Part shown: positions 1 to 60,410 of the stretch, piece after piece
How positions within the stretch are numbered: position 1 is the stretch's first letter
Layout of the letters: the number at the start of each line of letters is the position of its first letter
Origin: Hyphomicrobiales bacterium
Lineage (GTDB): Bacteria; Pseudomonadota; Alphaproteobacteria; Rhizobiales; Beijerinckiaceae
Direction of reading: 5' to 3'
DNA: 60,410 nucleotides
NCBI GenBank assembly: GCA_027484605.1
Contig: JAIXSR010000160.1
Coordinates: forward strand, 1-60,410
The notes under the pieces: generated by a model
Databases searched by the model: none
What the model was told of the DNA's origin: nothing
The model's input: only the letters and a program-made list of their open reading frames with translations
Made by a program: the position numbers and the translations under genes

Positions 1-689
1 GCGACGACCTGCCCTTCGGCATCCTTCGCGGTGAAGAAGAGGACATTCTCGCCGAGAAGATCCAGTACGGCGCGGATCTTGGTCTCGTCGATCGTCGAGG
101 CGAATTGCTTGGTGGCCACGAGTTCGCGGAAGATCCGGCCGAGTTCGACCGGATCGAGGCTGGCATTCGTCTCGAGCACAAGCGACTGTCTTTTCGAGTA
201 GTTGAGTTCCTCGCGCCAGCGGCGGACAAGACCGGCCTTCAGCTCGTCCAGGGAACGGGACATGTCGAGCACGGCGGTGAGGCTCGAGCCGGAGGCCACA
301 GGCACGCGGCGCCAGCCTGTCCGCTCGATGGCGGCCAGCGTATCCGGGCTGGCGGCGGCATCGCAGCGGAAGCGGAGATAGACGAGGTTCAGGCCCATGG
401 CCCGGCGCATCGCATCCGGAAGGCCGGCCCAGAGGGCGGGATCACCGATCGGCCCGCCGACACAGGCGAGGATCGCCACTTTCCAGAAACGGGCCTTCAC
501 GATGCAGATCGCCATGGCGCGCGGCTCGCCCTGCCCGTCGAGGAAGACGCAGTAATAGGGCTTGTTGCCGATGAGCCTGTAATATTGCCCGACAGCATAG
601 GACTGGAACGGGCTGGCTGCGGGAATCCGGCTGGCCCAAACGTCCCACGAAGCGGCAGCGTCGTCGTCGTGCAGGACTGTCCAGGCCAT
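1..689 (-). CDS. FemAB/GNAT-like acyltransferase family protein (partial, C-terminus off window)
   Basis: An open frame runs from an ATG at 689 leftwards to the window edge without a stop, giving about 229 residues. The N-terminus begins MAWTVLHDDD. Around residues 150-175 the pattern of Leu/Lys followed by RRWREELNYSKR resembles the KW(R)xxLxxA segment of FemA/FemB-like and related GNAT-fold proteins, which move an aminoacyl or acyl group onto peptidoglycan or other acceptors. The family call rests on this pattern and the overall fold-like hydrophobic spacing, so the substrate is unknown. The other frames here give only Arg/Pro-rich shadow peptides. It is separated by an AT-rich spacer from the gene upstream and may be a single-gene unit. 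Confidence 0.6.
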   Translation of the reverse strand, partial: MAWTVLHDDDAAASWDVWASRIPAASPFQSYAVGQYYRLIGNKPYYCVFLDGQGEPRAMAICIVKARFWKVAILACVGGPIGDPALWAGLPDAMRRAMGLNLVYLRFRCDAAASPDTLAAIERTGWRRVPVASGSSLTAVLDMSRSLDELKAGLVRRWREELNYSKRQSLVLETNASLDPVELGRIFRELVATKQFASTIDETKIRAVLDLLGENVLFFTAKDAEGQVV

Positions 690-1030
690 GGTTCGAACTC
701 CCTCAACGCGCCTCAAAGGACGGGCCGCCTTGCCCCGGCGCCCCGCAAGACCACCTCGTGATCGGGCAGCCTATTATTGATGATTTCTCATATATAAACA
801 TCGACCGAAAGCATAGATCAGTCTTGCCGATTCCAGCCACGATCGGCAGCGTATTTCGGATTATTGTTAACATCCGATATGACCAATTATGCTTGGTTCA
901 CGCAAAGAAATCAGAAAATGTTATTCTCCGGATAATCAATAAAACATCTCGCACCAGAAGATATTCGTTGTGACAGTCAACCGGGCTGGCAGCAGCCCGC
1001 GCGCGTCGGGCTGACGGCCCGGCCGGCGGG
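690..1030. other. AT-rich intergenic spacer, 341 bp
   Basis: No convincing gene. The stretch from about 770 to 965 is much richer in A+T than the rest of the window and holds related short motifs in both orientations (GGATTATTG near 857 and GGATAATCAAT near 931). It probably carries the promoter of the FemAB-like gene on the minus strand, but I cannot place a clear -35/-10 pair. Confidence 0.6.
982..999 (-). terminator. weak hairpin after the NHL-propeller gene
   Basis: A 7-bp GC stem (CGGGCTG/CAGCCCG) with a 4-nt loop lies about 30 nt downstream of the minus-strand stop at 1031. Only a poor T-rich tail follows, so the terminator function is doubtful. Confidence 0.3.
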
Positions 1031-1894
1031 CTATCCCGCGATGAGCCGCGTGATCCGGCTCGGATTGGCCTCGGCCAGCAGAAGCGAGCCATCCGCCTGC
1101 CCATAGATCCCATGGGCGCCGTTGAGCATGGGCCGCGCGCGGCCGATGCGTCGTCCATCCGGGCCGAGACAGGTCAGGCTCGGTGTCTCATCCGTGACAT
1201 AGAGGCGCCCCATGGCATCGCCCCAAATCGCGACGGGACGCCGGAACCCGCCCCATTCGGCGAGGAAGGCTCCTGCCGGATCGAAAACCTGCAAGCGGTG
1301 ATTGCAGCGATCCGCGACCACCACCCGCCCGTCCGGCAGGCACCAGAGGGCGTGGGGCTCGGCGAATTGGCCCGGCCCCGTGCCGAAACCACCCCAGGTG
1401 GCGAGATGCCGGCCATCCGGTGCGAAGCGATGGACATGCCAGCCGGCATAGCCATCCGAGACATAGAATTCGCCCGATGGCGCCACGGCGATATCGGTGG
1501 GATGGTTGAACGGCCGGTGCGGGACGCCGCGGGTCCCGATCCCGCCCAGCCTCGCGCCGTCGGCAGAGAAGATGACGATCTCGTGCATGTCGCGGTCGAC
1601 GACGAGGATGCGGCCGTCGGGATGGGCCGTCAGGCAATGGCTGTCGGCGATTTCCTGACCGCCGAAAGCCCCGAGAAAGGCCCCGTCCGGCGCGAGGATG
1701 ATGACGCGCGGATCATCCGGATCGACCAGCGGATCGTGGCGCAGCAACACGTAGATCCGGCCATCGGGCGCGACCGTCACATCGGAGACCTTGCCGCTAT
1801 TGGCCGGCCAGGCGCCGAAGGGGCGCGTGACCGTGTAGTGACGCTCGCCCAGAGCCACGGCCAGCCGGTGGAGAGGCGGGGAGTTCCGCGTCAT
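1031..1894 (-). CDS. NHL-repeat beta-propeller protein
   Basis: 287 residues, matching a single six-bladed NHL propeller. The blade signature is repeated: PDGRIYVL (about 43-50), HPDGRILVVDRD (about 90), HPTDIAVAPSGEFYVSDGYAG (about 130-150), CLPDGRVVVADRCNHRLQVF (about 185-205). NHL propellers are binding scaffolds, and some related proteins are lyases or lactonases. No signal peptide is apparent, so it is probably cytoplasmic. It is the last gene of the unit that starts with the polyamine-type transporter, 3 nt after the stop of the deacetylase gene. Function in the pathway is unknown; a sugar- or lactone-hydrolysing role is possible but not shown. Confidence 0.75.
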   Translation of the reverse strand: MTRNSPPLHRLAVALGERHYTVTRPFGAWPANSGKVSDVTVAPDGRIYVLLRHDPLVDPDDPRVIILAPDGAFLGAFGGQEIADSHCLTAHPDGRILVVDRDMHEIVIFSADGARLGGIGTRGVPHRPFNHPTDIAVAPSGEFYVSDGYAGWHVHRFAPDGRHLATWGGFGTGPGQFAEPHALWCLPDGRVVVADRCNHRLQVFDPAGAFLAEWGGFRRPVAIWGDAMGRLYVTDETPSLTCLGPDGRRIGRARPMLNGAHGIYGQADGSLLLAEANPSRITRLIAG

Positions 1895-1897
1895 CGC

Positions 1898-2803
1898 TCA
1901 GGATCCGGGAAAGGGATGGGTGGCGGCCCAGTGGCGGGCAATGTCCAGCCGCCGCGTGACCCAGACGCCCTCATGGCCCTGGATGTAATCGAGGAAGCGC
2001 TCGAGCCCCGCTGCCCGCGCGGGATGGCCGATGAGCCGCATATGCAGGCCGACGGACATCATTTTCGGCTGCGTCCGGCCCTCGCGCCAGAGCATGTCGA
2101 AGGCATCCTTGTGCCATTCGAAATAGTCGTTCGAGGTGGCGAAGGCGCCGCAGAACTTGCCGTCATTGTTGGCCAGCGAATAGGGCACGACCAGATGCGG
2201 CTTGCCCGAGACCGTCTTCCAGTAGGGCAGCTCGTCATCATAGGCATCGGAATCGTAGAGGAAGCCGCCCTCCTCCATCACAAGCCGGCGCGTGTTCACG
2301 CTGGGCCCGTAGCGGCAATACCAGCCGAGCGGGCGCTCGCCGAGCGTCCGGCGGAGGGATTCGACCGCCAGGCGGATATGCTCGCGCTCTTCCTCCTCGC
2401 TCAGCAGGAAATGCTTGATCCAGCGCCAGCCATGGCAACAGCAATCGAAACCGGAGGCGCGGATCGCGGCCGCAGCCTGCGGGTTGCGCTCGATGGCCAG
2501 GGCACAGCCGAAGATCGTCATCGGCAGGCCACGCTCCTGGAACAGGCGCATCAGGCGCCAGAAGCCGACGCGGCTGCCATAGGCGAACATGCCCTCCCCC
2601 GCGAGGTCGCGGCCTGGCACGCCCTGGTTGAGGCCATGCGCCTCGGTGAGGCCGATTTCCGTGAAATCCTCGCCGTCCTGGATCGAGGGCTCGGAGCCCT
2701 CCTCGTAGTTCATCACGAAATTGATCGCGATCCGTGCGCCGCCCGGCCAGCGTGGATCGGGCGGGTTGGCGCCATAGCCGATCAGGTCGCGGTCATCCAT
2801 CAT
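1898..2803 (-). CDS. polysaccharide deacetylase (PuuE/NodB-like) family hydrolase
   Basis: 301 residues from the first of two adjacent ATGs (2803 or 2800). The frame is open far upstream, but those residues lie inside the permease gene in another phase and look like shadow sequence. NodB-fold motifs are present: NYEEGSE (about 31-37, where chitin deacetylases have TFDDG), the TIFGCALAIERNP segment (about 95-107), HGWRW (about 124-128) and a C-terminal GLHMRLIGHPAR. NYEEG is the form seen in PuuE-type allantoinases, so a cyclic amide such as allantoin or a hydantoin is a more likely substrate than a polysaccharide. It sits 8 nt downstream of the PotC-like permease gene and has a paralogue at 7005. 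Confidence 0.8.
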   Translation of the reverse strand: MMDDRDLIGYGANPPDPRWPGGARIAINFVMNYEEGSEPSIQDGEDFTEIGLTEAHGLNQGVPGRDLAGEGMFAYGSRVGFWRLMRLFQERGLPMTIFGCALAIERNPQAAAAIRASGFDCCCHGWRWIKHFLLSEEEEREHIRLAVESLRRTLGERPLGWYCRYGPSVNTRRLVMEEGGFLYDSDAYDDELPYWKTVSGKPHLVVPYSLANNDGKFCGAFATSNDYFEWHKDAFDMLWREGRTQPKMMSVGLHMRLIGHPARAAGLERFLDYIQGHEGVWVTRRLDIARHWAATHPFPGS

Positions 2804-2811
2804 CTTGCGTC

Positions 2812-3636
2812 TCACATGCTCATGCGGCGGGTCAGGTTGGTCAGGCGGTCCATCACGATCATCAGGACCAGCACGACGACGATCAGCGCGCCGGACATGG
2901 CCGCCACGCGGACATCCAGCGTTGTCTCCATCATGCCCCACATCCGGATCGGCAGCATGTTGGTCCGGGCATTCGACAGGAAGAGCGAGACCGGCACATT
3001 GTCCATCGAGGCCACGAAGGCGAGGAAGGATCCCGCCGCGATGCCCGGCGCGATGATCGGCAGGGTAATCCGCCGGAAGGTATAGAGCCGCCCGGCCCCG
3101 AGGCTGGCGGAGCTTTCGTGCAGGGCCGGATCCAGCTGGGTCAGGCTCGCCAGTGTGGTGCGGAAGATGAAGGGCGCGATCACCACGATATGCCCGGCGA
3201 TCAGCAGGTTGAGCGAGGGCCGGAAGCCGAGGATCGAGAAATACATCAGCGTGGCGAGGCCGAATGCGAGGCCCGGGAGGATCAGCGGCGAGAGGAAGCC
3301 GGCCTCCATTGCGCGGGCGGAAGGGCGGCTCACCCGGTTGAGCGCGAGGGCGGCCAAGGTGGCGAGGATCGCGGCCAGAAGGGTCGCGCTCAGCGCGACC
3401 CAGAGCGAGTTCGACAGCGCGACATGGACATGGCGCGAGCGCGCGGGGTCGAGCAAAGCCTCGTACCAGCGCAGCGAGAAGCCCGGCGGGGGGAATTTCA
3501 GCACGGTCGAGGAGGTGAAGGAGCTGAGCAGCACGATAATGACCGGCACGATCAGGATGCAGAGACCGATCACCGCCAGCGTCCCCATCACCAGCGAATA
3601 GCCCCGGTCCGTCGGCGTGTTGAGCTGGCGGGTCAT
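2812..3636 (-). CDS. ABC transporter permease, PotC-like
   Basis: 274 residues, the usual length for the second inner-membrane subunit of spermidine/putrescine-type importers. About six hydrophobic segments are visible, starting with LVMGTLAVIGLCILIVPVIIV near residue 15. The cytoplasmic EAA loop that contacts the ATPase is present as SSASLGAGRLYTFRRITLP (about 178-196). Its ATG overlaps the stop of the PotB-like gene by 4 bp (ATGA), showing translational coupling. It would form the channel with the neighbouring permease. The substrate is inferred only from family: a polyamine, an opine or another small cationic or heterocyclic compound. Confidence 0.88.
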   Translation of the reverse strand: MTRQLNTPTDRGYSLVMGTLAVIGLCILIVPVIIVLLSSFTSSTVLKFPPPGFSLRWYEALLDPARSRHVHVALSNSLWVALSATLLAAILATLAALALNRVSRPSARAMEAGFLSPLILPGLAFGLATLMYFSILGFRPSLNLLIAGHIVVIAPFIFRTTLASLTQLDPALHESSASLGAGRLYTFRRITLPIIAPGIAAGSFLAFVASMDNVPVSLFLSNARTNMLPIRMWGMMETTLDVRVAAMSGALIVVVLVLMIVMDRLTNLTRRMSM

Positions 3637-4487
3637 GCGGTGGTCCTCGCGAAACGGCCGAGCATGGCGAAGAGGCTGACGCCGGCGAGGACCGCGACAA
3701 GCAGCGAGACCGAGGCCACGGCGGCGAAGGGCCAGTTATAGACCACCATGGCCTGCTGCCAGATCAGGGTCGGGAGATAGACGAGGCGTGCACCGCCGAT
3801 CACGGTCTGCGAGATGAAGGCGGTGGTCGCGGAAGCGAAGACCAAAGTGGCGCCGGCGATCCAGCCCGGCAGCGAGAGCGGCAGGATGACCTTGCGGAAG
3901 GTCCGCCATTTCGAGCCGCCCAACGCGCGCGAGGCATCCGACAGGCTCGGATCGATCTGACGCATCACCGTGATGAGGGGCAGCAGCATCAGCGGCATCT
4001 CGATCTGCATCAGCGCGATGACGAGACCGAGTTCGGTCTGGAGCAGGTTGAGCGGCGCGCTGGTCAAGCCGAGGGCCAGAAGGGCCTGGTTGAGCACCCC
4101 TTCCCGGCTGAGGATGGCGATCCAGGCGAAGGTGCGGATCACGACCGAGGTCAGCAGCGGCAGCAGCACGATGAAGAGCAGCAGGCGCTGCAGGCCCGGA
4201 CCGCTGGCGATGAAGAGCAGCGCGATCGGATAGGCAAAGAGCGAGGTCATCGCGACGGTGACCAGCCCGAGACGGAGCGTGTCCCAGACAACGCCGCGAT
4301 AGAACGGATCGCCCCAGAACTTGGCCCAGGCGGCAAGCGAGAAGCCGCCCAGATTGTCATCCACGGAGAAGGACATCACCAGCAGGATCAGGAGAGGGGC
4401 AGCAAAGAAGGCGAGATAGGTGATGCCGAGCGGCGCCGCGAGGCGCCACTCCACACCAGCCGTTTCCCCTGTTGCTGCCCCGCTCAT
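3633..4487 (-). CDS. ABC transporter permease, PotB-like
   Basis: 284 residues with six predicted membrane segments. An EAA loop is visible as DASRALGGSKWRTFRKVILPLSLPG (split: DASRALGG, then KVILPLSLPG; about 180-205). This is the first permease of the importer, located 12 nt after the binding-protein gene and overlapping the next permease by 4 bp. The order ATPase, binding protein, PotB, PotC is normal for this class. Substrate is not determinable from sequence. Confidence 0.88.
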   Translation of the reverse strand: MSGAATGETAGVEWRLAAPLGITYLAFFAAPLLILLVMSFSVDDNLGGFSLAAWAKFWGDPFYRGVVWDTLRLGLVTVAMTSLFAYPIALLFIASGPGLQRLLLFIVLLPLLTSVVIRTFAWIAILSREGVLNQALLALGLTSAPLNLLQTELGLVIALMQIEMPLMLLPLITVMRQIDPSLSDASRALGGSKWRTFRKVILPLSLPGWIAGATLVFASATTAFISQTVIGGARLVYLPTLIWQQAMVVYNWPFAAVASVSLLVAVLAGVSLFAMLGRFARTTA

Positions 4488-4499
4488 GTTCCGGCCACC

Positions 4500-5528
4500 T
4501 TACTTGGTGATTTCCTTGTTGAAGCGCTCGATCCATGCCGCGCGCTGCGGATTGATCACGTTCCAGTCATGCGTGACCATCTTCGCGACCTCGTCGAGCG
4601 ACTTGACGTCGAGATTGTCGGAGAGCTTCACGTCCTTGTTGACGGGGATCATGTTGTAGGGCGAGAGCTGCAGCTTGGACTGCGCATCGGCCGCAATCAC
4701 CGTGTCGATATACTTGTGCGCGGCATCGCGGTTCTCGGAACCCTTCACGATATGCAGGGTGGTCGAGAAGGTGATCGCCCCGCTTTCCGGCGCGATGAAG
4801 GCGATGTCGACGCCCTTGGCCTTCAGCGTCGCGGCATTGTTGGTGTTGGTATACATGATGTCGATCTGCCCCTGCTGGAACAGGCCCGGCAGCGCGGCCG
4901 GGGTCGACACGGCGGCAACTTTCGGCAGCACTTCCTTCAGCTTCCGGAAGATCGGCTCGATATCGGTAGCCGAACCGCCGAAGGCTTTGGCCATCTCGAC
5001 CAGCGACACCGTCCCGAAGGTGGTCTGGAAGCCGGTCAGGCCCAGGCGCTCGACATAGGGCGATTCGAACAGCTGCGCCCAGGTCTTGGGCGGGTTCAGC
5101 ACCTTCTTCGGATTGTAGCAGATGCCGACAACCTGCACATTCACCGTCACGGCATCCGGCGCGATCATGCCGGCCGGAAGCTTCGAGGCATTGGTGAGCT
5201 TGGAGGCATCGATCGGATCGAACAGGCCGGCCTGGCGGGCCGCGGCCGAGGGGCCGGGATCCAGCACGAAGCAATCGAAGGGCGGCACGCCACGGGCGGC
5301 ACGGACCTTGGTGACCTGGTCGACGGCCCAGAGCGTGTCGAAGGCGACATCGATGCCGTGCTTGGCCTTGAGCTGCGGTGCGACGATGGCGCGATAGGCT
5401 TCATCCCAGGTGCCGGGATAGATCGCGGCGTTGAGCGATGTCGAGGCGCGCGCGGGCAAAGGCAGGGCGGCGGCGGCGCCGAGGGCGGCGACACCCTTCA
5501 GCGCGGAACGGCGGGTCAGATCGGTCAT
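4500..5528 (-). CDS. extracellular solute-binding protein, spermidine/putrescine type
   Basis: 342 residues from ATG 5528, preceded by AAGGAG at good spacing, so the further upstream ATG at 5615 is rejected. The N-terminus MTDLTRRSALKG followed by an Ala/Leu-rich stretch and PARA is a twin-arginine (Tat) signal with a cleavage site near residue 29. The mature protein shows the class pattern YPGTWDEAYR, AVDQVTKVRA, PYVERLGL, QGQIDIMY and IPVNKD. It delivers a small solute to the PotB/PotC-like channel. Tat export is common for this class in alphaproteobacteria. The ligand may be the nitrogenous compound handled by the neighbouring deacetylases and amidohydrolase; this is inference from context. 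Confidence 0.88.
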   Translation of the reverse strand: MTDLTRRSALKGVAALGAAAALPLPARASTSLNAAIYPGTWDEAYRAIVAPQLKAKHGIDVAFDTLWAVDQVTKVRAARGVPPFDCFVLDPGPSAAARQAGLFDPIDASKLTNASKLPAGMIAPDAVTVNVQVVGICYNPKKVLNPPKTWAQLFESPYVERLGLTGFQTTFGTVSLVEMAKAFGGSATDIEPIFRKLKEVLPKVAAVSTPAALPGLFQQGQIDIMYTNTNNAATLKAKGVDIAFIAPESGAITFSTTLHIVKGSENRDAAHKYIDTVIAADAQSKLQLSPYNMIPVNKDVKLSDNLDVKSLDEVAKMVTHDWNVINPQRAAWIERFNKEITK

Positions 5529-5560
5529 GTCGGCTTCTCCTTGTGACGACAGGCGCCGCC

Positions 5561-6787
5561 TCATGCGGCGGGTTGGGGAAAGAGGACGGGCCTCGCATGG
5601 GGGGCCAGGGCACAATGCGTGGCGGCCATGGGGCTGGCGGGTTCACCCGGCCGGCGGGAGGCGGCGACCTTGAAGGCCTCGCCGGCGCTGGTCTCGACAT
5701 CGTGGATCAGCTCACCGCCGATCGGCAGGCTCAGCTTGAGCGTGACGGGGATGGATTCGGGCGTGGCGCCGTCGGTCAGGGCCATCTGTTCCGGGCGAAT
5801 GGTGGCGACCACCCGGTCCCCCGGCGCGAAGGGCTTGCCGCTGGCGATGCGCCAGAGCGCCCCGCTGGCGAGCCGCACCGCATAGACACCCGCCTCGACG
5901 CCCTCGACGACGCCGGAAAACCGGTTCGAGGAGCCGATGAAGTCATTGACGAACAGGGTTTCCGGCCGATCGTAGATGTCGACCGGCGAGCCAAGCTGCT
6001 CGATCCGCCCCTTGCTCATCACCGCGATCCGGTCGGCGATCGACATCGCCTCGTCCTGGTCATGCGTCACGAGGATGGCCGTCAGGCCGAATTGCCGCTG
6101 CAGGCGCTTGATCTCGATCTGCATGTCGAGGCGGAGATTCTTGTCGAGCGCGGCGAAGGGCTCGTCGAGCAGCAGGATCCGCGGCCGGACCGCCAGCGCC
6201 CGCGCCAGCGCGACGCGCTGCTGCTGGCCACCCGAGAGCTGGCGCGGCTTGCGATCGGCGAAGCCCTCCATGCGGACCGTGGCGAGCATCTCGCTGACGC
6301 GCTCGCGGCAGGTGGCCTTGCTCTCGCCGCGCGCCTCCAGGCCGTAGGCGATGTTCTCCGCCACGGTCATGTGCGGGAACAGCGCATAGCTCTGGAAGAC
6401 GATCCCCACTTCCCGCCGGTTGGGCGGCAGGGAATCGACGATGCGGTCGGCGATGACGACGCGCCCGGAGGTCTGGTTGATGAATCCGGCCACGATCCGC
6501 AGCAGCGTCGATTTCCCGCAACCCGAGGGGCCCAGCAAGGCGATCAGCTCGCCGGCCTTGACCTCGAGGGTGACCTGATCGACCGCCAGCGACTCTCCAT
6601 AACTGTGCGAGATGGCGTCCAGCGTGAGGGGCTGGCTCTGGATCTCCGAGGCGGTGACGAGGTCTGGGGAGGGCACGCGAATTATCCCGGGCAACACGGC
6701 TTTGACAGGCGGACACGCAACGCTCGTGCCATCGGTCCGGGGCCGGCAGCCGGGAAATCTGCCGAGAATTCCGGCATTGTAGTGCAT
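5561..6787 (-). CDS. ABC transporter ATP-binding protein, PotA-like
   Basis: Up to 408 residues. Walker [10 protein letters not shown] (about 86-94), signature LSGGQQQR (about 186), Walker B ILLLDEP, the D-loop and a switch His in VTHDQDEAM are all intact, followed by a TOBE-type regulatory region. The start is uncertain. ATG 6787 gives about 45 extra residues with no homologous look; an in-frame GTG at 6676 or the GTG/TTG pair near 6697/6694 would put the start close to the conserved [11 protein letters not shown] region. It is the first gene of the importer operon, divergent from the second deacetylase gene. The protein powers import through the downstream permeases. Confidence 0.9.
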
Positions 6788-7004
6788 TATTTATACAAAG
6801 ATTTCAGAATTGATGAAAAAACAGGCAGAATGGCCGGCGATCAGCCGGGAGCGCGCGGCATTGGCCTTGCAGGCCGCGCCATCATTGCCCCTGTGGATGG
6901 ATGCGCAGCCAAGCTCGTGCCGGAAGCAGGGCCGTGCCACCCTGTTGCCTGCCGTCATGAGGAGCCTTCACGCCGATGCCGCCTGCCCTGCCCGAGGCCC
7001 GCCC

Positions 7005-7901
7005 ATGACGATCGACCTGACCGGCTATGGCGGAGCGTGGCCGGATTTCCGGTGGCCGAACGGGGCCCGGCTCGCGGTTTCCGTCGTCGTGAATTTCGAG
7101 GAAGGCGCGGAGATGCAGGTCGGCTATGGCGACCCGGCCAGCGAGCGCATGGGCGAGGTGATCAGCGTGGTCGAGCCGGGCCGGCGCGATCGCGGCCAGG
7201 AGCAGATCTTCGCCTATGGCATGCGGGCCGGCCTCTGGCGCATGCTCGATGCGCTGGACCGGCACCGGCTGCCTGCGACCTTCTTCTTCTGCGGGCAGGC
7301 GGTCGAACGCTCGCCGCTTCTGGCAGCCGAGGCCACGCGCCGTGGCCATGAACCCGCCCTGCATGGCTGGCGCTGGCGCCCCCATGCCGATTATGCGAAC
7401 CGCGAGGACGAGGCGCGCGATCTCGACCGCTCCATCGCGGTGATCGAGGCCGCCTGCGGCACCCGGCCGACCGGGTTTTTCTGCCGCGGCGCCGAGAGCG
7501 ACTGGACGCGGAGCCTGCTGCGCGCGCGCGGCTTCGCCTATGCCTCGAATGCTTTCGACGATGACCTGCCCTATTGGGACCGCGAGGGCGGCACGCCCCT
7601 CCTCGTGCTGCCCTACGCGCTCGACACCAACGACATGAAGTTCTTCCATCCCAACGGGTTCGTCCGTGCCGGGGAGATGGTCGACTATGTTTCCGATGCG
7701 CTGGAAGTCCTGCTCTCTGAAGCCGATCAGGGCCGGCCGCGGCTGCTTAACATCGGCTATCACCTCCGCATCTGCGGGCGCCCGGCGCGCTTCCCCGCTT
7801 TCGAGCAGGTGCTGGCCCGGCTGGCCGCCCTGGGTGACCGGGTCTATGTCGGCCGGCGCGATGCCATCGCCCGGGCCTTCGCCGCCGCCTGCCCGCCATG
7901 A
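7005..7901 (+). CDS. polysaccharide deacetylase (PuuE/NodB-like) family hydrolase, second copy
   Basis: 298 residues from ATG 7005 (an in-frame ATG at 6810 adds 65 residues without family character). Motifs parallel those of the copy at 1898-2803: DFRWPNGARLAVSVVVNFEEGAE near the N-terminus (NFEEG at about 29-33), TFFFCGQAVERSP (about 85-97), HGWRW (about 114-118), DDDLPYWD, and GYHLRICGRPAR near the C-terminus. The NFEEG motif suggests a PuuE-like cyclic-amide hydrolase rather than a sugar deacetylase. Its stop overlaps the start of the amidohydrolase gene (ATGA at 7898), so the two are co-translated. Divergence from the other copy suggests different substrates rather than recent duplication. 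Confidence 0.8.
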   Translation: MTIDLTGYGGAWPDFRWPNGARLAVSVVVNFEEGAEMQVGYGDPASERMGEVISVVEPGRRDRGQEQIFAYGMRAGLWRMLDALDRHRLPATFFFCGQAVERSPLLAAEATRRGHEPALHGWRWRPHADYANREDEARDLDRSIAVIEAACGTRPTGFFCRGAESDWTRSLLRARGFAYASNAFDDDLPYWDREGGTPLLVLPYALDTNDMKFFHPNGFVRAGEMVDYVSDALEVLLSEADQGRPRLLNIGYHLRICGRPARFPAFEQVLARLAALGDRVYVGRRDAIARAFAAACPP

Positions 7902-9466
7902 TGACCGCCCGCGAGGATCGACCGATGAAGCCCGAAACCGTTCTCGTGGCCGGCGACCGGATCATCGAAGGTTTTGCGCCGGATGGCGCGCCGCAGATCC
8001 ATGAAGAAGCGGTGCTCGTGGTCGAGGCCGGGCGCGTGGCAGCGATCGGCCCGGCGGCTTCGATGCGGCAACGCCATCCCGGCGCCCGCGAGATCGGCGG
8101 CTGCGGCAAGGTCATCATGCCCGGCCTGATCAATGCGCATCATCATGTCGGGCTGACGCCGTTCCAGCTCGGCTCGCCCGATCACCCGCTGGAATTGTGG
8201 TTCGCCTCGCGCCTCGCGCTGCGTGATGTGGACCTGCGGCTCGACACGCTGTTCTCGGCCTTCGAGATGATCGCCAGCGGTATCACTACGGTGCAGCACC
8301 TGCATTCGCGGGCGCCGGGCGATGCGCAGGCCGTGCTGCGCGCGGCGCGCAAGGTCATCGGCGCCTATCGCGAGATCGGCATGCGCGCCTCCTATTCGAT
8401 GGCCCTGCGCGACCAGAACCGGCTCGTCTACCAGGATGACCGGCTCTTCACCGAAAGTGTACCGGAGGCCCTGCGCCCGGCCCTGCGCGCCTATTTCGAG
8501 CGTTTCACCCTGCCGCTGCCGGAGCAGGTGGCTTTGTTCGAGGCGTTGCATGCCGAACTGGCCGAAGAAAGCCGGATCCGCCTGCAGGTTGCCCCGGCGA
8601 ACCTGCACTGGCTGTCGGACGAGGCGCTGGTGCTGGCGGCGGAACTTTCCGCACGGCATGGCCTGCCGGTGCATATGCACCTGCTGGAGACGCCCTATCA
8701 GCGGGAATATGCGCGGCGGCGGACGGGCGGGTCGGCGGTGGCGCATCTCCAGCGCTTCGACCTGCTGAATGACCGGCTGACGCTCGGGCATGGCGTCTGG
8801 ATGAGCGAGGCCGAGATCGATCTCTGCGCGGCGCATGGCGTCCGGATCTGCCACAATTGCTCGTCGAATTTCCGGCTCAAGAGCGGCATCGCGCCGGTGA
8901 ACCGTTTCCTCGCGAAGGGCATCCCGGTCTGCGTCGGAATCGACGAGGCGGGCATCAACGACGACCGCGACATGCTGCAGGAAATGCGCCTCGTTTTGCG
9001 CGCCCATCGCGAGCCCGGCATCGATGCGCCGCATCCTTCCGCAGCGGATGTGTTCCGGATGGCGACCGAACATGGTGCGGCGACGACGCCGTTCGGGATG
9101 CGGATCGGTTCGCTCCGGCCGGGATCGGAGGCGGATCTCGTGATCCTCGACCATGAGCGCATCACCCGGCCGTACCAGCATGCCGGGACGCCTCTGGTCG
9201 ACGTGCTCGTCCATCGCGCGAAGGCGGAGGCGATCGAGGCCGTGATGGTCGCCGGCGAGGTGATCTATGCCGGAGGGCGTTTCCTCCGGGTGGATCGCGC
9301 GGAGATCCACGAGGCGATCCGCGAGAGCCTTGCGGCGCCGCTGACGCCGGCCGAGATCGACCGGCGCCACCTCGCCGAGGCGGTCTTCCCGCATGTGAAG
9401 GCTTTCTATGACCGCTGGCTGCCCGAAACGCCGGACGCACCGCATACGCATTACAATGCGCGGTGA
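7898..9466 (+). CDS. amidohydrolase, ATZ/TRZ / cytosine-deaminase-like
   Basis: 522 residues with start overlapping the upstream stop; an internal ATG at 7925 (MKPETV) is an alternative. The amidohydrolase superfamily metal motif is seen in PGLINAHHHVG (about 75-85), with further ligands in VHMHLLETP (about 257), LGHGVWMSE (about 294) and GIDEAGINDDRDML (about 346). The C-terminal GSEADLVILDH is the usual closing beta-sandwich segment. These enzymes deaminate or dechlorinate nucleobase and triazine rings or open cyclic amides. With two PuuE-like enzymes and an HIUase-like protein alongside, a role in N-heterocycle breakdown is likely. The exact ring is unknown. Confidence 0.85.
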   Translation: MMTAREDRPMKPETVLVAGDRIIEGFAPDGAPQIHEEAVLVVEAGRVAAIGPAASMRQRHPGAREIGGCGKVIMPGLINAHHHVGLTPFQLGSPDHPLELWFASRLALRDVDLRLDTLFSAFEMIASGITTVQHLHSRAPGDAQAVLRAARKVIGAYREIGMRASYSMALRDQNRLVYQDDRLFTESVPEALRPALRAYFERFTLPLPEQVALFEALHAELAEESRIRLQVAPANLHWLSDEALVLAAELSARHGLPVHMHLLETPYQREYARRRTGGSAVAHLQRFDLLNDRLTLGHGVWMSEAEIDLCAAHGVRICHNCSSNFRLKSGIAPVNRFLAKGIPVCVGIDEAGINDDRDMLQEMRLVLRAHREPGIDAPHPSAADVFRMATEHGAATTPFGMRIGSLRPGSEADLVILDHERITRPYQHAGTPLVDVLVHRAKAEAIEAVMVAGEVIYAGGRFLRVDRAEIHEAIRESLAAPLTPAEIDRRHLAEAVFPHVKAFYDRWLPETPDAPHTHYNAR

Positions 9467-9826
9467 TCAGGCGCCCCGGAACAGCGAGAAGCCGAAGGGC
9501 GTGAATTTGAACGGCAGGTGATAATGTTCGGCCACCTGCCGGACATGGAACCGGAACGGCACCTTGTCGAGGAAGGGAGCGTCGCGGCCGGAAGCAGCGA
9601 AGAAGCCGCCGAGATCGAACTGCACCTCGTAGAGCCCGGCTGTGATGCCCTCGCCACCCGCTGAAGGGTGATCGAGAAGGCCGTTCGGGCCGATCGTGCC
9701 GCTCGCAACCAAAGCCGGCGCGGGTCCAAGCCGGCGCAACTCCACCGCCAGCCCCGCCGCGACCCGGCCGGTCGAGACATCGACCGCGTGGATGGAAATG
9801 CCGCCTGCTTTAGCCATGGACCCCAT
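9467..9826 (-). CDS. 5-hydroxyisourate hydrolase/transthyretin-like protein, divergent
   Basis: 119 residues, the family length; ATG 9817 (MAKAGG) is an alternative start. The N-terminal ISIHAVDVSTG carries the catalytic His (H13), AAGLAVELRRLG follows the usual PAxGLxVxL pattern, and the C-terminal HYHLPFKFTPFGFS segment matches the HIUase end. Two hallmark elements are altered: the DGR motif that supplies the catalytic Arg reads PNGLLD, and the terminal YRGS tetrapeptide reads FRGA. It may therefore act on a related cyclic compound rather than hydroxyisourate, or be a binder. Its stop codon abuts that of the convergent amidohydrolase (palindrome TGATCA at 9464-9469). Confidence 0.75.
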   Translation of the reverse strand: MGSMAKAGGISIHAVDVSTGRVAAGLAVELRRLGPAPALVASGTIGPNGLLDHPSAGGEGITAGLYEVQFDLGGFFAASGRDAPFLDKVPFRFHVRQVAEHYHLPFKFTPFGFSLFRGA

Positions 9827-9888
9827 TCCGGTTTGCCGCCCGGGGAAAGTCTAGGCGAAGGCCACAGCCGAATCCATCCCGTCCCGGT

Positions 9889-11478
9889 TCATCCCCAGGA
9901 GGCGGCCAGCGCATCGGCGTCGGTGATGACGGCCACGTTCTGCAGCGCGTAATTCACGGAGGCCGTGTGCCATTCGGCATTCATGGTCGAGCAGCAATCT
10001 TCCGGCACGACCATGAAATAGCCCTTGTCGGCGCCGGTCCGGGAGGTGTGCTCGATGGACATGTTGGTCCAGGCGCCCGTCACCACCACGATGTCGCGCT
10101 TCAGGGCCTTGAGCACGGTTTCGAGGCGGGTGCCTTCCCAGGCGCTCATGCGCTGCTTCTCGACGACATGATCGCCCGGCTGGGCCTCGAGCCCCGGCAC
10201 GGGCGCGACGCCCCAGGTGCCGCGCACCAGCGCCCGGGCATCGGCGAGGCCCTCGAAGAGCGGCGCATTCATCGTCACGCCCGGACAGCCGGGCTCGACC
10301 ACGAACCAGACATGGATCACCGGGATGCCTTTCGCGCGGGCTGCGGCGGCGAGGCGCGCGGCATTGCCGATGGCGTTCTGCTCGCGGCAATGCACGGGCG
10401 AGCCGGACGCGGCGAAGGCGCCGCCCTCCATCACGACATCGTTCTGCATGTCCTGGATGATCAGGGCGCAGCGCCCGGGATCGAGCGCATAGCCCGGCGA
10501 GGCCTTCTTCGTGCCGTTCCGGGCGATGCTGGCGCCGGCCTGCGGGGCCGAAGCGTTCCGGGCCGGGGCGTTCCGCATATAGGGCTCGCTGCGCGGGCCG
10601 ACCTTCGTGTCGACGGCATAGACCGAATGGGTGGCCGTGAGGAACAGGGTGCGGAAATCCGGCCCGCCCCAGGCGAGATTGCCGACGAGTTCCGGCACGC
10701 GCAGCTTGCCGATCAGCCGGCCATCGGGCGCATAGACCCAGACGCCGCCGGGGCCGCAGACCCAGACATTGCCGAACAGGTCGCATTTCATGCCGTCCGG
10801 CACGCCGGGCTCGCTGGCCGAGACGATGCCGGAGGCGAAAACCCGTCCATTGGCCAGCAGGCCATTGGGCTGGACATCGAAGACCCGGATGACGTGCTGG
10901 ACGGTGTCGTTGATGTAGAGCTTGCTCTCGTCCGGGCAGAAGCAGAGGCCGTTCGGCTGGTCGAACATCATGCGCTCGACCAGCAATTGCGGCGCACCGC
11001 CGCCGGGCGGGATCCGATAGACGCCCTGGAAGCCGAGCTGGCGCGGCCGCTCGACGCCATAGACCGGCATGCGCCCGTACCAGGGATCCGAGAAATAGAC
11101 TGCCCCGTCGGATTTCACGACGACATCGTTCGGGCTGTTGAGCTCGCGCCCGTCAAAATGCGAAGCGAGGGTCTCGCGGCGGCCATCCGGCCGCTCCCGC
11201 ACCAGCGTCGATGTCGCGTGTTCGCAGACGATGAGGTTCAGGTCGGCATCATAGGTCATGCCGTTGCACTTGTTGGCCGGGCGCATCACCTCGGTGATGC
11301 CGCTCCGGTCCCAGCGGCGGCGGACATCGCCGGGCATGTCCGAGAAGAGCAGATACTGGTCCCGCGGGTGCCAGACCGGCCCTTCCGTGAAGTCGAAGCC
11401 GGTGCCGATCTGGCGCACGGGCGCCCAGAGATCGACCAGATCGGCAAAAACCGGGTCAAGCGCGACATGCGTGGTCAT
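9889..11478 (-). CDS. fusion: SMP-30/gluconolactonase domain + isochorismatase-like hydrolase domain
   Basis: 529 residues in one continuous frame from ATG 11478, preceded by a GGAGG-rich ribosome site. Residues about 20-300 form an SMP-30 propeller with all metal ligands: E32 (TEGPVW), N117 (SPND), N176 (QPNG) and D228 (PDG). After an Ala/Asn-rich linker (about 301-328), residues about 335-529 are an isochorismatase/cysteine-hydrolase domain with D343 (IQDMQND) and K441 (VEKQR). The position that normally holds the nucleophilic Cys (TNxC) reads TNMS, i.e. S474. A lactonase joined to an amide or ester hydrolase would suit successive ring-opening steps. It is the last gene of the long minus-strand supercluster, 51 nt after the MBL gene. 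Confidence 0.85.
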   Translation of the reverse strand: MTTHVALDPVFADLVDLWAPVRQIGTGFDFTEGPVWHPRDQYLLFSDMPGDVRRRWDRSGITEVMRPANKCNGMTYDADLNLIVCEHATSTLVRERPDGRRETLASHFDGRELNSPNDVVVKSDGAVYFSDPWYGRMPVYGVERPRQLGFQGVYRIPPGGGAPQLLVERMMFDQPNGLCFCPDESKLYINDTVQHVIRVFDVQPNGLLANGRVFASGIVSASEPGVPDGMKCDLFGNVWVCGPGGVWVYAPDGRLIGKLRVPELVGNLAWGGPDFRTLFLTATHSVYAVDTKVGPRSEPYMRNAPARNASAPQAGASIARNGTKKASPGYALDPGRCALIIQDMQNDVVMEGGAFAASGSPVHCREQNAIGNAARLAAAARAKGIPVIHVWFVVEPGCPGVTMNAPLFEGLADARALVRGTWGVAPVPGLEAQPGDHVVEKQRMSAWEGTRLETVLKALKRDIVVVTGAWTNMSIEHTSRTGADKGYFMVVPEDCCSTMNAEWHTASVNYALQNVAVITDADALAASWG

Positions 11479-11529
11479 GGCCTCTTCCTCCGCCTTCCGG
11501 ATTTTCGGGGGTTCGGTCAGTTCCCGGGA

Positions 11530-12378
11530 TCAGACCGGGAACCAGTTCCGCTTCGGCACGCTCTGGACCAGCGGGCCCGGCACGGCCATGTCCAGCCGGC
11601 CGACCACCTGCCCCGCCTCGATCTTCGCGGGCTTGTCATGCACGGGCAGCAGGAAGCGGGAGGTGTTGAGCAGCTTCTTGATCGCCGCCTTTTCCTGCCG
11701 CTTCGACGTGCCGTGATTGCCGGTAACGCGCGGCTCGTCGGCATGGATCTCGTGATAGGGATCCACGATCTGGTCATTGAAATCGTAGATGACATCACCG
11801 CAGATCGTCGCCCGGCCCTCGGCCGTATCGACATGGATGTTCATCGAACCTTCGGTATGCGCGCCGGCCGCCTCGAGATAGCAGCCCGGGAACAGCTCGA
11901 TCATGCCGCTCAGCTCGAGATCCTCCAGCCGCAGCGCATGCTTGGTGTGGAGCCGGTCGATCAGGTGCTTGATGTCCGGGGCGGGATATTGCGGATGCAT
12001 CAGCCCTGAAACGGAATATTCCAGCTCGCGCCGGTTGATGATCACCGTGGTGTTCATCGGGAAGAGCTCGTCCTTGCCGGCATGGTCGATATGCAGGTGG
12101 GTATGCGCCACATAGCGGACATCGCCCATGCGCACGCCATGCTTCATCAGCTGGTTCTCGATCATGTTCTCGTGGAATTGCAGGCCCCGCATGCCGAGGC
12201 TCTCCATGATCTGGTTGTGGCGATAGCCGGTATCCACCACGACCGGCCAGGGCCCGCCCAGGATCAGGAAGCCATAGGTATAGACGCGCTTGCGCTGGCC
12301 GCAGCCGCGGCCCAGCACGAGGAAGCTCGATTCCAGCTCGATGTCGCCATAGTCGAGCACCTTGATTTCCAGCGGCAT
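11530..12378 (-). CDS. metallo-beta-lactamase-fold hydrolase, N-acyl homoserine lactonase-like
   Basis: 282 residues. The dinuclear metal motif is complete: VAHTHLHIDHAGK (HxHxDH, about 108-116), GAHTEGSMN (about 190) and CGDVIYDF (about 212), with a final HD in LLPVHDKP. This set and the length match the AiiA/AttM lactonase group. In this setting a catabolic lactone (for example one produced by ring oxidation) is at least as likely a substrate as a quorum-sensing signal, because no LuxI/LuxR-type gene is nearby. No signal peptide, so cytoplasmic. It lies between the amidohydrolase and the SMP-30 fusion gene in one transcription unit. Confidence 0.82.
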   Translation of the reverse strand: MPLEIKVLDYGDIELESSFLVLGRGCGQRKRVYTYGFLILGGPWPVVVDTGYRHNQIMESLGMRGLQFHENMIENQLMKHGVRMGDVRYVAHTHLHIDHAGKDELFPMNTTVIINRRELEYSVSGLMHPQYPAPDIKHLIDRLHTKHALRLEDLELSGMIELFPGCYLEAAGAHTEGSMNIHVDTAEGRATICGDVIYDFNDQIVDPYHEIHADEPRVTGNHGTSKRQEKAAIKKLLNTSRFLLPVHDKPAKIEAGQVVGRLDMAVPGPLVQSVPKRNWFPV

Positions 12379-12393
12379 GGGGGTTCCTCCTCG

Positions 12394-13272
12394 TTATGTC
12401 AGCTTGTAGGTCCGGCGGGCCGTGCCCGCGAAAATCTGCGCCCGGTCGGCCTCCGGCAGCGATGCCGCAGCCGCGCGATGGGCGGCGATAAGATCGGCAT
12501 AGGTCGCCCAGAGTTTCTCGATCGGGAAATTCGAGCCGAACAGGCAGCGTCCGGCGCCGAACAGCGCGACCGTCTCGCGCAGGATGAAGGCGATATGGGC
12601 GGGGTCATTCCTCCGCAGGAAGGTACCGAGACCGGAGAGCTTGCTCACGACATTCGGCTGCCGGGCCAGCAGGGTCATACCCGCGCGCCAGGCCGCGAGC
12701 CCGGCCCCAGAGAGGTCTTCCAGCATGCCGGCATGCTGGAGCACGAAGGGAACATCCGGGCATGCCGCGGCGAGTTCGGCCGCGCCTTCCATCTGGCCGG
12801 CAAAGACCTGGAGATCGAAGCTCCAGCCATAGCCGGCCAAAGCCGCGACATTGCGCTGGAGCCCGGGGTCGCGGGCGAGATCGGGGCCGGGAGCAAAACG
12901 GTAGAGCGGGTTCTCGTGCCAATGCAGCTGCATGCGGACGCCGCGCACAGAGGGCTCGGCCGCCAGCGCATCGAGCGCGGGGCGGACATCGCCAGCCAGC
13001 ATGTCGGCATAGGCGACAATCGCAACGGGGAACCCTGCCCGCCGGGCGGATTCGGCCACGAAACGCACTTCGTCCAGCGCCCGGCCGGGCGCCCAGTTCG
13101 CCTGGACAAAGACCGCGCCGGTCACGCCGCCCGCGGCGGCATCGGCGAGATATTCCTCGATCGGGTAATCGCGGCGGATCGGCTCGTAGGGGCCGAAGAT
13201 GCGCGGCTGCATCGGCCCGACCAGCCAGGGTAGGTCAGCCTGCCGCCAGATATGGAAATGCGCGTCGATCAT
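12394..13272 (-). CDS. amidohydrolase family 2 (TIM-barrel) hydrolase, lactonase-like
   Basis: 292 residues. The N-terminus MIDAHFHIW carries the HxH metal motif, QLHWHEN (about 129-135) and LQHAGML (about 191) supply further His, and LFGSNFPIEKL (about 238) has the typical C-terminal strand with an Asn where many members have Asp (GSDxP). The group includes 2-pyrone-4,6-dicarboxylate lactonase and L-fuconolactonase. Its ATG overlaps the stop of the CoxE-like gene by 4 bp, so it is translationally coupled to the molybdenum-hydroxylase unit. It is a good candidate for hydrolysing the oxidised product. Confidence 0.8.
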   Translation of the reverse strand: MIDAHFHIWRQADLPWLVGPMQPRIFGPYEPIRRDYPIEEYLADAAAGGVTGAVFVQANWAPGRALDEVRFVAESARRAGFPVAIVAYADMLAGDVRPALDALAAEPSVRGVRMQLHWHENPLYRFAPGPDLARDPGLQRNVAALAGYGWSFDLQVFAGQMEGAAELAAACPDVPFVLQHAGMLEDLSGAGLAAWRAGMTLLARQPNVVSKLSGLGTFLRRNDPAHIAFILRETVALFGAGRCLFGSNFPIEKLWATYADLIAAHRAAAASLPEADRAQIFAGTARRTYKLT

Positions 13273-14411
13273 GCCGCCCTCCCCCGCATCCCGGCGCCCT
13301 GCCCCAGTGCGAGCAGGTGCTGGCAGATCGCGGCGGTGGAATTGCCGTTGGCGAGCGCGGCGAGCATGGGCCGGATCGCGGCGAGCGCCTCGGTCTGCGG
13401 CTGGTAATCCGGGTCGGCCGCCAGCGGCGAGAACCAGTCGATCCGGAAGGCCCGGGCCGCCATGCGCCGCACGGCGCCGATCATGGCGGCGGGGTCACCC
13501 CGCTCGAGCCCGTCCGAGAGGATCGCCACCACGGCGCCGCGGGCATAGCCCGCAAAGCGGGGTACGGCGAGGAAGGCTGCCAGCGCATCGCCGATCCGCG
13601 TGCCGCCATCCCAGTCCGCCACGAGGCCGGAGGCCATGGTAAGCGCCTGTTCGCGGTTGCGCAGCTTCAGCGCCCGCGTGACGCGGGTGAGCCGCGTGCC
13701 GAAGGTGAAGACCTCGACGCGCGGCGCGGCCTGCACGATCACATGGGCCAGGGCAAGGTTGGCATCGCTCCGCTGCTTCATCGAACCGGAAACGTCGATC
13801 ATCAGCAGGATCGGCCGGGGCCGGCTGGCCCTGCGACGCCGGCTGAGGGCCATCACATCGCCATCGGTGCGGATCGCAGCACGCAGGCTGCGGGCAAGGT
13901 CGATCGTCGTGCCCCGGCGGGCCCGGCGGTAGCGATAGCCCCGCCGGCGCGGGAGGGCGGCCGGCAGGTCGCGGGCAAAGCGCACCAGCGTGTCGGCGGC
14001 TTCCGGCGGCCGCAATGCCCGGATGGCCAGAGCCTCGGCCTCGATGGCCTGCTGGCCGGTCTCGTTGATGCTCTCGCCGATCAGGATCTCGCGGCTGCCC
14101 TCGTCCTCCTGGACCTTCAGCTCCTCGTCGGGCTGCCAGTCATCCGCCTCGCCCGGCTCAGCCATGCCGCCGAGGAAATGGAAATCGAACAGGGCGTCGA
14201 AAGTGTCGCGCTGGTGCGGCTGCGGCGCCAGCGTCGCCCAGGCCGCCTGCCGGACCTGGTCGAGCGAGCGCGGCCCGAGCACGGTGATCGCCTCGAGGAA
14301 GGTCAAGGTCTGGTCGGGCGCGACGGCGAAGCCATGCTGGCGCAGCAAGGCCGGGAAGGCGACGAAGGGGCGGCTCGCGGCCGGCAGCGGGTTGGGGCGC
14401 GGATCCGTCAT
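13269..14411 (-). CDS. coxE: VWA-domain CoxE-like maturation protein
   Basis: 380 residues. The C-terminal half is a von Willebrand A domain with a MIDAS motif in MIDVSGSMKQRSD (DxSxS, about 203) and a second conserved segment WDGGTRIGDAL (about 268). CoxE and the MoxR-type ATPase CoxD act together in Oligotropha to insert sulfur and copper into the active site of CO dehydrogenase. Equivalent pairs accompany many non-CO molybdenum hydroxylases. It overlaps the CoxD-like gene by 4 bp upstream and the amidohydrolase by 4 bp downstream. The name reflects family only. Confidence 0.83.
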   Translation of the reverse strand: MTDPRPNPLPAASRPFVAFPALLRQHGFAVAPDQTLTFLEAITVLGPRSLDQVRQAAWATLAPQPHQRDTFDALFDFHFLGGMAEPGEADDWQPDEELKVQEDEGSREILIGESINETGQQAIEAEALAIRALRPPEAADTLVRFARDLPAALPRRRGYRYRRARRGTTIDLARSLRAAIRTDGDVMALSRRRRASRPRPILLMIDVSGSMKQRSDANLALAHVIVQAAPRVEVFTFGTRLTRVTRALKLRNREQALTMASGLVADWDGGTRIGDALAAFLAVPRFAGYARGAVVAILSDGLERGDPAAMIGAVRRMAARAFRIDWFSPLAADPDYQPQTEALAAIRPMLAALANGNSTAAICQHLLALGQGAGMRGRAA

Positions 14412-15292
14412 GCCGCCACCGCCGCGATCAGGGAATCGAGCCTCGGCCGGAGAAAGGCGAGATCCTCCTCGTCCTTCAGCGCCGCGCCGATGGACCGGCG
14501 GAACGCATCCGGCCAGGCGGCACCGGTCCGCGCGAGGGCGGTTGCGGCCTCTGCCCAGTCCACCGCCTCGGCCACGCCCGGCGGCTTGGTCAGCGGCTCC
14601 TGCCGCAGCAGGCCCACCGCGCGCACGATCGCCAGGGCCGTCTGCTCGGCCACGGCCGAGGAGCGCAGCATGATGATCGCCGCCTCGCGGGCGGGATCGG
14701 GATAGGCGATGTAGTGATAGATGCAGCGCCGCCGCAGCGCCTCGTGCAGGTCCCGCGTGCGGTTGGAGGTAAGGATCACGACCGGGCGATCCGCAGCCCG
14801 CAAGGTGCCGCGCTCGGGGATCGAGATCGAGAAATCCGAAAGGAATTCGAGCAGGAAAGCCTCGAATTCATGGTCGGAGCGGTCGATTTCGTCGATCAGC
14901 AGGACGGTGGAATCCGGCCGCCTGAGGGCCGAGAGCATCGGCCGCTCGATCAGGAAATCGTCGCGGTAGAGATCGGCGCTCTCGCCCTCGCGGGCCTGCC
15001 GGATGGCGAGCATCTGGCGCGGATAGTTCCATTCGTAGAGGGCGGCGCTGGCATCGATGCCCTCGAAGCATTGCAGCCGGATCAATTGCCGCCCGAGAAT
15101 GCCGGACAGGGCCTTCGCCGCCTCGGTCTTGCCGACGCCCGGCGCGCCTTCCAGCAGCAGCGGCTTGCCGAGCGCCAGCGACAGGAACGCCGCCGTGGCG
15201 ATGCCGTCATCGGCGAGGTAATAGGCCGCGCGCAGGGCTTCCGACAGGGCCTCGGGGCTGGACAGACCGGCGGGAAGCGCGCGCAGGGTCAT
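14408..15292 (-). CDS. coxD: MoxR/CoxD-type AAA+ ATPase
   Basis: 294 residues. Walker A GAPGVGKTEAAK (about 52-63), Walker B STVLLIDEIDRSD (about 128-140), sensor-1 VILTSNRTRDLHEAL and an arginine-rich RRRCIYHYIAYPD are present. CoxD-like ATPases remodel the apo-enzyme during cofactor maturation. The gene lies 3 nt downstream of the second large-subunit gene and overlaps coxE-like by 4 bp, which fits a dedicated chaperone pair for this hydroxylase. Confidence 0.87.
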   Translation of the reverse strand: MTLRALPAGLSSPEALSEALRAAYYLADDGIATAAFLSLALGKPLLLEGAPGVGKTEAAKALSGILGRQLIRLQCFEGIDASAALYEWNYPRQMLAIRQAREGESADLYRDDFLIERPMLSALRRPDSTVLLIDEIDRSDHEFEAFLLEFLSDFSISIPERGTLRAADRPVVILTSNRTRDLHEALRRRCIYHYIAYPDPAREAAIIMLRSSAVAEQTALAIVRAVGLLRQEPLTKPPGVAEAVDWAEAATALARTGAAWPDAFRRSIGAALKDEEDLAFLRPRLDSLIAAVAA

Positions 15293-15295
15293 GGC

Positions 15296-16330
15296 TCACA
15301 AGGCTCCGCCGCGACGCGGTTGCGGCTTGACGCCGCCATTGGCCCGCAGGCCGCGGAGGATCTTCTCCGGGGTGATCGGCAGATCGTTCACCCGCACGCC
15401 GATCGCATTGTAGACCGCATTGGCGATGGCCGGCAGGACCGGGTTCGCGCACATCTCGCCCGGGCCCTTGCCGCCGAAGGGCCCGTCCGGCGCGGGGCGT
15501 TCGAGGATGGTGATGCTGTAGGGCGCGATGTCGCCCGGGCCGGGCATCAGGTATTCGTTGAAATCGCGCGGGCCGTGATCGGGATTCGGGTAATAGGGTT
15601 CCGGCGTCTCGTAGAGGGCATGGCTGATGCCCATCCATGCGCCGCCGACCAGTTGCTGCTCCACCATTTTCGGATTGATGACGCGGCCGAGCTCATAGGC
15701 GGAGCTCATGCCGAGAACGGCCACCTCGCCGGTCTCGTCATCCACCTCGACATCCGCCACGAGGCAGGCATGGGCGAAGGCAGTATTGGGGTTCATCTCG
15801 CCGGTCTCGGGATCGACCGAGGAGAGCGGGATCAGGAAGATGCCACGCCCGGCAATCGTCTTGCCCTGCTTGAACTGGGCGGCCTGCGCGGTGGCCCGCA
15901 CGGTGATTGCGCGCGAGGGTGCGCCCTTCACATGGATATTGCCCTTGCCGTCGGTGACGAGATCGGCGGCATTGACCTCGAGTTCCTCGGCCGCCGCCTC
16001 CAGCAGCACGCCCCTAGCCTCGCGGGCAGCAGCGATGACGGCATTGCCCATCCGGTGCGTCCCGCGCGAGGCGAAGGAGCCCATATCATGCGGGCCGGTA
16101 TCGCTGTCGGCGGTGTCGACATAGACATCCTCGACCGGCACGCCGAGGGTCTCCGCCGCGACCTGCCGGGTCACCTGCTTCATGCCCTGGCCGAGATCGA
16201 TGGCCGAGAGCGCCACGGTGAATTTCCCGTCCGGGTTCGAATGGATCAGCGCCTGGCTCGGATCGCCGCCGAGATTCATGCCGATCGGATAATTGACGGA
16301 CGCCATGCCGCGTCCCCTGAACCGGGCCAT
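15296..16330 (-). CDS. molybdenum hydroxylase large subunit, C-terminal half (MoCoBD_2)
   Basis: 344 residues from ATG 16330, preceded by AAGGAGG that overlaps the last Arg codons of the upstream gene. It starts MARFRGRGMASVNY and corresponds to the second molybdopterin-binding domain of XdhB/CoxL-type subunits. Visible are DLGQGMKQV (about 53), SFASRGTHRMGNA, SSAYELGRVINPKMVEQQLVGGAWMG (split family pattern) and GGKGPGEMCANP (about 305) with the active-site Glu. The upstream gene supplies the other half. The frame differs from it, with stop TGA, one nucleotide, then ATG. Both parts must assemble to bind the molybdenum cofactor. Confidence 0.87.
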   Translation of the reverse strand: MARFRGRGMASVNYPIGMNLGGDPSQALIHSNPDGKFTVALSAIDLGQGMKQVTRQVAAETLGVPVEDVYVDTADSDTGPHDMGSFASRGTHRMGNAVIAAAREARGVLLEAAAEELEVNAADLVTDGKGNIHVKGAPSRAITVRATAQAAQFKQGKTIAGRGIFLIPLSSVDPETGEMNPNTAFAHACLVADVEVDDETGEVAVLGMSSAYELGRVINPKMVEQQLVGGAWMGISHALYETPEPYYPNPDHGPRDFNEYLMPGPGDIAPYSITILERPAPDGPFGGKGPGEMCANPVLPAIANAVYNAIGVRVNDLPITPEKILRGLRANGGVKPQPRRGGAL

Positions 16331-16331
16331 C

Positions 16332-18065
16332 TCAACGCCTCCTTGTGCCGAAGACCGAGGAGAAACGATGCGCGCCATGCTGCGAGGCCGGAGCAGGCCC
16401 GGCCGGCGGCGGCACCGGCGGCGCGGCGGGCGGGGGTGGCGCGGCGGAGCGGGAAGCCGGCACCGGTGGCGGTGGCGGTGGCGGTGCGGCGGTGGCCGGG
16501 CGGTAGGGCTCGTATTGCGGCACGGAAGGCGCACTGGGGCGGTTCTCGGTGGAGCCTTCCATGATCGGCTGCTTGGTCATCGGAACCCGCATCGTGCCGG
16601 CCGGCAGGGTCTGGGTCGGGCGGCCGCCGCGCGTCTCGGGGCGGTTGATCCGGCCATTCTCGTCGATCGGCGTCGCGGGGATCTCGGCCCGTGCGCCGCC
16701 GCCCCCCGTCAGCGAGGATTGCCGTTGCGCCTCCTCGGAAAGCGGCCAGCGGGCCTTCTCCGCAGCGACCTGCACGCATTCGATGAGGGCCGTGTTCTTT
16801 GCCACGCGGCGATGGGCCTTCATGTCGCCATCGCGATACGCGTTGAGGATCCGGAATTCCACCGGGTCCAGGCCGCAGGCCTCGGCGCCCTTGTCCATAT
16901 GGACCTCGAGGGCGAAATCCACCGCGGTGATGCCGAAGCCGCGCATCGCGGTCGAGGGGCAGCGATTGGTATAGGCGACATAGATGTCGGATGTCACATT
17001 CGGGATCGTGTAGGGACCCGGCAGATGGGCCGTACACTTGATCGCGGCATAGCTCGACAGGCGGGTATAGGCGCCGGCATCGAAATAGGAGCGGATATGC
17101 CGCGCAAGGATGCGGCCGTCGCGGGCGATGCCGTCCTTGATGTAGATGCGCTCGGCGCCGCGCGGGCCGCCATGGAGCATCTCCTCCTCGCGGTCGAGCA
17201 CATAGCGGACCGGGCGGCCGGTCATCATCGCACCGAGAACGGCCAGCGGCTCGGTCAGCGAATCCACCTTGCCACCGAAGCCGCCACCGACGGTGCCGCC
17301 GATGAAATGCAACCGGTTGGAATCGAGGTTGACGATTTTCGCCGCCGTGCCGAGCGAGAAGAACAGGCCCTGCGCGCAGGAATGTACGACGAAACGGTCA
17401 TTCTGCTCCGGGGCGGCGATCGATCCGTTCGTCTCCGTCGGCGCATGCTCGATCGGCGACATCTGGTAGCGGTCCTCGACGATATGGTCAGCCATGGCGA
17501 AGCCACGCTCGACATCCCCGAAGCGCAGCTTCTGATGGTCGTATTTCTCGTGATATTCGAAACAATTGCCGGGATAGGTGTCGTTGACCACCGGCGCACC
17601 GGGCTTCAGCGCCTCCTCGACATCGAACACGGCCGGCAGGGGCTCATATTCCACACGCACCAGCGCCCGCGCCGCCAGCGCCTGCGCCTCGCTCTCGGCA
17701 ATGATCGCGACGATCGGCTCGCCCTTGTAGCGCACCTTGTCGACGGCGAGGCTGGGCTCGTCATCCTTGCCGAAATTGATCAGCGAAAGCAGGGTGTTCT
17801 TGTTCACCGGCACATCCGCGCCGCGCAGGATCCGCTTCACGCCCGGCGCCCTTTCGGCGGCGGAAATGTCGATCCGGCGGATGCGGGCATGATGATGGGG
17901 CGACCGGACGACCTTCAGATGCAGCAGCCCCTCGAAGGCATGGTCGTCAAAGAAGGGCGAGCGGCCGGTGACATGGCCCGGCATGTCCTGACGCTGCACG
18001 CCCTTGCCAACGACGTTGAGATTGTCGTCGCGCTCGTTCTGGAAGAGGTCCTTGCGGAATTCCAT
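16332..18065 (-). CDS. molybdenum hydroxylase large subunit, N-terminal half with Pro-rich tail
   Basis: 577 residues from ATG 18065. Residues about 20-130 form the a/b-hammerhead domain and about 150-440 the first molybdopterin-binding domain. GGTVGGGFGGKVD (about 257-268) and the substrate-channel Arg in CPSTAMRGFG (about 369-378) are intact. From about 445 the sequence leaves the family and becomes low-complexity, with runs of Pro (about 510-560), ending FGTRRR. Normal XdhB/CoxL subunits are about 760-800 residues in a single chain; here the chain ends at the junction between the two Moco domains. It follows the 2Fe-2S gene by 14 nt. The CO-specific CoxL active-site loop was not seen, so the substrate is probably an N-heterocycle or aldehyde. 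Confidence 0.87.
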   Translation of the reverse strand: MEFRKDLFQNERDDNLNVVGKGVQRQDMPGHVTGRSPFFDDHAFEGLLHLKVVRSPHHHARIRRIDISAAERAPGVKRILRGADVPVNKNTLLSLINFGKDDEPSLAVDKVRYKGEPIVAIIAESEAQALAARALVRVEYEPLPAVFDVEEALKPGAPVVNDTYPGNCFEYHEKYDHQKLRFGDVERGFAMADHIVEDRYQMSPIEHAPTETNGSIAAPEQNDRFVVHSCAQGLFFSLGTAAKIVNLDSNRLHFIGGTVGGGFGGKVDSLTEPLAVLGAMMTGRPVRYVLDREEEMLHGGPRGAERIYIKDGIARDGRILARHIRSYFDAGAYTRLSSYAAIKCTAHLPGPYTIPNVTSDIYVAYTNRCPSTAMRGFGITAVDFALEVHMDKGAEACGLDPVEFRILNAYRDGDMKAHRRVAKNTALIECVQVAAEKARWPLSEEAQRQSSLTGGGGARAEIPATPIDENGRINRPETRGGRPTQTLPAGTMRVPMTKQPIMEGSTENRPSAPSVPQYEPYRPATAAPPPPPPPVPASRSAAPPPPAAPPVPPPAGPAPASQHGAHRFSSVFGTRRR

Positions 18066-18079
18066 GGCTGGCTGCCTCC

Positions 18080-18565
18080 TCAGGACCGGCGCTGCGCCGG
18101 AAGGGTCCGGGCGGCGGCGAGAATGGCCTGGATGATCGGCTCGTAGCCTGTGCAACGGCAGATATTGCCGGCAATGGCATCGATCACGTCCTCGCGGCCG
18201 GGATTGGGGTTGCGGTCCAGAAGCGCCTTCGCCGCCGTCAGCATGCCCGGTGTGCAGAAGCCGCATTGTGCGGCGAAATGCTCCATGAAGGCGTTCTGGA
18301 GCGGATGGAGGCTGGGCCCGTCCGCCATGCCGGAGACGGTCTCGATGCTCGCCCCCTCGCAGGAGGCGGCCAGCGTCAGGCAGGCGAGGCGCAATTCGCC
18401 GTCGATCAGCACCGAGCAGGTGCCGCAGGTACCCTGCCCGCAGCCATATTTGGGCCCGAAATCGTTGAGGCCGCGCCGCAGCACGGTCAGCAGGTTGTCC
18501 GCCGGATCGGCAAAGGCGGCCCGGTCGGAGCCGTTGAGGCGGAACTGTACGGGAACTTTCGCCAT
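18080..18565 (-). CDS. 2Fe-2S subunit of molybdenum hydroxylase (CoxS-like)
   Basis: 161 residues, the usual CoxS length. The plant-type cluster ligands are C42, C47, C50 and C62 (GCGQGTCGTC), and the second cluster ligands C101, C104, C136 and C138 (CGFC and CRC). It relays electrons from the molybdenum centre to FAD. The order FAD subunit, Fe-S subunit, large subunit is the CoxMSL order. It starts 11 nt after the FAD-subunit stop. Confidence 0.93.
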   Translation of the reverse strand: MAKVPVQFRLNGSDRAAFADPADNLLTVLRRGLNDFGPKYGCGQGTCGTCSVLIDGELRLACLTLAASCEGASIETVSGMADGPSLHPLQNAFMEHFAAQCGFCTPGMLTAAKALLDRNPNPGREDVIDAIAGNICRCTGYEPIIQAILAAARTLPAQRRS

Positions 18566-18576
18566 CTTCCCCTCCC

Positions 18577-19398
18577 CTAGCCGCGTTCGGCCAGCAGCCG
18601 GCCGAGATGGACCGGCAGGACCTCGCGGCGATACCAGTCGCTCGCGATCGCATCGGTAACGGGCTGGACCCCCTCGAGCGCGGCGGCACGGGCGGCGGCG
18701 ATGCCCGCGGCGTCGAGGGCCTTGCCCTCCAGCGCGCGCTCGACCCCGCGCGCCCGGAAAGGCAGCGGCGCCATGGCGCCATAGGCCACCCGCGCCTGCC
18801 CGATCCGGCTGCCGCTGCCCGGCAGATGGGCGGCAATGGACAGGACCGACAGGCCCTTCGGCTTGACGCGGCTGACCTTGAGGAAGCGGAAATCACCCGG
18901 CGCAACGGGGCGGTTGAACTGGATGCCGGCCACGAGGCGGGATTCGCCGCGCGCCCGGCCGGCGAGGAATTCCTCCAGCGGCACGGCGCGCGCGCTGCCA
19001 TAGCCGGCGAGCACCATGACCTGGGCATCGAGCGCCAGGAGCGCCACGGCAAAATCGCCATAGGGCGTCCCGGCGAAGAGATTGCCGCCGATCGTCGCCA
19101 TATTGCGGATGGCCGGGCCGCCGACCGCACGGGCCGCGGCATGGAGGAAGGCGAGTTCACGGTTCGCCAGGATGGCCGCCATGGTGACAGCGGCGCCGAG
19201 CTCGATCCGGCTGCCGGAAACCTGCATCTGCCGCCAGGCGGGATCGGTCACCCGAAGCAGCGTGCCGTCGGTGAGCCGGCCCTCGTTGACATCGCGCATG
19301 ACCAAGGTCCCGCCCGAGAGCAACGTGACGCGCGGATCCGCGGCGAGGATGCCGGCGGCTTCGGAAAGGCTCTGGGCGACGCGCAGCGCAAGGGGCAT
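18577..19398 (-). CDS. FAD-binding subunit of molybdenum hydroxylase (CoxM-like)
   Basis: 273 residues from ATG 19398, which lies just inside the end of the preceding SRPBCC gene frame region (1 nt before its stop at 19400). FAD-binding motifs are SGGTLVMRD (about 28-36) and ATIGGNLFAGTPYGD (about 102-116, family form TIGGNLxxASPAGD). It takes electrons from the Fe-S subunit and passes them on to an acceptor. Slightly short of the 280-290 typical for CoxM but complete. Confidence 0.9.
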   Translation of the reverse strand: MPLALRVAQSLSEAAGILAADPRVTLLSGGTLVMRDVNEGRLTDGTLLRVTDPAWRQMQVSGSRIELGAAVTMAAILANRELAFLHAAARAVGGPAIRNMATIGGNLFAGTPYGDFAVALLALDAQVMVLAGYGSARAVPLEEFLAGRARGESRLVAGIQFNRPVAPGDFRFLKVSRVKPKGLSVLSIAAHLPGSGSRIGQARVAYGAMAPLPFRARGVERALEGKALDAAGIAAARAAALEGVQPVTDAIASDWYRREVLPVHLGRLLAERG

Positions 19399-19399
19399 G

Positions 19400-19852
19400 T
19401 CAGGCTCCGGTCTCGAGGAGTTGCGGCAATTGCCGGACGGCTTCCATGCCGGCGACATAGACATCCTCGCCCACGATGCGGGCGAATTCCTCCTCGCGGC
19501 CGGCCGGGGTGGTGAAGCGGCTCTCCCAGTGCCAGAAGCTCCGGTTGCCATCCGTCACCGGCAGCAGGCGGATATGCGCGACATAGTTGAAGAGCGGAAT
19601 CGGCGTATCGAGCAGGCAATAGCTGTAGCTCATCTCGAGATCCGAGAGACTCAGCAGCTGCTCGCGCAATTCGCTGCCGTCGCGCAGGGTGAAGCGCCGC
19701 ACGCAGCCGACCCTGTCCACCGGATGGCCCCGCTCGATCTGGCTGGTGGCCACGATCGGATGATACTGGTCATGCGCGTTGAAGTCGCGCACGACGGCCC
19801 AGAGGCGGTCGACCGGCACATCGATGATCGTGCTGCGCACCACTTTCGGCAT
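19400..19852 (-). CDS. SRPBCC-family protein (first of tandem pair by coordinate)
   Basis: 150 residues of the START/Bet v1-like (SRPBCC) fold: IIDVPVDRLWAVVRDFN at the N-terminus, VGCVRRFTLRDGSELREQLL (about 48-67) and an amphipathic C-terminal helix. It aligns without gaps to the adjacent 19854-20291 protein over nearly its whole length, so they are old tandem duplicates. SRPBCC proteins bind hydrophobic ligands in a central cavity. In cox clusters the SRPBCC protein CoxG anchors the enzyme at the membrane, but these lack CoxG's C-terminal hydrophobic tail. A ligand- or substrate-handling role is inferred. Confidence 0.78.
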   Translation of the reverse strand: MPKVVRSTIIDVPVDRLWAVVRDFNAHDQYHPIVATSQIERGHPVDRVGCVRRFTLRDGSELREQLLSLSDLEMSYSYCLLDTPIPLFNYVAHIRLLPVTDGNRSFWHWESRFTTPAGREEEFARIVGEDVYVAGMEAVRQLPQLLETGA

Positions 19853-19853
19853 G

Positions 19854-20291
19854 TCAGCCTCCGAAGGCCCGCTTCAGCGCGTCGAACCCGCCCTGGAAGA
19901 CATTGCCGCCGATGCCGGAGACCAGATCGGCCTCCTTGTCGGGCGCGCAATCGAATTCGGCCGACCATTCGATGAAGGTCCGGTCCTGGTCGGTGATCGG
20001 CGTCAGGCGCAGGGTCGCGACATAGTCCGTCAGCGGCATGGGCGAATCGAGGATCGAATAGGTGCAGAACATGTCGTAATCCGACAGGCCCAGCAGCTGT
20101 TCGCGGAGGCGGTCGCCGTTCCGGAGCGAGAAGGCCCGGATGCAGCCGACCTTGTCGGCGGGCTCGCCATTCTCGATCCGGCTCTCGGCAATGGCCGGGT
20201 GCCAGTTCGGCAGGCCATTGAAATCCCGCACCCGGGCCCAGACCCGGGCAGCCGGAGCATTGATCACGCTGGAAGCGTAGACGCGTGCCAT
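19854..20291 (-). CDS. SRPBCC-family protein (second of tandem pair)
   Basis: 145 residues, paralogous to the neighbour at 19400-19852. Shared blocks include RVWARVRDFN (about 16-25), WHPAIAESRIENGEPADKVGCIR and LREQLLGLSDYDM. The genes are separated by one nucleotide between stop and start. No membrane segment is visible. The pair sits between the flotillin gene and the hydroxylase FAD subunit, so they could form a heterodimeric binding protein for the substrate or its CoA/lipid conjugate; that is speculative. Confidence 0.78.
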   Translation of the reverse strand: MARVYASSVINAPAARVWARVRDFNGLPNWHPAIAESRIENGEPADKVGCIRAFSLRNGDRLREQLLGLSDYDMFCTYSILDSPMPLTDYVATLRLTPITDQDRTFIEWSAEFDCAPDKEADLVSGIGGNVFQGGFDALKRAFGG

Positions 20292-20320
20292 GGGTCACCT
20301 GCTCACTTTACGATACCAGA

Positions 20321-22960
20321 TTACTTTTTGTCACCGTCGCCATCCTTGCCGCCGCCATCCTTGCCGCCGCTATCCTTGGGCCTGGAGGGCTGGGCATCCT
20401 TGGCGACGCGCTGCATGTCGGAGGCCTCGCGCATCAGCCCGCCCATCTTGGCGAGGCTGCCGCCCTCGATGCCAATCTCCTTCAGCACCTCGTCGATCAG
20501 CGGCGCCTGGACGCGGTAGCGCAGCGCGCTCTCGATCACCTCGTCGGTCGGCGTGCGGCCGGAGCCGGAACCGGCCCCGGACAAGCCATCGACATGGAGG
20601 ATCTTGATGCCGTCGATCTTCTCCATCGGCTTGACGCTCTCGCGGACGATGCCCTCGATCCGGTCGAGCAGGCGACGACGGAACAGGCCATAGCGGGCAC
20701 CATCCGTGAGCACATTCTCGGCCTCGTAGAGCAGGCGCTGGGCCTCGGCCTCGACCGCGCGGCGGACCTTGTCGGCCTCGGCGGCGATGCGGGTTTCGTC
20801 GGCGGCCTTCTCCGCCATCATCACCTCGACGGTGCGGCGGCGCTTCGCGGTCTCGCGTTCCTGGACCATCTTGACCATCTCGGCGGCCTCGACCGCCTTG
20901 GCCTTGGCCAGTTCGGCCTGGGCAGCCGCCGCGCTTTCCTCGAGCGACTTGGTGTAGAGCGTGATCGCCTTCTCCATCGCGGCATTCTCGACATCGCGCT
21001 CGCGCTCGATCTCGAGCTTGCGCAGATCGCGCTGGCGGCCGACCCGGGCGGCATCGAGGCCGCGATCGGAGGCGATACGGGCCCGCTCGACCTCCTCGTT
21101 CGAGGCGATCTGTGCTTCCTGGAGGGCCTGGACCCGGCCGATCTCCAGCTGTTCGATCACGCGCTTGCGCTCGAGGAGTGCCGCTTCGAGCGCCTGCTCG
21201 CGGGCGACATCGGTGCGCTCGACCTCCTGCTTGGCCACGATCTCGGCCTGGCGCAGAGTCTTGTCGGCATCGGTGCGCTCCGCCTTTTTCGCGGCGAGCG
21301 TGATGGCGCGGTCTTCCTCGGCGAGTTCGACCACGCGCTTCTGCTCGATCTGCAGGATCTCGCGGGTCCTGGTCGAGGCGATCCGCTCCTCATCGATCTT
21401 CAGCTCGGCGGCGATGCGCTGCCGCTCCACCGCGTCGCGGCGCTGGATTTCGGCGGCCTCGATTTCCTCGGTGCGGCGGATTTCCAGCCGGCGCGTCTCG
21501 AGTTCCGAGGCGATCCGCTCGGCCGCGATGGCCTTTTCCTGGGCGATCCGCGCAGCTTCCGTGGCCTCGCGGGCCGAGATCTCGGCCGTCTCGACCACCT
21601 TGTTCCGCTCGATTTCGAGCTTGCGGCGGCCTTCCTCGAAGCTGATCCGTTCGGCCGTCACCGCGTTTTCCTGCGCGATCCGGGCCTTCTCGACCGCCTC
21701 GCGGGCGGCGATCTCGGCCTCGTCCAGCGCCCTGTTCCGCGCGATCTCGAGATTGCGGATCTCCTGCTCGCGGCCAATCCGCTCGACATTGACCTGGGCT
21801 TCCTGGGTGATCCGGGCCTTCTCGGTCGATTCCCGCGCGGCGATCTCGGCCGCCTCGAGCATCCGCGTCCGCTCGATTTCCTTCTGGCGGGTCTCGAGTT
21901 CCGAGGCGATGCGGGCCGCCTGGATCGACTTGTCATTGTGGATACGGGCCTGCTCGATCTCCTCCCGGGCGAGGATCTCGGCGGATTCGACAGCCTTCGT
22001 CCGTTCGATCTCGCGCTGGCGCACCTCGCGGTCGGAGGAGATGCGGGCCTCGCTGATGGCGCGCTCATTGGCGATCTTGGCCTTCTCGATCTCCTCGCGC
22101 GAGAGGATCTGCGCCTGCTCGGCCTCGGTATCCCGGGCCGCGCGCTCGCGCGCCACCTCGGCGCGCTGCATGGCCCGCCGGATCTCGATCTCGCGCTGCT
22201 GCTCGAGCCGGGCCGTCTCGCTCTCGCGCTCGATATCGAGGGCCTGCCGTTCCGCCTCGAGATTGCGGGTCCGGATGCGGATCATCGAATCCTGTTCGAT
22301 ATCGTTGCGGAGCTTCCGCTTCTCCTCGATCTCGCCGATGATCCGGGTCAGACCTTCCGCGTCGAAGCGGTTGGACGGGTTGAAATACTGCAGGTCGGTC
22401 TGGTCGAGATCGGTGATCGCCACCGATTCCAGCACGAGCCCGTTCTGCTCCATCATGTCGACGGCCGCGTCGCGCACGCGCTGGACATAGAGCCCGCGCT
22501 GCTCGTGCATCTCCTCCATCGACATTTCCGAAGCGACCGATCGCAGGGCCGAGATGAACTTGCCGGAGAGCAAAGCATTGAGCTGGTCGGGCTGGAGCGT
22601 CCGCTTGCCGAGCGTGGCCGCGGCGATCGATACCGAGGGACGATCCGGCCGGACGCGGACATAGAATTCCGCGTCGATATCGACGCGCATCCGGTCCCGC
22701 GTGATCAGGGCATCCTGGTTGGCCCGCGTCACCGCCAGGCGCAGGACATTCATGTTCACCGGCGTGACATCATGGATGATCGGCAGCACGAAGGCGCCGC
22801 CATTGATGACCACCTTTTCGCCGAACAGGCCGGTGCGGACGAAGGACACCTCCTTCGACGAGCGGCGATAGAGCCAGTTCACCAGATAGACGATGATCGC
22901 GATCACGATCACCGCCACGATGAGCCAGAGAATGAGGGTTCCGATCAGTTGCCCCGTCAT
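20321..22960 (-). CDS. giant flotillin/YqiK-like SPFH protein with 44-residue repeats
   Basis: 879 residues, against about 480-560 for ordinary bacterial flotillins. One N-terminal membrane segment (about 8-29) is followed by the SPFH domain (about 37-215). The rest to about 745 is a charged Glu/Arg/Ala coiled coil. Six back-to-back units of exactly 44 residues run from 283 to 546, each beginning AE/AQI and ending near VVE; two further units (572-615 and 616-659) follow a 25-residue break. 44 is four hendecads, suggesting a right-handed coiled coil. The C-terminus is a Gly/Asp/Lys tail. Flotillins scaffold membrane microdomains, so this one may organise the transporter and oxidoreductase of the same unit. 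Confidence 0.88.
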   Translation of the reverse strand: MTGQLIGTLILWLIVAVIVIAIIVYLVNWLYRRSSKEVSFVRTGLFGEKVVINGGAFVLPIIHDVTPVNMNVLRLAVTRANQDALITRDRMRVDIDAEFYVRVRPDRPSVSIAAATLGKRTLQPDQLNALLSGKFISALRSVASEMSMEEMHEQRGLYVQRVRDAAVDMMEQNGLVLESVAITDLDQTDLQYFNPSNRFDAEGLTRIIGEIEEKRKLRNDIEQDSMIRIRTRNLEAERQALDIERESETARLEQQREIEIRRAMQRAEVARERAARDTEAEQAQILSREEIEKAKIANERAISEARISSDREVRQREIERTKAVESAEILAREEIEQARIHNDKSIQAARIASELETRQKEIERTRMLEAAEIAARESTEKARITQEAQVNVERIGREQEIRNLEIARNRALDEAEIAAREAVEKARIAQENAVTAERISFEEGRRKLEIERNKVVETAEISAREATEAARIAQEKAIAAERIASELETRRLEIRRTEEIEAAEIQRRDAVERQRIAAELKIDEERIASTRTREILQIEQKRVVELAEEDRAITLAAKKAERTDADKTLRQAEIVAKQEVERTDVAREQALEAALLERKRVIEQLEIGRVQALQEAQIASNEEVERARIASDRGLDAARVGRQRDLRKLEIERERDVENAAMEKAITLYTKSLEESAAAAQAELAKAKAVEAAEMVKMVQERETAKRRRTVEVMMAEKAADETRIAAEADKVRRAVEAEAQRLLYEAENVLTDGARYGLFRRRLLDRIEGIVRESVKPMEKIDGIKILHVDGLSGAGSGSGRTPTDEVIESALRYRVQAPLIDEVLKEIGIEGGSLAKMGGLMREASDMQRVAKDAQPSRPKDSGGKDGGGKDGDGDKK
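21323..22114 (-). repeat. six tandem 132-bp (44-codon) repeats inside the flotillin gene
   Basis: Protein units start at residues 283, 327, 371, 415, 459 and 503 with no insertion or deletion between them; two more units of the same length lie at 20984-21247 after a 25-codon break. Units are diverged in sequence but keep the ARExxEKARI, ERIxxE and LEIERN blocks. Confidence 0.85.
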
Positions 22961-22989
22961 GTCACGTTCCTCCCCTCAGCCTGCCCGGA

Positions 22990-23859
22990 TCACGCGGAGG
23001 CCGGCCTGCCGGCCGCCCCTGTCCCGCCCGTGCGGCTGATCGTCTTGAATGCCCTGGTCTGTTCGCGGATCGCCACTTCCACCGGCAGGCGCTCCATCGA
23101 GGAGGCGCCATAGAAGCCGTGGCAGTTGCGGGTATTCTTCATGATGAAATCGGCGTCGGGCGGCTCGGCCACCGGGCCTCCATGGACGAGGATGATCGCA
23201 TCCGGCTTGACGGCCAGGGCCGCTGCCGCCCAGGCATCGACGATGGCCGGGCAATCCTTGAGCTTGAGCGCGGTTTCCGCGCCGATCGACCCGCCGGTCG
23301 TCAGGCCGAGATGGCAGACGATGATATCCGCCCCGGCGCCGGCCATGGCGGCGGCATCGGCCTCCGAGAAGACATAGGGCGTGGTCAGCAGGCCCTTCTG
23401 CCCGGCCAGCCGGACCATCTCGACCTCGAGGCCGTAGCCCATGCCGGTTTCCTCGAGATTCTGCCGGAACACGCCGTCGATCAGCCCGACAGTCGGGAAA
23501 TTCTGCACGCCGGAAAAGCCGATCCGCGCGACATCATCGAGGAAGACATCCATCGAGCGGAAGGGATCGGTGCCGCAGACCCCGGCAATGACCGGGGTCT
23601 TCTTGACAACCGGCAGCACCTCGCTGGCCATGTCCATGACGATGGCATTGGCATCGCCATACGGCATCAGGCCGGAAAGCGAGCCGCGCCCGGCCATGCG
23701 GAACCGGCCGGAATTGTAGATGACGATCAGGTCGATGCCGCCGGCTTCCTCGCATTTGGCGGAGAGGCCGGTGCCCGCACCGCCGCCGACAATCGGCTCC
23801 CCCCGCGCGATCATCGCGCGGTAGCGGTCCAGCAATTCGGTTCGGGAGAAGCGGGGCAT
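22990..23859 (-). CDS. phosphoenolpyruvate-hydrolase-family TIM barrel (Tm-1 C-terminal-domain homologue)
   Basis: 289 residues. The family core is visible in [28 protein letters not shown] (split: [11 protein letters not shown] about 25-35, [11 protein letters not shown] about 45-55), [16 protein letters not shown] (about 94), [25 protein letters not shown] (about 172) and [10 protein letters not shown] (about 224). This is the domain that forms the second half of the tomato virus-resistance protein Tm-1. It lies 3 nt after the LivF-Tm-1 fusion gene, whose C-terminal part is the first half of Tm-1. Its biochemical role in bacteria is not established to my knowledge. Confidence 0.85.
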
Positions 23860-23862
23860 TTC

Positions 23863-26088
23863 TCAGGTCCTGCCGGTAGCGCCCCGGAAGCGGCCATGAT
23901 GCAGCGCGCGGAAATGCTGCACGAGGGCCGCCGCGAAGGCGGGGTCATTGATATGATGGGGAAGCCGGATCAACTGCCGGGTCGCGGTGACGCGGATCGT
24001 CGAGGCCAGGGCGTCGAACAGGGCGGAATCGGCGGCGGGATCCCAGAAGGGCTGGCCCGGCGCATCCAGCGCCGAGACGCCGCCTTCCGGCAGGAGGAAG
24101 CGCACCGGCCCCTCCATCTGGTTGAGCCGCTCGCCGATCCAGCGGCCCATGCGGGCATTCTCCTCCGCCGTGGTCCGCATCAAGGTGATCTGCGGGTTGT
24201 GCGGGTAGAAGAGCCGCTGGCGGTACTGCGCAGGCACGGTATCGGGCGCAGCGAAATTGACCATGTCGAGCGCGCCGACCGAGCCGATATAGGGGATCTT
24301 CGTGCGGATCACCGCACCGAAGCGATCCTCGGTGGCGGGCAGGATGCCGCCCATCATCATGTCGCAGATCTCGGTGGTCGAGACGTCGATCACGCCGGGA
24401 ACGAGGCCGGAATCGATCAGCTTCTCCATGGAGCGGCCGCCCGTACCGGTGGCGTGGAAGACCAGCGGCTCCCATTCCTTGTCGATCAGCCGCGTCACCT
24501 GCTGGACGCAGGGCGTCGTCACGCCGAACATGGTCAGCCCGACAAGCGGCTTGTCCGGCGCAGGGCGGCGGATGGCCGGCCCGTGCTGCTGCTCGTGGAA
24601 GCTCCGCGCCATGGCCGCCATGGCCTGGGCCGCATTGCCGAGCACGGTGCGCGAGACGCGGTTCAGCCCCTGAACGTCGGTCACCGAATGCATCATCGTG
24701 ATGTCCGTCGCGCCGACATAGGCCGCGACATTGCCCGAGGCCATGGTCGAGACCATCAGTTTCGGCACGCCGACCGGCAGCGTCTGCATGCCGGCGGTGG
24801 CAATGGCCGTGCCGCCCGAGCCGCCGGCCGAGATAATGCCGATCACGCCCTGCTGGCGCGCCATCCAGGCGCGGAAGGCATCGGTCATGGCGGCGACGGC
24901 CTTGCCCCTGTCGCCGGAGGCTATGCCGGCGGAGCCGGTCGGCAGGGCCAGCGCAACCTCCTGCGCCGAGACATCCGCCCCCTGGTTTCGGCCATTGGTC
25001 GAGAGATCGACGAGGCGGGTACGCAGGCCGGCAGCCTTGATCGCATCGCGCAGGAAGCGGAGTTCCTCGCCCTTCGTGTCCAGCGTGCCGGCGATGATGA
25101 CATGCGGTTCCTGCGGCGCGCGGGCAGCCAGCGGCGAGACATCGCCGACCCGGCGCCCGTCGATCGTGGCGAGGGTCGGCCGGGAGATGGTGCGGGCCTG
25201 CGCCTCGATCCGCGCAGCGGGCACATCCTGCGACCAGCGCGTCGGGAGGACGGGATTGGCGTTGTAGACCCGGATCGGCCCCTGCGACGCTGCGGCGGCC
25301 GGCCGGCTTTCCGCGGAGGGCGCACTGCCCGGCGCGGGTTCCGGCTCGTCATGGCTGTGCCGGCCGACGCCGAGCAGGCGCTGCTGGAGATCGCGGTCAG
25401 CCGCAATCACCGACGAGGCGATCACCTGATGGATCCGGCCATTGACCATGATGGCGATCGTATCCGACATCTGGGTCGCGACGCCGATATTCTGCTCGAT
25501 CACCAGGATCGAGACATCGCCTTCCGCCGCCAGGCGCACCAGCGTTTCCTCGACATGGGCGACGATGACGGGAGCAAGGCCCTCGGTGGGTTCGTCCATG
25601 ATGAGCAGGCGCGGATTCATCAGCAGCGCGCGGCTGATCGCCAGCATCTGCTGCTCGCCGCCGGAAAGCTGGGCGCCGCCATTGCGCCGCCTTTCGGCCA
25701 GGCGCGGGAAAACCTCGTAGATGCGTTCCGGCGTCCAGGCGCCCTTCCCACGTGTCATCAGGCGGAGATGCTCGTCCACCGTCAGCGAGCGCCAGAGCCG
25801 CCGGCCCTGGGGCACATAGCCGATGCCCATCCGCGCGATCTCGGCCGGCGTGCGGCCGACGAGTTCCTCGCCCATGAAGCGGATCGAACCCGAGGAGACC
25901 GGCACGAGCCCCATGATGGCCTTGCAGGTCGTGGTCTTGCCCATGCCGTTTCGGCCGACCACCGAGAGCACGCCCGAATGGAGGGCGAGATCGACGCCCT
26001 GCACCGCATGCGAGCGGCCATAGAAGACATTGACGCCCTGGAGTTGCAGGATCGGCGCGCCGGTGCCGCGGGAGAAGCGCTCACTCAT
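23863..26088 (-). CDS. fusion: LivF-type ABC ATPase + Tm-1-like (UPF0261) domain
   Basis: 741 residues in one frame from ATG 26088, which overlaps the end of livG by 8 bp. Residues about 13-245 are a branched-chain amino-acid type ATPase with Walker A GRNGMGKT (45-52), signature LSGGEQQ (141-147) and Walker B LLIMDE (161-166). A Pro/Ala/Ser-rich linker (about 246-325) leads to a Tm-1-like domain (about 329-735) starting [17 protein letters not shown] and including [10 protein letters not shown]-like and [10 protein letters not shown]-type segments. Tm-1-like domains bind ATP. The fusion ties this domain physically to an importer and, with the next gene, reconstructs both halves of plant Tm-1. 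Confidence 0.88.
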
Positions 26089-26884
26089 GGCCGCCTCCCA
26101 GATAGAGTTCCTGCACCTCGGGATCGTTCTCGATCTCCTCCGGCCCGCCTTCCTTGAAGATCCGGCCATTATGCATCATCGTCACGCTCTCGACGACGCG
26201 GAGCGCGACATCCATGTCGTGCTCAATGATGATGTAGCCGATATGGGCCGGCAGCGTCGTCAGGATCGAGACAAGGTCGCGCCGCTCGGTCGGCGAAAGG
26301 CCGGCCGCCGGCTCGTCGAACAGGATGAAACGCGGCGCGCCCGAGAGGGCGAGGGCGATTTCCAGCTGTCGCTGCTGGCCATAGGCAAGTTCGCCGACCA
26401 GCCGGTCCTTCTCCGCGCTCAGGTGCACCGCCTCGACCAGCATCTCGGCCGCATGGACCAGCGCATCGTCCCGCCGCGGGCGGATGAGCGAGAATCGGTT
26501 CCGCGAGACGCCCCGGCAGGCGAGATAGACATTGTCGATCACCGACAGGCCGGCGAAGAGCGAGGAGATCTGGTAGGTGCGGCGCAGCCCGCGCCGGATC
26601 CGCTCATGCGGCGGGAAGACGGTCACATCCTCGCCGAAGAAGCGGATCAGCCCGGCCGTGGGCAGGAAGTCGCCGGTGATGCAGTTGAAAAGGGTCGTCT
26701 TGCCGGCCCCGTTCGAGCCGAGCACGGCACGGCGCTCGCCGGGCCGGACCGAGAGCGTGACATCGGAAATCGCCGCGAGCGCGCCGAACATCTTGGTGAT
26801 GCCGCGCAGTTCGAGCGCGTTGCCGGCGCTGACATGGCTCGAGCCGAGGGCGACGGGCCGCGGCGGGTTCACCGGTGCGTTCAT
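26081..26884 (-). CDS. livG: branched-chain-amino-acid-type ABC transporter ATPase LivG
   Basis: 267 residues from ATG 26884, which overlaps the livM stop (ATGA). Walker [11 protein letters not shown] (about 55-64), [10 protein letters not shown] signature region, Walker [12 protein letters not shown] and H-loop IIEHDMDVA are all intact, and the C-terminal LYLGGGHE is the typical LivG end. It pairs with the LivF half of the next gene. The hydrophobic amino-acid uptake family also imports amides, urea and aromatic acids, so the substrate is open. Confidence 0.92.
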
Positions 26885-27942
26885 GCCGCCCCTCCCCCGG
26901 CCTGCGGATCCTGCTGGCGGCGACGGGCGCGCCAGCGGTCCCAGAGGCCCAGTACGCCATCGGGCGAGAAGAGCACGATGGCGAGGAAGCCGAGCCCGAT
27001 GATCAGCTTGAAGCGTTCGGCCGAGAAACCGAAAAAGCCGAGGATATCGGGCGAGAAGACCTGCAGGATCACGTAGATGAAGGCGCCGATGAAGGGCCCG
27101 AGCGGCCGCCGCATGCCGCCGACCACGGCCACGACGAGCACGTCGATCGCTGCCGGAATGCCGATCGTGCCCGGCGCGATCTGCGCGTTCTGCCAGACCA
27201 GCAGGATGCCGCCGGCCGAGGCGAAGATGCTGGCCAGAGCATAGGCCGCGACGCGATGGGCGGTGACGTTGAAGCCGAGCGCCGCCATGCGGCGGGGATT
27301 GTCGCGCACGCCCTGCAGCGCCAGGCCGAAGGGCGAGCGCGAGACATAGACCACCGCCCCATAGGACAGGGCAGCCAGCACAAGGCTGAGATAGTAGAAG
27401 GGCACCGGATCGCGCCAGTTCACCCCGAAGAGCTGGGGCGGCAGGACGAGGTTGAAGCCAGAATACCCGTTGAAGATCGTGTAGTTCTGCCGGGTGAAAT
27501 AGAAGAAGGCCGCCGCGATGGCGAGCGTGATCATGATCGTGTAGATGCCCTCGGTCCGCACGGCCAGGGCGCCGGAGACCGTGGCGAAGAAGGCGGCCAC
27601 CAGGAAGGCGGCGGGCAGGACGATCCACCAGGCGAGGCCGAGGCTGACCGTGACCGTGCCTGACGTGCCGAGGATCGCGACCATGTAGCCGGCCACGCCG
27701 GCCACGGTCATCTGCAGCAGGCTGACCATGCCGCCATAACCGGCGAGGAACATCAGGCTGAGACCGATCATGCCGAGAATGAAGGTCCAGCCCATGATCT
27801 GGAAGAGCCAGAACGTGTTGGCCACGACCGGCAGGAAGAGCAGAACCACCGCCAGCGCCCACCAGGGTGCGGGGATGCGCTCGAACCAGAGCTTCTGGTC
27901 GGCGCGGTTGACGAAGCGGGGGGCGTGGTCGGTCATCGCCAT
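26881..27942 (-). CDS. livM: branched-chain-amino-acid-type ABC permease LivM
   Basis: 353 residues from ATG 27942 (MTDH two codons later at 27936 is possible). Around nine to ten hydrophobic segments. The LivM signatures GLALQGVRDNPRRMAALGFNV (split: LQGVRDNPRRM, ALGFNVTAHR; about 192-215) and VVGGMRRPLGPFIGAFIYV (about 275) are clear. It lies 3 nt after livH and overlaps livG. Confidence 0.92.
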   Translation of the reverse strand: MAMTDHAPRFVNRADQKLWFERIPAPWWALAVVLLFLPVVANTFWLFQIMGWTFILGMIGLSLMFLAGYGGMVSLLQMTVAGVAGYMVAILGTSGTVTVSLGLAWWIVLPAAFLVAAFFATVSGALAVRTEGIYTIMITLAIAAAFFYFTRQNYTIFNGYSGFNLVLPPQLFGVNWRDPVPFYYLSLVLAALSYGAVVYVSRSPFGLALQGVRDNPRRMAALGFNVTAHRVAAYALASIFASAGGILLVWQNAQIAPGTIGIPAAIDVLVVAVVGGMRRPLGPFIGAFIYVILQVFSPDILGFFGFSAERFKLIIGLGFLAIVLFSPDGVLGLWDRWRARRRQQDPQAGGGAA

Positions 27943-27945
27943 GGC

Positions 27946-28962
27946 CTAGCGCCTCGAACCGAGCAGGCCCTGCGGGCGGAAGGCCAGCACGGCAGCCATG
28001 ATCAGGAAGGTGAAGACCACCGAATAGGTCGGGGCATAGACGAAGCCCATCTGCTCCGTGACGCCGATGATCAGCGCGCCGATGGCCGCACCGATGATCG
28101 AGCCCATGCCCCCGACGATCACCACGACGAGGCTGGCCAGCAGGAAGCGCGTATCCTCGCCCGGCGAGAGGGACTGGAAGGTGCCGCCGATAATGCCGGC
28201 CATGCCGGCGAGCCCGGCCCCGAAGCCGAAGACTGCGAGGAAGACCAGCTGGATGCGCACGCCGGATGCCGCCAGCATTTCCCGGTCGTCCACCCCGGCG
28301 CGGATGAGCATGCCGAGCGCGGTCCGGTTCAGGACGAGCCACATGGCCACGCCGATGACGATGGCAGCGATCAGGATCCAGACGCGCACCGCGGGGTAGC
28401 GCAGCCAGTTGGTGGCGCCCGTGCTGGCATTGATCGAGTTGATGATCGGCAGTTCCATCGGCCCCGTCAGGAAGCCGGGCGCGAGGATCGAATAGGACTG
28501 GCCGCCCCATAACCACAGCATCAGATCGGCGAGGACGATGGAAATGCCGATGCTGACCAGCGTCTGGCGCAGTTCCTCGCCCTCCATCTTGGCGAAGATG
28601 AAGCGCTGCATCAGCAGGCCGAGCAGACCCACCACGACGAAGACGACCGGGAAGGCGATGAACCAGGAGCCCGTGGCGCTGGAAATCTCGTAGCCGAGGT
28701 AGCCGCCGAGCAGGAAGAGCGAGCCATGCGCGAGATTGACCACCCGCATCAGGCCGAAAATCAGGGTGAAGCCGGCTGCGACCAGGAAATACAGGGCACC
28801 GAGCGTGATGCCGCCGAGCAGCGCGTTGAGGAAGATCTGCTTGCGGCCCCATCTCGCCACGAGTTCCGGCGGCCAGGGCGAAAAGACAAGCCAGAGGAAG
28901 ACCGCGATCAGGATCGCGATGACCAGGCTCCGGAGCGGATTGCGCTTGATGATGTCATCCAT
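27946..28962 (-). CDS. livH: branched-chain-amino-acid-type ABC permease LivH
   Basis: 338 residues from ATG 28962 (MDDIIKRNPL). An ATG 29 codons upstream lacks family character. The first family block is GGITLGALYFLVAAGFTLIFGLMRVVNLAHGSLFLLGGY (split: LVAAGFTLIFGLM and NLAHGSLF, about 48-75), followed by GMGSIIGAAIGALIIG (about 286). LivH in this family pairs with LivM. It starts the importer part of the operon, about 170 nt after the AraC-type regulator. Confidence 0.92.
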   Translation of the reverse strand: MDDIIKRNPLRSLVIAILIAVFLWLVFSPWPPELVARWGRKQIFLNALLGGITLGALYFLVAAGFTLIFGLMRVVNLAHGSLFLLGGYLGYEISSATGSWFIAFPVVFVVVGLLGLLMQRFIFAKMEGEELRQTLVSIGISIVLADLMLWLWGGQSYSILAPGFLTGPMELPIINSINASTGATNWLRYPAVRVWILIAAIVIGVAMWLVLNRTALGMLIRAGVDDREMLAASGVRIQLVFLAVFGFGAGLAGMAGIIGGTFQSLSPGEDTRFLLASLVVVIVGGMGSIIGAAIGALIIGVTEQMGFVYAPTYSVVFTFLIMAAVLAFRPQGLLGSRR

Positions 28963-29130
28963 CGCGGCGTGTCTCGGAAGATCCTGTCCTCGGACCGGCG
29001 CCCTGCTTGTGCAAAGTTCCGCCGGGTCCGGATGGCGCCCCATCGCCACCCCTCTCAGCCAAGACTAGAATGAGAGCCCAGCGGCCCGCTTTCCCGAACG
29101 TCTTTTCTTTCGGGACGGCCGCATTCCGGC

Positions 29131-29967
29131 TCAATGGACGGCTCCAAGCACGCTGCGCCTGTACGCGCTGGGCGGGACGACGCCGTTGGCGATGAAGAAG
29201 CGCGAGAAGCTCGCCGGGGTGGCGAAGCCGAGATCCAGCCCGATCTCCGACACCGTCTCCTCGCCGCGGGCCAGCCGGTCGATCGCGCGCTCCATCCGCA
29301 GGGCATTGAGATAGAGCGTCGGCGGGAGGCCGACCTGCTCGCGGAACAGCTTGAAGAAATGCGGTCGCGACAGGCCGGCAGCCCGGGATACGGCGCTGAG
29401 ATCGATCGGCTCGCCCAGCGTCTCGCCCAGCAGGCTGATCGCCCGGCGGATGCGGAAATCACGGAAGCCGAAGCGCGCCCGGTCGCTGGCCTGCCCGCCG
29501 GACTGCCATTGCCAGGTCTGGTCGAAGGCCGCCTGGGTCAGGGCGCTGAGCCTGTCCTCGAAATTGCCGTCCCCGCCACAATGCGCGGCGAGTTGCCGGG
29601 CGGTTTCGGCGACGAGGCGGGCGATATGGTCGTCCATGCTGACGACCGGACGGCCGAAGCGCAGGATTTCCGAGGCCTGGCCGCTGGCCTCGACGAACCA
29701 GCCGGGCCGGATGTAGAGCACCAGCGTCAGCGTCGGGGTGCGGCGGTCCACCGGCATGAAATAATGGGGCTGCCACGGGCTGATGGCCGTGGCCTCAAGC
29801 GGGTTGAGCGGATGGGCCCGGCCATCGATGACGACTTTCGCAGCCGGTCCGCGGACATGGAAAATGAGATGCCCTTCCCGATGGGCATGGGGCACCATCG
29901 GCCGGTCCAGCTCATACAGGCAAGCCCGCCCGAACGCACCATGTGCGACAGCGTGAGCGATGCTCAT
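29131..29967 (-). CDS. AraC-family transcriptional regulator
   Basis: 278 residues from ATG 29967, preceded by GGGAGG at good spacing. The N-terminal part (about 1-90) is a cupin-like sensing domain with HAHREGHLIFHVRG and SPWQPHYFMPVD. The C-terminal part (about 180-278) holds two HTH motifs: PIDLSAVSRAAGLSRPHFFKLFREQVG and VSEIGLDLGFATPASFSRFF, with the closing PSAYRRS. Placed between the Fe-ADH-like gene and livH, it probably controls the supercluster in response to the imported compound. Confidence 0.9.
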   Translation of the reverse strand: MSIAHAVAHGAFGRACLYELDRPMVPHAHREGHLIFHVRGPAAKVVIDGRAHPLNPLEATAISPWQPHYFMPVDRRTPTLTLVLYIRPGWFVEASGQASEILRFGRPVVSMDDHIARLVAETARQLAAHCGGDGNFEDRLSALTQAAFDQTWQWQSGGQASDRARFGFRDFRIRRAISLLGETLGEPIDLSAVSRAAGLSRPHFFKLFREQVGLPPTLYLNALRMERAIDRLARGEETVSEIGLDLGFATPASFSRFFIANGVVPPSAYRRSVLGAVH

Positions 29968-30064
29968 CGGTTTCCTCCCGCTGGTTTTTTTTCGCGGTTT
30001 ACGACCAATGTATATGGCCTCGGCCTGCTGGCAACCGGCGATTCGGAACAAAGATGTCGCGGGT

Positions 30065-31129
30065 TCACCATGCGGCCTCGAGAATGCGTCGGCAGTCGCC
30101 CGGGGTCAGGCGACGCGGGTTGGCAAGGGCGGCCGGATCATTGGCCGCCATCTCGGCGAAACGGTCGAAGCCGCGGCGATCGATCCCGATCTCGCGCAGG
30201 CTTGTCGGCAGGCCCAGCCCGCGGGCAAAGGCGCCGATCTCGGTGCTGAGCGAGACCTGCCCGTCGCGGCGGGCCAGGGTCATCGCCAGGGCAGCGTAGC
30301 GATCCCCGACGGCCTGGGCGTTGAAATCGGCCATGGCCGCGAGAAGCGGGGCATGCAGGTCGCCCGGCAGGAAGCCGGAAGTGAGTTCGGGTTCGATCGG
30401 GCAAGCGAGCGCATCGACGCCGCCCACGGCCTTTTCGAGCGCGAGGCCGGCGGTCATCGCCGCGGCCATGACCTCCCGCCGCGCCTCGCGATGGCCCGGC
30501 ACGCCGAGCACCACCGGGAGCCACCGCGTCATGCGGCGCACGGCCTCGAGCGCGAGGCCATCGGCCGGCGGGTTGTAGCTGGGGCTGGCATAGGCCTCGA
30601 TCGCATGGACCATGATCTCCATGGCCGAGGCCGCGATCCGGCGGATCGGGGCATGTTCGAGAACAGTGGGATCGACGATCACCCGGTCCGGCCGCGGGCA
30701 GGCTGCGGGACGCCCGTCCCGGGGCCGGACATGGCGGCCGAGGCCGAGATCGAACAGACCGACCGGGACGGCAATCACGGTCAGCCGCTCGCCCTGCCGG
30801 GTGGCTTCTGCCGCGACAAGCCGCGCCTGGCCGATGGCCGGGGCACCGCCCACGGCGAGGAGGGTCGTGGTGCCGATCTCGCGCAGGCTGGCCAGCAGGG
30901 CCCGCGTCTCCCCGCGCGAGGGGGCGCCGGGCGGCAGGACATGCACCGTCAGGGCAATCCGGCCGAGGGCCTCGCGCACGCGGTCGAGCGCAGCGTCGCC
31001 GCCGGGCTCGTCATCGGCCAGCAGCAGGGCCTGGGACAGCGGACCGGTTTCCTCCGGCAAGGCATCCTCGATGGCGGCCTCGGCGAAATGGGTCCGTGTC
31101 AGATAGCCTATCAGGGTCATCGGCAGCAC
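30065..31129 (-). CDS. iron-containing alcohol dehydrogenase family protein with degenerate metal site
   Basis: 354 residues. The overall Fe-ADH/maleylacetate-reductase pattern is recognisable: VGGAPAIGQARLVAAEATRQGE in place of the GGGSxxDxAK coenzyme loop, DPTVLEHAPIRRIAASAMEIMVHAIEAYAS (split: SAMEIMVHAIEAY, about 173-185) and a C-terminal GLPTSLREIGI. Metal ligands are eroded: the usual Asp is Glu or absent in SAMEIMVH, and the first of the two later His (family HGxxHxL) is Ala in DALACPIEP. Activity with iron is doubtful. Located between livK and the AraC gene, it may reduce a pathway aldehyde with zinc or none, or have another role. Confidence 0.7.
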   Translation of the reverse strand: MLPMTLIGYLTRTHFAEAAIEDALPEETGPLSQALLLADDEPGGDAALDRVREALGRIALTVHVLPPGAPSRGETRALLASLREIGTTTLLAVGGAPAIGQARLVAAEATRQGERLTVIAVPVGLFDLGLGRHVRPRDGRPAACPRPDRVIVDPTVLEHAPIRRIAASAMEIMVHAIEAYASPSYNPPADGLALEAVRRMTRWLPVVLGVPGHREARREVMAAAMTAGLALEKAVGGVDALACPIEPELTSGFLPGDLHAPLLAAMADFNAQAVGDRYAALAMTLARRDGQVSLSTEIGAFARGLGLPTSLREIGIDRRGFDRFAEMAANDPAALANPRRLTPGDCRRILEAAW

Positions 31130-31182
31130 TCCCGGCGAGGGCGATCCGGCGCCGCCCCTTCTTGTCTTCGCGAAGGAGAGAA

Positions 31183-31206
31183 CGGCTGGCCCCGGAGGGC
31201 CAGCCG
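31183..31206 (-). terminator. rho-independent-like terminator after livK
   Basis: A perfect 10-bp GC stem (31183-31192 with 31197-31206) and 4-nt loop lies about 30 nt downstream of the livK stop on the minus strand. A TTCTCTCCTT tail follows. It would separate the highly expressed binding protein from the downstream genes. Confidence 0.65.
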
Positions 31207-31236
31207 CACAGGCTTGTGTGTCGATGAGCGGAGGGC

Positions 31237-32502
31237 TCAGCCGCCGGAGCGCAGCTTGGCGCAGTCCACCACGTTGCGCGACGGCAGGCCGAGGGCGCGG
31301 AACTGGTCGGCGGTCATGCCCAGGGTCTGGGTGACGTTGTCGGTCTTGGCGACCATCTTCGTCGTCATGTTGCCATCCGGCCCGTCGACCACCTCATTGA
31401 TGAACACCGTGCCGGTGGCCTGGCGGTTCTCGTTGAGGGTGATCTTGCCGACCGGGCTGTCCAGCTGGAGCTTGTTCAGCGCCTCCTTGAACTTGGCCTG
31501 GCCATTCGAGAGGTCACCGCCGGCCGCTTCGAGGCCCTTGATCGCCGCGAGCGTGGCCGTGTAGTAGCCGAGCCCGAAGAGCGAGGGCGAGGGCAGACGC
31601 TGGTTGGCCGGGAACGAATCCTGGTAGAGCTTCACATAGGAAGTCCAGGCCGGATCCTTGTTGTCCGTCGCGAAGGGACCGGAAACCGGCGTGCCCTTCA
31701 GGGCGTCCTTGGCGCGGCCGCGGGCAGTCAGCACGGTCTGGTCGGCGAGGATGGTCCCGCCGATCAGGCGGGTCTTCTCACCGGCCTGCTGGTACTGGTT
31801 GAGGAAGTTGATCGCATCCGTGCCGCCGAGGCCGAGATAGATCGCATCCACGTTTTCCGGCAACTGCGCGATGATGCCGCCGAAATCGGACTGGCCGAGC
31901 GGCTGCCAGAAGCGCTGGACGATATCGCCGCCCGCCTTGCAGTAATCGACCGCGAAGCCCATGAAGTTGGTGTAGCCGAAGGAATAGTCGGCAACGATCG
32001 TGGCGATCTTCTTGTACCCCTTCGTCTTGACGGCATAGGAGCCGAGGCCGAAGCCCCATTGGCCGCCATCCAGGTTGAAGCGGTAGAAGTTCGGCGCGGG
32101 ATCAACCCAGGTGGTTTCCAGCGCGCCGGAAATGCCGTTGATCACCACCTTGTCGGGGATGGTCTTGGCGAAATCGCGCATGGCGATGCCTTCCGAGCCG
32201 GAAAGCGGGCCGATGATGAGATCGACCTTGTCCTGCTCGATCAGCTTGCGCGCCATGCGGACCGTGGTGTCCGGCTTGGTGTCGGTCGGCGCGACAACGG
32301 TCTCGATCTTCTTGCCGGCAATGGTGTTGTTGATCTGCTTGAGGGCGAGTTCGACGTTGCGGACGCCATCCTGGCCCCCGGTCGCAAACGCGCCTTCAAG
32401 CGCGACGAGAATGCCGATCTTGATCGTTCCGCCCTGCGCCATGGCTGCGCCAGGCAGCATGAGGGCGGTAATCGCAACGGCTCCGAGCAAAGTCTTGCGC
32501 AT
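31237..32502 (-). CDS. livK: branched-chain-amino-acid-type substrate-binding protein LivK
   Basis: 421 residues from ATG 32502, preceded by GGGAGGAA. The signal peptide MRKTLLGAVAITALMLPGAAMA is cleaved near residue 22. The mature protein begins with the type-I periplasmic binding-protein pattern IKIGILVALEGAFATGGQDGV, then LIEQDKVDLIIGPLSGSEG, DAIYLGLGGTDAINFLNQY and TGTVFINEV. It should serve LivHMG and LivF-Tm-1 although separated from them by two genes. A hairpin follows its stop. Confidence 0.92.
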   Translation of the reverse strand: MRKTLLGAVAITALMLPGAAMAQGGTIKIGILVALEGAFATGGQDGVRNVELALKQINNTIAGKKIETVVAPTDTKPDTTVRMARKLIEQDKVDLIIGPLSGSEGIAMRDFAKTIPDKVVINGISGALETTWVDPAPNFYRFNLDGGQWGFGLGSYAVKTKGYKKIATIVADYSFGYTNFMGFAVDYCKAGGDIVQRFWQPLGQSDFGGIIAQLPENVDAIYLGLGGTDAINFLNQYQQAGEKTRLIGGTILADQTVLTARGRAKDALKGTPVSGPFATDNKDPAWTSYVKLYQDSFPANQRLPSPSLFGLGYYTATLAAIKGLEAAGGDLSNGQAKFKEALNKLQLDSPVGKITLNENRQATGTVFINEVVDGPDGNMTTKMVAKTDNVTQTLGMTADQFRALGLPSRNVVDCAKLRSGG

Positions 32503-32738
32503 AGGTGTTCCTCCCTGTGACATCGCAGGTCCCGCCGGCCATACCGCCGTGTCCGAGCCTGTCCGTCTCGCAGCGCGATCTTCAGCCGCGCCTGATGGAA
32601 GGCTGCCGTTCAACCCCAAAACCGCCCATATCCCAGCGTCTCATTTTGTGTCCGCCGCAGGCTTCAGCGGCCGCTTGACGCAGGGCGCCGAACGGTTTCG
32701 ACTGCCCCGCCCCATCGTGGCGGCGGGAAGACGGCTTC

Positions 32739-33767
32739 ATGGCACGCTTGCGTTTCGGATTGATCGGCCTCGGGATGGCGGTGGCGCCGCATGCCCGGAG
32801 CCTGCAGGACCTGGCCGACGGGATCGAACTCGTCCATGCCTTCAGCCCCAGCCCGGAAAGGCGGGCGGGCTTCGAGAAGGCCTTCGGCTTCCCGACCTGC
32901 GGGCGGATCGAGGATATCATCGATGATCCCGGCCTCGATGCCGTGATGGTGCTGACTCCGCCGAACACGCATCGCGAACTGGTCGAGCGCATCGCCGCCA
33001 CGGGCAAGCACATCCTGCTGGAAAAGCCGCTCGACATTGCCACCACTCGCGCGGAAGCGCTGGTCGTAGCCTGCGAGGCGGCCGGCGTGACCCTGGCCAT
33101 CATGCTGCAGCACCGGTTCAAGCCGGCGGCGGAGCGGCTCGCCGCCCTTCTCGGCGATGGCAGCCTCGGGCCGCTGATCCGCTGCAGCACGGATATCCCG
33201 CTCTGGCGGCCGCAAAGCTATTATGACGAGCCCGGCCGGGGCACTTTGGCGCGGGATGGCGGCGGCGTTCTGCTGACGCAGGGCATCCATACGCTCGACC
33301 TGATGATCAGCCTGGCCGGGCCCGTCAGCCGGGTCTGCGGCGAGGCCCTGACCAGCCCGATCCACCGGATGGAGACCGAGGATCTCGTGGCGGCCACGTT
33401 GCGCTTCGCGAATGGCGCGGTGGGGACGATCAACGCGACGACAGCCTGCTTCCCCGGCTTTCCCGAACGGATCGACATGATCTGCCGCAACGGCACGGCC
33501 CTGCTCGCCGGCTCCTCGCTCGATGTCCATTACCATGATGGCCGGCATGAATCCGTCCGGCCGGACAATTCGGCGGGCGGTACGGGCGCCGATCCGATGG
33601 CGTTCCCGCATGATTACCATCGTGGCGCGATTGCGGATTTTGCCGCATCCATCCGCGAGAAGCGGGCGCCGCGCATTCCCGGGCGCGAGGTGCTGCGGGT
33701 CCACCGGCTGATCGATGCCCTGCTCGAAACCGGCCGGACAGGCCTGCCGGTCGCGGTCGCCGGCTGA
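32739..33767 (+). CDS. Gfo/Idh/MocA-family oxidoreductase
   Basis: 342 residues. The N-terminal Rossmann motif is FGLIGLGMAVAPH (about 6-18), with TPPNTH (about 74-79) and the catalytic-site EKPLD (about 94-98). The C-terminal domain carries GGGVLLTQGIHTLDLM with the conserved His. Members oxidise sugars, inositols or their acids with NAD(P). Transcribed alone towards the SDR, leaving only 4 bp between the two stops. Confidence 0.88.
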   Translation: MARLRFGLIGLGMAVAPHARSLQDLADGIELVHAFSPSPERRAGFEKAFGFPTCGRIEDIIDDPGLDAVMVLTPPNTHRELVERIAATGKHILLEKPLDIATTRAEALVVACEAAGVTLAIMLQHRFKPAAERLAALLGDGSLGPLIRCSTDIPLWRPQSYYDEPGRGTLARDGGGVLLTQGIHTLDLMISLAGPVSRVCGEALTSPIHRMETEDLVAATLRFANGAVGTINATTACFPGFPERIDMICRNGTALLAGSSLDVHYHDGRHESVRPDNSAGGTGADPMAFPHDYHRGAIADFAASIREKRAPRIPGREVLRVHRLIDALLETGRTGLPVAVAG

Positions 33768-33771
33768 GGCC

Positions 33772-34530
33772 TCAGAACATGCCGAGGCCGCCATTCACCT
33801 GCACCACCTCGCCGGTGATGAAGGAGGCGCGGTCCGAGGCGAGGAAGAGCACGAGATTGGCCACATCCTCCGGCGTGCCCTCGCGGCGCAGGGGCGTCCG
33901 CTCGACCGTGGCCTTGCGCCCCTCGGGCGTGTTGAAGATGTCGTGGAAGCGCGTGGCGATGAGCCCGGGCGCAACGCCATTCACACGGATGCCAAGCGGC
34001 CCGACTTCCTTGGCGAGCGCGCGGGTATAGGTGACGATCGCGCCTTTCATGGCCGCGTAATGCGAGGCGCCGTGCCCGCCGCCATCGAAGGCGGCCAGCG
34101 AGGCCATGGTGACGATGGTGCCGCTGCGCCGCGGCTCCATCACCGCGAGCGCGGCGCGGCAGGTGAGATAGGTCGAGTCGAGGTTGACGCCGACCGAGCG
34201 GTCCCAGAGTTCGGGCTCCATATCGACGACCCGGCTGCGCTGGAGCAGCCCGCCGGCATTGGCGAAGAGAATGTCGACCGGGCCGAGTTCGCGGGATGCG
34301 GCGGCAAAGGCCGCCTCGACGCCGGCGCGATGGGTCAGGTCCGCCTCGATGGCGAGGGCCCGGCCTCCGGCGGCGCGGATCTCGCGTTCGAGCGCGGCCG
34401 CCTCGTCGCGGCTGGTGACATAGGTGAAGGCCACGCTGGCCCCGGCAGCGGCGAAGGCCCGCGTCGCGGCGGCGCCGATGCCGGACGCGCCGCCGGTGAC
34501 CATGACGATCTTGCCGGAAAACTCGGTCAT
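33772..34530 (-). CDS. short-chain dehydrogenase/reductase (SDR)
   Basis: 252 residues from ATG 34530, overlapping the DctM stop (ATGA), so coupled to the TRAP genes. Cofactor motif TGGASGIG (about 12-19), FANAGG (about 88) and active-site Ser with YAAMK (about 153-157) are intact; the GEVVQVNGG end is typical. Probably oxidises the imported hydroxy-acid or polyol. Confidence 0.9.
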   Translation of the reverse strand: MTEFSGKIVMVTGGASGIGAAATRAFAAAGASVAFTYVTSRDEAAALEREIRAAGGRALAIEADLTHRAGVEAAFAAASRELGPVDILFANAGGLLQRSRVVDMEPELWDRSVGVNLDSTYLTCRAALAVMEPRRSGTIVTMASLAAFDGGGHGASHYAAMKGAIVTYTRALAKEVGPLGIRVNGVAPGLIATRFHDIFNTPEGRKATVERTPLRREGTPEDVANLVLFLASDRASFITGEVVQVNGGLGMF

Positions 34531-35846
34531 TTCAGGAACTCCGGAGAAATGAGGCTGGGCACGAAGAGCGAGACCTGCGGCCACATGATGATGAGCAGCA
34601 GCACGACCAGCATGGGGATGAGCATGATCATCGTATCGCGGATCGCATCCCGCATCCGCATGCCGGCAACGGAGCAGGCGATCATCAGGCAAAGACCATA
34701 GGGCGGCGTGACGAGCCCGAAGGCGAGGCTGACGATGCCGATCATCGCGAAATGGACCGGGTCCATCGCCACGGCCTTGGCCAGCGGCGCCAGGATCGGG
34801 CCGCAGATGATGATCGCGGGGATGGCGTCAAGGAAGCAGCCGACAAGCAGGAAGACGCCGGCGATGAAGAGACCGGTGGCCACGAAGCCCATCTCCCAGG
34901 AGGAGACGCCCGACAGGATGACTTCCGGGATCTTGTAATAGGCCAGCAGCCAGCCGAAGCAGCTCGCCGTGCCGACGCAGAACAAGGTCACGCCGGCCAG
35001 TTTCCCAGTATCGTAGAGCGCGTGGTAGAGGCCCTTCATGTTCATCTCGCGATAGACGATCAGCGAGAGGAAGCCGGCATAGAGCACCGCGATGGCCGCG
35101 GATTCGGTGGCGGTGAACCAGCCGAATACCTTCCCGCCGATGATGATCCCCGGCGTCATCAGGGCCAGTGCCGAACGGGACAAGGCCGTGCCGAGCTGCC
35201 TCAGCCCGGCGCGCGGATAGGTCGGATAGCCGCGCCTGACCGCATAGGCATGGACCGTGGCCATCTGGGCGACGCCGATCAGGACGCCGGGCACGATGCC
35301 CGCCAGGAAGAGCGCCCCGATCGAGGTGGTGAGGATGCCGCCCCAGACGATCATCAGGATCGAGGGCGGGATGATGACGGCCAGCACGGCCGAGACCGCC
35401 GTGATCGCGACGGAGAAGCTGTCATCATAGCCTTCCTTGCGCTGGGCCTCGATGAAGATCTTCGACTGGCTTGCGGCATCGGCGGTGGAGGAGCCGGAAA
35501 TGCCGGCGAAGAAGAAGGACAGCACCACATTGATCTGGGCCAGCCCGCCGGGGAAATGCCCAACCAGCGCCCGGGACAGCGACATCAGGCGGTCGGTGAC
35601 ACCGCCGACATTCATCAGGTTGGCTGTCAGCAGGAAGAACGGCACGGCCAGGAGGATGAAGGAGTTGAACGCGTTGAACGTCTCCGACATCAAGGTGACG
35701 GTGTCGAGGCGCGGCTCGATCAGCAGGATCGGCAGGCAGGCCAGGCCTAGGGCAAAGGCGACCGGCACGCGAAGGAACAGCAGCAGGAAGAAGCCGCCGA
35801 AGAGCACGGCAGCAGCCTGCCCGGAGGAAAGGACCGAGCCGGTCAT
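34527..35846 (-). CDS. dctM: TRAP transporter large permease, DctM-like
   Basis: 439 residues with about 12 hydrophobic segments. Family signatures include LRVPVAFALGLACLP (about 24), FNAFNSFILLAVPFFLL (about 60), GISGSSTADAASQS (about 115) and LVTPPYGLCLMI near the C-terminus. It forms the ion-driven transport channel with DctQ and overlaps it by 4 bp. Confidence 0.92.
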   Translation of the reverse strand: MTGSVLSSGQAAAVLFGGFFLLLFLRVPVAFALGLACLPILLIEPRLDTVTLMSETFNAFNSFILLAVPFFLLTANLMNVGGVTDRLMSLSRALVGHFPGGLAQINVVLSFFFAGISGSSTADAASQSKIFIEAQRKEGYDDSFSVAITAVSAVLAVIIPPSILMIVWGGILTTSIGALFLAGIVPGVLIGVAQMATVHAYAVRRGYPTYPRAGLRQLGTALSRSALALMTPGIIIGGKVFGWFTATESAAIAVLYAGFLSLIVYREMNMKGLYHALYDTGKLAGVTLFCVGTASCFGWLLAYYKIPEVILSGVSSWEMGFVATGLFIAGVFLLVGCFLDAIPAIIICGPILAPLAKAVAMDPVHFAMIGIVSLAFGLVTPPYGLCLMIACSVAGMRMRDAIRDTMIMLIPMLVVLLLIIMWPQVSLFVPSLISPEFLK

Positions 35847-36361
35847 GTCTGCGGTTCCTTGCGCAGGAGAATGCGGAGATCATCGACGAATTGCTCGCCG
35901 ATGAAGACGAGCCATGTCACGCCGGCCACCGGCCAGGCGATATGGATCAGCCAGAGCGGCATTTCCGCGAGTTCGGAGATGCGGTTGAACGCGAAGCGCG
36001 TGAACTTCCAGCCGCCCCAGACGAAGACCAGGGCCAGCACGAGAATGCCGAGCCGTCCGATGATCCGCGCCAGCGCCTCGCCCCGGGCCGGCAGTTCCGG
36101 CAGGAGATCGACCTCGAAATGGGCCGCCTCGCGCACGCCGATCATCCCGCCGATCATGATCGTCCAGATGAAGAGGAACCGCGCCATCTCCTCCGTCCAG
36201 ATATAGGAGGGAATGAGGTCGGTCATGCGCGAGAAGATCTGAAGGCTGACCGGGATGATCAGGATGGCCACGGAAAGGACCACGAGAAGCCGGAGAAGCG
36301 CGGCGTAGGCGGCCGTGAAACGGCGCCAGAGCGAAGGTGCGCCGGAGGCAAGATTGGTCAT
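35843..36361 (-). CDS. dctQ: TRAP transporter small permease, DctQ-like
   Basis: 172 residues with four membrane segments (starting LLVVLSVAILIIPVSLQIF). The family core WTEEMARFLFIWTIMIGG (about 55-72) and HFEVDLLPE (about 82) are clear. It partners DctM, whose start overlaps its stop. Confidence 0.9.
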   Translation of the reverse strand: MTNLASGAPSLWRRFTAAYAALLRLLVVLSVAILIIPVSLQIFSRMTDLIPSYIWTEEMARFLFIWTIMIGGMIGVREAAHFEVDLLPELPARGEALARIIGRLGILVLALVFVWGGWKFTRFAFNRISELAEMPLWLIHIAWPVAGVTWLVFIGEQFVDDLRILLRKEPQT

Positions 36362-36455
36362 CGCATCGTCCAGAAGGTGTCGGGCCCCGAAGGGCTGCGG
36401 GGAAATTCGGCCCCAAGGCGCCTCAGCGCCCGGGGGCCGGATCCGTCAGTCCGGG

Positions 36456-37451
36456 TCAGACGCCCTCGATCTGCTTGTAGATGTCCTCGGCGCCGATCTC
36501 CTTGGCGTAGGCCGCCATGACCGGATCGACGAGCTTCTTCATGGCCGCGCGATCCTCGAACGGGATGCGCTTCAGGCGGCCGGCCTTCTCCAGCGTTTCC
36601 AGCTTGGCGCCGTCCTCGCTCGATTCCAGCTGGCGGCCGAAATCCCCGGCTTCCTTGCCGGCGACCATGATCGCGTCCTGGAGGTCCTTCGGCAGCGCCT
36701 TCATCGTCTTCATCGAGAAGCAGATCGGCCGGATGGAGACGGCGTGCTGCGTCATGATGAGGTTGGGCGCGACTTCATAGAACTTCATCGCCTCGACGCC
36801 GGCGGCCTCGTTCTCGCCCGCCTGGATGACGTTGTTCTGGATCGCGTTGTAGACCTCGTTATAGGCGATGACGGTCGGCGACATGCCGACGGCGGAGAAG
36901 GTCCGCGACCAGATCGGCGCGCCCTGCACGCGGATCTTCAGGCCCTTGATCTCGGCGAGGTTCTTGATCGACTTGTTGGCGAAGATGTTGCGCGTTCCAC
37001 CGCCGGCATGGCCGATCAGCCGAACCTCGGCGCGGTTCTCGACATCGTCGGCGATGGATTTCAGCAGGTTTTTCTCGACCACCATGTTCATGTGGCCGAT
37101 ATCGCGGAACACGAAGGGCGCGTCGATGAAGGGCGCAGCCTTGGCGAAGGTCGACATATGGGCCGGCGAGACGATGCCGTAATCGACCGCCCTGCCCTGC
37201 GACATGTATTCGAAATACTGCTTCTCGAGGCCGAGCGACGAGTTCTTGTGCAGGGTGAAATTGATCGGCTTGCCGTAGAGCGCCTTCACCCGCTCCTCGA
37301 ACCGGACCAACGCCTTGGTGAAGGCATGGTCATCGTTGAACTGCACGGCCCCGTTCAGGGTGATCGGCGCCTGTGCCCGCAAGATTGCCGGAGCCGCCAC
37401 AACCGAAGTTCCGACCGCGCCAAGCCCGGCCAAGAATGTCCTACGCTTCAT
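36456..37451 (-). CDS. dctP: TRAP transporter substrate-binding protein, DctP-like
   Basis: 331 residues. The N-terminus MKRRTFLAGLGAVG with a following Ala-rich stretch ending AILRAQA is a Tat-type signal. DctP-family features include GLEKQYFEYMSQGRAVDYGIVSPAH (split: QYFEYMSQG, about 82-90), LKIRVQGAPIW (about 176) and GVEAMKFYEVAPNLIMTQH (about 220-238), where the conserved Arg binds a carboxylate. It delivers an organic or sugar acid to DctQM. It is first in the TRAP-SDR unit, 94 nt before dctQ. Confidence 0.92.
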   Translation of the reverse strand: MKRRTFLAGLGAVGTSVVAAPAILRAQAPITLNGAVQFNDDHAFTKALVRFEERVKALYGKPINFTLHKNSSLGLEKQYFEYMSQGRAVDYGIVSPAHMSTFAKAAPFIDAPFVFRDIGHMNMVVEKNLLKSIADDVENRAEVRLIGHAGGGTRNIFANKSIKNLAEIKGLKIRVQGAPIWSRTFSAVGMSPTVIAYNEVYNAIQNNVIQAGENEAAGVEAMKFYEVAPNLIMTQHAVSIRPICFSMKTMKALPKDLQDAIMVAGKEAGDFGRQLESSEDGAKLETLEKAGRLKRIPFEDRAAMKKLVDPVMAAYAKEIGAEDIYKQIEGV

Positions 37452-37593
37452 TCGCTTCCTCCCAGGATCTCCCGATATGATTTCGGGTTGTATGCAGTAT
37501 GACAGAATTCTGCCGTTGCACTAGCCGGGGAATCGAGAAGGGGTGGAAACGCGCCATGCGCTCGATTTCATCGCGATCCGGGCGAAAAGACCG

Positions 37594-39942
37594 TCAGAAC
37601 TGCCAGCGGAAGCCCGCATTCGCACCAAAGCCATGGAGTTTCTGGCCGAGGCTGGCATCGCCCCGCAGGAATGCGGCAAGGCCGGTTTTCGCGGATTGGG
37701 CCTCGATGCCGAGGCTCGCGCGCCCCAGAAGCCCGGGGCGCAGGGTCGCGCCGGTATAGCCGGCCGTGACCGAACGGATTTTCGGGCCGAGTTCCTGGGA
37801 CACACGGAGGCTGGCAAAGGGGCGGAGCACGGTGCCGTCGGCGAGCACATGCGTCTTCGACAGGTCGAGACCGAATCGGGCCGTGGTCGTCTGGATTGAA
37901 GACCAGGTCGTGGTCGTGCCGCCGAAGGAGAGCGTGTCGAGTTCGGTCCGCGCGAAGACAAGGCCGGCGGAGGGAGCCAGGGTCAGCGTATCCGACAGGC
38001 GGAAGCGAACCTGCGCGTTGAGCAAGCCCGACCAGCCCGCACCCCCGACCCGGGTATTCTGGAAGCCGAGCGAGGTCGAGCCGAGTTTCATCGTGGCGGC
38101 ATCGCGCCGGACCAGCGCGTCAAAGGTGAAACGGTCGTTCCGGAAAACGAGATAGGCACCGCCGAAAGGCGCATCCAGCGTGGCGCGGGCATCGCCGTTG
38201 CCGGCAGAGCCGAAGATCTGCCCGCCCATGGCGCCGATGATCGCATCCCAGCCGGTCGCGCCGATATTGTAGATCCCGGCATCCAGCGCCGTCTCGAAGC
38301 CGGCCAGCCGCGTCTGCATCACCGTGGTGCTCGTGCCGTTTGTGAACTCCGTCGGGACATGATGGGTATGGGTGGCGCCGATCCCGCGGGACCAGGACCC
38401 GATCGAGAAGGTGTTCGGTGCGGGATTGCGCGGGCCCGTCACATAGGGGCTCGCCGGCTCGGCCAAGGCATGCCGGAGATCATGCAGGCTGGCGACCGTG
38501 CCCAGCACACCGCCGACATTGGGCACATTGATGCCGGATAGCAATTGCAGCGAGCCGCCAAGATTCTCGGCCGTCTGCTGGTAGAGGCCCGAGCTGTCGA
38601 CAACCAGGGCCCCGCCCTGGGAAAGGGTGGTGCCGTTGATCGTGTAGGTCGCGGTGCCGCTTCCCTGCACGATGGTGACCGTGCCGCCATGCACAGCCGC
38701 GCCGCCGATCCGGTTCAGCGTGACCGTCGTATGGCCGCTCGTTCCGCCCGACACGACGACCCTGTCCGCCGTGCGGGCGGCCAGATCGATATCCACGGCG
38801 AGGCTGCCGCCGCCGCCGCTATAGCCGCCCGTGATGGTCACGACATTGTCGGTGGCCCCGTTCTGCAGGTTGATATGCCCGGTATTGGCGAGCGTTCCCT
38901 GGACGGAGAGCGTGCCGGCCGACAGGGCAATGGTTCCCGCATTGCTGATCGTGCCGATCCCGCTCGACAGGGTGCCGCCATTCGAGAACAGGATCTGCCC
39001 GGCAGAGAGGTTGTTGATGGCTCCGGCATCGTTGATCACGCCGCCGGCCCCGACATTGATCACGGCATTGTTGTTGAGGGTATTGCCGGTGCCTTGCAGG
39101 GTGGCGCCGGCGCCGAGCGTGATCGTGCCGCCCTGGTTGCTGATCGTCCCCGCCGACAGGGTCAGCCCGGCGCCGAGCGTGATCGTGCCGTGGTTGGTCA
39201 GCGAAGACAGGCCAGTGAAATTGCCGCCGGTCACCGCGAGCGTCCCGGTCGTGTTGTTGAGGAAGGAACTGGTGGCGGTGGCGGCGCCCGTCACGTTGAA
39301 CTGGCCACCATTGGTGATGGCGCCCTGCGCCGTGGTGCCGGCCTGATGCGTGAAGGTCCCGCCGGTAATGGTGATGCTGCCCGTCACCGTGCCGGAATTC
39401 GTCACGCTGCCTGCAGAGAGATTCAGGCCACCGAGCGAGCCCAGATTGGTGAAGGTGCCGCCGCTGAAGGACAGCGTCCCGGTGATGCTGGCGCCGGCCT
39501 GGTTGGTGACCGTGCCGGAATTCATGTCGATATTGCCGTCGATCGTGCCGAAATTCGAGACCGAGCCGCCCGTCAGGTTGATCAGGCCGGATACGCCACC
39601 GATGCTGTTGACGAGAAGATTTCCGGTTCCCGACATGTAGATCGGCGAGGTGAGGATGGCTTCGAGGGTCAGCGTCCCGGCGCTGATCAGCGTTTCGAAG
39701 ACCGGGTAATCGACATTGAGCAGCGGCTGCCGGGGATTGGCGCCGTCATTGATGATGACCGTGGAGATGTTCTTCGGAAGCCGGTTCTCGACCCAGTTGT
39801 TCCCGGATGTCCAGAGATTGCTGACCGAGCCATCCCACGTATTGGCAGCAGCCTCGCGGCCAGCCGATGCCAGCACGGCGGCAACAGCAAGGGAGGAAAG
39901 GGCCGACTTCCGGAAGACAGGGCGGCGAGTGGGTTCCGTCAC
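37594..39942 (-). CDS. type V autotransporter with repetitive Gly/Thr/Ser/Asn passenger
   Basis: 782 residues. Signal peptide SALSSLAVAAVLASAGREAAA (about 13-33). The passenger (about 34-500) opens with the TWDGSVSNLWTSGNNW autotransporter-associated repeat and continues with short beta-helix-like repeats (GTLTL, GSVSNFGTI, GTVTNQAG, GTFTHQAG, GTISNQGG). The C-terminal beta-barrel domain (about 515-782) starts near FSIGSWSRGIG and ends in FRWQF with the terminal Phe needed for BAM assembly. No catalytic motif seen in the passenger, so an adhesin-like role is likely. It ends about 140 nt upstream of dctP in the same orientation as the TRAP genes but is a separate unit. Confidence 0.88.
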   Translation of the reverse strand: MTEPTRRPVFRKSALSSLAVAAVLASAGREAAANTWDGSVSNLWTSGNNWVENRLPKNISTVIINDGANPRQPLLNVDYPVFETLISAGTLTLEAILTSPIYMSGTGNLLVNSIGGVSGLINLTGGSVSNFGTIDGNIDMNSGTVTNQAGASITGTLSFSGGTFTNLGSLGGLNLSAGSVTNSGTVTGSITITGGTFTHQAGTTAQGAITNGGQFNVTGAATATSSFLNNTTGTLAVTGGNFTGLSSLTNHGTITLGAGLTLSAGTISNQGGTITLGAGATLQGTGNTLNNNAVINVGAGGVINDAGAINNLSAGQILFSNGGTLSSGIGTISNAGTIALSAGTLSVQGTLANTGHINLQNGATDNVVTITGGYSGGGGSLAVDIDLAARTADRVVVSGGTSGHTTVTLNRIGGAAVHGGTVTIVQGSGTATYTINGTTLSQGGALVVDSSGLYQQTAENLGGSLQLLSGINVPNVGGVLGTVASLHDLRHALAEPASPYVTGPRNPAPNTFSIGSWSRGIGATHTHHVPTEFTNGTSTTVMQTRLAGFETALDAGIYNIGATGWDAIIGAMGGQIFGSAGNGDARATLDAPFGGAYLVFRNDRFTFDALVRRDAATMKLGSTSLGFQNTRVGGAGWSGLLNAQVRFRLSDTLTLAPSAGLVFARTELDTLSFGGTTTTWSSIQTTTARFGLDLSKTHVLADGTVLRPFASLRVSQELGPKIRSVTAGYTGATLRPGLLGRASLGIEAQSAKTGLAAFLRGDASLGQKLHGFGANAGFRWQF

Positions 39943-40134
39943 CTACGTTTTCCCTTCGGGCTCTCATCCTTGACGCCGACCTTCCGCACAGGAACTCGGC
40001 AGGACGAGCAGCGCGGAAGGGAGAGAAACGCATGCAGAAACGGTCAGACCGTCATCGTCATCACGCCACAAAGCGCAACATCACGCAGGAAGCATGAAGC
40101 CCATGCCCGAAAAGATATAGATAATCATGGTTAA

Positions 40135-40155
40135 CCAGGCCTTAAGTCGGCCTGG
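40135..40155 (-). terminator. hairpin after the ankyrin gene
   Basis: Perfect 7-bp stem CCAGGCC/GGCCTGG with a 7-nt loop, 13 nt downstream of the minus-strand stop at 40169, followed by AT-rich sequence (TTAACCATGATTATC). Plausible terminator. Confidence 0.5.
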
Positions 40156-40168
40156 AGGCGGGCCGGAT

Positions 40169-40840
40169 TCAGGATTTCTTCTGGATGAGTTCCGCAATCA
40201 ACCGGAATCCACGCCGCCTTGCATGTTCCAGCGGCGTGACGCCTTCGCGATCGGCCAGGCGTGGATTGGCGCCGGCATGGAGCAACGCATCGACAATCTC
40301 GACATAGGCCGGGCCACCATCGCCCAGAATCACCGCCTCGAGCAGGGCCGTCCAGCCGAGGCGATTGACATGGTCGACATTGATCCGGGTCTTCAGCAGC
40401 CGGTAGACCACCTCGACATGGCCGTAATGGCAGGCGGGGATCAATGCGGTGCCGCCATAGCGGTTGGTCGAGGCGAGATCGGCGCCATGGGCGAGCGTCA
40501 TCTCCAGAATCTCAAGCCGGCCGCTGGCGCCGGCCAGCAGGAACGGCGAGTCGCTGATCGAGTCCTTGGCATTCACATCCGCCCCGGCCTGGATCAGGAT
40601 GCGCGCGACCTCGACATGATTGCCCTGCACCGCGGCCAGAAGCGCCGTCCGGCCGGTCCTGTCCCGGGCATCGACCGGCACATTGATTCCGAGAAACCGT
40701 GCAACGGCATCCGCATCACCGGCGGAAGCGGCATGGATCATGGCGAGGGCGGATGCCTCGTCCCGGGAATGCGCGGCAGACAGCGTCGCAACCAGGGTGG
40801 ATGCGGCGGACAGCACGATCAGGCTTCTCCGGGTTTCCAT
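40169..40840 (-). CDS. secreted ankyrin-repeat protein
   Basis: 223 residues from ATG 40840 (METRRSL), giving a signal peptide ending AAHS near residue 25; an ATG 10 codons upstream would disrupt that. Four to five ankyrin repeats follow: DRTGRTALLAAVQGNHVEVARILIQAGADVN (split: TALLAAVQGNHVEVARIL, about 58-75), SPFLLAGASGRLEIL, TALIPACHYGHVEVV, TALLEAVILG and TPLEHARRRG. Periplasmic ankyrin proteins often protect enzymes such as catalase, but the partner is unknown. It diverges from the photolyase gene. Confidence 0.85.
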   Translation of the reverse strand: METRRSLIVLSAASTLVATLSAAHSRDEASALAMIHAASAGDADAVARFLGINVPVDARDRTGRTALLAAVQGNHVEVARILIQAGADVNAKDSISDSPFLLAGASGRLEILEMTLAHGADLASTNRYGGTALIPACHYGHVEVVYRLLKTRINVDHVNRLGWTALLEAVILGDGGPAYVEIVDALLHAGANPRLADREGVTPLEHARRRGFRLIAELIQKKS

Positions 40841-40967
40841 CAGCGGGCTCCTCGCCGGGCCGGACGGCATCCTGCCCCTGGGGAAAGGCTAGCATAGCGG
40901 CGTGACGAGGCGATTCACATTGCCGCGACGGCCTTCCCTTTGCCGCGCCATGCGATATGTCGAGGCG

Positions 40968-42434
40968 ATGACAAGCCCCGCCTCTTCCGACCGGATCCTG
41001 GTCTGGTTCCGCAATGATCTGCGCCTCGCCGACAATCCGGCCGCAAGCGCCGCCCTCCGGGCCAAGGAAGCGCTGTTCGTCTATATCGAGGAGACGAATG
41101 CCGGACTCAGGCCGCGCGGCGGCGCGAGCCGGTGGTGGCTGCACCATTCGCTCGGGAGCCTTGCGCGCAGCCTTGCGGAACGCGGCCAGATCCTGCTGAT
41201 CCTGAAGGGCGATTCATGCCAGCTCGTGCCGGCGCTGGCAAAGGGTTGCCGGATCGACAAAGTGGTCTGGAACCGGCGCTATGGCCAGCCTGACCGGAAC
41301 ATGGATGCCGCGATCAAGGCCGAACTCAAGGCCGCCGGCATCGCTGCCGAAAGCTTCAACGGCGCGCTGCTCTACGAGCCGATGGAGATCCGCTCCAAGG
41401 CCGGCGGGCCCATGCGCGTCTTCACCCCCTTCTGGCGGGCCTGCCGGGCGGCCCGCGAGCCGGACCGGCCGGTTGCCGCGCCGGACCGTTTGCCGCCGCC
41501 GATGACGCTCCCGGCGGGAGCGCCGGCCCTCGCCGATCTCGGATTGCTGCCGACACAGCCCGATTGGGCCGGCGGGTTGCGGGCCAGCTGGGAACCCGGC
41601 GAGGCGGGCGCGGCGGCGCGGCTCGCGGATTTCCTGGGCGGCCCGCTCCGGAACTACGGCGAGAACCGGAACCGTCCGGATTTTGTCTCCACCTCGCGGC
41701 TCTCGCCGCATCTGGCCTTCGGCGAGATTTCCCCGCGCCAGATCTGGCATGCGACCGAGGCCGCCCGGATGGCCGGGCAGGCCGCCGGCAACGCGGACGA
41801 TATCCAGACGTTCTTTTCGGAACTGGGATGGCGGGAATTCTCCCATCACCTGCTCTTCCATTTTCCGACCTTGCCGCATGCGAATTACCAGCCGAAATTC
41901 GATGCCTTCCCCTGGCAGGACGATGCGGAAGGCCTCGCCGCCTGGCAGCGCGGCCAGACCGGCTATCCGATTGTCGATGCCGGGATGCGCGAACTCTGGC
42001 AGACGGGCTTCATGCATAACCGGGTGCGGATGATCGTCGCATCCTTCCTGATCAAGCACCTGATGATCGATTGGCGGCTTGGCGAAAGCTGGTTCTGGGA
42101 TACGCTGTGCGATGCTGACCCGGCGAACAATGCGGCAAGCTGGCAATGGGTTGCAGGGTCCGGTGCCGATGCGGCACCCTATTTCCGGATCTTCAATCCG
42201 GTCACGCAGGGGGAGAAATTCGATCCGGACGGTGTCTATGTCCGTAAGTTTGTTCCGGAGCTGGCCCGCCTTCCGGACAAGTTCATCCACAAACCCTGGG
42301 AAGCGCCACATCCGATCCGCCAGGGTGCGGGTATCCTGCTCGGACAGACCTATCCCCAACCGGTTGTCCGGCACGAGCATGCCCGACAGCGTGCGCTTGC
42401 CGCCTTCCAGTCCCTCTCCGGAGAGCCTCTTTGA
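40968..42434 (+). CDS. phrB: deoxyribodipyrimidine photolyase (class I)
   Basis: 488 residues from ATG 40968 (MTSPASSD); ATG 40950 is possible. The N-terminal antenna domain starts LVWFRNDLRLADNPA. The FAD-binding domain holds FFSELGWREFSHHLL (about 283), GYPIVDAGMRELW (about 328), HNRVRMIVASFL (about 346) and WQWVAGSGADAAPYFRIFNP (split: QWVAGSGADA and YFRIFNP, about 391-409). It repairs UV-induced cyclobutane dimers with blue light. It opens a four-gene plus-strand unit (photolyase, FAD oxidoreductase, DUF1365, CFA-like) of a type found in the singlet-oxygen response of Rhodobacter. Confidence 0.94.
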   Translation: MTSPASSDRILVWFRNDLRLADNPAASAALRAKEALFVYIEETNAGLRPRGGASRWWLHHSLGSLARSLAERGQILLILKGDSCQLVPALAKGCRIDKVVWNRRYGQPDRNMDAAIKAELKAAGIAAESFNGALLYEPMEIRSKAGGPMRVFTPFWRACRAAREPDRPVAAPDRLPPPMTLPAGAPALADLGLLPTQPDWAGGLRASWEPGEAGAAARLADFLGGPLRNYGENRNRPDFVSTSRLSPHLAFGEISPRQIWHATEAARMAGQAAGNADDIQTFFSELGWREFSHHLLFHFPTLPHANYQPKFDAFPWQDDAEGLAAWQRGQTGYPIVDAGMRELWQTGFMHNRVRMIVASFLIKHLMIDWRLGESWFWDTLCDADPANNAASWQWVAGSGADAAPYFRIFNPVTQGEKFDPDGVYVRKFVPELARLPDKFIHKPWEAPHPIRQGAGILLGQTYPQPVVRHEHARQRALAAFQSLSGEPL

Positions 42435-42445
42435 AAGGACATGCC

Positions 42446-43747
42446 TTGCGTATTGCGATTATCGGGAGCGGCATTGCCGGCCATGGCGCCGCCTACCAGT
42501 TGACCAAGGCCTATGGACCTGCCGCCGTCACTGTCTTCGAGAAGGAGCATCGTCCCGGCGGCCACAGTGCCACGGTCGACATCCTCTATGATGGGACCCC
42601 GATTTCGGTCGATACCGGCTTCATTGTCTATAACGAGCTGAATTACCCGCTGATGACGGCCCTGTTCGCCGAACTCGGCGTCGAGACGCAGCTTTCCGAT
42701 ATGGGTTTCGCCCTGTCGCTGGATGACGGCGCCTTCGAATGGTCCGGCCAGGACAAGGACGTGCTCGCCTCGATCTTCGCGCAGCCCTCGAATACCCTGC
42801 GGCCCGCCTTCTGGCGCATGCTCGCGGATATGATGCGGTTCAATGCCCGTGCGGTGAAGGATCTCGAGGCAGGCCGGCTGACCGGCATCCGGCTGGGCGA
42901 TTACCTCGCCGCCGGTGGCTATGGTGCGTTCTTCCGCGACAATTACATCCTGCCGATGGGCGCGGCGATCTGGTCGATGCCCTCCTCCGCGGTGCTCGAT
43001 TTCCCGGCGCAGAGCTTCGTGGCGTTCTTCAACAACCATCGGTTGCTGCACATGTCGCGGCCGCGCTGGCGGACCGTCAGCGGCGGAAGCCGCAATTATG
43101 TCCGGCTGCTGATCAACCGGTCCGGCCACCAGACGGTCTATGGCGATCCCGTGCTCGAGGTGCAGCGTGATGGCGAGGGCGTGCGGATCGTGCTGGAAAG
43201 CGGCCGGATCGAACGCTTCGATGCCGTGGTCATGGCCACGCATTCCGACACGGCGTCGGAACTGATCGCGGCACATTGGCCGGAGGAGGCGGCGGTGGTT
43301 GCCGATATCCGCTATGCCGAGGCCGATGTGTACCTGCATCGCGACCCCGCCTTCATGCCGCGGCGCAAGCGGGCCTGGGCGGCCTGGAACGTGCTGCGGA
43401 AGCCCGCGCGCGACGCCGCCCCCGTCACCGTCACCTACTGGATGAACCGGCTTCAGGGCATCGACCCGGCCCGCCCGCTTTTCGTGACGCTGAACCCGCC
43501 GGAGCCGCCGGAAGCCGGCTCGGTCTTCGGGCATTTCCGCTATGCGCATCCGCAATATGACCAGGCGGCCATCACGGCCCAGGGCCGCATGCCCGGGCTT
43601 CAGGGCCGGGGAAAGCTCTATTTCGCCGGCGCCTGGATGGGGTATGGTTTCCACGAGGATGGCCTGCGCGCCGGCTTCGAGGCCGCGGCCCGGCTGATCG
43701 AGGACCATGTCGGCCTTCGCGCGGCCGCCGATCAGGCCCTGGCCTGA
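42446..43747 (+). CDS. FAD-dependent amine-oxidase-like oxidoreductase
   Basis: 433 residues from TTG 42446, chosen because AAAGGA lies 6 nt upstream; TTG 42431, overlapping the photolyase stop, is an alternative. The dinucleotide motif IAIIGSGIAGHGAA is at the N-terminus, followed by VFEKEHRPGGHSAT (about 30-43). C-terminal GLQGRGKLYFAGAWMGYGFHEDG closes the FAD site (split: KLYFAGAWMG, about 397). This family travels with DUF1365 and CFA-like methylase in many bacteria. In Rhodobacter, genes of this kind are tied to methylated and furan fatty acids made under singlet oxygen; the exact reaction here is inferred. Confidence 0.85.
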   Translation: MRIAIIGSGIAGHGAAYQLTKAYGPAAVTVFEKEHRPGGHSATVDILYDGTPISVDTGFIVYNELNYPLMTALFAELGVETQLSDMGFALSLDDGAFEWSGQDKDVLASIFAQPSNTLRPAFWRMLADMMRFNARAVKDLEAGRLTGIRLGDYLAAGGYGAFFRDNYILPMGAAIWSMPSSAVLDFPAQSFVAFFNNHRLLHMSRPRWRTVSGGSRNYVRLLINRSGHQTVYGDPVLEVQRDGEGVRIVLESGRIERFDAVVMATHSDTASELIAAHWPEEAAVVADIRYAEADVYLHRDPAFMPRRKRAWAAWNVLRKPARDAAPVTVTYWMNRLQGIDPARPLFVTLNPPEPPEAGSVFGHFRYAHPQYDQAAITAQGRMPGLQGRGKLYFAGAWMGYGFHEDGLRAGFEAAARLIEDHVGLRAAADQALA

Positions 43748-43757
43748 AGGGAGCCCG

Positions 43758-44639
43758 ATGACGCGCGACGATGACATGGCCTTCCCGCCACCGGATCTTC
43801 CCGCCGTCTTCTATGTCGGGCCGGTGATGCATGCCCGGTTCCGGCCGGTGCCGCACCGGTTCCAGTACCAGGTCTTCGCGTTGCTGGTCGATCTGGGCCG
43901 GCTGGAGGAAGCCGACCGGCTGTCGCGGTTCTTCTCCGTCGGGCGATTCAACCTGCTCGGCTTCGACATGCGGCCCCACGGCCCGAACCCGGGGGATGAT
44001 CCATGTCAGGCCGTACCCCGTATGCTCAAGGAAGCCGGCTTGGTCGAGCCGGTGGAGAAGCTCTTTCTCCTTTGCTATCCTAGGGTTATGGGTTTCGTGT
44101 TCAATCCGCTCTCCGTCTATTTCGCCTATGGGCCTGCCAACAGGCTGGTCGGGGTTGTCTATGAGGTGCGGAACACGTTCGGCGAGCGGCATTCCTATGT
44201 CGCGCCGGTGCGGGATGGCGAGATCAGCGCGGCCGGCCTTCGGCAGAGCGCCAGCAAGCTTTTCTACGTCTCGCCCTTCCTGGACCAGGCAATGCAGTAT
44301 CTTTTCCGGCTGCTCCCGCCGGGCGGCGAGCGGCTCAGCCTCCGGATCCTCGAAAAGGATCCGGACGGGCCGATGCTCGCGGCAACGTTTACCGGCCGGC
44401 CGGAACCCATCACCGATCACACCTGCCTGCGCCTCAGCTTCGGCATGCCGCTGATGACGCTGAAGGTCGTGGCGGGGATTCATTTCGAGGCCTTGCGGCT
44501 CTGGCTGAAGGGGATACGTTTTTTCTCCCGCCCGGCGCAACCGCCCGCGAGCAGCCATGACGGACGGTTTCTGGACGGCTATCATTTGGGGAAGAAGCCC
44601 GGTTCGACCGGGCCAGGGGAGACCGGGCATGCAGCCTGA
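43758..44639 (+). CDS. DUF1365 family protein
   Basis: 293 residues from ATG 43758, with GAAGGGAG ahead. Family blocks are GPVMHARFRPVPHRFQYQVFALLVDL (split: MHARFRPVPHRF, about 24-35), FVFNPLSVYF (about 113-122), NTFGERHSYV (about 140) and KLFYVSPFLD (about 167). No known catalytic activity. Its invariable neighbours, the FAD enzyme upstream and the CFA-like methylase downstream (11-bp overlap), suggest a role in modifying membrane fatty acids. Confidence 0.85.
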   Translation: MTRDDDMAFPPPDLPAVFYVGPVMHARFRPVPHRFQYQVFALLVDLGRLEEADRLSRFFSVGRFNLLGFDMRPHGPNPGDDPCQAVPRMLKEAGLVEPVEKLFLLCYPRVMGFVFNPLSVYFAYGPANRLVGVVYEVRNTFGERHSYVAPVRDGEISAAGLRQSASKLFYVSPFLDQAMQYLFRLLPPGGERLSLRILEKDPDGPMLAATFTGRPEPITDHTCLRLSFGMPLMTLKVVAGIHFEALRLWLKGIRFFSRPAQPPASSHDGRFLDGYHLGKKPGSTGPGETGHAA

Positions 44640-45870
44640 AACACAGCAACCCGTTGTGCTGACGGCCACCAATGTCGGCAAGGCGACGCAGGGGCTGCCA
44701 CGCACCATGCGGGCCGCGTTGCACTTCGCGACGGGGATCCGGCGCGGCCGGATCGATTTCATCCTGCCGACCGGCCAGCATTTCCGCATTGCCGGCACCG
44801 AACCCGGCCCGGAAGCCGAGCTGCACGTGCTCAACTGGCGCTTTGCCCGCCGGGTGATGTTCGCGGGCGATGTCGGCCTGGGCGAAACCTATCGCGATGG
44901 CGACTGGGACAGCCCGGATGTGACCTCCGTTGTGGCCTTGTTCGCTTCCAATGCCTATCTCGTGGAAAACTTCCTGGCCCGCTCTCCCGTTGCGCGGTTC
45001 GCGCTGCGGATCCGGCATCTTGTGGTCAACCGGAACACGAAGACCGGCTCGAAGCGCAATATCTCGGCCCATTACGACCTCGGGAACCGCTTCTATTCGA
45101 GCTGGCTCGACCGGGGCATGACCTATTCCTCGGCGATCTTCGAGCCCGGCGACAATGATCTCACCGCCGCGCAGGACCGGAAATACCGCGTCCTTGCCGA
45201 TGCCATGGGCGTCCGCCCGGGCGATCATGTACTGGAGATCGGCTGCGGCTGGGGCGGCTTCGCCGAATTCCTCGCACGGGAACGCTCGGCCCGGGTGACG
45301 GCGCTGACGATCAGCCGCGAGCAATACGAATACGCCCGGCAGCGCATTGCCCAGGCCGGTCTGTCCGACAAGGTCGAGATCCGCTTCCAGGATTACCGCG
45401 ACGAAACCGGCGTCTATGACCGGATCGGCTCGATCGAGATGTTCGAGGCCGTCGGCGAGAGCTACTGGCCGCATTTCTTCCGGACGCTGAAGGAAAGGCT
45501 GAAGCCCGGCGGCACGGCGGGGCTGCAGATCATCACCATTCCCGATCATTTCTTCGAGGATTACCGGCGGAATGTCGACTTCATCCGCCGGCACATCTTC
45601 CCGGGCGGCATGCTGCCCTCACCCTCGCGCCTCGGCGATCTCGCGCGCGAAGTGGGCCTGAAGCAGGAGGCCGAGCGGATTTTCGGCGGGGATTATGCCG
45701 AGACGCTCCGGCAATGGCGCGACAATTTCGAGAGCTCATGGCCGCGCCTGCTGCCGATGGGCTTCGACGAGCGGTTCCGGCGGCTCTGGCGCTACTATCT
45801 CTGCTATTGCGAAGCGGGTTTCGACGTCGCCACGATCGATGTCCGGCAGATCGTCTACCGCCGGCATTGA
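44629..45870 (+). CDS. cfa: cyclopropane-fatty-acid-synthase-like phospholipid methyltransferase
   Basis: 413 residues from ATG 44629, overlapping DUF1365 by 11 bp. The SAM-binding motif VLEIGCGWGGF (about 203-213) and FAS-type residues HYDLGNRFYSSWLD (about 146) and SIEMFEAVGESYW (about 271-283) are typical; ends in a Tyr/Cys-rich YYLCYCEAGF. The enzyme methylates cis-unsaturated acyl chains of phospholipids. In this operon context it may give a methylated rather than cyclopropane product. Confidence 0.9.
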   Translation: MQPETQQPVVLTATNVGKATQGLPRTMRAALHFATGIRRGRIDFILPTGQHFRIAGTEPGPEAELHVLNWRFARRVMFAGDVGLGETYRDGDWDSPDVTSVVALFASNAYLVENFLARSPVARFALRIRHLVVNRNTKTGSKRNISAHYDLGNRFYSSWLDRGMTYSSAIFEPGDNDLTAAQDRKYRVLADAMGVRPGDHVLEIGCGWGGFAEFLARERSARVTALTISREQYEYARQRIAQAGLSDKVEIRFQDYRDETGVYDRIGSIEMFEAVGESYWPHFFRTLKERLKPGGTAGLQIITIPDHFFEDYRRNVDFIRRHIFPGGMLPSPSRLGDLAREVGLKQEAERIFGGDYAETLRQWRDNFESSWPRLLPMGFDERFRRLWRYYLCYCEAGFDVATIDVRQIVYRRH

Positions 45871-45878
45871 CCGGCCGG

Positions 45879-45898
45879 GGTGCCGCTCGGGCGGCACC
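45879..45898. terminator. bidirectional hairpin between convergent genes
   Basis: Perfect 8-bp stem GGTGCCGC/GCGGCACC with a 4-nt loop in the 42-bp gap between the convergent cfa-like and SDR genes. No T-run on either side, so termination would be inefficient or Rho-assisted. Confidence 0.5.
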
Positions 45899-45912
45899 GG
45901 CGCGGGGATGGA

Positions 45913-46713
45913 TCAGGGCTGCTTGCCCTTGTCGTTCCAGCCGGTCGACCAGCTGACGAGCGGCAGGTACCAGCTGCGCGGCAGCATGCGCAGGAATTTC
46001 AGGAAATAGGTGAAGCGCCGCGGGAAGGTGATCTCGAAGGCCGTGGTTTCCATGCCATCGAGGACGCGCTTCGCGGCGGGCTCGACATCCATCAGGAAGG
46101 GCATCGGGAAAGGGTTTGTCGCTGTGGCCGGGGTACGGATGAAGCCCGGGTTGACCACCTGGATCAGGATGCCTGCCAGATCGCCGTCAAGACGCAGCGA
46201 TTCCGCCATGTTGATCAAAGCGGCCTTGGTCGCGCCATAGCCTGCCGAGGTCGGCAGGCCGGAATAGCCGGCCACCGAGGCATTCAGCACCACCTGCCCG
46301 CGCCCGCGCGGCACCATGAAGGGCACCAGGGCATCGAGGGCGTTGATCGTGCCGCCGACATTGACCGCGAAGCTGCGATGCATCTTCCCCGCCTCGAACG
46401 GATGCAGCCGGACCGGCAGGTAGATGCCGGCATTGAGGAAGGCACGGGCGATGGGGCCATGCTCGGCCTCGACGCGCTTCACCGCTTCGGCCATGGCCTC
46501 AGCATCGGTCACGTCGGCCGGCGCGGGAATGATGCGGCCGGGGAAGCCTGCGGCCGCTTCGGCAAGGGCCGCCAGTTCATCCGGGCGGCGCGCGGTGGCA
46601 ACGACGCGCCAGCCGCGGCGGGCCGCCTCCAGCGCGACAGCATAGCCGATGCCGGAACTGGCGCCGGTGATCCAGAACAGCCCGTCTTCCGGCTTGGCGA
46701 CGACCGGTTTCAA
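45913..46713 (-). CDS. short-chain dehydrogenase (SDR)
   Basis: 266 residues from TTG 46713, which overlaps the TGA of the ChrR-like gene. Upstream ATGs in this frame lie inside that gene and are less likely. TGASSGIG (about 14-21), LNAGI (about 88) and YGATK (about 155-159) are intact. The C-terminus has a hydrophobic segment (FLKFLRMLPRSWYLPLV). Coupled to the ChrR-like gene and facing the photolyase unit. Confidence 0.82.
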   Translation of the reverse strand: MKPVVAKPEDGLFWITGASSGIGYAVALEAARRGWRVVATARRPDELAALAEAAAGFPGRIIPAPADVTDAEAMAEAVKRVEAEHGPIARAFLNAGIYLPVRLHPFEAGKMHRSFAVNVGGTINALDALVPFMVPRGRGQVVLNASVAGYSGLPTSAGYGATKAALINMAESLRLDGDLAGILIQVVNPGFIRTPATATNPFPMPFLMDVEPAAKRVLDGMETTAFEITFPRRFTYFLKFLRMLPRSWYLPLVSWSTGWNDKGKQP

Positions 46714-47360
46714 TGGCTTACGAAGCGATTGACCAACCGCCCGAATGTGCCCGTCAGGCGAAGCGGCGCATCCATCACGGCGAAGCAGATGCATTCCTCG
46801 TCGGCATCGGCCACGGGCACATGGTCGAGATGCTCGTCGGCGATCACCATGTCGCCGCGGCGGTAATGGCCCGTCTCGTCAGTGAAGCCGCCCTGCAGGA
46901 CCAGGGTAACCTCGGCACCCTCATGGGAATGCTGCGGCATCTTGCGGCCGGCGCGGATGCGGTACAGGACGGCGCGGGTCTCGTCGTCGGTCTCCAGCCG
47001 GAATTCCTTCACGCCCGGAAGGACCGAGCGGAAAGCGAGATCATCGATCGACTTGCCGAAGAGGTGGCGGAGCGAACGCGGCTCGAGCGCCTGGCGCTCG
47101 GCGATGGCAGCCTCGACCGGACCAGCCGAGAAGATCGCGTCGAGGCGGGCATCGCGACCGCGGATGGAAACCGGTTCCTGCGTGACAACCGAGCGGGAAA
47201 GACCTTCTTCGAGCCGGGCCACGAAACCACGGTTGACCGGAGAGAGTTCCAGATGGGCCCCGACAAGCGCATGCAAGGCGCGGGGCAATGTGCCGGCGGC
47301 ATAGCCCGCGAGCATCAGCTCAAGCGGTTGGCCGTCCTGAATGTGGTTCGTCGCTGACAC
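46710..47360 (-). CDS. ChrR-like anti-sigma/cupin protein lacking N-terminal zinc cysteines
   Basis: 216 residues in ChrR layout: an N-terminal anti-sigma-like region and a C-terminal cupin. Cupin zinc ligands H144, H146, E150 and H180 (HSHEGAE, DHV) are kept. In R. sphaeroides ChrR the N-terminal zinc is held by H6, H31, C35 and C38. Here H6 and H36 keep the spacing but the two Cys positions are S40 and N43 (HLELSPVN). No ECF sigma-factor gene lies next to it. It may be a cupin sensor that no longer binds a sigma factor in the usual zinc-dependent way. Confidence 0.8.
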   Translation of the reverse strand: MSATNHIQDGQPLELMLAGYAAGTLPRALHALVGAHLELSPVNRGFVARLEEGLSRSVVTQEPVSIRGRDARLDAIFSAGPVEAAIAERQALEPRSLRHLFGKSIDDLAFRSVLPGVKEFRLETDDETRAVLYRIRAGRKMPQHSHEGAEVTLVLQGGFTDETGHYRRGDMVIADEHLDHVPVADADEECICFAVMDAPLRLTGTFGRLVNRFVSH

Positions 47361-47441
47361 GAAGTTTGACTCCCGCCCGTTCCCGAAAAGCGTTCCGCCC
47401 GATTGACGACTAACTGTCGAAGATCGTGCACCTATCTGCTC

Positions 47442-47471
47442 GCTCTACGCCCTGCAATCCGTTTTGGATCA
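47442..47471 (-). promoter_or_regulatory. candidate RpoE/ECF11-type promoter for the ChrR-like gene
   Basis: On the minus strand, TGATCC (47471-47466) is followed after exactly 18 nt by TAGAGC (47447-47442), about 80 nt before the ATG at 47360. Rhodobacter sphaeroides sigma-E promoters carry TGATCC at -35 with similar spacing to a TAAGA-like -10; the -10 here fits poorly. Confidence 0.35.
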
Positions 47472-47624
47472 TCGGCCGCGACTCGTGCAGCTGGACAAAA
47501 GGCGTAATCCCCCGGGGCGGGGCTGCGCAACGGGGCCCATTGCCGCAGAAAGAGGGGTGGATGATCCCGACGGAACGGGCTTCATTCCCGCCTGCGCTTC
47601 GCTATAGTGCGGCTCCCTTCCCGC

Positions 47625-48410
47625 ATGCCAGCGAGCCCGGATTTGACCGAAACGCCCGAATTGCCGCCCTTCCCGGCGACCCGCCTGCTCTTTCGCGACG
47701 ATGCCTACCTGAAAAGCGGCAAAGCCCGCGTGATTGGCCGGTTTTCAGACTATCTGGTCCTGGATTGCACGCTGTTCTATCCGGCCTCCGGCGGGCAGCC
47801 CTCGGATGCCGGGCAGCTTGTCAAATCCGGTGGACACAGCCTGCCGGTCGGCGAATTGCGCTATCTTGACGCAGCCAAGACGATCGTTGGCCACAAGCTT
47901 CCGGAAGGCGAGGATCCCGCACGCTGGGACGGAGCGGAAATCGGGATGGAACTCGATTTCGCGCGCCGCTTCCGGCTGATGCGGATGCATTCCGCCTTGC
48001 ACCTGCTCTCGGTTGCGCTGCCCTATGCCGTCACCGGCGGGGCGATCGGCCTCGATGACGGACGGCTCGATTTCGACATTCCCGAAGCGGGCCTCGAGAA
48101 AGAGGCGATCACCGCCGAGCTCAACCGGCTGATCTCGGCCGAAGCGGAGATCACCGCGCGCTGGATCAGCGATGCGGAACTCGACGCCAATCCCCAGCTC
48201 GTGAAGACCATGTCGGTCAAGCCGCCGCGCGGCTCGGGCCAGATGCGGCTGGTCGAAATTGCCGGGCTGGACCTCCAGCCCTGCGGGGGCACGCATGTGC
48301 GGAACACGCGCGAGATCGGGCCGATGCTCGTCACCAATATCGAGAAGAAGGGCAAGCAGAACCGCCGCGTGCGGATTGCGTTCGCCGAACAGCAGGGACC
48401 TGCCACATGA
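47625..48410 (+). CDS. alaX: alanyl-tRNA editing protein (AlaX-like)
   Basis: 261 residues from ATG 47625 (MPASPDLTE). Editing-site zinc motifs HSALH (HxxxH, about 127-131) and CGGTH (CxxxH, about 228-232) are intact, with LFYPASGGQPSDAG (about 43-56) in the N-terminal barrel. It hydrolyses Ser or Gly mischarged onto tRNA-Ala in trans. Its TGA overlaps the start of the sulfurtransferase gene. Confidence 0.9.
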   Translation: MPASPDLTETPELPPFPATRLLFRDDAYLKSGKARVIGRFSDYLVLDCTLFYPASGGQPSDAGQLVKSGGHSLPVGELRYLDAAKTIVGHKLPEGEDPARWDGAEIGMELDFARRFRLMRMHSALHLLSVALPYAVTGGAIGLDDGRLDFDIPEAGLEKEAITAELNRLISAEAEITARWISDAELDANPQLVKTMSVKPPRGSGQMRLVEIAGLDLQPCGGTHVRNTREIGPMLVTNIEKKGKQNRRVRIAFAEQQGPAT

Positions 48411-49273
48411 TCAACATCTTCAAGGACATTCCCTTCGTCACCACGGCGGAGGTTGCCGCGATGATCGGCAAGCCCGGGATCCGGGTGGTCGACGGCTCCT
48501 GGCATCTGCCGCCGACGGGCCGGAAGGGCGCGGCGGAATATCTCGAGGCCCATCTGCCGGGGGCTGTGTTCTTCGATATCGATGTCATCTCCGACCCTGC
48601 CAGCACCCTGCCCCATATGCTGCCGGAGCCCGCCTTCTTCGCCGGGAAGGCCGGCGCGCTCGGCCTGTCGGAGGGCGACACGATCCTCGTCTATGACCAG
48701 CTCGGCCTGTTCACGGCGCCGCGCGTGGCCTGGATGCTGCGCCTTTATGGAGCCCGCGATGTCCGGATCATGGAGGGGGGCCTGCCGCGCTGGAAGGCGG
48801 AGGGGCGCCCGGTGGAAGCGGGCATGGCCAATCCGCCGGCCGCGACCTTCACCGCCCGGCTGGACCGGTCCAGCGTGGCCGATCTCGACCGCGTGGCCGA
48901 GGCCCTGCAGAACGGCTCGGCGCAGGTTGTCGATGCCCGTCCGGCCGCCCGCTTCCGCGGCGATGCGCCGGAGCCGCGCCCCGGCGTCCGGGCCGGGCAC
49001 ATGCCGGGCAGCCTCAACCTGCCTTTCGATGCCATCGCCGCCAACGGGGCGCTGAAGGATCCGGAGGCTTTGCGCGAGGCGATTGCCGCAGCCGGGATCG
49101 ATCCGTCCAAGCCGGTCATCTGCTCCTGCGGTTCCGGCGTCTCGGCCTGCATCATCGCCATGGCCATGAGCCGGGCCGATGTGCCCGTGGCGGCGATCTA
49201 TGACGGCTCCTGGGCCGAATGGGGCAGCCGGGAGGACTTGCCGCTCGGGACGGGCGCACCGAAGGGGATCTGA
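48407..49273 (+). CDS. sseA: 3-mercaptopyruvate/thiosulfate sulfurtransferase
   Basis: 288 residues with two rhodanese domains. The active Cys lies in CSCGSGVSAC (about 239-248); the MST-type loop CGSGVxA distinguishes it from thiosulfate-specific enzymes. VDGSWHLPPTGRKG and LPGAVFFDIDVISDPA (about 25-70) are typical of the N-domain. Coupled to alaX by ATGA overlap. Confidence 0.9.
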   Translation: MINIFKDIPFVTTAEVAAMIGKPGIRVVDGSWHLPPTGRKGAAEYLEAHLPGAVFFDIDVISDPASTLPHMLPEPAFFAGKAGALGLSEGDTILVYDQLGLFTAPRVAWMLRLYGARDVRIMEGGLPRWKAEGRPVEAGMANPPAATFTARLDRSSVADLDRVAEALQNGSAQVVDARPAARFRGDAPEPRPGVRAGHMPGSLNLPFDAIAANGALKDPEALREAIAAAGIDPSKPVICSCGSGVSACIIAMAMSRADVPVAAIYDGSWAEWGSREDLPLGTGAPKGI

Positions 49274-49303
49274 ACCCCTTTCCATCCTTCAATCGCAACG
49301 CAA

Positions 49304-49327
49304 AAAGGCGCCCGGGAGGGCGCCTTT
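49304..49327 (-). terminator. rho-independent terminator after aapP (also usable after sseA)
   Basis: 10-bp stem AAAGGCGCCC/GGGCGCCTTT with 4-nt loop. On the minus strand it ends in TTTTT, so it terminates the aap operon; the plus-strand tail is shorter (TTT). Confidence 0.85.
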
Positions 49328-49353
49328 CCGGAATTGGTGCAGGCCTGTGCAAA

Positions 49354-50124
<771 letters not shown>

Positions 50125-50136
50125 GAGGTTACTCCC

Positions 50137-51294
50137 TTACCTCTTGTCAGCCACGGAAAGCCGCCGCTCCATCGCGCGGGCGTAGCTTGCCATGCCATAG
50201 CAGAACATGAAATAGACGATCGCGGCGAAGGCATAGCCTGTCGGCGAGGTCGTCGGCGCAGCCCATTGCGGATCGATGCGGGCGGTCTCGATCGCCTTGA
50301 GGAAGTCGAAGATGCCGACGATGAGCAGCAGCGACGTATCCTTGAACAGACCGATATAGGTGTTCACGATATTGGGGATCGTGACCTTCAGCGCCTGCGG
50401 CAGGATGATGAGGCGCATCATCTGCCAGTAGCCGAGGCCCATCGCCATCGCGCCCTCGTACTGGCCCTTCGGCAGGGCCTGAAGGCCGGCACGCACCACT
50501 TCGGCCATATAGGCTGAAGCGAAGAGGCCGATCCCGACCAGTGCGCGCAGCAGCTTGTCCACCGTGATGTTGTCCGGCAGGAAGAGCGGCAGCATCGTGT
50601 TCGCCATGAAGAGCACCGTGATCAACGGCACGCCGCGGACGAACTCGATGAAGAGCACCGAGAAGAACTTGACGACGGGCAGCCTGGACCGCCGGCCCAG
50701 GGCCAGCAGGATGCCGAGCGGCAGCGAGGCGACGATGCCGACGCCGGCCACGACCAGCGTGACCATCAGGCCACCCCAGCGCGCGGTATCCACCGCCGGC
50801 AGGCCGAGCCAGCTGGCCCCGCCGAGCAGGTAGTAGGAGACGACCGGCAGCACGATCAGGAAATAGATCATGCCGATATCGCGGCGCGGGGCCTTCAGCC
50901 AGAGCATCCAGGCGACACCGATCGTCCCGAGGACGAAGAACAGGTCCACCCGCCAGCGCTCGTCGACCGGGTAGAAGCCGTAGATGAAGAAGCTGAACCG
51001 ATCCCGCACGAAGGCCCAGCAGGCGCCCGGCAAGATGCCGTTCTTCGCGATGCAGGCCTCGCGGTCCGCGCCGGACCAGACCGCATCGAAGAACAGGAAG
51101 TTGAGGAAGCCGGGGATGCTGATATAGGCCAGGGCCGCAGCCACGACTGTCAGCAGGATGTTCCCCGGCGAGGAAAACAGGTTGTCCCGCACCCAGGCGA
51201 GCGGACCGATCAGGCTGCCCGGGGGCGGCAGGACCGGCGCCGCTTCCTGGCGGACATAGACCTTGGAGGCGGGTGAAACGACTTGAGACTTCAT
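50137..51294 (-). CDS. aapM: general L-amino-acid ABC permease AapM
   Basis: 385 residues, long as AapM/BztC are: an extra N-terminal membrane region precedes the usual HisM-like core. EAA-type loop QYEGAMAMGLGYWQMMRLIILPQALK (split: AMAMGLGYW, ILPQALK; about 278-300). Eight or so membrane segments. Follows aapQ by 10 nt. Confidence 0.92.
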   Translation of the reverse strand: MKSQVVSPASKVYVRQEAAPVLPPPGSLIGPLAWVRDNLFSSPGNILLTVVAAALAYISIPGFLNFLFFDAVWSGADREACIAKNGILPGACWAFVRDRFSFFIYGFYPVDERWRVDLFFVLGTIGVAWMLWLKAPRRDIGMIYFLIVLPVVSYYLLGGASWLGLPAVDTARWGGLMVTLVVAGVGIVASLPLGILLALGRRSRLPVVKFFSVLFIEFVRGVPLITVLFMANTMLPLFLPDNITVDKLLRALVGIGLFASAYMAEVVRAGLQALPKGQYEGAMAMGLGYWQMMRLIILPQALKVTIPNIVNTYIGLFKDTSLLLIVGIFDFLKAIETARIDPQWAAPTTSPTGYAFAAIVYFMFCYGMASYARAMERRLSVADKR

Positions 51295-51304
51295 TCGCTC
51301 CTCC

Positions 51305-52513
51305 TCAGCGCTCGACCAGGGCTTTGCGGGAATTGTACCAGTTCATCACCAGCGAGGTGACGAGGCTGATCGTGAGATAGACCGCCATGGTGATGGCGAT
51401 GACCTCGACGGCCTGGCCGGTCTGGTTCAGCACCGTGCCGGCGAAGACCTGCACCAGATCCGGATACCCGATGGCCACGGCCAGCGAGGAATTCTTGGTG
51501 AGGTTCAGATATTGCGAGGTCAGCGGCGGGATGATGACCCGCATGGCCTGCGGGATGACGACGAGATCCAAAGTCGGCCCGGGGCGAAGGCCGAGGGCAT
51601 AGGCGGCCTCGGTCTGGCCCTTGGACACGGCCTGGATGCCGGCGCGCACCACTTCCGCGATGAAGGCCGCGGTGTAGATGACGAGGCCGAGCAGCAGGGC
51701 CACGAATTCCGGGAAGATCTGCACGCCGCCGCGGATATTGAAGCGGCCGAGATCCGGGATGTTGAAGCTCAGCGGCTGTCCGGCCACGAAATAGACCAGC
51801 AGCGGCAGGAGGAGGATCAGGCCGATACCGACCAGCAGGACAGGCGATTGCTGCCCGGATCTTTCCTGCCGGAGCCGGGCCCAGCGGCCATAGGCGAAAT
51901 AGCCCATGAGGCCGGCGGCCAGAGTCCAGGTCACCCACGAGAAATTGGCGCCGAAAACCGGCTCGGGCATGAAGAGGCCGCGATTGTTGAGGAAGAACCC
52001 GCCGGGCATGTTCACGGAATCGCGGACTTCCGGCAGCGCCTTGAGCACCGCATTGTACCAGAAGAGCAATTGCAGCAGGAGCGGCGTGTTCCGGATCACC
52101 TCGACATAGATCGCGGCGAGCTTGTTGACGAGGAAGTTCTTCGACAGCCGCGCGACGCCGATGATGAAGCCGAGGATCGTGGCGAGGACAATCCCGACAC
52201 CTGCCACCAGCAGGGTGTTGAACAGGCCGACCCAGAAGGCGCGGCCATAGCTGGAGGTGGTCTCGTAGGGAATGAGGCGCTGGCCGATATCAAACCCGGC
52301 CGTGTTGTTCCAGAAACCGAAACCTGTCGCGATCTTCTGCTTGGTCAGGTTGGAGATGGCATTGTCCGCCGCCGTGTAGAACAGGAACATCACGACGACA
52401 AAAAGGAGCGCCTGGAAAAGGTAACCGCGTTTCTCAGGATCATTCCAGAAGGCAACGTGCGGCTTGTCGTCCCCGCCCGTTCCGCCCGCCTTCGGGGCAT
52501 CGACCGAACTCAT
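51305..52513 (-). CDS. aapQ: general L-amino-acid ABC permease AapQ
   Basis: 402 residues with about eight membrane segments. The loop AYALGLRPGPTLDLVVIPQAMRV (split: YALGLRPGP, VIPQAMR; about 302-325) contacts the ATPase, and NTPLLLQLLFWYNAV (about 142) is family-specific. First cytoplasmic-membrane gene of the operon, 226 nt after aapJ, behind a terminator hairpin. Confidence 0.93.
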   Translation of the reverse strand: MSSVDAPKAGGTGGDDKPHVAFWNDPEKRGYLFQALLFVVVMFLFYTAADNAISNLTKQKIATGFGFWNNTAGFDIGQRLIPYETTSSYGRAFWVGLFNTLLVAGVGIVLATILGFIIGVARLSKNFLVNKLAAIYVEVIRNTPLLLQLLFWYNAVLKALPEVRDSVNMPGGFFLNNRGLFMPEPVFGANFSWVTWTLAAGLMGYFAYGRWARLRQERSGQQSPVLLVGIGLILLLPLLVYFVAGQPLSFNIPDLGRFNIRGGVQIFPEFVALLLGLVIYTAAFIAEVVRAGIQAVSKGQTEAAYALGLRPGPTLDLVVIPQAMRVIIPPLTSQYLNLTKNSSLAVAIGYPDLVQVFAGTVLNQTGQAVEVIAITMAVYLTISLVTSLVMNWYNSRKALVER

Positions 52514-52698
52514 TGAAGTCTCCCCACTTCAACTCTGTGGGAGAGATGCCTGCGCAGCCAGACATCGTCTGCACGCCCGCACGCATACCGGCAGCCACCC
52601 CGTCAGAAACCGGCCAACCGGTTTCCGGTGTCACACCCGCGATTTACGCCCGCCCGATGGCCGGCGACAATCGCTCTCCCCCTAGACACAATAAAAAA

Positions 52699-52727
52699 GG
52701 GGGACGGCCGACAGGCAGCCATCCCCC
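52699..52727 (-). terminator. terminator/attenuator between aapJ and aapQ
   Basis: On the minus strand GGGGGA.GGC pairs with GCC.TCCCCC around a 9-nt loop and one mismatch, followed by TTTTTT, 13 nt after the aapJ stop. It should cause partial termination, giving more binding protein than permease, as known for aap-type operons. Confidence 0.8.
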
Positions 52728-52739
52728 GGATAGCGATCC

Positions 52740-53756
52740 TTAGCGGATCGGCGGCGCGTATTGCAGGCCGCCCTTGGACCACAGCGCATTGACGCCGCGG
52801 GCGATCTTCAGGCGCGAGCCGGCGCCGACGTTCTTGTCGAACGACTCGCCGTAATTGCCGACATGCTTGATGATCCGGTAGGCCCAGTCATTGGTGAGGC
52901 CGATGGCTTCGCCGAACTTGCCTTCCGTGCCGAGCAGGCGCTTCACGTCCGGGTTGGTGGACTTCAGCATCTCGTCGACATTGGCCTTGGTCACGCCGAG
53001 TTCCTCGGCGGTCACCATGGCGTAATGCGTCCACTTGACGATATCACCCCACTGGTTGTCACCATGGCGCCAGGCCGCACCGAGCGGCTCCTTCGAGATG
53101 ATTTCCGGCAGGACGATGTGATCGTCCGGGGCCGTCAGCTTCAGGCGCTCGGCATAGAGGCCCGAGGCGTCCGTGGTGAACACGTCGCAACGGCCGGCAT
53201 CATAGGCCTTGATCGTCTCGTCCGACGAGGCGAAGGCGACGACTTCGTACTTCAGCTTGTTGGCGCGGAAGAAGTCGGCGAGGTTCAGCTCGGTGGTGGT
53301 GCCCTGCTGGGTGCAGACCGAGGCGCCCGAGAGTTCCATCGCCGAGGCGATCTTCAGCTTCTTGCGGACCATGAAGCCCTGGCCGTCATAGTAGTTGACC
53401 GGGCCGAATTCGAGGCCCAGCTGCGTGTCGCGCGACATGGTCCAGGTGGTGTTGCGGACGAGGACGTCCACTTCGCCGGACTGGAGGGCCGTGAAGCGAT
53501 CCTTGGCGGAAAGCGGAACGAACTTGACCTTGGTGGCATCGTTGAAGATGGCCGCAGCGACCGCGCGGCAATAATCAACGTCCAGACCGGTCCAGTTGCC
53601 CTGCGCGTCCGGCTGGCCGAACCCGGCAAGACCGGTATTCGAGCCGCATTGCAGCACGCCACGGCTCTTGACCTGGTTGAGGGTTTGCGCGGAAGCCGAA
53701 CCGGCCGCCATCACGAAGGCGGCGCCAACGGCAACCGACATCAGTACTTTCTTCAT
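52740..53756 (-). CDS. aapJ: general L-amino-acid-binding protein AapJ
   Basis: 338 residues. Signal peptide MKKVLMSVAVGAAFVMAAGSASA, then VKSRGVLQCGSNTGLAGFGQPDAQG, NWTGLDVDYCRAVAAAIF and LVRNTTWTMSRDTQLGL, which match the AapJ/BztA type (ligand site NTTWT, about 108). Periplasmic receptor for a broad range of L-amino acids. First gene of aapJQMP. Confidence 0.94.
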   Translation of the reverse strand: MKKVLMSVAVGAAFVMAAGSASAQTLNQVKSRGVLQCGSNTGLAGFGQPDAQGNWTGLDVDYCRAVAAAIFNDATKVKFVPLSAKDRFTALQSGEVDVLVRNTTWTMSRDTQLGLEFGPVNYYDGQGFMVRKKLKIASAMELSGASVCTQQGTTTELNLADFFRANKLKYEVVAFASSDETIKAYDAGRCDVFTTDASGLYAERLKLTAPDDHIVLPEIISKEPLGAAWRHGDNQWGDIVKWTHYAMVTAEELGVTKANVDEMLKSTNPDVKRLLGTEGKFGEAIGLTNDWAYRIIKHVGNYGESFDKNVGAGSRLKIARGVNALWSKGGLQYAPPIR

Positions 53757-53910
53757 TAACTCGTCTCCCCGAGTGTTTCATTGCTCCTGACGCCAGCGCT
53801 CGGATACGGCGCCGAAGGGATGCTCCCATTCGCGGCAGGAATTTTCATTGCAGGCGATCTTAGACGAAAGGTCAAGGGCAAATCGGGCAATTTCGCCCTG
53901 CAGATACGGC

Positions 53911-53968
53911 AAATCATGAAATTTCAGACCATGATTTAGGGAATTCCAGATGCAAATGGTGAAATTTC
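53911..53968. promoter_or_regulatory. operator-like inverted repeat and twin palindromes
   Basis: AAATCATG (53911-53918) is a perfect inverted match to CATGATTT (53930-53937) with 11 nt between. The palindrome GAAATTTC occurs at 53918-53925 and 53961-53968, 43 bp apart, close to four helix turns on one DNA face. Regulator unknown. Confidence 0.45.
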
Positions 53969-54026
53969 GGCAGGGTGAGAGGCAAAAGGGCAGAGCGACC
54001 AAAATCGAGGCGCAGCCGACCCCCGC

Positions 54027-54054
54027 TTGAAAAATTTTTATTCCATGATAATAT
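54027..54054 (+). promoter_or_regulatory. predicted sigma-70 promoter of metC
   Basis: TTGAAA (54027-54032), 16 nt, TAATAT (54049-54054). The implied transcript start near 54061 supports translation from ATG 54105. Confidence 0.55.
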
Positions 54055-54104
54055 CCAATCAAAGAGAATTTTTCTTGTTACGCATCGACAATGAGAATTA
54101 TGTC

Positions 54105-55289
54105 ATGAAACAGCTGTCAAACGAAGAAAAACAATCCATGGGCGAGGATACCCGGCTTGTGCTGGCCGGGCGGAATACCGGCGAGACCCATGGTTTCGTC
54201 AATGTCCCGCCTTTCCGGGGCTCGACCGTGGTCTATCCCGATGCGGCATCCTGCCTCGCGGGGCGCAACCGCTTCACCTATGGCCGCCGCGGCAATCCCA
54301 CGATGGAAGCCCTGCAGCAGGCCTGGTCCGAGCTGGAAGGCGCCGCCGGCACCGTGATCTGCCCTTCGGGTGCCTCGGCCTGCTCGACCGCCCTGCTCTC
54401 CTGCCTCAAGACCGGCGATCACCTGCTGATGGCCGATTCAACCTACCGGCCGACGCGGGCCTTGTGCAACGGCCTCCTTGCCCGGTACGGCGTCGAGACG
54501 ACGTATTACGATCCGATGATCGGCGCCGGGATCGAGGCGTTGATCCGGCCGAATACCCGCGCGATCTACATGGAAAGCCCGGGCTCGCAGACCTTCGAGG
54601 TGCAGGATGTGCCGGCGATCGTCGCGGTTGCGAAGAAGCACGGGATCACGACGCTGATCGACAATACCTGGGCGACGGCCCTGCTGTTCAGGCCGCTCGA
54701 TTTCGGGGTCGACATCTCGATCAATGCGGCCACCAAATATCCCTCCGGCCATTCCGACGTGCTGATCGGGCTGGTGGCCGCCAACGAAAAGGCCATGCCG
54801 GCCTTGCTGGCGACCCATGGCGATCTCGGCCTCTATCTCGGCCCGGATGATGTGTTCCTCACCCTGCGGGGCCTGCGGACCATGCCGTTGCGGCTGCGCG
54901 AGCAGGGCGCGAATGCGCTGGCCGTGGCACAGCATCTCGACCAGCATCCGCGGATCCGCCGCGTGCTGCACCCCGCCCTGCCCTCCTGCCCCGGCCACGA
55001 ATTCTTCAAGCGCGATTTCAAGGGCGCCTCGAGCCTGTTCGCGATCATTCTCGACGCGACCACGGATGCGCAGGTCATTGCCTTCCTCGACCATCTGAAG
55101 CTGTTCGGCATGGGCTATAGCTGGGGCGGGTTCGAAAGCCTCGCCGTGCCATTCGATTGCACGACCTACCGCTCGGCGACGCCGTTCAACCCGGGCGGCC
55201 GGGCCATCCGGCTGAATATCGGGCTCGAGACCCCGGCTGATCTCATGGCTGATCTCGATGCGGCGCTGGCGGCGATGCCGAAGGCGTAA
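54105..55289 (+). CDS. metC: cystathionine beta-lyase
   Basis: 394 residues from ATG 54105 (MKQLSNEEKQ); ATG 54138 (MGEDTR) is an alternative. Cys/Met-metabolism PLP fold type I: YGRRGNPT (about 59-66), PSGASA (about 87), IDNTWA (about 185-190) and the PLP Lys K211 in INAATKYPSGHSD. The family form NTW at 187-189 suits MetC. Cleaves cystathionine to homocysteine, ammonia and pyruvate. Convergent with the next gene, with 6 bp between stops. Confidence 0.9.
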   Translation: MKQLSNEEKQSMGEDTRLVLAGRNTGETHGFVNVPPFRGSTVVYPDAASCLAGRNRFTYGRRGNPTMEALQQAWSELEGAAGTVICPSGASACSTALLSCLKTGDHLLMADSTYRPTRALCNGLLARYGVETTYYDPMIGAGIEALIRPNTRAIYMESPGSQTFEVQDVPAIVAVAKKHGITTLIDNTWATALLFRPLDFGVDISINAATKYPSGHSDVLIGLVAANEKAMPALLATHGDLGLYLGPDDVFLTLRGLRTMPLRLREQGANALAVAQHLDQHPRIRRVLHPALPSCPGHEFFKRDFKGASSLFAIILDATTDAQVIAFLDHLKLFGMGYSWGGFESLAVPFDCTTYRSATPFNPGGRAIRLNIGLETPADLMADLDAALAAMPKA

Positions 55290-55295
55290 GCCGGT

Positions 55296-55901
55296 TCAGG
55301 GCGCGAGCCATTCCTTGCGGATGAGGCTTGCGCCTTCCCAGGCAAAGATGGCCCGGCGATGCCCGCCATGGGCGAGGTAGAGCGTTTCCATGGTCTCGAC
55401 GGTGATCCGGAGAACCGCGAAATTGGCCTCGCCCTCCGCCAGTTCCGGCGAATGCGAGGCCGGCAGGGCGAAATCGCCACCCGCCCCGATGGGCGTGCCC
55501 GGCGCCGGCCGGGTGCCGTAGCATGCCTGGCTCATCGGCTGGGATTGCTGCCAGGCCTGGCGGGCCGCGTCATCGCCATGGCTGATCACGGCCAGGCCGG
55601 TCATCCGGACCTGCAGCTTCATGCCGGGGTCATAGACATGCACGGCCGCATGGGAATTGGCCGCGATCTCGGCCACCTTCCCGGCCCGGATATCCGTGTG
55701 GAACCGCAGCCGCCGGAGCGCAGGCTCGACGCCGCGCAGGATCATGGTGCGCAGGCGCGGGGCGCCGTCATGGCCGGATGTGGCGATGGTCGGATGGTGG
55801 AAGGCCGAGCGGCGCGCCGACGCCCCGACACCAAGGCAACGCCAGACCTCGGCGAGGGTGGCATCGAGATCATCCCAGGGGACGGTGCCGGGCTGCTGCA
55901 C
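55296..55901 (-). CDS. pyridoxamine-5'-phosphate-oxidase-like flavoprotein (Alr4036-type)
   Basis: 201 residues from GTG 55901, chosen because AGGGGGA lies 6 nt upstream inside the end of the LABN gene. FMN-site features: FHHPTIATSGHDGAPRLRTMILRGV (split: TIATSGHDG and RLRTMILRG, about 37-57), HTDIRAGKVAEI and VRMTGLAV. Alr4036-type proteins bind FMN, but their substrate is not fixed. Its start lies 3 nt before the LABN stop in the minus reading order. Confidence 0.75.
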   Translation of the reverse strand: MQQPGTVPWDDLDATLAEVWRCLGVGASARRSAFHHPTIATSGHDGAPRLRTMILRGVEPALRRLRFHTDIRAGKVAEIAANSHAAVHVYDPGMKLQVRMTGLAVISHGDDAARQAWQQSQPMSQACYGTRPAPGTPIGAGGDFALPASHSPELAEGEANFAVLRITVETMETLYLAHGGHRRAIFAWEGASLIRKEWLAP

Positions 55902-55903
55902 GA

Positions 55904-56248
55904 TCAATCCCCCTGCGAGGCCACCTTGCCGCGTTCGCGACGCTCTTTCGCGATCAGGGCGAGATTGCGGAAATAGATGAAGAAGCTCATCGCCTGGCCG
56001 AGAATGATCACAGGGTCGCGCTTGTGGATCCCATAGGCCAGCACGATCGCCGCGCCGCCGATCGAGAAGAACCAGAAGGCCAGCGGCACCACCGATCGCC
56101 CCGCGCGCTCGCTGGCGATCCATTGCACGATGAAGCGGGCAGCGAAGAGCAACTGCCCGAAAACGCCCAGCACGGCCCACCATGTGAAATTGGTGATGAA
56201 GACATCATGCAGGAACGAATTGAGATGGGTAGAAAGCTGGATCAGCAT
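55904..56248 (-). CDS. lipid-A-disaccharide-synthase N-terminal-like (LABN) membrane protein
   Basis: 114 residues with three hydrophobic segments. The family core is GQLLFAARFIVQWIASERAGRSVVP (split: LLFAARFIVQWI, ASERAGRSVVP, about 32-56) followed by FWFFSIGGA and ILGQAMSFFIYFRNL. These small proteins accompany GT2/GT39 pairs that modify lipid-linked glycans and may act as the flippase or partner. Confidence 0.85.
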   Translation of the reverse strand: MLIQLSTHLNSFLHDVFITNFTWWAVLGVFGQLLFAARFIVQWIASERAGRSVVPLAFWFFSIGGAAIVLAYGIHKRDPVIILGQAMSFFIYFRNLALIAKERRERGKVASQGD

Positions 56249-56249
56249 G

Positions 56250-57068
56250 TCAGGCTCCCGGCGCCACGCCGATCTCGACCACGGGCGGGGTGGGACGCTT
56301 CCGCTTGATCAGCCACCAGACGCCGGCCAGATCGAGCACACCAACCCGCAGACGGCCCCAGAAGCCGTAATTCGACACGCCGGACCCCCGGGGGCGATCG
56401 ACGACATCGAGATGCGCCACGACATGGCCTTCGCGCTTGACGAGCGCCGGCATGAAGCGATGGATCGCATCGAAATACGGCAAGGCGAGATAGACCTGCC
56501 GGGGAAAGGCCTTGAGGCCGCAGCCGGTATCCCGTGTGCCATCCTTCAGGATGGCGCCGCGGATCCGGTTGGCCTGCCGCGACTGCCAGCGCTTGAAGGG
56601 CGTGTCCTTCCGACCGACGCGCTGGCCCTGGACGATACCGACCTGCCCCTCGCCCTCCTGCAGCAGGCGGATCATCTGCGGGATGAAGGCGGGGTTGTTC
56701 TGGCCGTCGCCGTCCAGCGTGGCAATGTAGGTGCCGCGGGCGAAGCGCACGCCGGAGCGGATCGCTGCGGATTGCCCGCCGCTCCGGGCATGGCGGAGCT
56801 GGCGCAATTGCGGGTAGCTGCCGCGCAGATTGGCGAGGATGGTCGGCGTCTCGTCGGCCGAGCCGTCATCAACGAAGATCACCTCGAAAGCCGGCCCCGA
56901 TTCCAGCGCAGCGACAATCTCGGCCAGGAGCGGCGCCACATTGCCTTCCTCGTTCCGGACAGGAACGACCACCGAGACCAGCGGCACGGCCCCGGCAACG
57001 TCCCGGCCCTCGGGGGTGATATCAGCTTTGTCCACGCGGCGCTCCGTTCCTGGCTCAGCGGCGGACAT
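56250..57068 (-). CDS. glycosyltransferase family 2 (ArnC/DPM1-like)
   Basis: 272 residues from ATG 57068, overlapping the end of the GT39 gene by 14 bp. GT2 signatures VSVVVPVRNEEGNV (about 31), VIFVDDGSADET (about 66-77) and the DxD in ATLDGDGQNNP (about 117-127). It lacks the two C-terminal membrane helices of ArnC, resembling DPM1. It loads a sugar onto undecaprenyl phosphate for the GT39 enzyme. Confidence 0.88.
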   Translation of the reverse strand: MSAAEPGTERRVDKADITPEGRDVAGAVPLVSVVVPVRNEEGNVAPLLAEIVAALESGPAFEVIFVDDGSADETPTILANLRGSYPQLRQLRHARSGGQSAAIRSGVRFARGTYIATLDGDGQNNPAFIPQMIRLLQEGEGQVGIVQGQRVGRKDTPFKRWQSRQANRIRGAILKDGTRDTGCGLKAFPRQVYLALPYFDAIHRFMPALVKREGHVVAHLDVVDRPRGSGVSNYGFWGRLRVGVLDLAGVWWLIKRKRPTPPVVEIGVAPGA

Positions 57069-58800
57069 ACACGGCGATGTCGAGGACGCGCAACCGTCGC
57101 TGCTTGTCGAGCGCCGCATTGATGTTCACCCCCCGGACGCGGGTGACGAGGGCGGGCGCGGTCCGCCCCTGCAGGGCCGCGCGGAAGGCTTCCTCGGAAG
57201 CCCGCTCGATGAAGGCGATGCGGCAGCCCTCGCCCTCGCGATCGATGAAGGCGGCAGCGCCGGCAGCATCGGTCATCCGCAGTTCGGTCGCCGTGAGGAA
57301 GACGAGGCTCGGCTCGCGATAGCCAACCGTCGCATAGGCGGGGCTGGCACAGCCCGTGGCCCGGGCGGCCTCGGCGAGGCGCGGCGAGAGGTTGAAGGCC
57401 TTGAGCATGGGCAGCCCGTTCGGATAGGCGGCCAAAGTCAGCATCAGGCTGGCGGCCAGGCCGGCCACCAGCGCGCGGACCGGCTTGGCATGCCGTGCGA
57501 GCATCCAGGTGGCATAGAAGCCGAGGATCGCGGCGAGGATCAGGAACGGCAAGGCCAGGAACGGCAGCCGGAGGATGGCGAGGCCTTCCTCAAGCACAAG
57601 GAACAGCCCGGGCACGCCGATCAGGAAGACCAGCGGCACCAGCATCAGCAGGAAGGCCGCCAGCCCCCGCGCCCAACGCTGCTGCATCAGGCCCGACCGT
57701 TCGGCCGCGATCATGATGAGGATGGCGATGGCGGGATAGACTGGCAGGACGTAATGCGGAAGCTTGGTCGGCACGACCTCGAGGATCAGCCAGAACGGCA
57801 CGATCCAGGCGAGGAGGAAGGCCACGCCGTCATCCCGCCGCTCACGCCAGGCGAAGGGGATGGCCAGCAGGGCCAGCGGCGCTGCCGGCCAGAACGTCAC
57901 CCAGAATACACCGAGATAGGTGCCGGGCGGGGCGCCGTGCTTTTCCTGCGCCGAGCCGACCTTGGCCAGCATGTCCTTTCCGAGTGACTCGGCGAAGAAG
58001 CTGCTGCCGGCCTTGGCGAGCATCAGCGACAGCCAGGGCAGGACGACCAGCGCGACGATCAGCAGCCCGAGGCCCGGCCGCATGCCCTTTGCCCAGCCGA
58101 GATCCCGGTCGCGCCAAGCCATGACCGCGAGCGCGAGGACCGCAACAAACGGCGTGATCGGCCCCTTGATCAGGACGGCGGCTCCCATGGCCAGCCAGAA
58201 CAGCACGAGATGCCGCTGCGTCAGGCCGGGGGCGATACCCGGCGACCGGCTGGCCAGATAGGCCCGGGCCATGAAGCCGAAAGCGGCGACACTCAGCGCG
58301 CCGAGAACGGCATCGGTCTTGGCGAGGCGGGCCTCGACCCCGAGCAGCACGGAGCCCGCCATCATCAGCGCGGCCAGCAGCGCCCCCTCGCGGGAGAGGA
58401 AGGCCAGGGCGGCCCAGTAGGTCAGCAGCACCATCGCGATGGCGCCGAGGAAGGAGGGCACGCGGTAGAGGCCGATCGTCCGGCGGGCATCGGGCACGCC
58501 CAGCCACTCGCCGACCGAGACGGTGGCGCTCTGCAGCCAGTAGATGCCGACGGGCTTCTTGTGGCGCGCTTCCTCCTGGAAGCGGATATCGACGAAGTCC
58601 CCGGTCTCCAGCATCTGCTTCGAGGCCTGCGCGAAACGGGGCTCGTCGCGGTCCATCGGCTGGAGCGACATCTGCCCCGGCAGGAAGAAGCAGGCGGAGA
58701 GGAGCGTCAGCGCCAGCACCGCCCGGAGATGCGTGCGGGTCAGCGCATGAAGGACACCGCGCCAATCATGCTGGAACAGGGCCGAGACGGGATTGGGCAT
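57055..58800 (-). CDS. glycosyltransferase family 39 (ArnT/PMT-like)
   Basis: 581 residues with about 11-12 membrane helices. The first periplasmic loop carries the catalytic acidic pair in SLQPMDRDEPRFAQAS (DRDE, about 49-52) and HKKPVGIYWLQ (about 79). Transfers a polyprenyl-phosphate sugar to lipid A or another surface molecule. Heads the GT39-GT2-LABN-PNPOx unit. Confidence 0.88.
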   Translation of the reverse strand: MPNPVSALFQHDWRGVLHALTRTHLRAVLALTLLSACFFLPGQMSLQPMDRDEPRFAQASKQMLETGDFVDIRFQEEARHKKPVGIYWLQSATVSVGEWLGVPDARRTIGLYRVPSFLGAIAMVLLTYWAALAFLSREGALLAALMMAGSVLLGVEARLAKTDAVLGALSVAAFGFMARAYLASRSPGIAPGLTQRHLVLFWLAMGAAVLIKGPITPFVAVLALAVMAWRDRDLGWAKGMRPGLGLLIVALVVLPWLSLMLAKAGSSFFAESLGKDMLAKVGSAQEKHGAPPGTYLGVFWVTFWPAAPLALLAIPFAWRERRDDGVAFLLAWIVPFWLILEVVPTKLPHYVLPVYPAIAILIMIAAERSGLMQQRWARGLAAFLLMLVPLVFLIGVPGLFLVLEEGLAILRLPFLALPFLILAAILGFYATWMLARHAKPVRALVAGLAASLMLTLAAYPNGLPMLKAFNLSPRLAEAARATGCASPAYATVGYREPSLVFLTATELRMTDAAGAAAFIDREGEGCRIAFIERASEEAFRAALQGRTAPALVTRVRGVNINAALDKQRRLRVLDIAVYVRR

Positions 58801-59140
58801 CAGCGGTCACTCGCTTGGCCGGCCTTGGGCGCCGGCGGAGCGATTCCCCCGGGCGACCCTGCCGCTCACATTTTGATTCACCAGCAAAATCAACACGCCA
58901 TCGGACGTCGATCATGCGGACTTCGGAGGCGTATGTGCGCCCTCTGAGAATTTGATTCAAGACGACAATGACAGAAAGTCGCGATGGCCCGGCCGAAACC
59001 GAATCTTAACATCGGCGAGTCTATCTGCGCCGGCCCTGCACGGACCGTTCCGGCGATTTCCCTGCAACTTCCACCCGAACGGGCAAGACAATGTGCTTAG
59101 ACGGCACATGAAGTCGCGGAATCAATTTCTGAAGAAATAT
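58801..59140. other. intergenic region upstream of the GT39 gene
   Basis: No gene or RNA recognised. It is moderately AT-rich and presumably holds the GT39 promoter on the minus strand. Confidence 0.5.
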
Positions 59141-59159
59141 GGATAACGCTTTGTTATCC
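59141..59159 (-). terminator. terminator-like hairpin after tRNA-Arg
   Basis: Perfect 7-bp stem GGATAAC/GTTATCC with 5-nt loop, 8 nt past the tRNA 3' end on the minus strand, followed by ATATTTCTTC. Confidence 0.55.
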
Positions 59160-59167
59160 TGCGGTTT

Positions 59168-59244
59168 TGGCGACCCCTGCAGGGCTCGAACCTGCGACCT
59201 CATGCTTAGAAGGCACGCGCTCTATCCAGCTGAGCTAAGGGGCC
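59168..59244 (-). tRNA. tRNA-Arg(TCT), CCA encoded
   Basis: 77 nt. Acceptor stem GGCCCCT/AGGGGTC, discriminator G and genomic CCA (59168-59170). T-arm GCAGG TTCGAGC CCTGC and anticodon loop CTTCTAA give anticodon TCT, reading AGA. This is a rare codon in such a GC-rich genome. Confidence 0.95.
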
Positions 59245-59265
59245 GATCCGCGCGGGGCGCCGATC

Positions 59266-59574
59266 TCAATGCGTCCAGGTGCCGATCCGGTCGAACCGGA
59301 AATTGTCCGAATAGGCCATGGGGCGACGCGACGCCTGGCGCGGCTCCTCGACCCGGTAGGCCAGGCCGTTGCGGGTCGCATAGGCGATGGCCTCTTCCTT
59401 CGTCTCGAACCACAGCTTGACCTGCGAGAGCGTATCGGCGGAGCTGGTCCAGCCCATCAGCGGCTCGATGCTACGCGCCTGCCGGTCCGGCTCGAACTCG
59501 AGCAGCCAGCGCCCGGTCTTCGCCGTTCCGGACTGCATGGCCGTCTTGGCCGGGCAATAGATTCTGGCGGTCAT
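59266..59574 (-). CDS. NADH-dehydrogenase accessory protein, NDUFS4-like (ETC complex I subunit)
   Basis: 102 residues. The 'ETC complex I subunit' family core is seen in MTARIYCPAKTAMQSG, WLLEFEP and LMGWTSSADTLSQVKLWFETKEEAIAYATRNGL (split: GWTSSADTLSQVKLWF, about 41-56), ending FRFDRIGTWTH. It is the bacterial counterpart of mitochondrial NDUFS4 and is typical of alphaproteobacteria. Lies 22 nt upstream of nothing but the tRNA, so a separate unit. Confidence 0.9.
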   Translation of the reverse strand: MTARIYCPAKTAMQSGTAKTGRWLLEFEPDRQARSIEPLMGWTSSADTLSQVKLWFETKEEAIAYATRNGLAYRVEEPRQASRRPMAYSDNFRFDRIGTWTH

Positions 59575-59759
59575 TGCGGAGCCCCTTCTTCGATACGCCG
59601 CGACGGGCGAACCCGATTCGCGGCCGGACGTGAACCCCCGGGAGGCTGGCCCAAGGGCCGGGCCGGATCAACGGGATTCCGATGGTCAGGCGTTTGCACG
59701 CTCGCGCGGGGCGCGTCAACTGCCCGAAAGGGCTTCCTCCGGATCCGGGGATGCGAAGA

Positions 59760-59804
59760 TGGTCGGGGTAGCAGGATTCGAACCTACGACCTGTAGTACC
59801 CAAA
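59760..59804 (-). mobile_element. attachment-site-like 3' fragment of tRNA-Pro(TGG)
   Basis: 45 nt equal to a tRNA 3' end from the anticodon loop to CCA: loop TTTGGGT with anticodon TGG, stem ACTAC, variable AGGTC, T-arm GTAGG TTCGAAT CCTGC, acceptor TACCCCG, discriminator A, CCA. The sequence 5' of it (59805 onwards) cannot form the 5' half, so this is not a gene. It is the footprint left by integration at a tRNA. Confidence 0.8.
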
Positions 59805-59926
59805 CCTGTTACCAACCCTTGAAATATATAGCTTTTTCCTGTAAACTGAGTCTCATTCCAGGGCAAAATATCAATGACTTACGGGTGAATTGTAAACCGC
59901 CAAACGCCGGTTAGTTTGCGCTTTGG

Positions 59927-60410
59927 TCATTTGACCACACGCAATTGTGGCCTCGGCTTTTGAACCGGTTCAATTCCATAGAGCTGCTGTACGTCGCTCT
60001 CACTCATCCGAAGCAAGGCTGCAAAATCAGAGCATGAGTAGCCAAGTTCGTCTGCATGAAGCGACAAAACTTGACCGAAAAGTCGCGTTGGCTCGGGCGG
60101 AAATTGAGTCTCCTCTGGCTCCGTCTTTCGCCACCCTCTTGCACTCAATTGTCGCCACAAATATCCAGACTGGCTATCCGTAATCAGACCCGCAGCGCCC
60201 GCTCTATAAAGCAACGAAGCAACGGAGACTCGCCAGTAGCGCTTCAGCTGTACAAGGCGCTCAAGCGTCACCCGGCCACCGATGAGGTCCGATCGAAGTT
60301 GAGCCGCAGGTGCCAAGAACTCACCCGCGAAGGTATCGGCCTCCTCCTCCATGCTGTCGGTCGGGATGGAGTGCATGAGTAGATGACCAAGCTCGTGCGC
60401 CAGAGAATGA
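59927..60410 (-). CDS. ImmA/IrrE-type metalloprotease domain protein (partial, N-terminus off window)
   Basis: About 161 residues are visible; the frame stays open to the window edge. The edge-proximal codons read AHELGHLLMH, a HExxH zinc motif, followed by EEEADTFAGEFLAP, the conserved third-ligand segment of the family. The C-terminal part (FAALLRMSESDVQQLYG) resembles the usual tail. Such proteins often carry an N-terminal XRE helix-turn-helix and cleave phage or ICE repressors, so this could regulate the element. AT content and codon use differ from the rest of the window. Confidence 0.85.
   Translation of the reverse strand, partial: HSLAHELGHLLMHSIPTDSMEEEADTFAGEFLAPAAQLRSDLIGGRVTLERLVQLKRYWRVSVASLLYRAGAAGLITDSQSGYLWRQLSARGWRKTEPEETQFPPEPTRLFGQVLSLHADELGYSCSDFAALLRMSESDVQQLYGIEPVQKPRPQLRVVK

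Follow-up and report, generated by a model that had tools for sequence, protein, structure and literature searches.

The molybdenum (Mo) hydroxylase encoded in the window analysed, a stretch of 60,410 nucleotides from a Hyphomicrobiales bacterium, bears a conserved C-terminal peptide, which is a new finding and which, among 77 type-A and 7 type-M copies, occurs only together with a set of import and scaffold genes. The preferred interpretation, to which we give a probability of about 0.5, is an import-oxidation-hydrolysis cluster in which the Mo enzyme would be physically docked to an importer/Tm-1/flotillin/SRPBCC2 module through the tail of one of its chains, the Mo-subunit N-half. The genes are, in transcribed order:

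31237..32619, minus strand: LivK-type periplasmic binding protein, likely start ~32502 (Pfam Peripla_BP_6, 3e-59)
30065..31129, minus strand: Fe-alcohol-dehydrogenase-like protein, fast-evolving (PF25137, 2e-23; PF00465 below cut-off)
29131..30051, minus strand: AraC-family regulator (PF12833, 5e-19)
27946..29049, minus strand: LivH-type permease (PF02653)
26881..27942, minus strand: LivM-type permease (PF02653)
26081..26908, minus strand: LivG-type ATPase, start uncertain (PF00005, PF12399)
23863..26169, minus strand: LivF-type ATPase fused to the Tm-1 N-terminal region (UPF0261), 768 aa (PF00005, PF06792, PF23189)
22990..23859, minus strand: Tm-1 C-terminal TIM barrel (second Tm-1 domain), a separate gene (PF09370, 3e-128; PDB 2p10, 2e-118)
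20321..22960, minus strand: giant flotillin, 879 aa (PF01145, Band_7/SPFH, 58 bits; PF15975, Flot C-domain, 118 bits)
19854..20291, minus strand: SRPBCC protein 1, SRPBCC1 (PF10604, 4e-28)
19400..19852, minus strand: SRPBCC protein 2, SRPBCC2 (PF10604)
18577..19401, minus strand: Mo hydroxylase FAD subunit, CoxM-like (PF00941, PF03450)
18080..18565, minus strand: Mo hydroxylase 2x[2Fe-2S] subunit, CoxS-like (PF01799, PF00111)
16332..18077, minus strand: Mo-cofactor subunit N-half, likely ATG ~18068 (best PDB match 3hrd_A, 7e-59)
16335..16745, minus strand: Pro-rich tail of the N-half, approximate start, ending RFSSVFGTRRR-stop (motif ~16335-16367)
15296..16330, minus strand: Mo-cofactor subunit C-half, start inferred (PF20256; 3hrd_B, 1e-46; catalytic-Glu motif GKGPGEM)
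14408..15292, minus strand: CoxD-like MoxR AAA+ ATPase (AAA models)
13269..14411, minus strand: CoxE-like VWA protein (PF05762, 7e-49)
12394..13272, minus strand: amidohydrolase-2, fuconolactonase-like, AmHy2 (PF04909, 2e-47)
11530..12378, minus strand: metallo-beta-lactamase-fold lactonase-like protein, MBL (PF00753)
9889..11478, minus strand: SMP-30/SGL domain fused to an isochorismatase-like domain, SGLiso (PF08450, PF00857)

These 20 genes form a single cluster on the minus strand, in which domain profile searches located every part named by the sequence-only reading. That reading had described 19 near-contiguous genes on one strand; the single strand and the mostly tight spacing hold, but the count is 20 and the gaps reach 107 nt. 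This largest gap lies 3′ of LivK, 13 and 81 nt flank the AraC gene, and further downstream the genes overlap or are separated by 29 nt or less, until 51 nt precede SGLiso; the spacing figures depend on the start codons of LivM, LivG and both Mo halves, which are uncertain. Between 9400 and 29300, terminator-like sites were at chance level (8 found versus 7.8 expected), and 2 promoter-like sites were found versus 2.4 expected, one of them upstream of SRPBCC1; between 28800 and 34000 there were 2 versus 0.4 expected, one being a minus-strand site at the AraC gene. Since promoter-like sites occur inside the cluster, more than one transcript is possible. The region is read as one catabolic gene cluster, probably an operon.

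The conservation of the cluster was followed in 85 loci, of which 62 span LivG to SGLiso. In every one of these 62 the order was identical, the only losses being AmHy2 (3 loci), MBL (2) and LivH/LivM (1, at a contig edge). The cluster-type flotillin, the split Mo subunit and the LivF-Tm-1 fusion, for which the sequence-only reading had proposed a neighbourhood search, co-occur with the SGLiso fusion in the same 15 of 61 relatives' genomes. Thus, the gene order is not due to chance. The flanking genes differ among relatives. The arrangement is widespread: the best 80 of 366 SRPBCC1 relatives, from 84,980 species genomes, all adjoin the cluster's flotillin, as far as the contigs reach. SRPBCC1 keeps 77–98% identity in seven relatives, and the Fe-alcohol-dehydrogenase-like protein 34–39% in three (G049/G030/G057). 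Literature searches on the parts and their combinations gave nothing, or papers on single parts, in the portions of the sources that were available.

Two further arrangements were found besides the complete one (type A). Type B consists of importer, flotillin and SRPBCC genes without the type-A Mo block; type M is the Mo block without importer or flotillin. In type-B loci (e.g. Variovorax paradoxus CP063167, L204-L209), LivHMKG, LivF-Tm-1, TIM barrel, flotillin, SRPBCC1 and SRPBCC2 are contiguous. They differ from type A in that LivK is inside the run, the flotillin is shorter and SRPBCC2 is fused to an NADPH:quinone-reductase-like MDR oxidoreductase, with FAH, PcaD-like and Amidohydro_1 hydrolases adjoining. 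As SRPBCC2 is a neighbour of the FAD subunit in type A, both arrangements tie its domain to a redox enzyme. In the SRPBCC1 tree, type M is nested within type A (100/98*, 95/92*) and all six type-B sequences fall outside; in the Mo tree, type M groups with a type-A row. Type M thus appears to be derived from type A by sequence phylogeny, the tail and the transport module having apparently been lost together. The idea that the whole is a unit stands for the alphaproteobacterial loci read, where it is inherited as one, but its halves are separate in types B and M. Likewise, the independent recombination of blocks that would speak against a unit is seen at this wider distance, while no shuffling was found in the 62 spanning type-A loci.

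Concerning the tail, RFSSVFGTRRR-stop or a close variant ended 77 of 77 complete type-A copies of the N-half and 0 of 7 type-M copies. The last 11 columns have a majority score of 0.88 versus 0.38 upstream, where the linker sequence drifts. In 3.1 Mb of loci, some of them overlapping, 71 frames with a length of 100 aa or more ended in the strict motif, and each was the Mo N-half (one being a continuation onto an adjacent stretch). Binding peptides typically look like this, with a fixed short terminus on a drifting linker. The tail could thus be a docking peptide by which the Mo enzyme is attached to the assembly of importer, flotillin and SRPBCC proteins. It can also be considered that a co-regulated pathway exists without any physical complex, the genes being only expressed jointly and the tail serving enzyme folding, stability or turnover. 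Co-expression alone would account for the tight order, the halves do separate in types B and M, and type-M enzymes presumably work without the tail; however, if the tail served stability, type M should carry it as well, yet it is absent there along with the transport module, and the contrast between a constant 11-residue terminus and a rapidly drifting linker does not favour such a role. We consider this explanation rather doubtful.

The motif, in which the three terminal Arg are invariant and Phe residues are conserved, also fits a basic aromatic membrane-binding peptide, which would put the Mo enzyme on lipid without the help of another protein, so that electrons can pass to quinone. A precedent has been proposed for CoxG as recruiter of CO dehydrogenase to the membrane (PMC4240915). 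Nevertheless, the peptide has just 11 residues, including polar SS and G, and type-M enzymes lack it although their electron acceptor might be the same, so that membrane binding seems unlikely.

Turning to docking, the possible partners can be narrowed. The tail is kept where MBL is missing (L144, L234) and where AmHy2 is missing (L077, L110, L118), so neither can be the sole docking partner. Since the flotillin is present in every type-A locus used, flotillin, Tm-1, PF09370, SRPBCC2 and SGLiso are indistinguishable as candidate partners. One genome (G485) combines a type-B flotillin locus with a tail-less type-M enzyme, which indicates that flotillin as such is insufficient for the tail; another (G543) resembles it, its second locus being seen just as the SRPBCC pair with a 507-aa frame. 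The earlier proposal of a flotillin microdomain holding the Mo enzyme is indirectly supported by the restriction of the peptide to the flotillin-bearing type. It is worth adding that type-M tail loss may be one evolutionary event, so that few independent points lie behind the correlation of tail and module.

The flotillin has an N-terminal hydrophobic segment, Band_7, a long rod with an 11-residue repeat and a 44-residue super-period, and the Flot C-domain. It scored 26.8 bits with the FloT equivalog profile (cut-off 700). If each frame is taken to start at its first ATG, 79 of 80 type-A loci have flotillins of 844–1297 aa, versus 558–734 aa in 12 of 12 type-B loci; the cluster protein is about twice as long as human flotillins. 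A bolder interpretation is that the flotillin forms a membrane-bound enclosure, with the rod length set by the cargo, and that RFSSVFGTRRR on its Pro-rich tether loads the Mo hydroxylase into an assembly of flotillin and Tm-1 situated at the importer, the substrate passing from transporter to SRPBCC carriers and then to the enzyme. We hold this to be improbable; if true, bacteria would have in this motif a cargo peptide that addresses an SPFH compartment.

The enzyme itself has the xanthine-oxidase-family make-up, with FAD, 2x[2Fe-2S] and Mo-cofactor domains. Its catalytic motifs are intact by sequence comparison: KGPGEM, with the catalytic Glu, was present in 67 of 68 loci, the sole miss (L090) being read in the wrong frame, and the two Mo halves were separate ORFs in 68 of 68. 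Two assignments were rejected, xanthine dehydrogenase and form I CO dehydrogenase. GGGFGGKVD was found in 75 of 75 copies versus GGGFGGKET in aligned xanthine oxidase, the purine-binding Glu after GGGFGGK (E802) being absent. TAMRGFG was found in 74 of 75 (one missed by the pattern) versus ACSFRI in aligned CoxL 8uem; form I CoxL has the Cys-bearing active-site loop AYxCSFR.

Regarding the hydrolases, three of the four domains are lactonase-like, two of them below NCBIfam cut-offs and SGL by Pfam and putative PDB gluconolactonases. MBL has HxHxDH in 64 of 64 copies. In AmHy2 the strand-8 Asp is replaced by Asn (FGSN[FY]P in 61 of 61 uncut copies, 1 cut), a residue that is Asp in 4dlf and Asn in 6uvz; L-fucono-1,5-lactonase (COG3618) was discarded for it, with 108.7 bits versus an equivalog cut-off of 400 and without that Asp. 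The isochorismatase-like domain has Ser at the Cys position (GAWTNMS, 57 of 57 uncut copies, 7 others cut), and a cysteine hydrolase triad was rejected, since a pattern search found its Asp in 63 of 64 copies and its Lys in 60, but the Cys is missing. These results bear on the pathway first proposed, in which an N-heterocycle would be taken up, hydroxylated by the Mo enzyme and opened by hydrolysis. Among solved structures, those closest to the cluster's Mo subunits belong to nicotinate dehydrogenase, split at the same point, which gives a family-level lead, and the isochorismatase matches include RutB and biuret hydrolase, both below cut-off. On the other hand, the nucleophilic Cys is lost, most of the hydrolase domains resemble lactonases, Pfam scans of the 20 genes gave no ring-cleaving oxygenase, and the HIUase gene 3′ of the cluster here is not there in G005, G008, G055, G049, G030 or G057. 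No result singles out a substrate, and with both the isochorismatase and the amidohydrolase residues substituted that pathway has to be regarded as a poor candidate.

In the docking interpretation, the Liv (branched-chain amino acid) type ABC importer, a complete set by Pfam (a binding protein with a signal-like N-terminus, two BPD_transp_2 permeases and two ATPases), would take up an organic compound. The split, nicotinate-dehydrogenase-like Mo hydroxylase, presumably matured by CoxD/CoxE, would oxidise it, and the lactonase-like hydrolases may then act on the product. The flexible Pro-rich tail would dock by RFSSVFGTRRR onto one protein of the importer/Tm-1/flotillin/SRPBCC2 module, placed at the membrane by the flotillin, and the enzyme would probably receive a hydrophobic ligand, either the substrate or a quinone, from the SRPBCC proteins. 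Few defined clients of bacterial flotillins are known. Here, the gene neighbourhood ties a flotillin to a particular importer and a particular enzyme, and the enzyme's peptide is present or absent along with them, which makes a testable flotillin-associated metabolic assembly.

Among known systems, nicotinate dehydrogenase, which hydroxylates nicotinate and has labile selenium, is nearest to the enzyme in its solved Mo subunits. The Eubacterium barkeri NdhFSLM (PDB 3hrd) also has a Mo subunit of two chains with the same split point, and similar GGGFGGKxD and RGFG motifs; its large chain, of 425 aa, has no tail of the length of that of the cluster N-half, and flotillin, SRPBCC or Liv importer genes are not known to lie beside its own. 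The cox cluster of aerobic CO dehydrogenase (CoxMSLDEFG) has in common the FAD, FeS and Mo subunits, the CoxD/CoxE pair and an SRPBCC neighbour, but here AMRGFG replaces the active-site loop, the subunit is split and no CoxF was recognised. The SRPBCCs are of Polyketide_cyc2 type and gave no CoxG/COXG match (Pfam gave Polyketide_cyc families only, NCBIfam gave no match, and 0 of 38 matching PDB chains were named CoxG). With the cages of human Flot1/2 and HflK/C (PMC11260169), the flotillin shares Band_7, the Flot C-domain and a charged rod. Encapsulin cargo peptides, C-terminal and binding to a shell protein, are an analogy only, Pfam scans of the 20 genes naming no encapsulin. Finally, the UPF0261 and TIM-barrel pairing is discussed in PMC5028733. 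Both domains adjoin an importer in Rhizobium, Sinorhizobium and Thermomicrobium plasmids, as they do here. In the cluster, however, LivF carries the first domain as a fusion, in a single long frame in type B too versus two genes in Thermomicrobium, and flotillin, SRPBCCs and Mo enzyme are added, which provides a context for finding the role of Tm-1/UPF0261 and PF09370 proteins.

The minus strand of the window, which is contig C141 of a source genome of 4.0 Mb in 171 contigs, carries 20 genes, beginning with that of the LivK binding protein and ending with that of a fusion of SMP-30/SGL and isochorismatase-like domains (SGLiso). Every family in the parts list of an earlier, sequence-only reading was borne out by domain searches, while its count of 19 genes rises to 20 when the AraC regulator and an Fe-ADH-like gene are taken in. 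According to the domain search, the UPF0261 part of Tm-1 is fused to the LivF ATPase, and the TIM-barrel part of Tm-1 (PF09370) is the next gene. The near relatives with named records are Rhabdaerophilum, together with MAGs filed as Beijerinckiaceae or Methylobacterium. Among the relatives compared, the genes past the cluster ends vary between genera, so the boundaries first proposed look right. The Fe-ADH-like protein (30065-31129) is the least conserved product of the cluster in four relatives' genomes (G055, G049, G030 and G057), and the surroundings of its HAIEA motif deviate from what we take to be the usual metal-ligand pattern.

Conservation of the cluster as a unit was studied with a profile of the first SRPBCC protein (SRPBCC1), run against a species-genome collection. 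This gave 366 relatives, and the window genes were mapped on the best 80 of the 366 loci and on four plasmid loci. The gene order was the same in all the best 80, as far as their contigs extend. Of 85 loci examined, 62 reach from LivG to SGLiso, and all 62 display the identical order, the only losses being those of amidohydrolase 2 (AmHy2) in three, the metallo-beta-lactamase-fold protein (MBL) in two, and, in a single locus lying at a contig edge, LivH/LivM. Among 61 relatives taken as a fixed set, the same 15 carry the cluster-type flotillin, the N-half of the Mo subunit, the LivF-Tm-1 fusion (interrupted by contig ends in G007 and G060) and the full SGLiso fusion; one other genome, G051, has the Mo subunit but no cluster form of flotillin, LivF-Tm-1 or SGLiso. 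Plasmid-borne clusters exist in Shinella and Yoonia. Viral carriage was rejected: there were 51 pattern matches on viral contigs, with no relative among them.

Two reduced forms were found when the SRPBCC1 profile was run against 385 genomes of the class (matches in 87) and 397 of the phylum (matches in 64), and 36 chosen stretches were then read. With the full cluster called type A, type B (12 loci: L204-L209, L212, L220, L239 and L146 from Variovorax, with L210 and L211 as variants) has the importer, LivF-Tm-1, flotillin and both SRPBCC proteins but lacks the type-A Mo block; in L220 the PF09370 gene was not seen either. FAH, PcaD-like and Amidohydro_1 genes are often among its neighbours. 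The second SRPBCC of type B is fused to a quinone-reductase-like MDR domain (Pfam, L204), which comes closest to the NADPH:quinone reductase model of NCBIfam, at 277 bits, below the cut-off of 348. Homologous fused frames occur in eight loci besides L204, and also in L210 and L211; that of L212 is known only as an open frame of 511 aa. In L210, a divergent, unsplit Mo hydroxylase (6626-8893, opposite strand) adjoins the type-B flotillin block. In type M (seven loci, L221-L226 and L240), the Mo block and AmHy2 are present, joined in six of the seven by an AraC gene and one SRPBCC; the cluster-type importer, flotillin, MBL and SGLiso were not found within the 20-kb stretches read. One B and one M locus lie at separate places in genome G485, and probably also in G543, where all that is known of the second locus is an SRPBCC pair and a frame of 507 aa. 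The sequence-only reading had treated the whole as one supercluster, a view that independent recombination of its blocks would contradict. Outside type A the blocks do occur independently, since the two halves exist apart as types B and M; within the 62 type-A loci from LivG to SGLiso no shuffling was seen.

The Mo-cofactor subunit is encoded by two open reading frames in 68 of 68 loci, on which ground a frameshift or assembly artefact was rejected. In type A, the N-half carries a proline-rich tail of 81–174 aa (complete copies measured), whose last residues, immediately ahead of the stop codon, are RFSSVFGTRRR or a close variant of it. Of 91 type-A loci sampled, seven had no subunit on the contig and seven were cut before the stop; the ending was present in all 77 complete subunits, versus none of the seven of type M, although many of the 77 copies are closely related and do not amount to 77 independent observations. 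The type-M tails have 15–16 aa (six measured). The mean majority fraction was 0.88 over the last 11 columns of the tail, as against 0.38 at positions -60 to -25; none of the three arginines that close the tail varied. Across 3.1 Mb of loci, some of which overlap, 71 frames of 100 aa or more terminate in the strict motif, every one of them an N-half of the Mo subunit.

The rod of the flotillin repeats every 11 residues and has a super-period of 44 residues (mean BLOSUM62 score of 1.37 at lag 44 versus at most 0.11 in 50 shuffles). Counted from the first ATG of the frame, the type-A flotillins have 844–1297 aa in 79 of 80 cases, the sole short one being that of L127 (667 aa), while those of type B are shorter (558–734 aa in 12 of 12). 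Concerning the SRPBCC proteins, sequence searches of Pfam, NCBIfam and the PDB gave no support for assignment to the CoxG type, and AlphaFold modelled SRPBCC1 poorly (mean pLDDT 58.8).

In the SRPBCC domain tree, type-M proteins are nested in the type-A SRPBCC1 group (100/98 and 95/92), all six type-B SRPBCC1 fall outside that group, and the SRPBCC2 of types A and B are grouped (100/99), in a topology that leaves 16 of 41 inner branches open, many of them short, and brings long branches together in the T rows, with a risk of long-branch artefact. The Mo tree places type M beside the type-A row L233 (100/99), but the sole outgroup row had a branch length of 10 and the root is not trusted, so the nesting of M in A is drawn from the SRPBCC tree. 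The simplest reading of these sequences is that type M would derive from type A through joint loss of the transport module, the tail and SRPBCC2. The loss may have been one event, and thus the correlation of tail and module is suggestive rather than replicated.

The most likely role of the tail is to bind a protein that is absent from type M. Neither MBL nor AmHy2 can be the only partner, as the tail is kept in loci where either is missing, and type M retains CoxM and, in six of seven loci, an SRPBCC1-type protein. The candidates left are thus the importer/Tm-1, the PF09370 protein, flotillin, SRPBCC2 and SGLiso. Of these, flotillin has a special appeal since, according to PMC11260169, human flotillin builds membrane-attached cages and HflK/C cages hold proteases; we infer that the cluster flotillin could likewise form cages and bind cargo. 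An E. coli HflK/C mutant has low ubiquinone through reduced IspG (PMC12005517), a finding that ties SPFH proteins to respiration but does not connect them with the carriage of quinone.

The working order is probably from importer to Mo hydroxylase to lactonase-like hydrolases. A compound brought in by the importer would be oxidised by the Mo hydroxylase, whose maturation would fall to CoxD and CoxE (for which CO dehydrogenase is the reference; PMC4240915), and the lactonase-like enzymes would hydrolyse the product.

Genes for a PuuE-like allantoinase, a deaminase-type amidohydrolase and a HIUase-like transthyretin adjoin the cluster in the window (6810-9826), and likewise in G002, G012 and G015. 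A purine pathway inferred from these neighbours was rejected, as no HIUase follows the cluster in G005, G008, G055, G049, G030 (visible for 1.7 kb beyond the cluster) and G057; the contigs of G004 and G013 stop at that point. The Mo enzyme has Val in place of the purine-binding Glu of xanthine oxidase and retains the catalytic Glu motif, both residues being taken here to have the roles that their names imply; KGPGEM was present in 20 of 21 C-halves missed by the first pattern, and the remaining one (L090) had been read in a wrong frame. In AmHy2, Asn occupies the strand-8 Asp position in all 61 uncut copies, as it does in one solved relative. The isochorismatase domain has Ser for Cys in 57 of 57 uncut copies, with Asp and Lys kept in most copies. 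True isochorismatases, whose substrates are enol ethers, are likewise not known to carry the Cys. Taken with the lactonase-like neighbours, this substitution speaks somewhat more for a putative lactone or enol-ether chemistry than for the hydrolysis of amides.

More distant arrangements were also seen. On a Thermomicrobium roseum plasmid (L147, 12905-30114), one run of Liv importer, Tm-1, PF09370, cyclase, FAH, two PEP-utilising-type proteins and an unsplit Mo hydroxylase forms a distant parallel, with no annotated flotillin. In L227 and L228 an ABC importer is followed by Tm-1, PF09370 and SRPBCC, the binding protein of L227 being of BMP type, not Liv type. A further variant, L229 (G670), has a flotillin-importer block, divergent SRPBCCs, MBL and aldehyde dehydrogenase, and no Mo block. 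In L216, L217 and L237 a divergent Liv importer is adjoined by a PF09370 protein, an SRPBCC and an unfused Tm-1, with neither flotillin nor Mo block; this suggests an older importer-Tm-1-SRPBCC core.

A literature search, with subscription papers mostly outside its coverage, found no paper on combinations of the parts, and single-part papers at most. The whole is a gene cluster for catabolism that includes a Mo hydroxylase; its families are already known, and what sets it apart is the tail, along with the importer module that contains flotillin and Tm-1. The division of its Mo subunit has a counterpart in nicotinate dehydrogenase, where that subunit is split at the same place.
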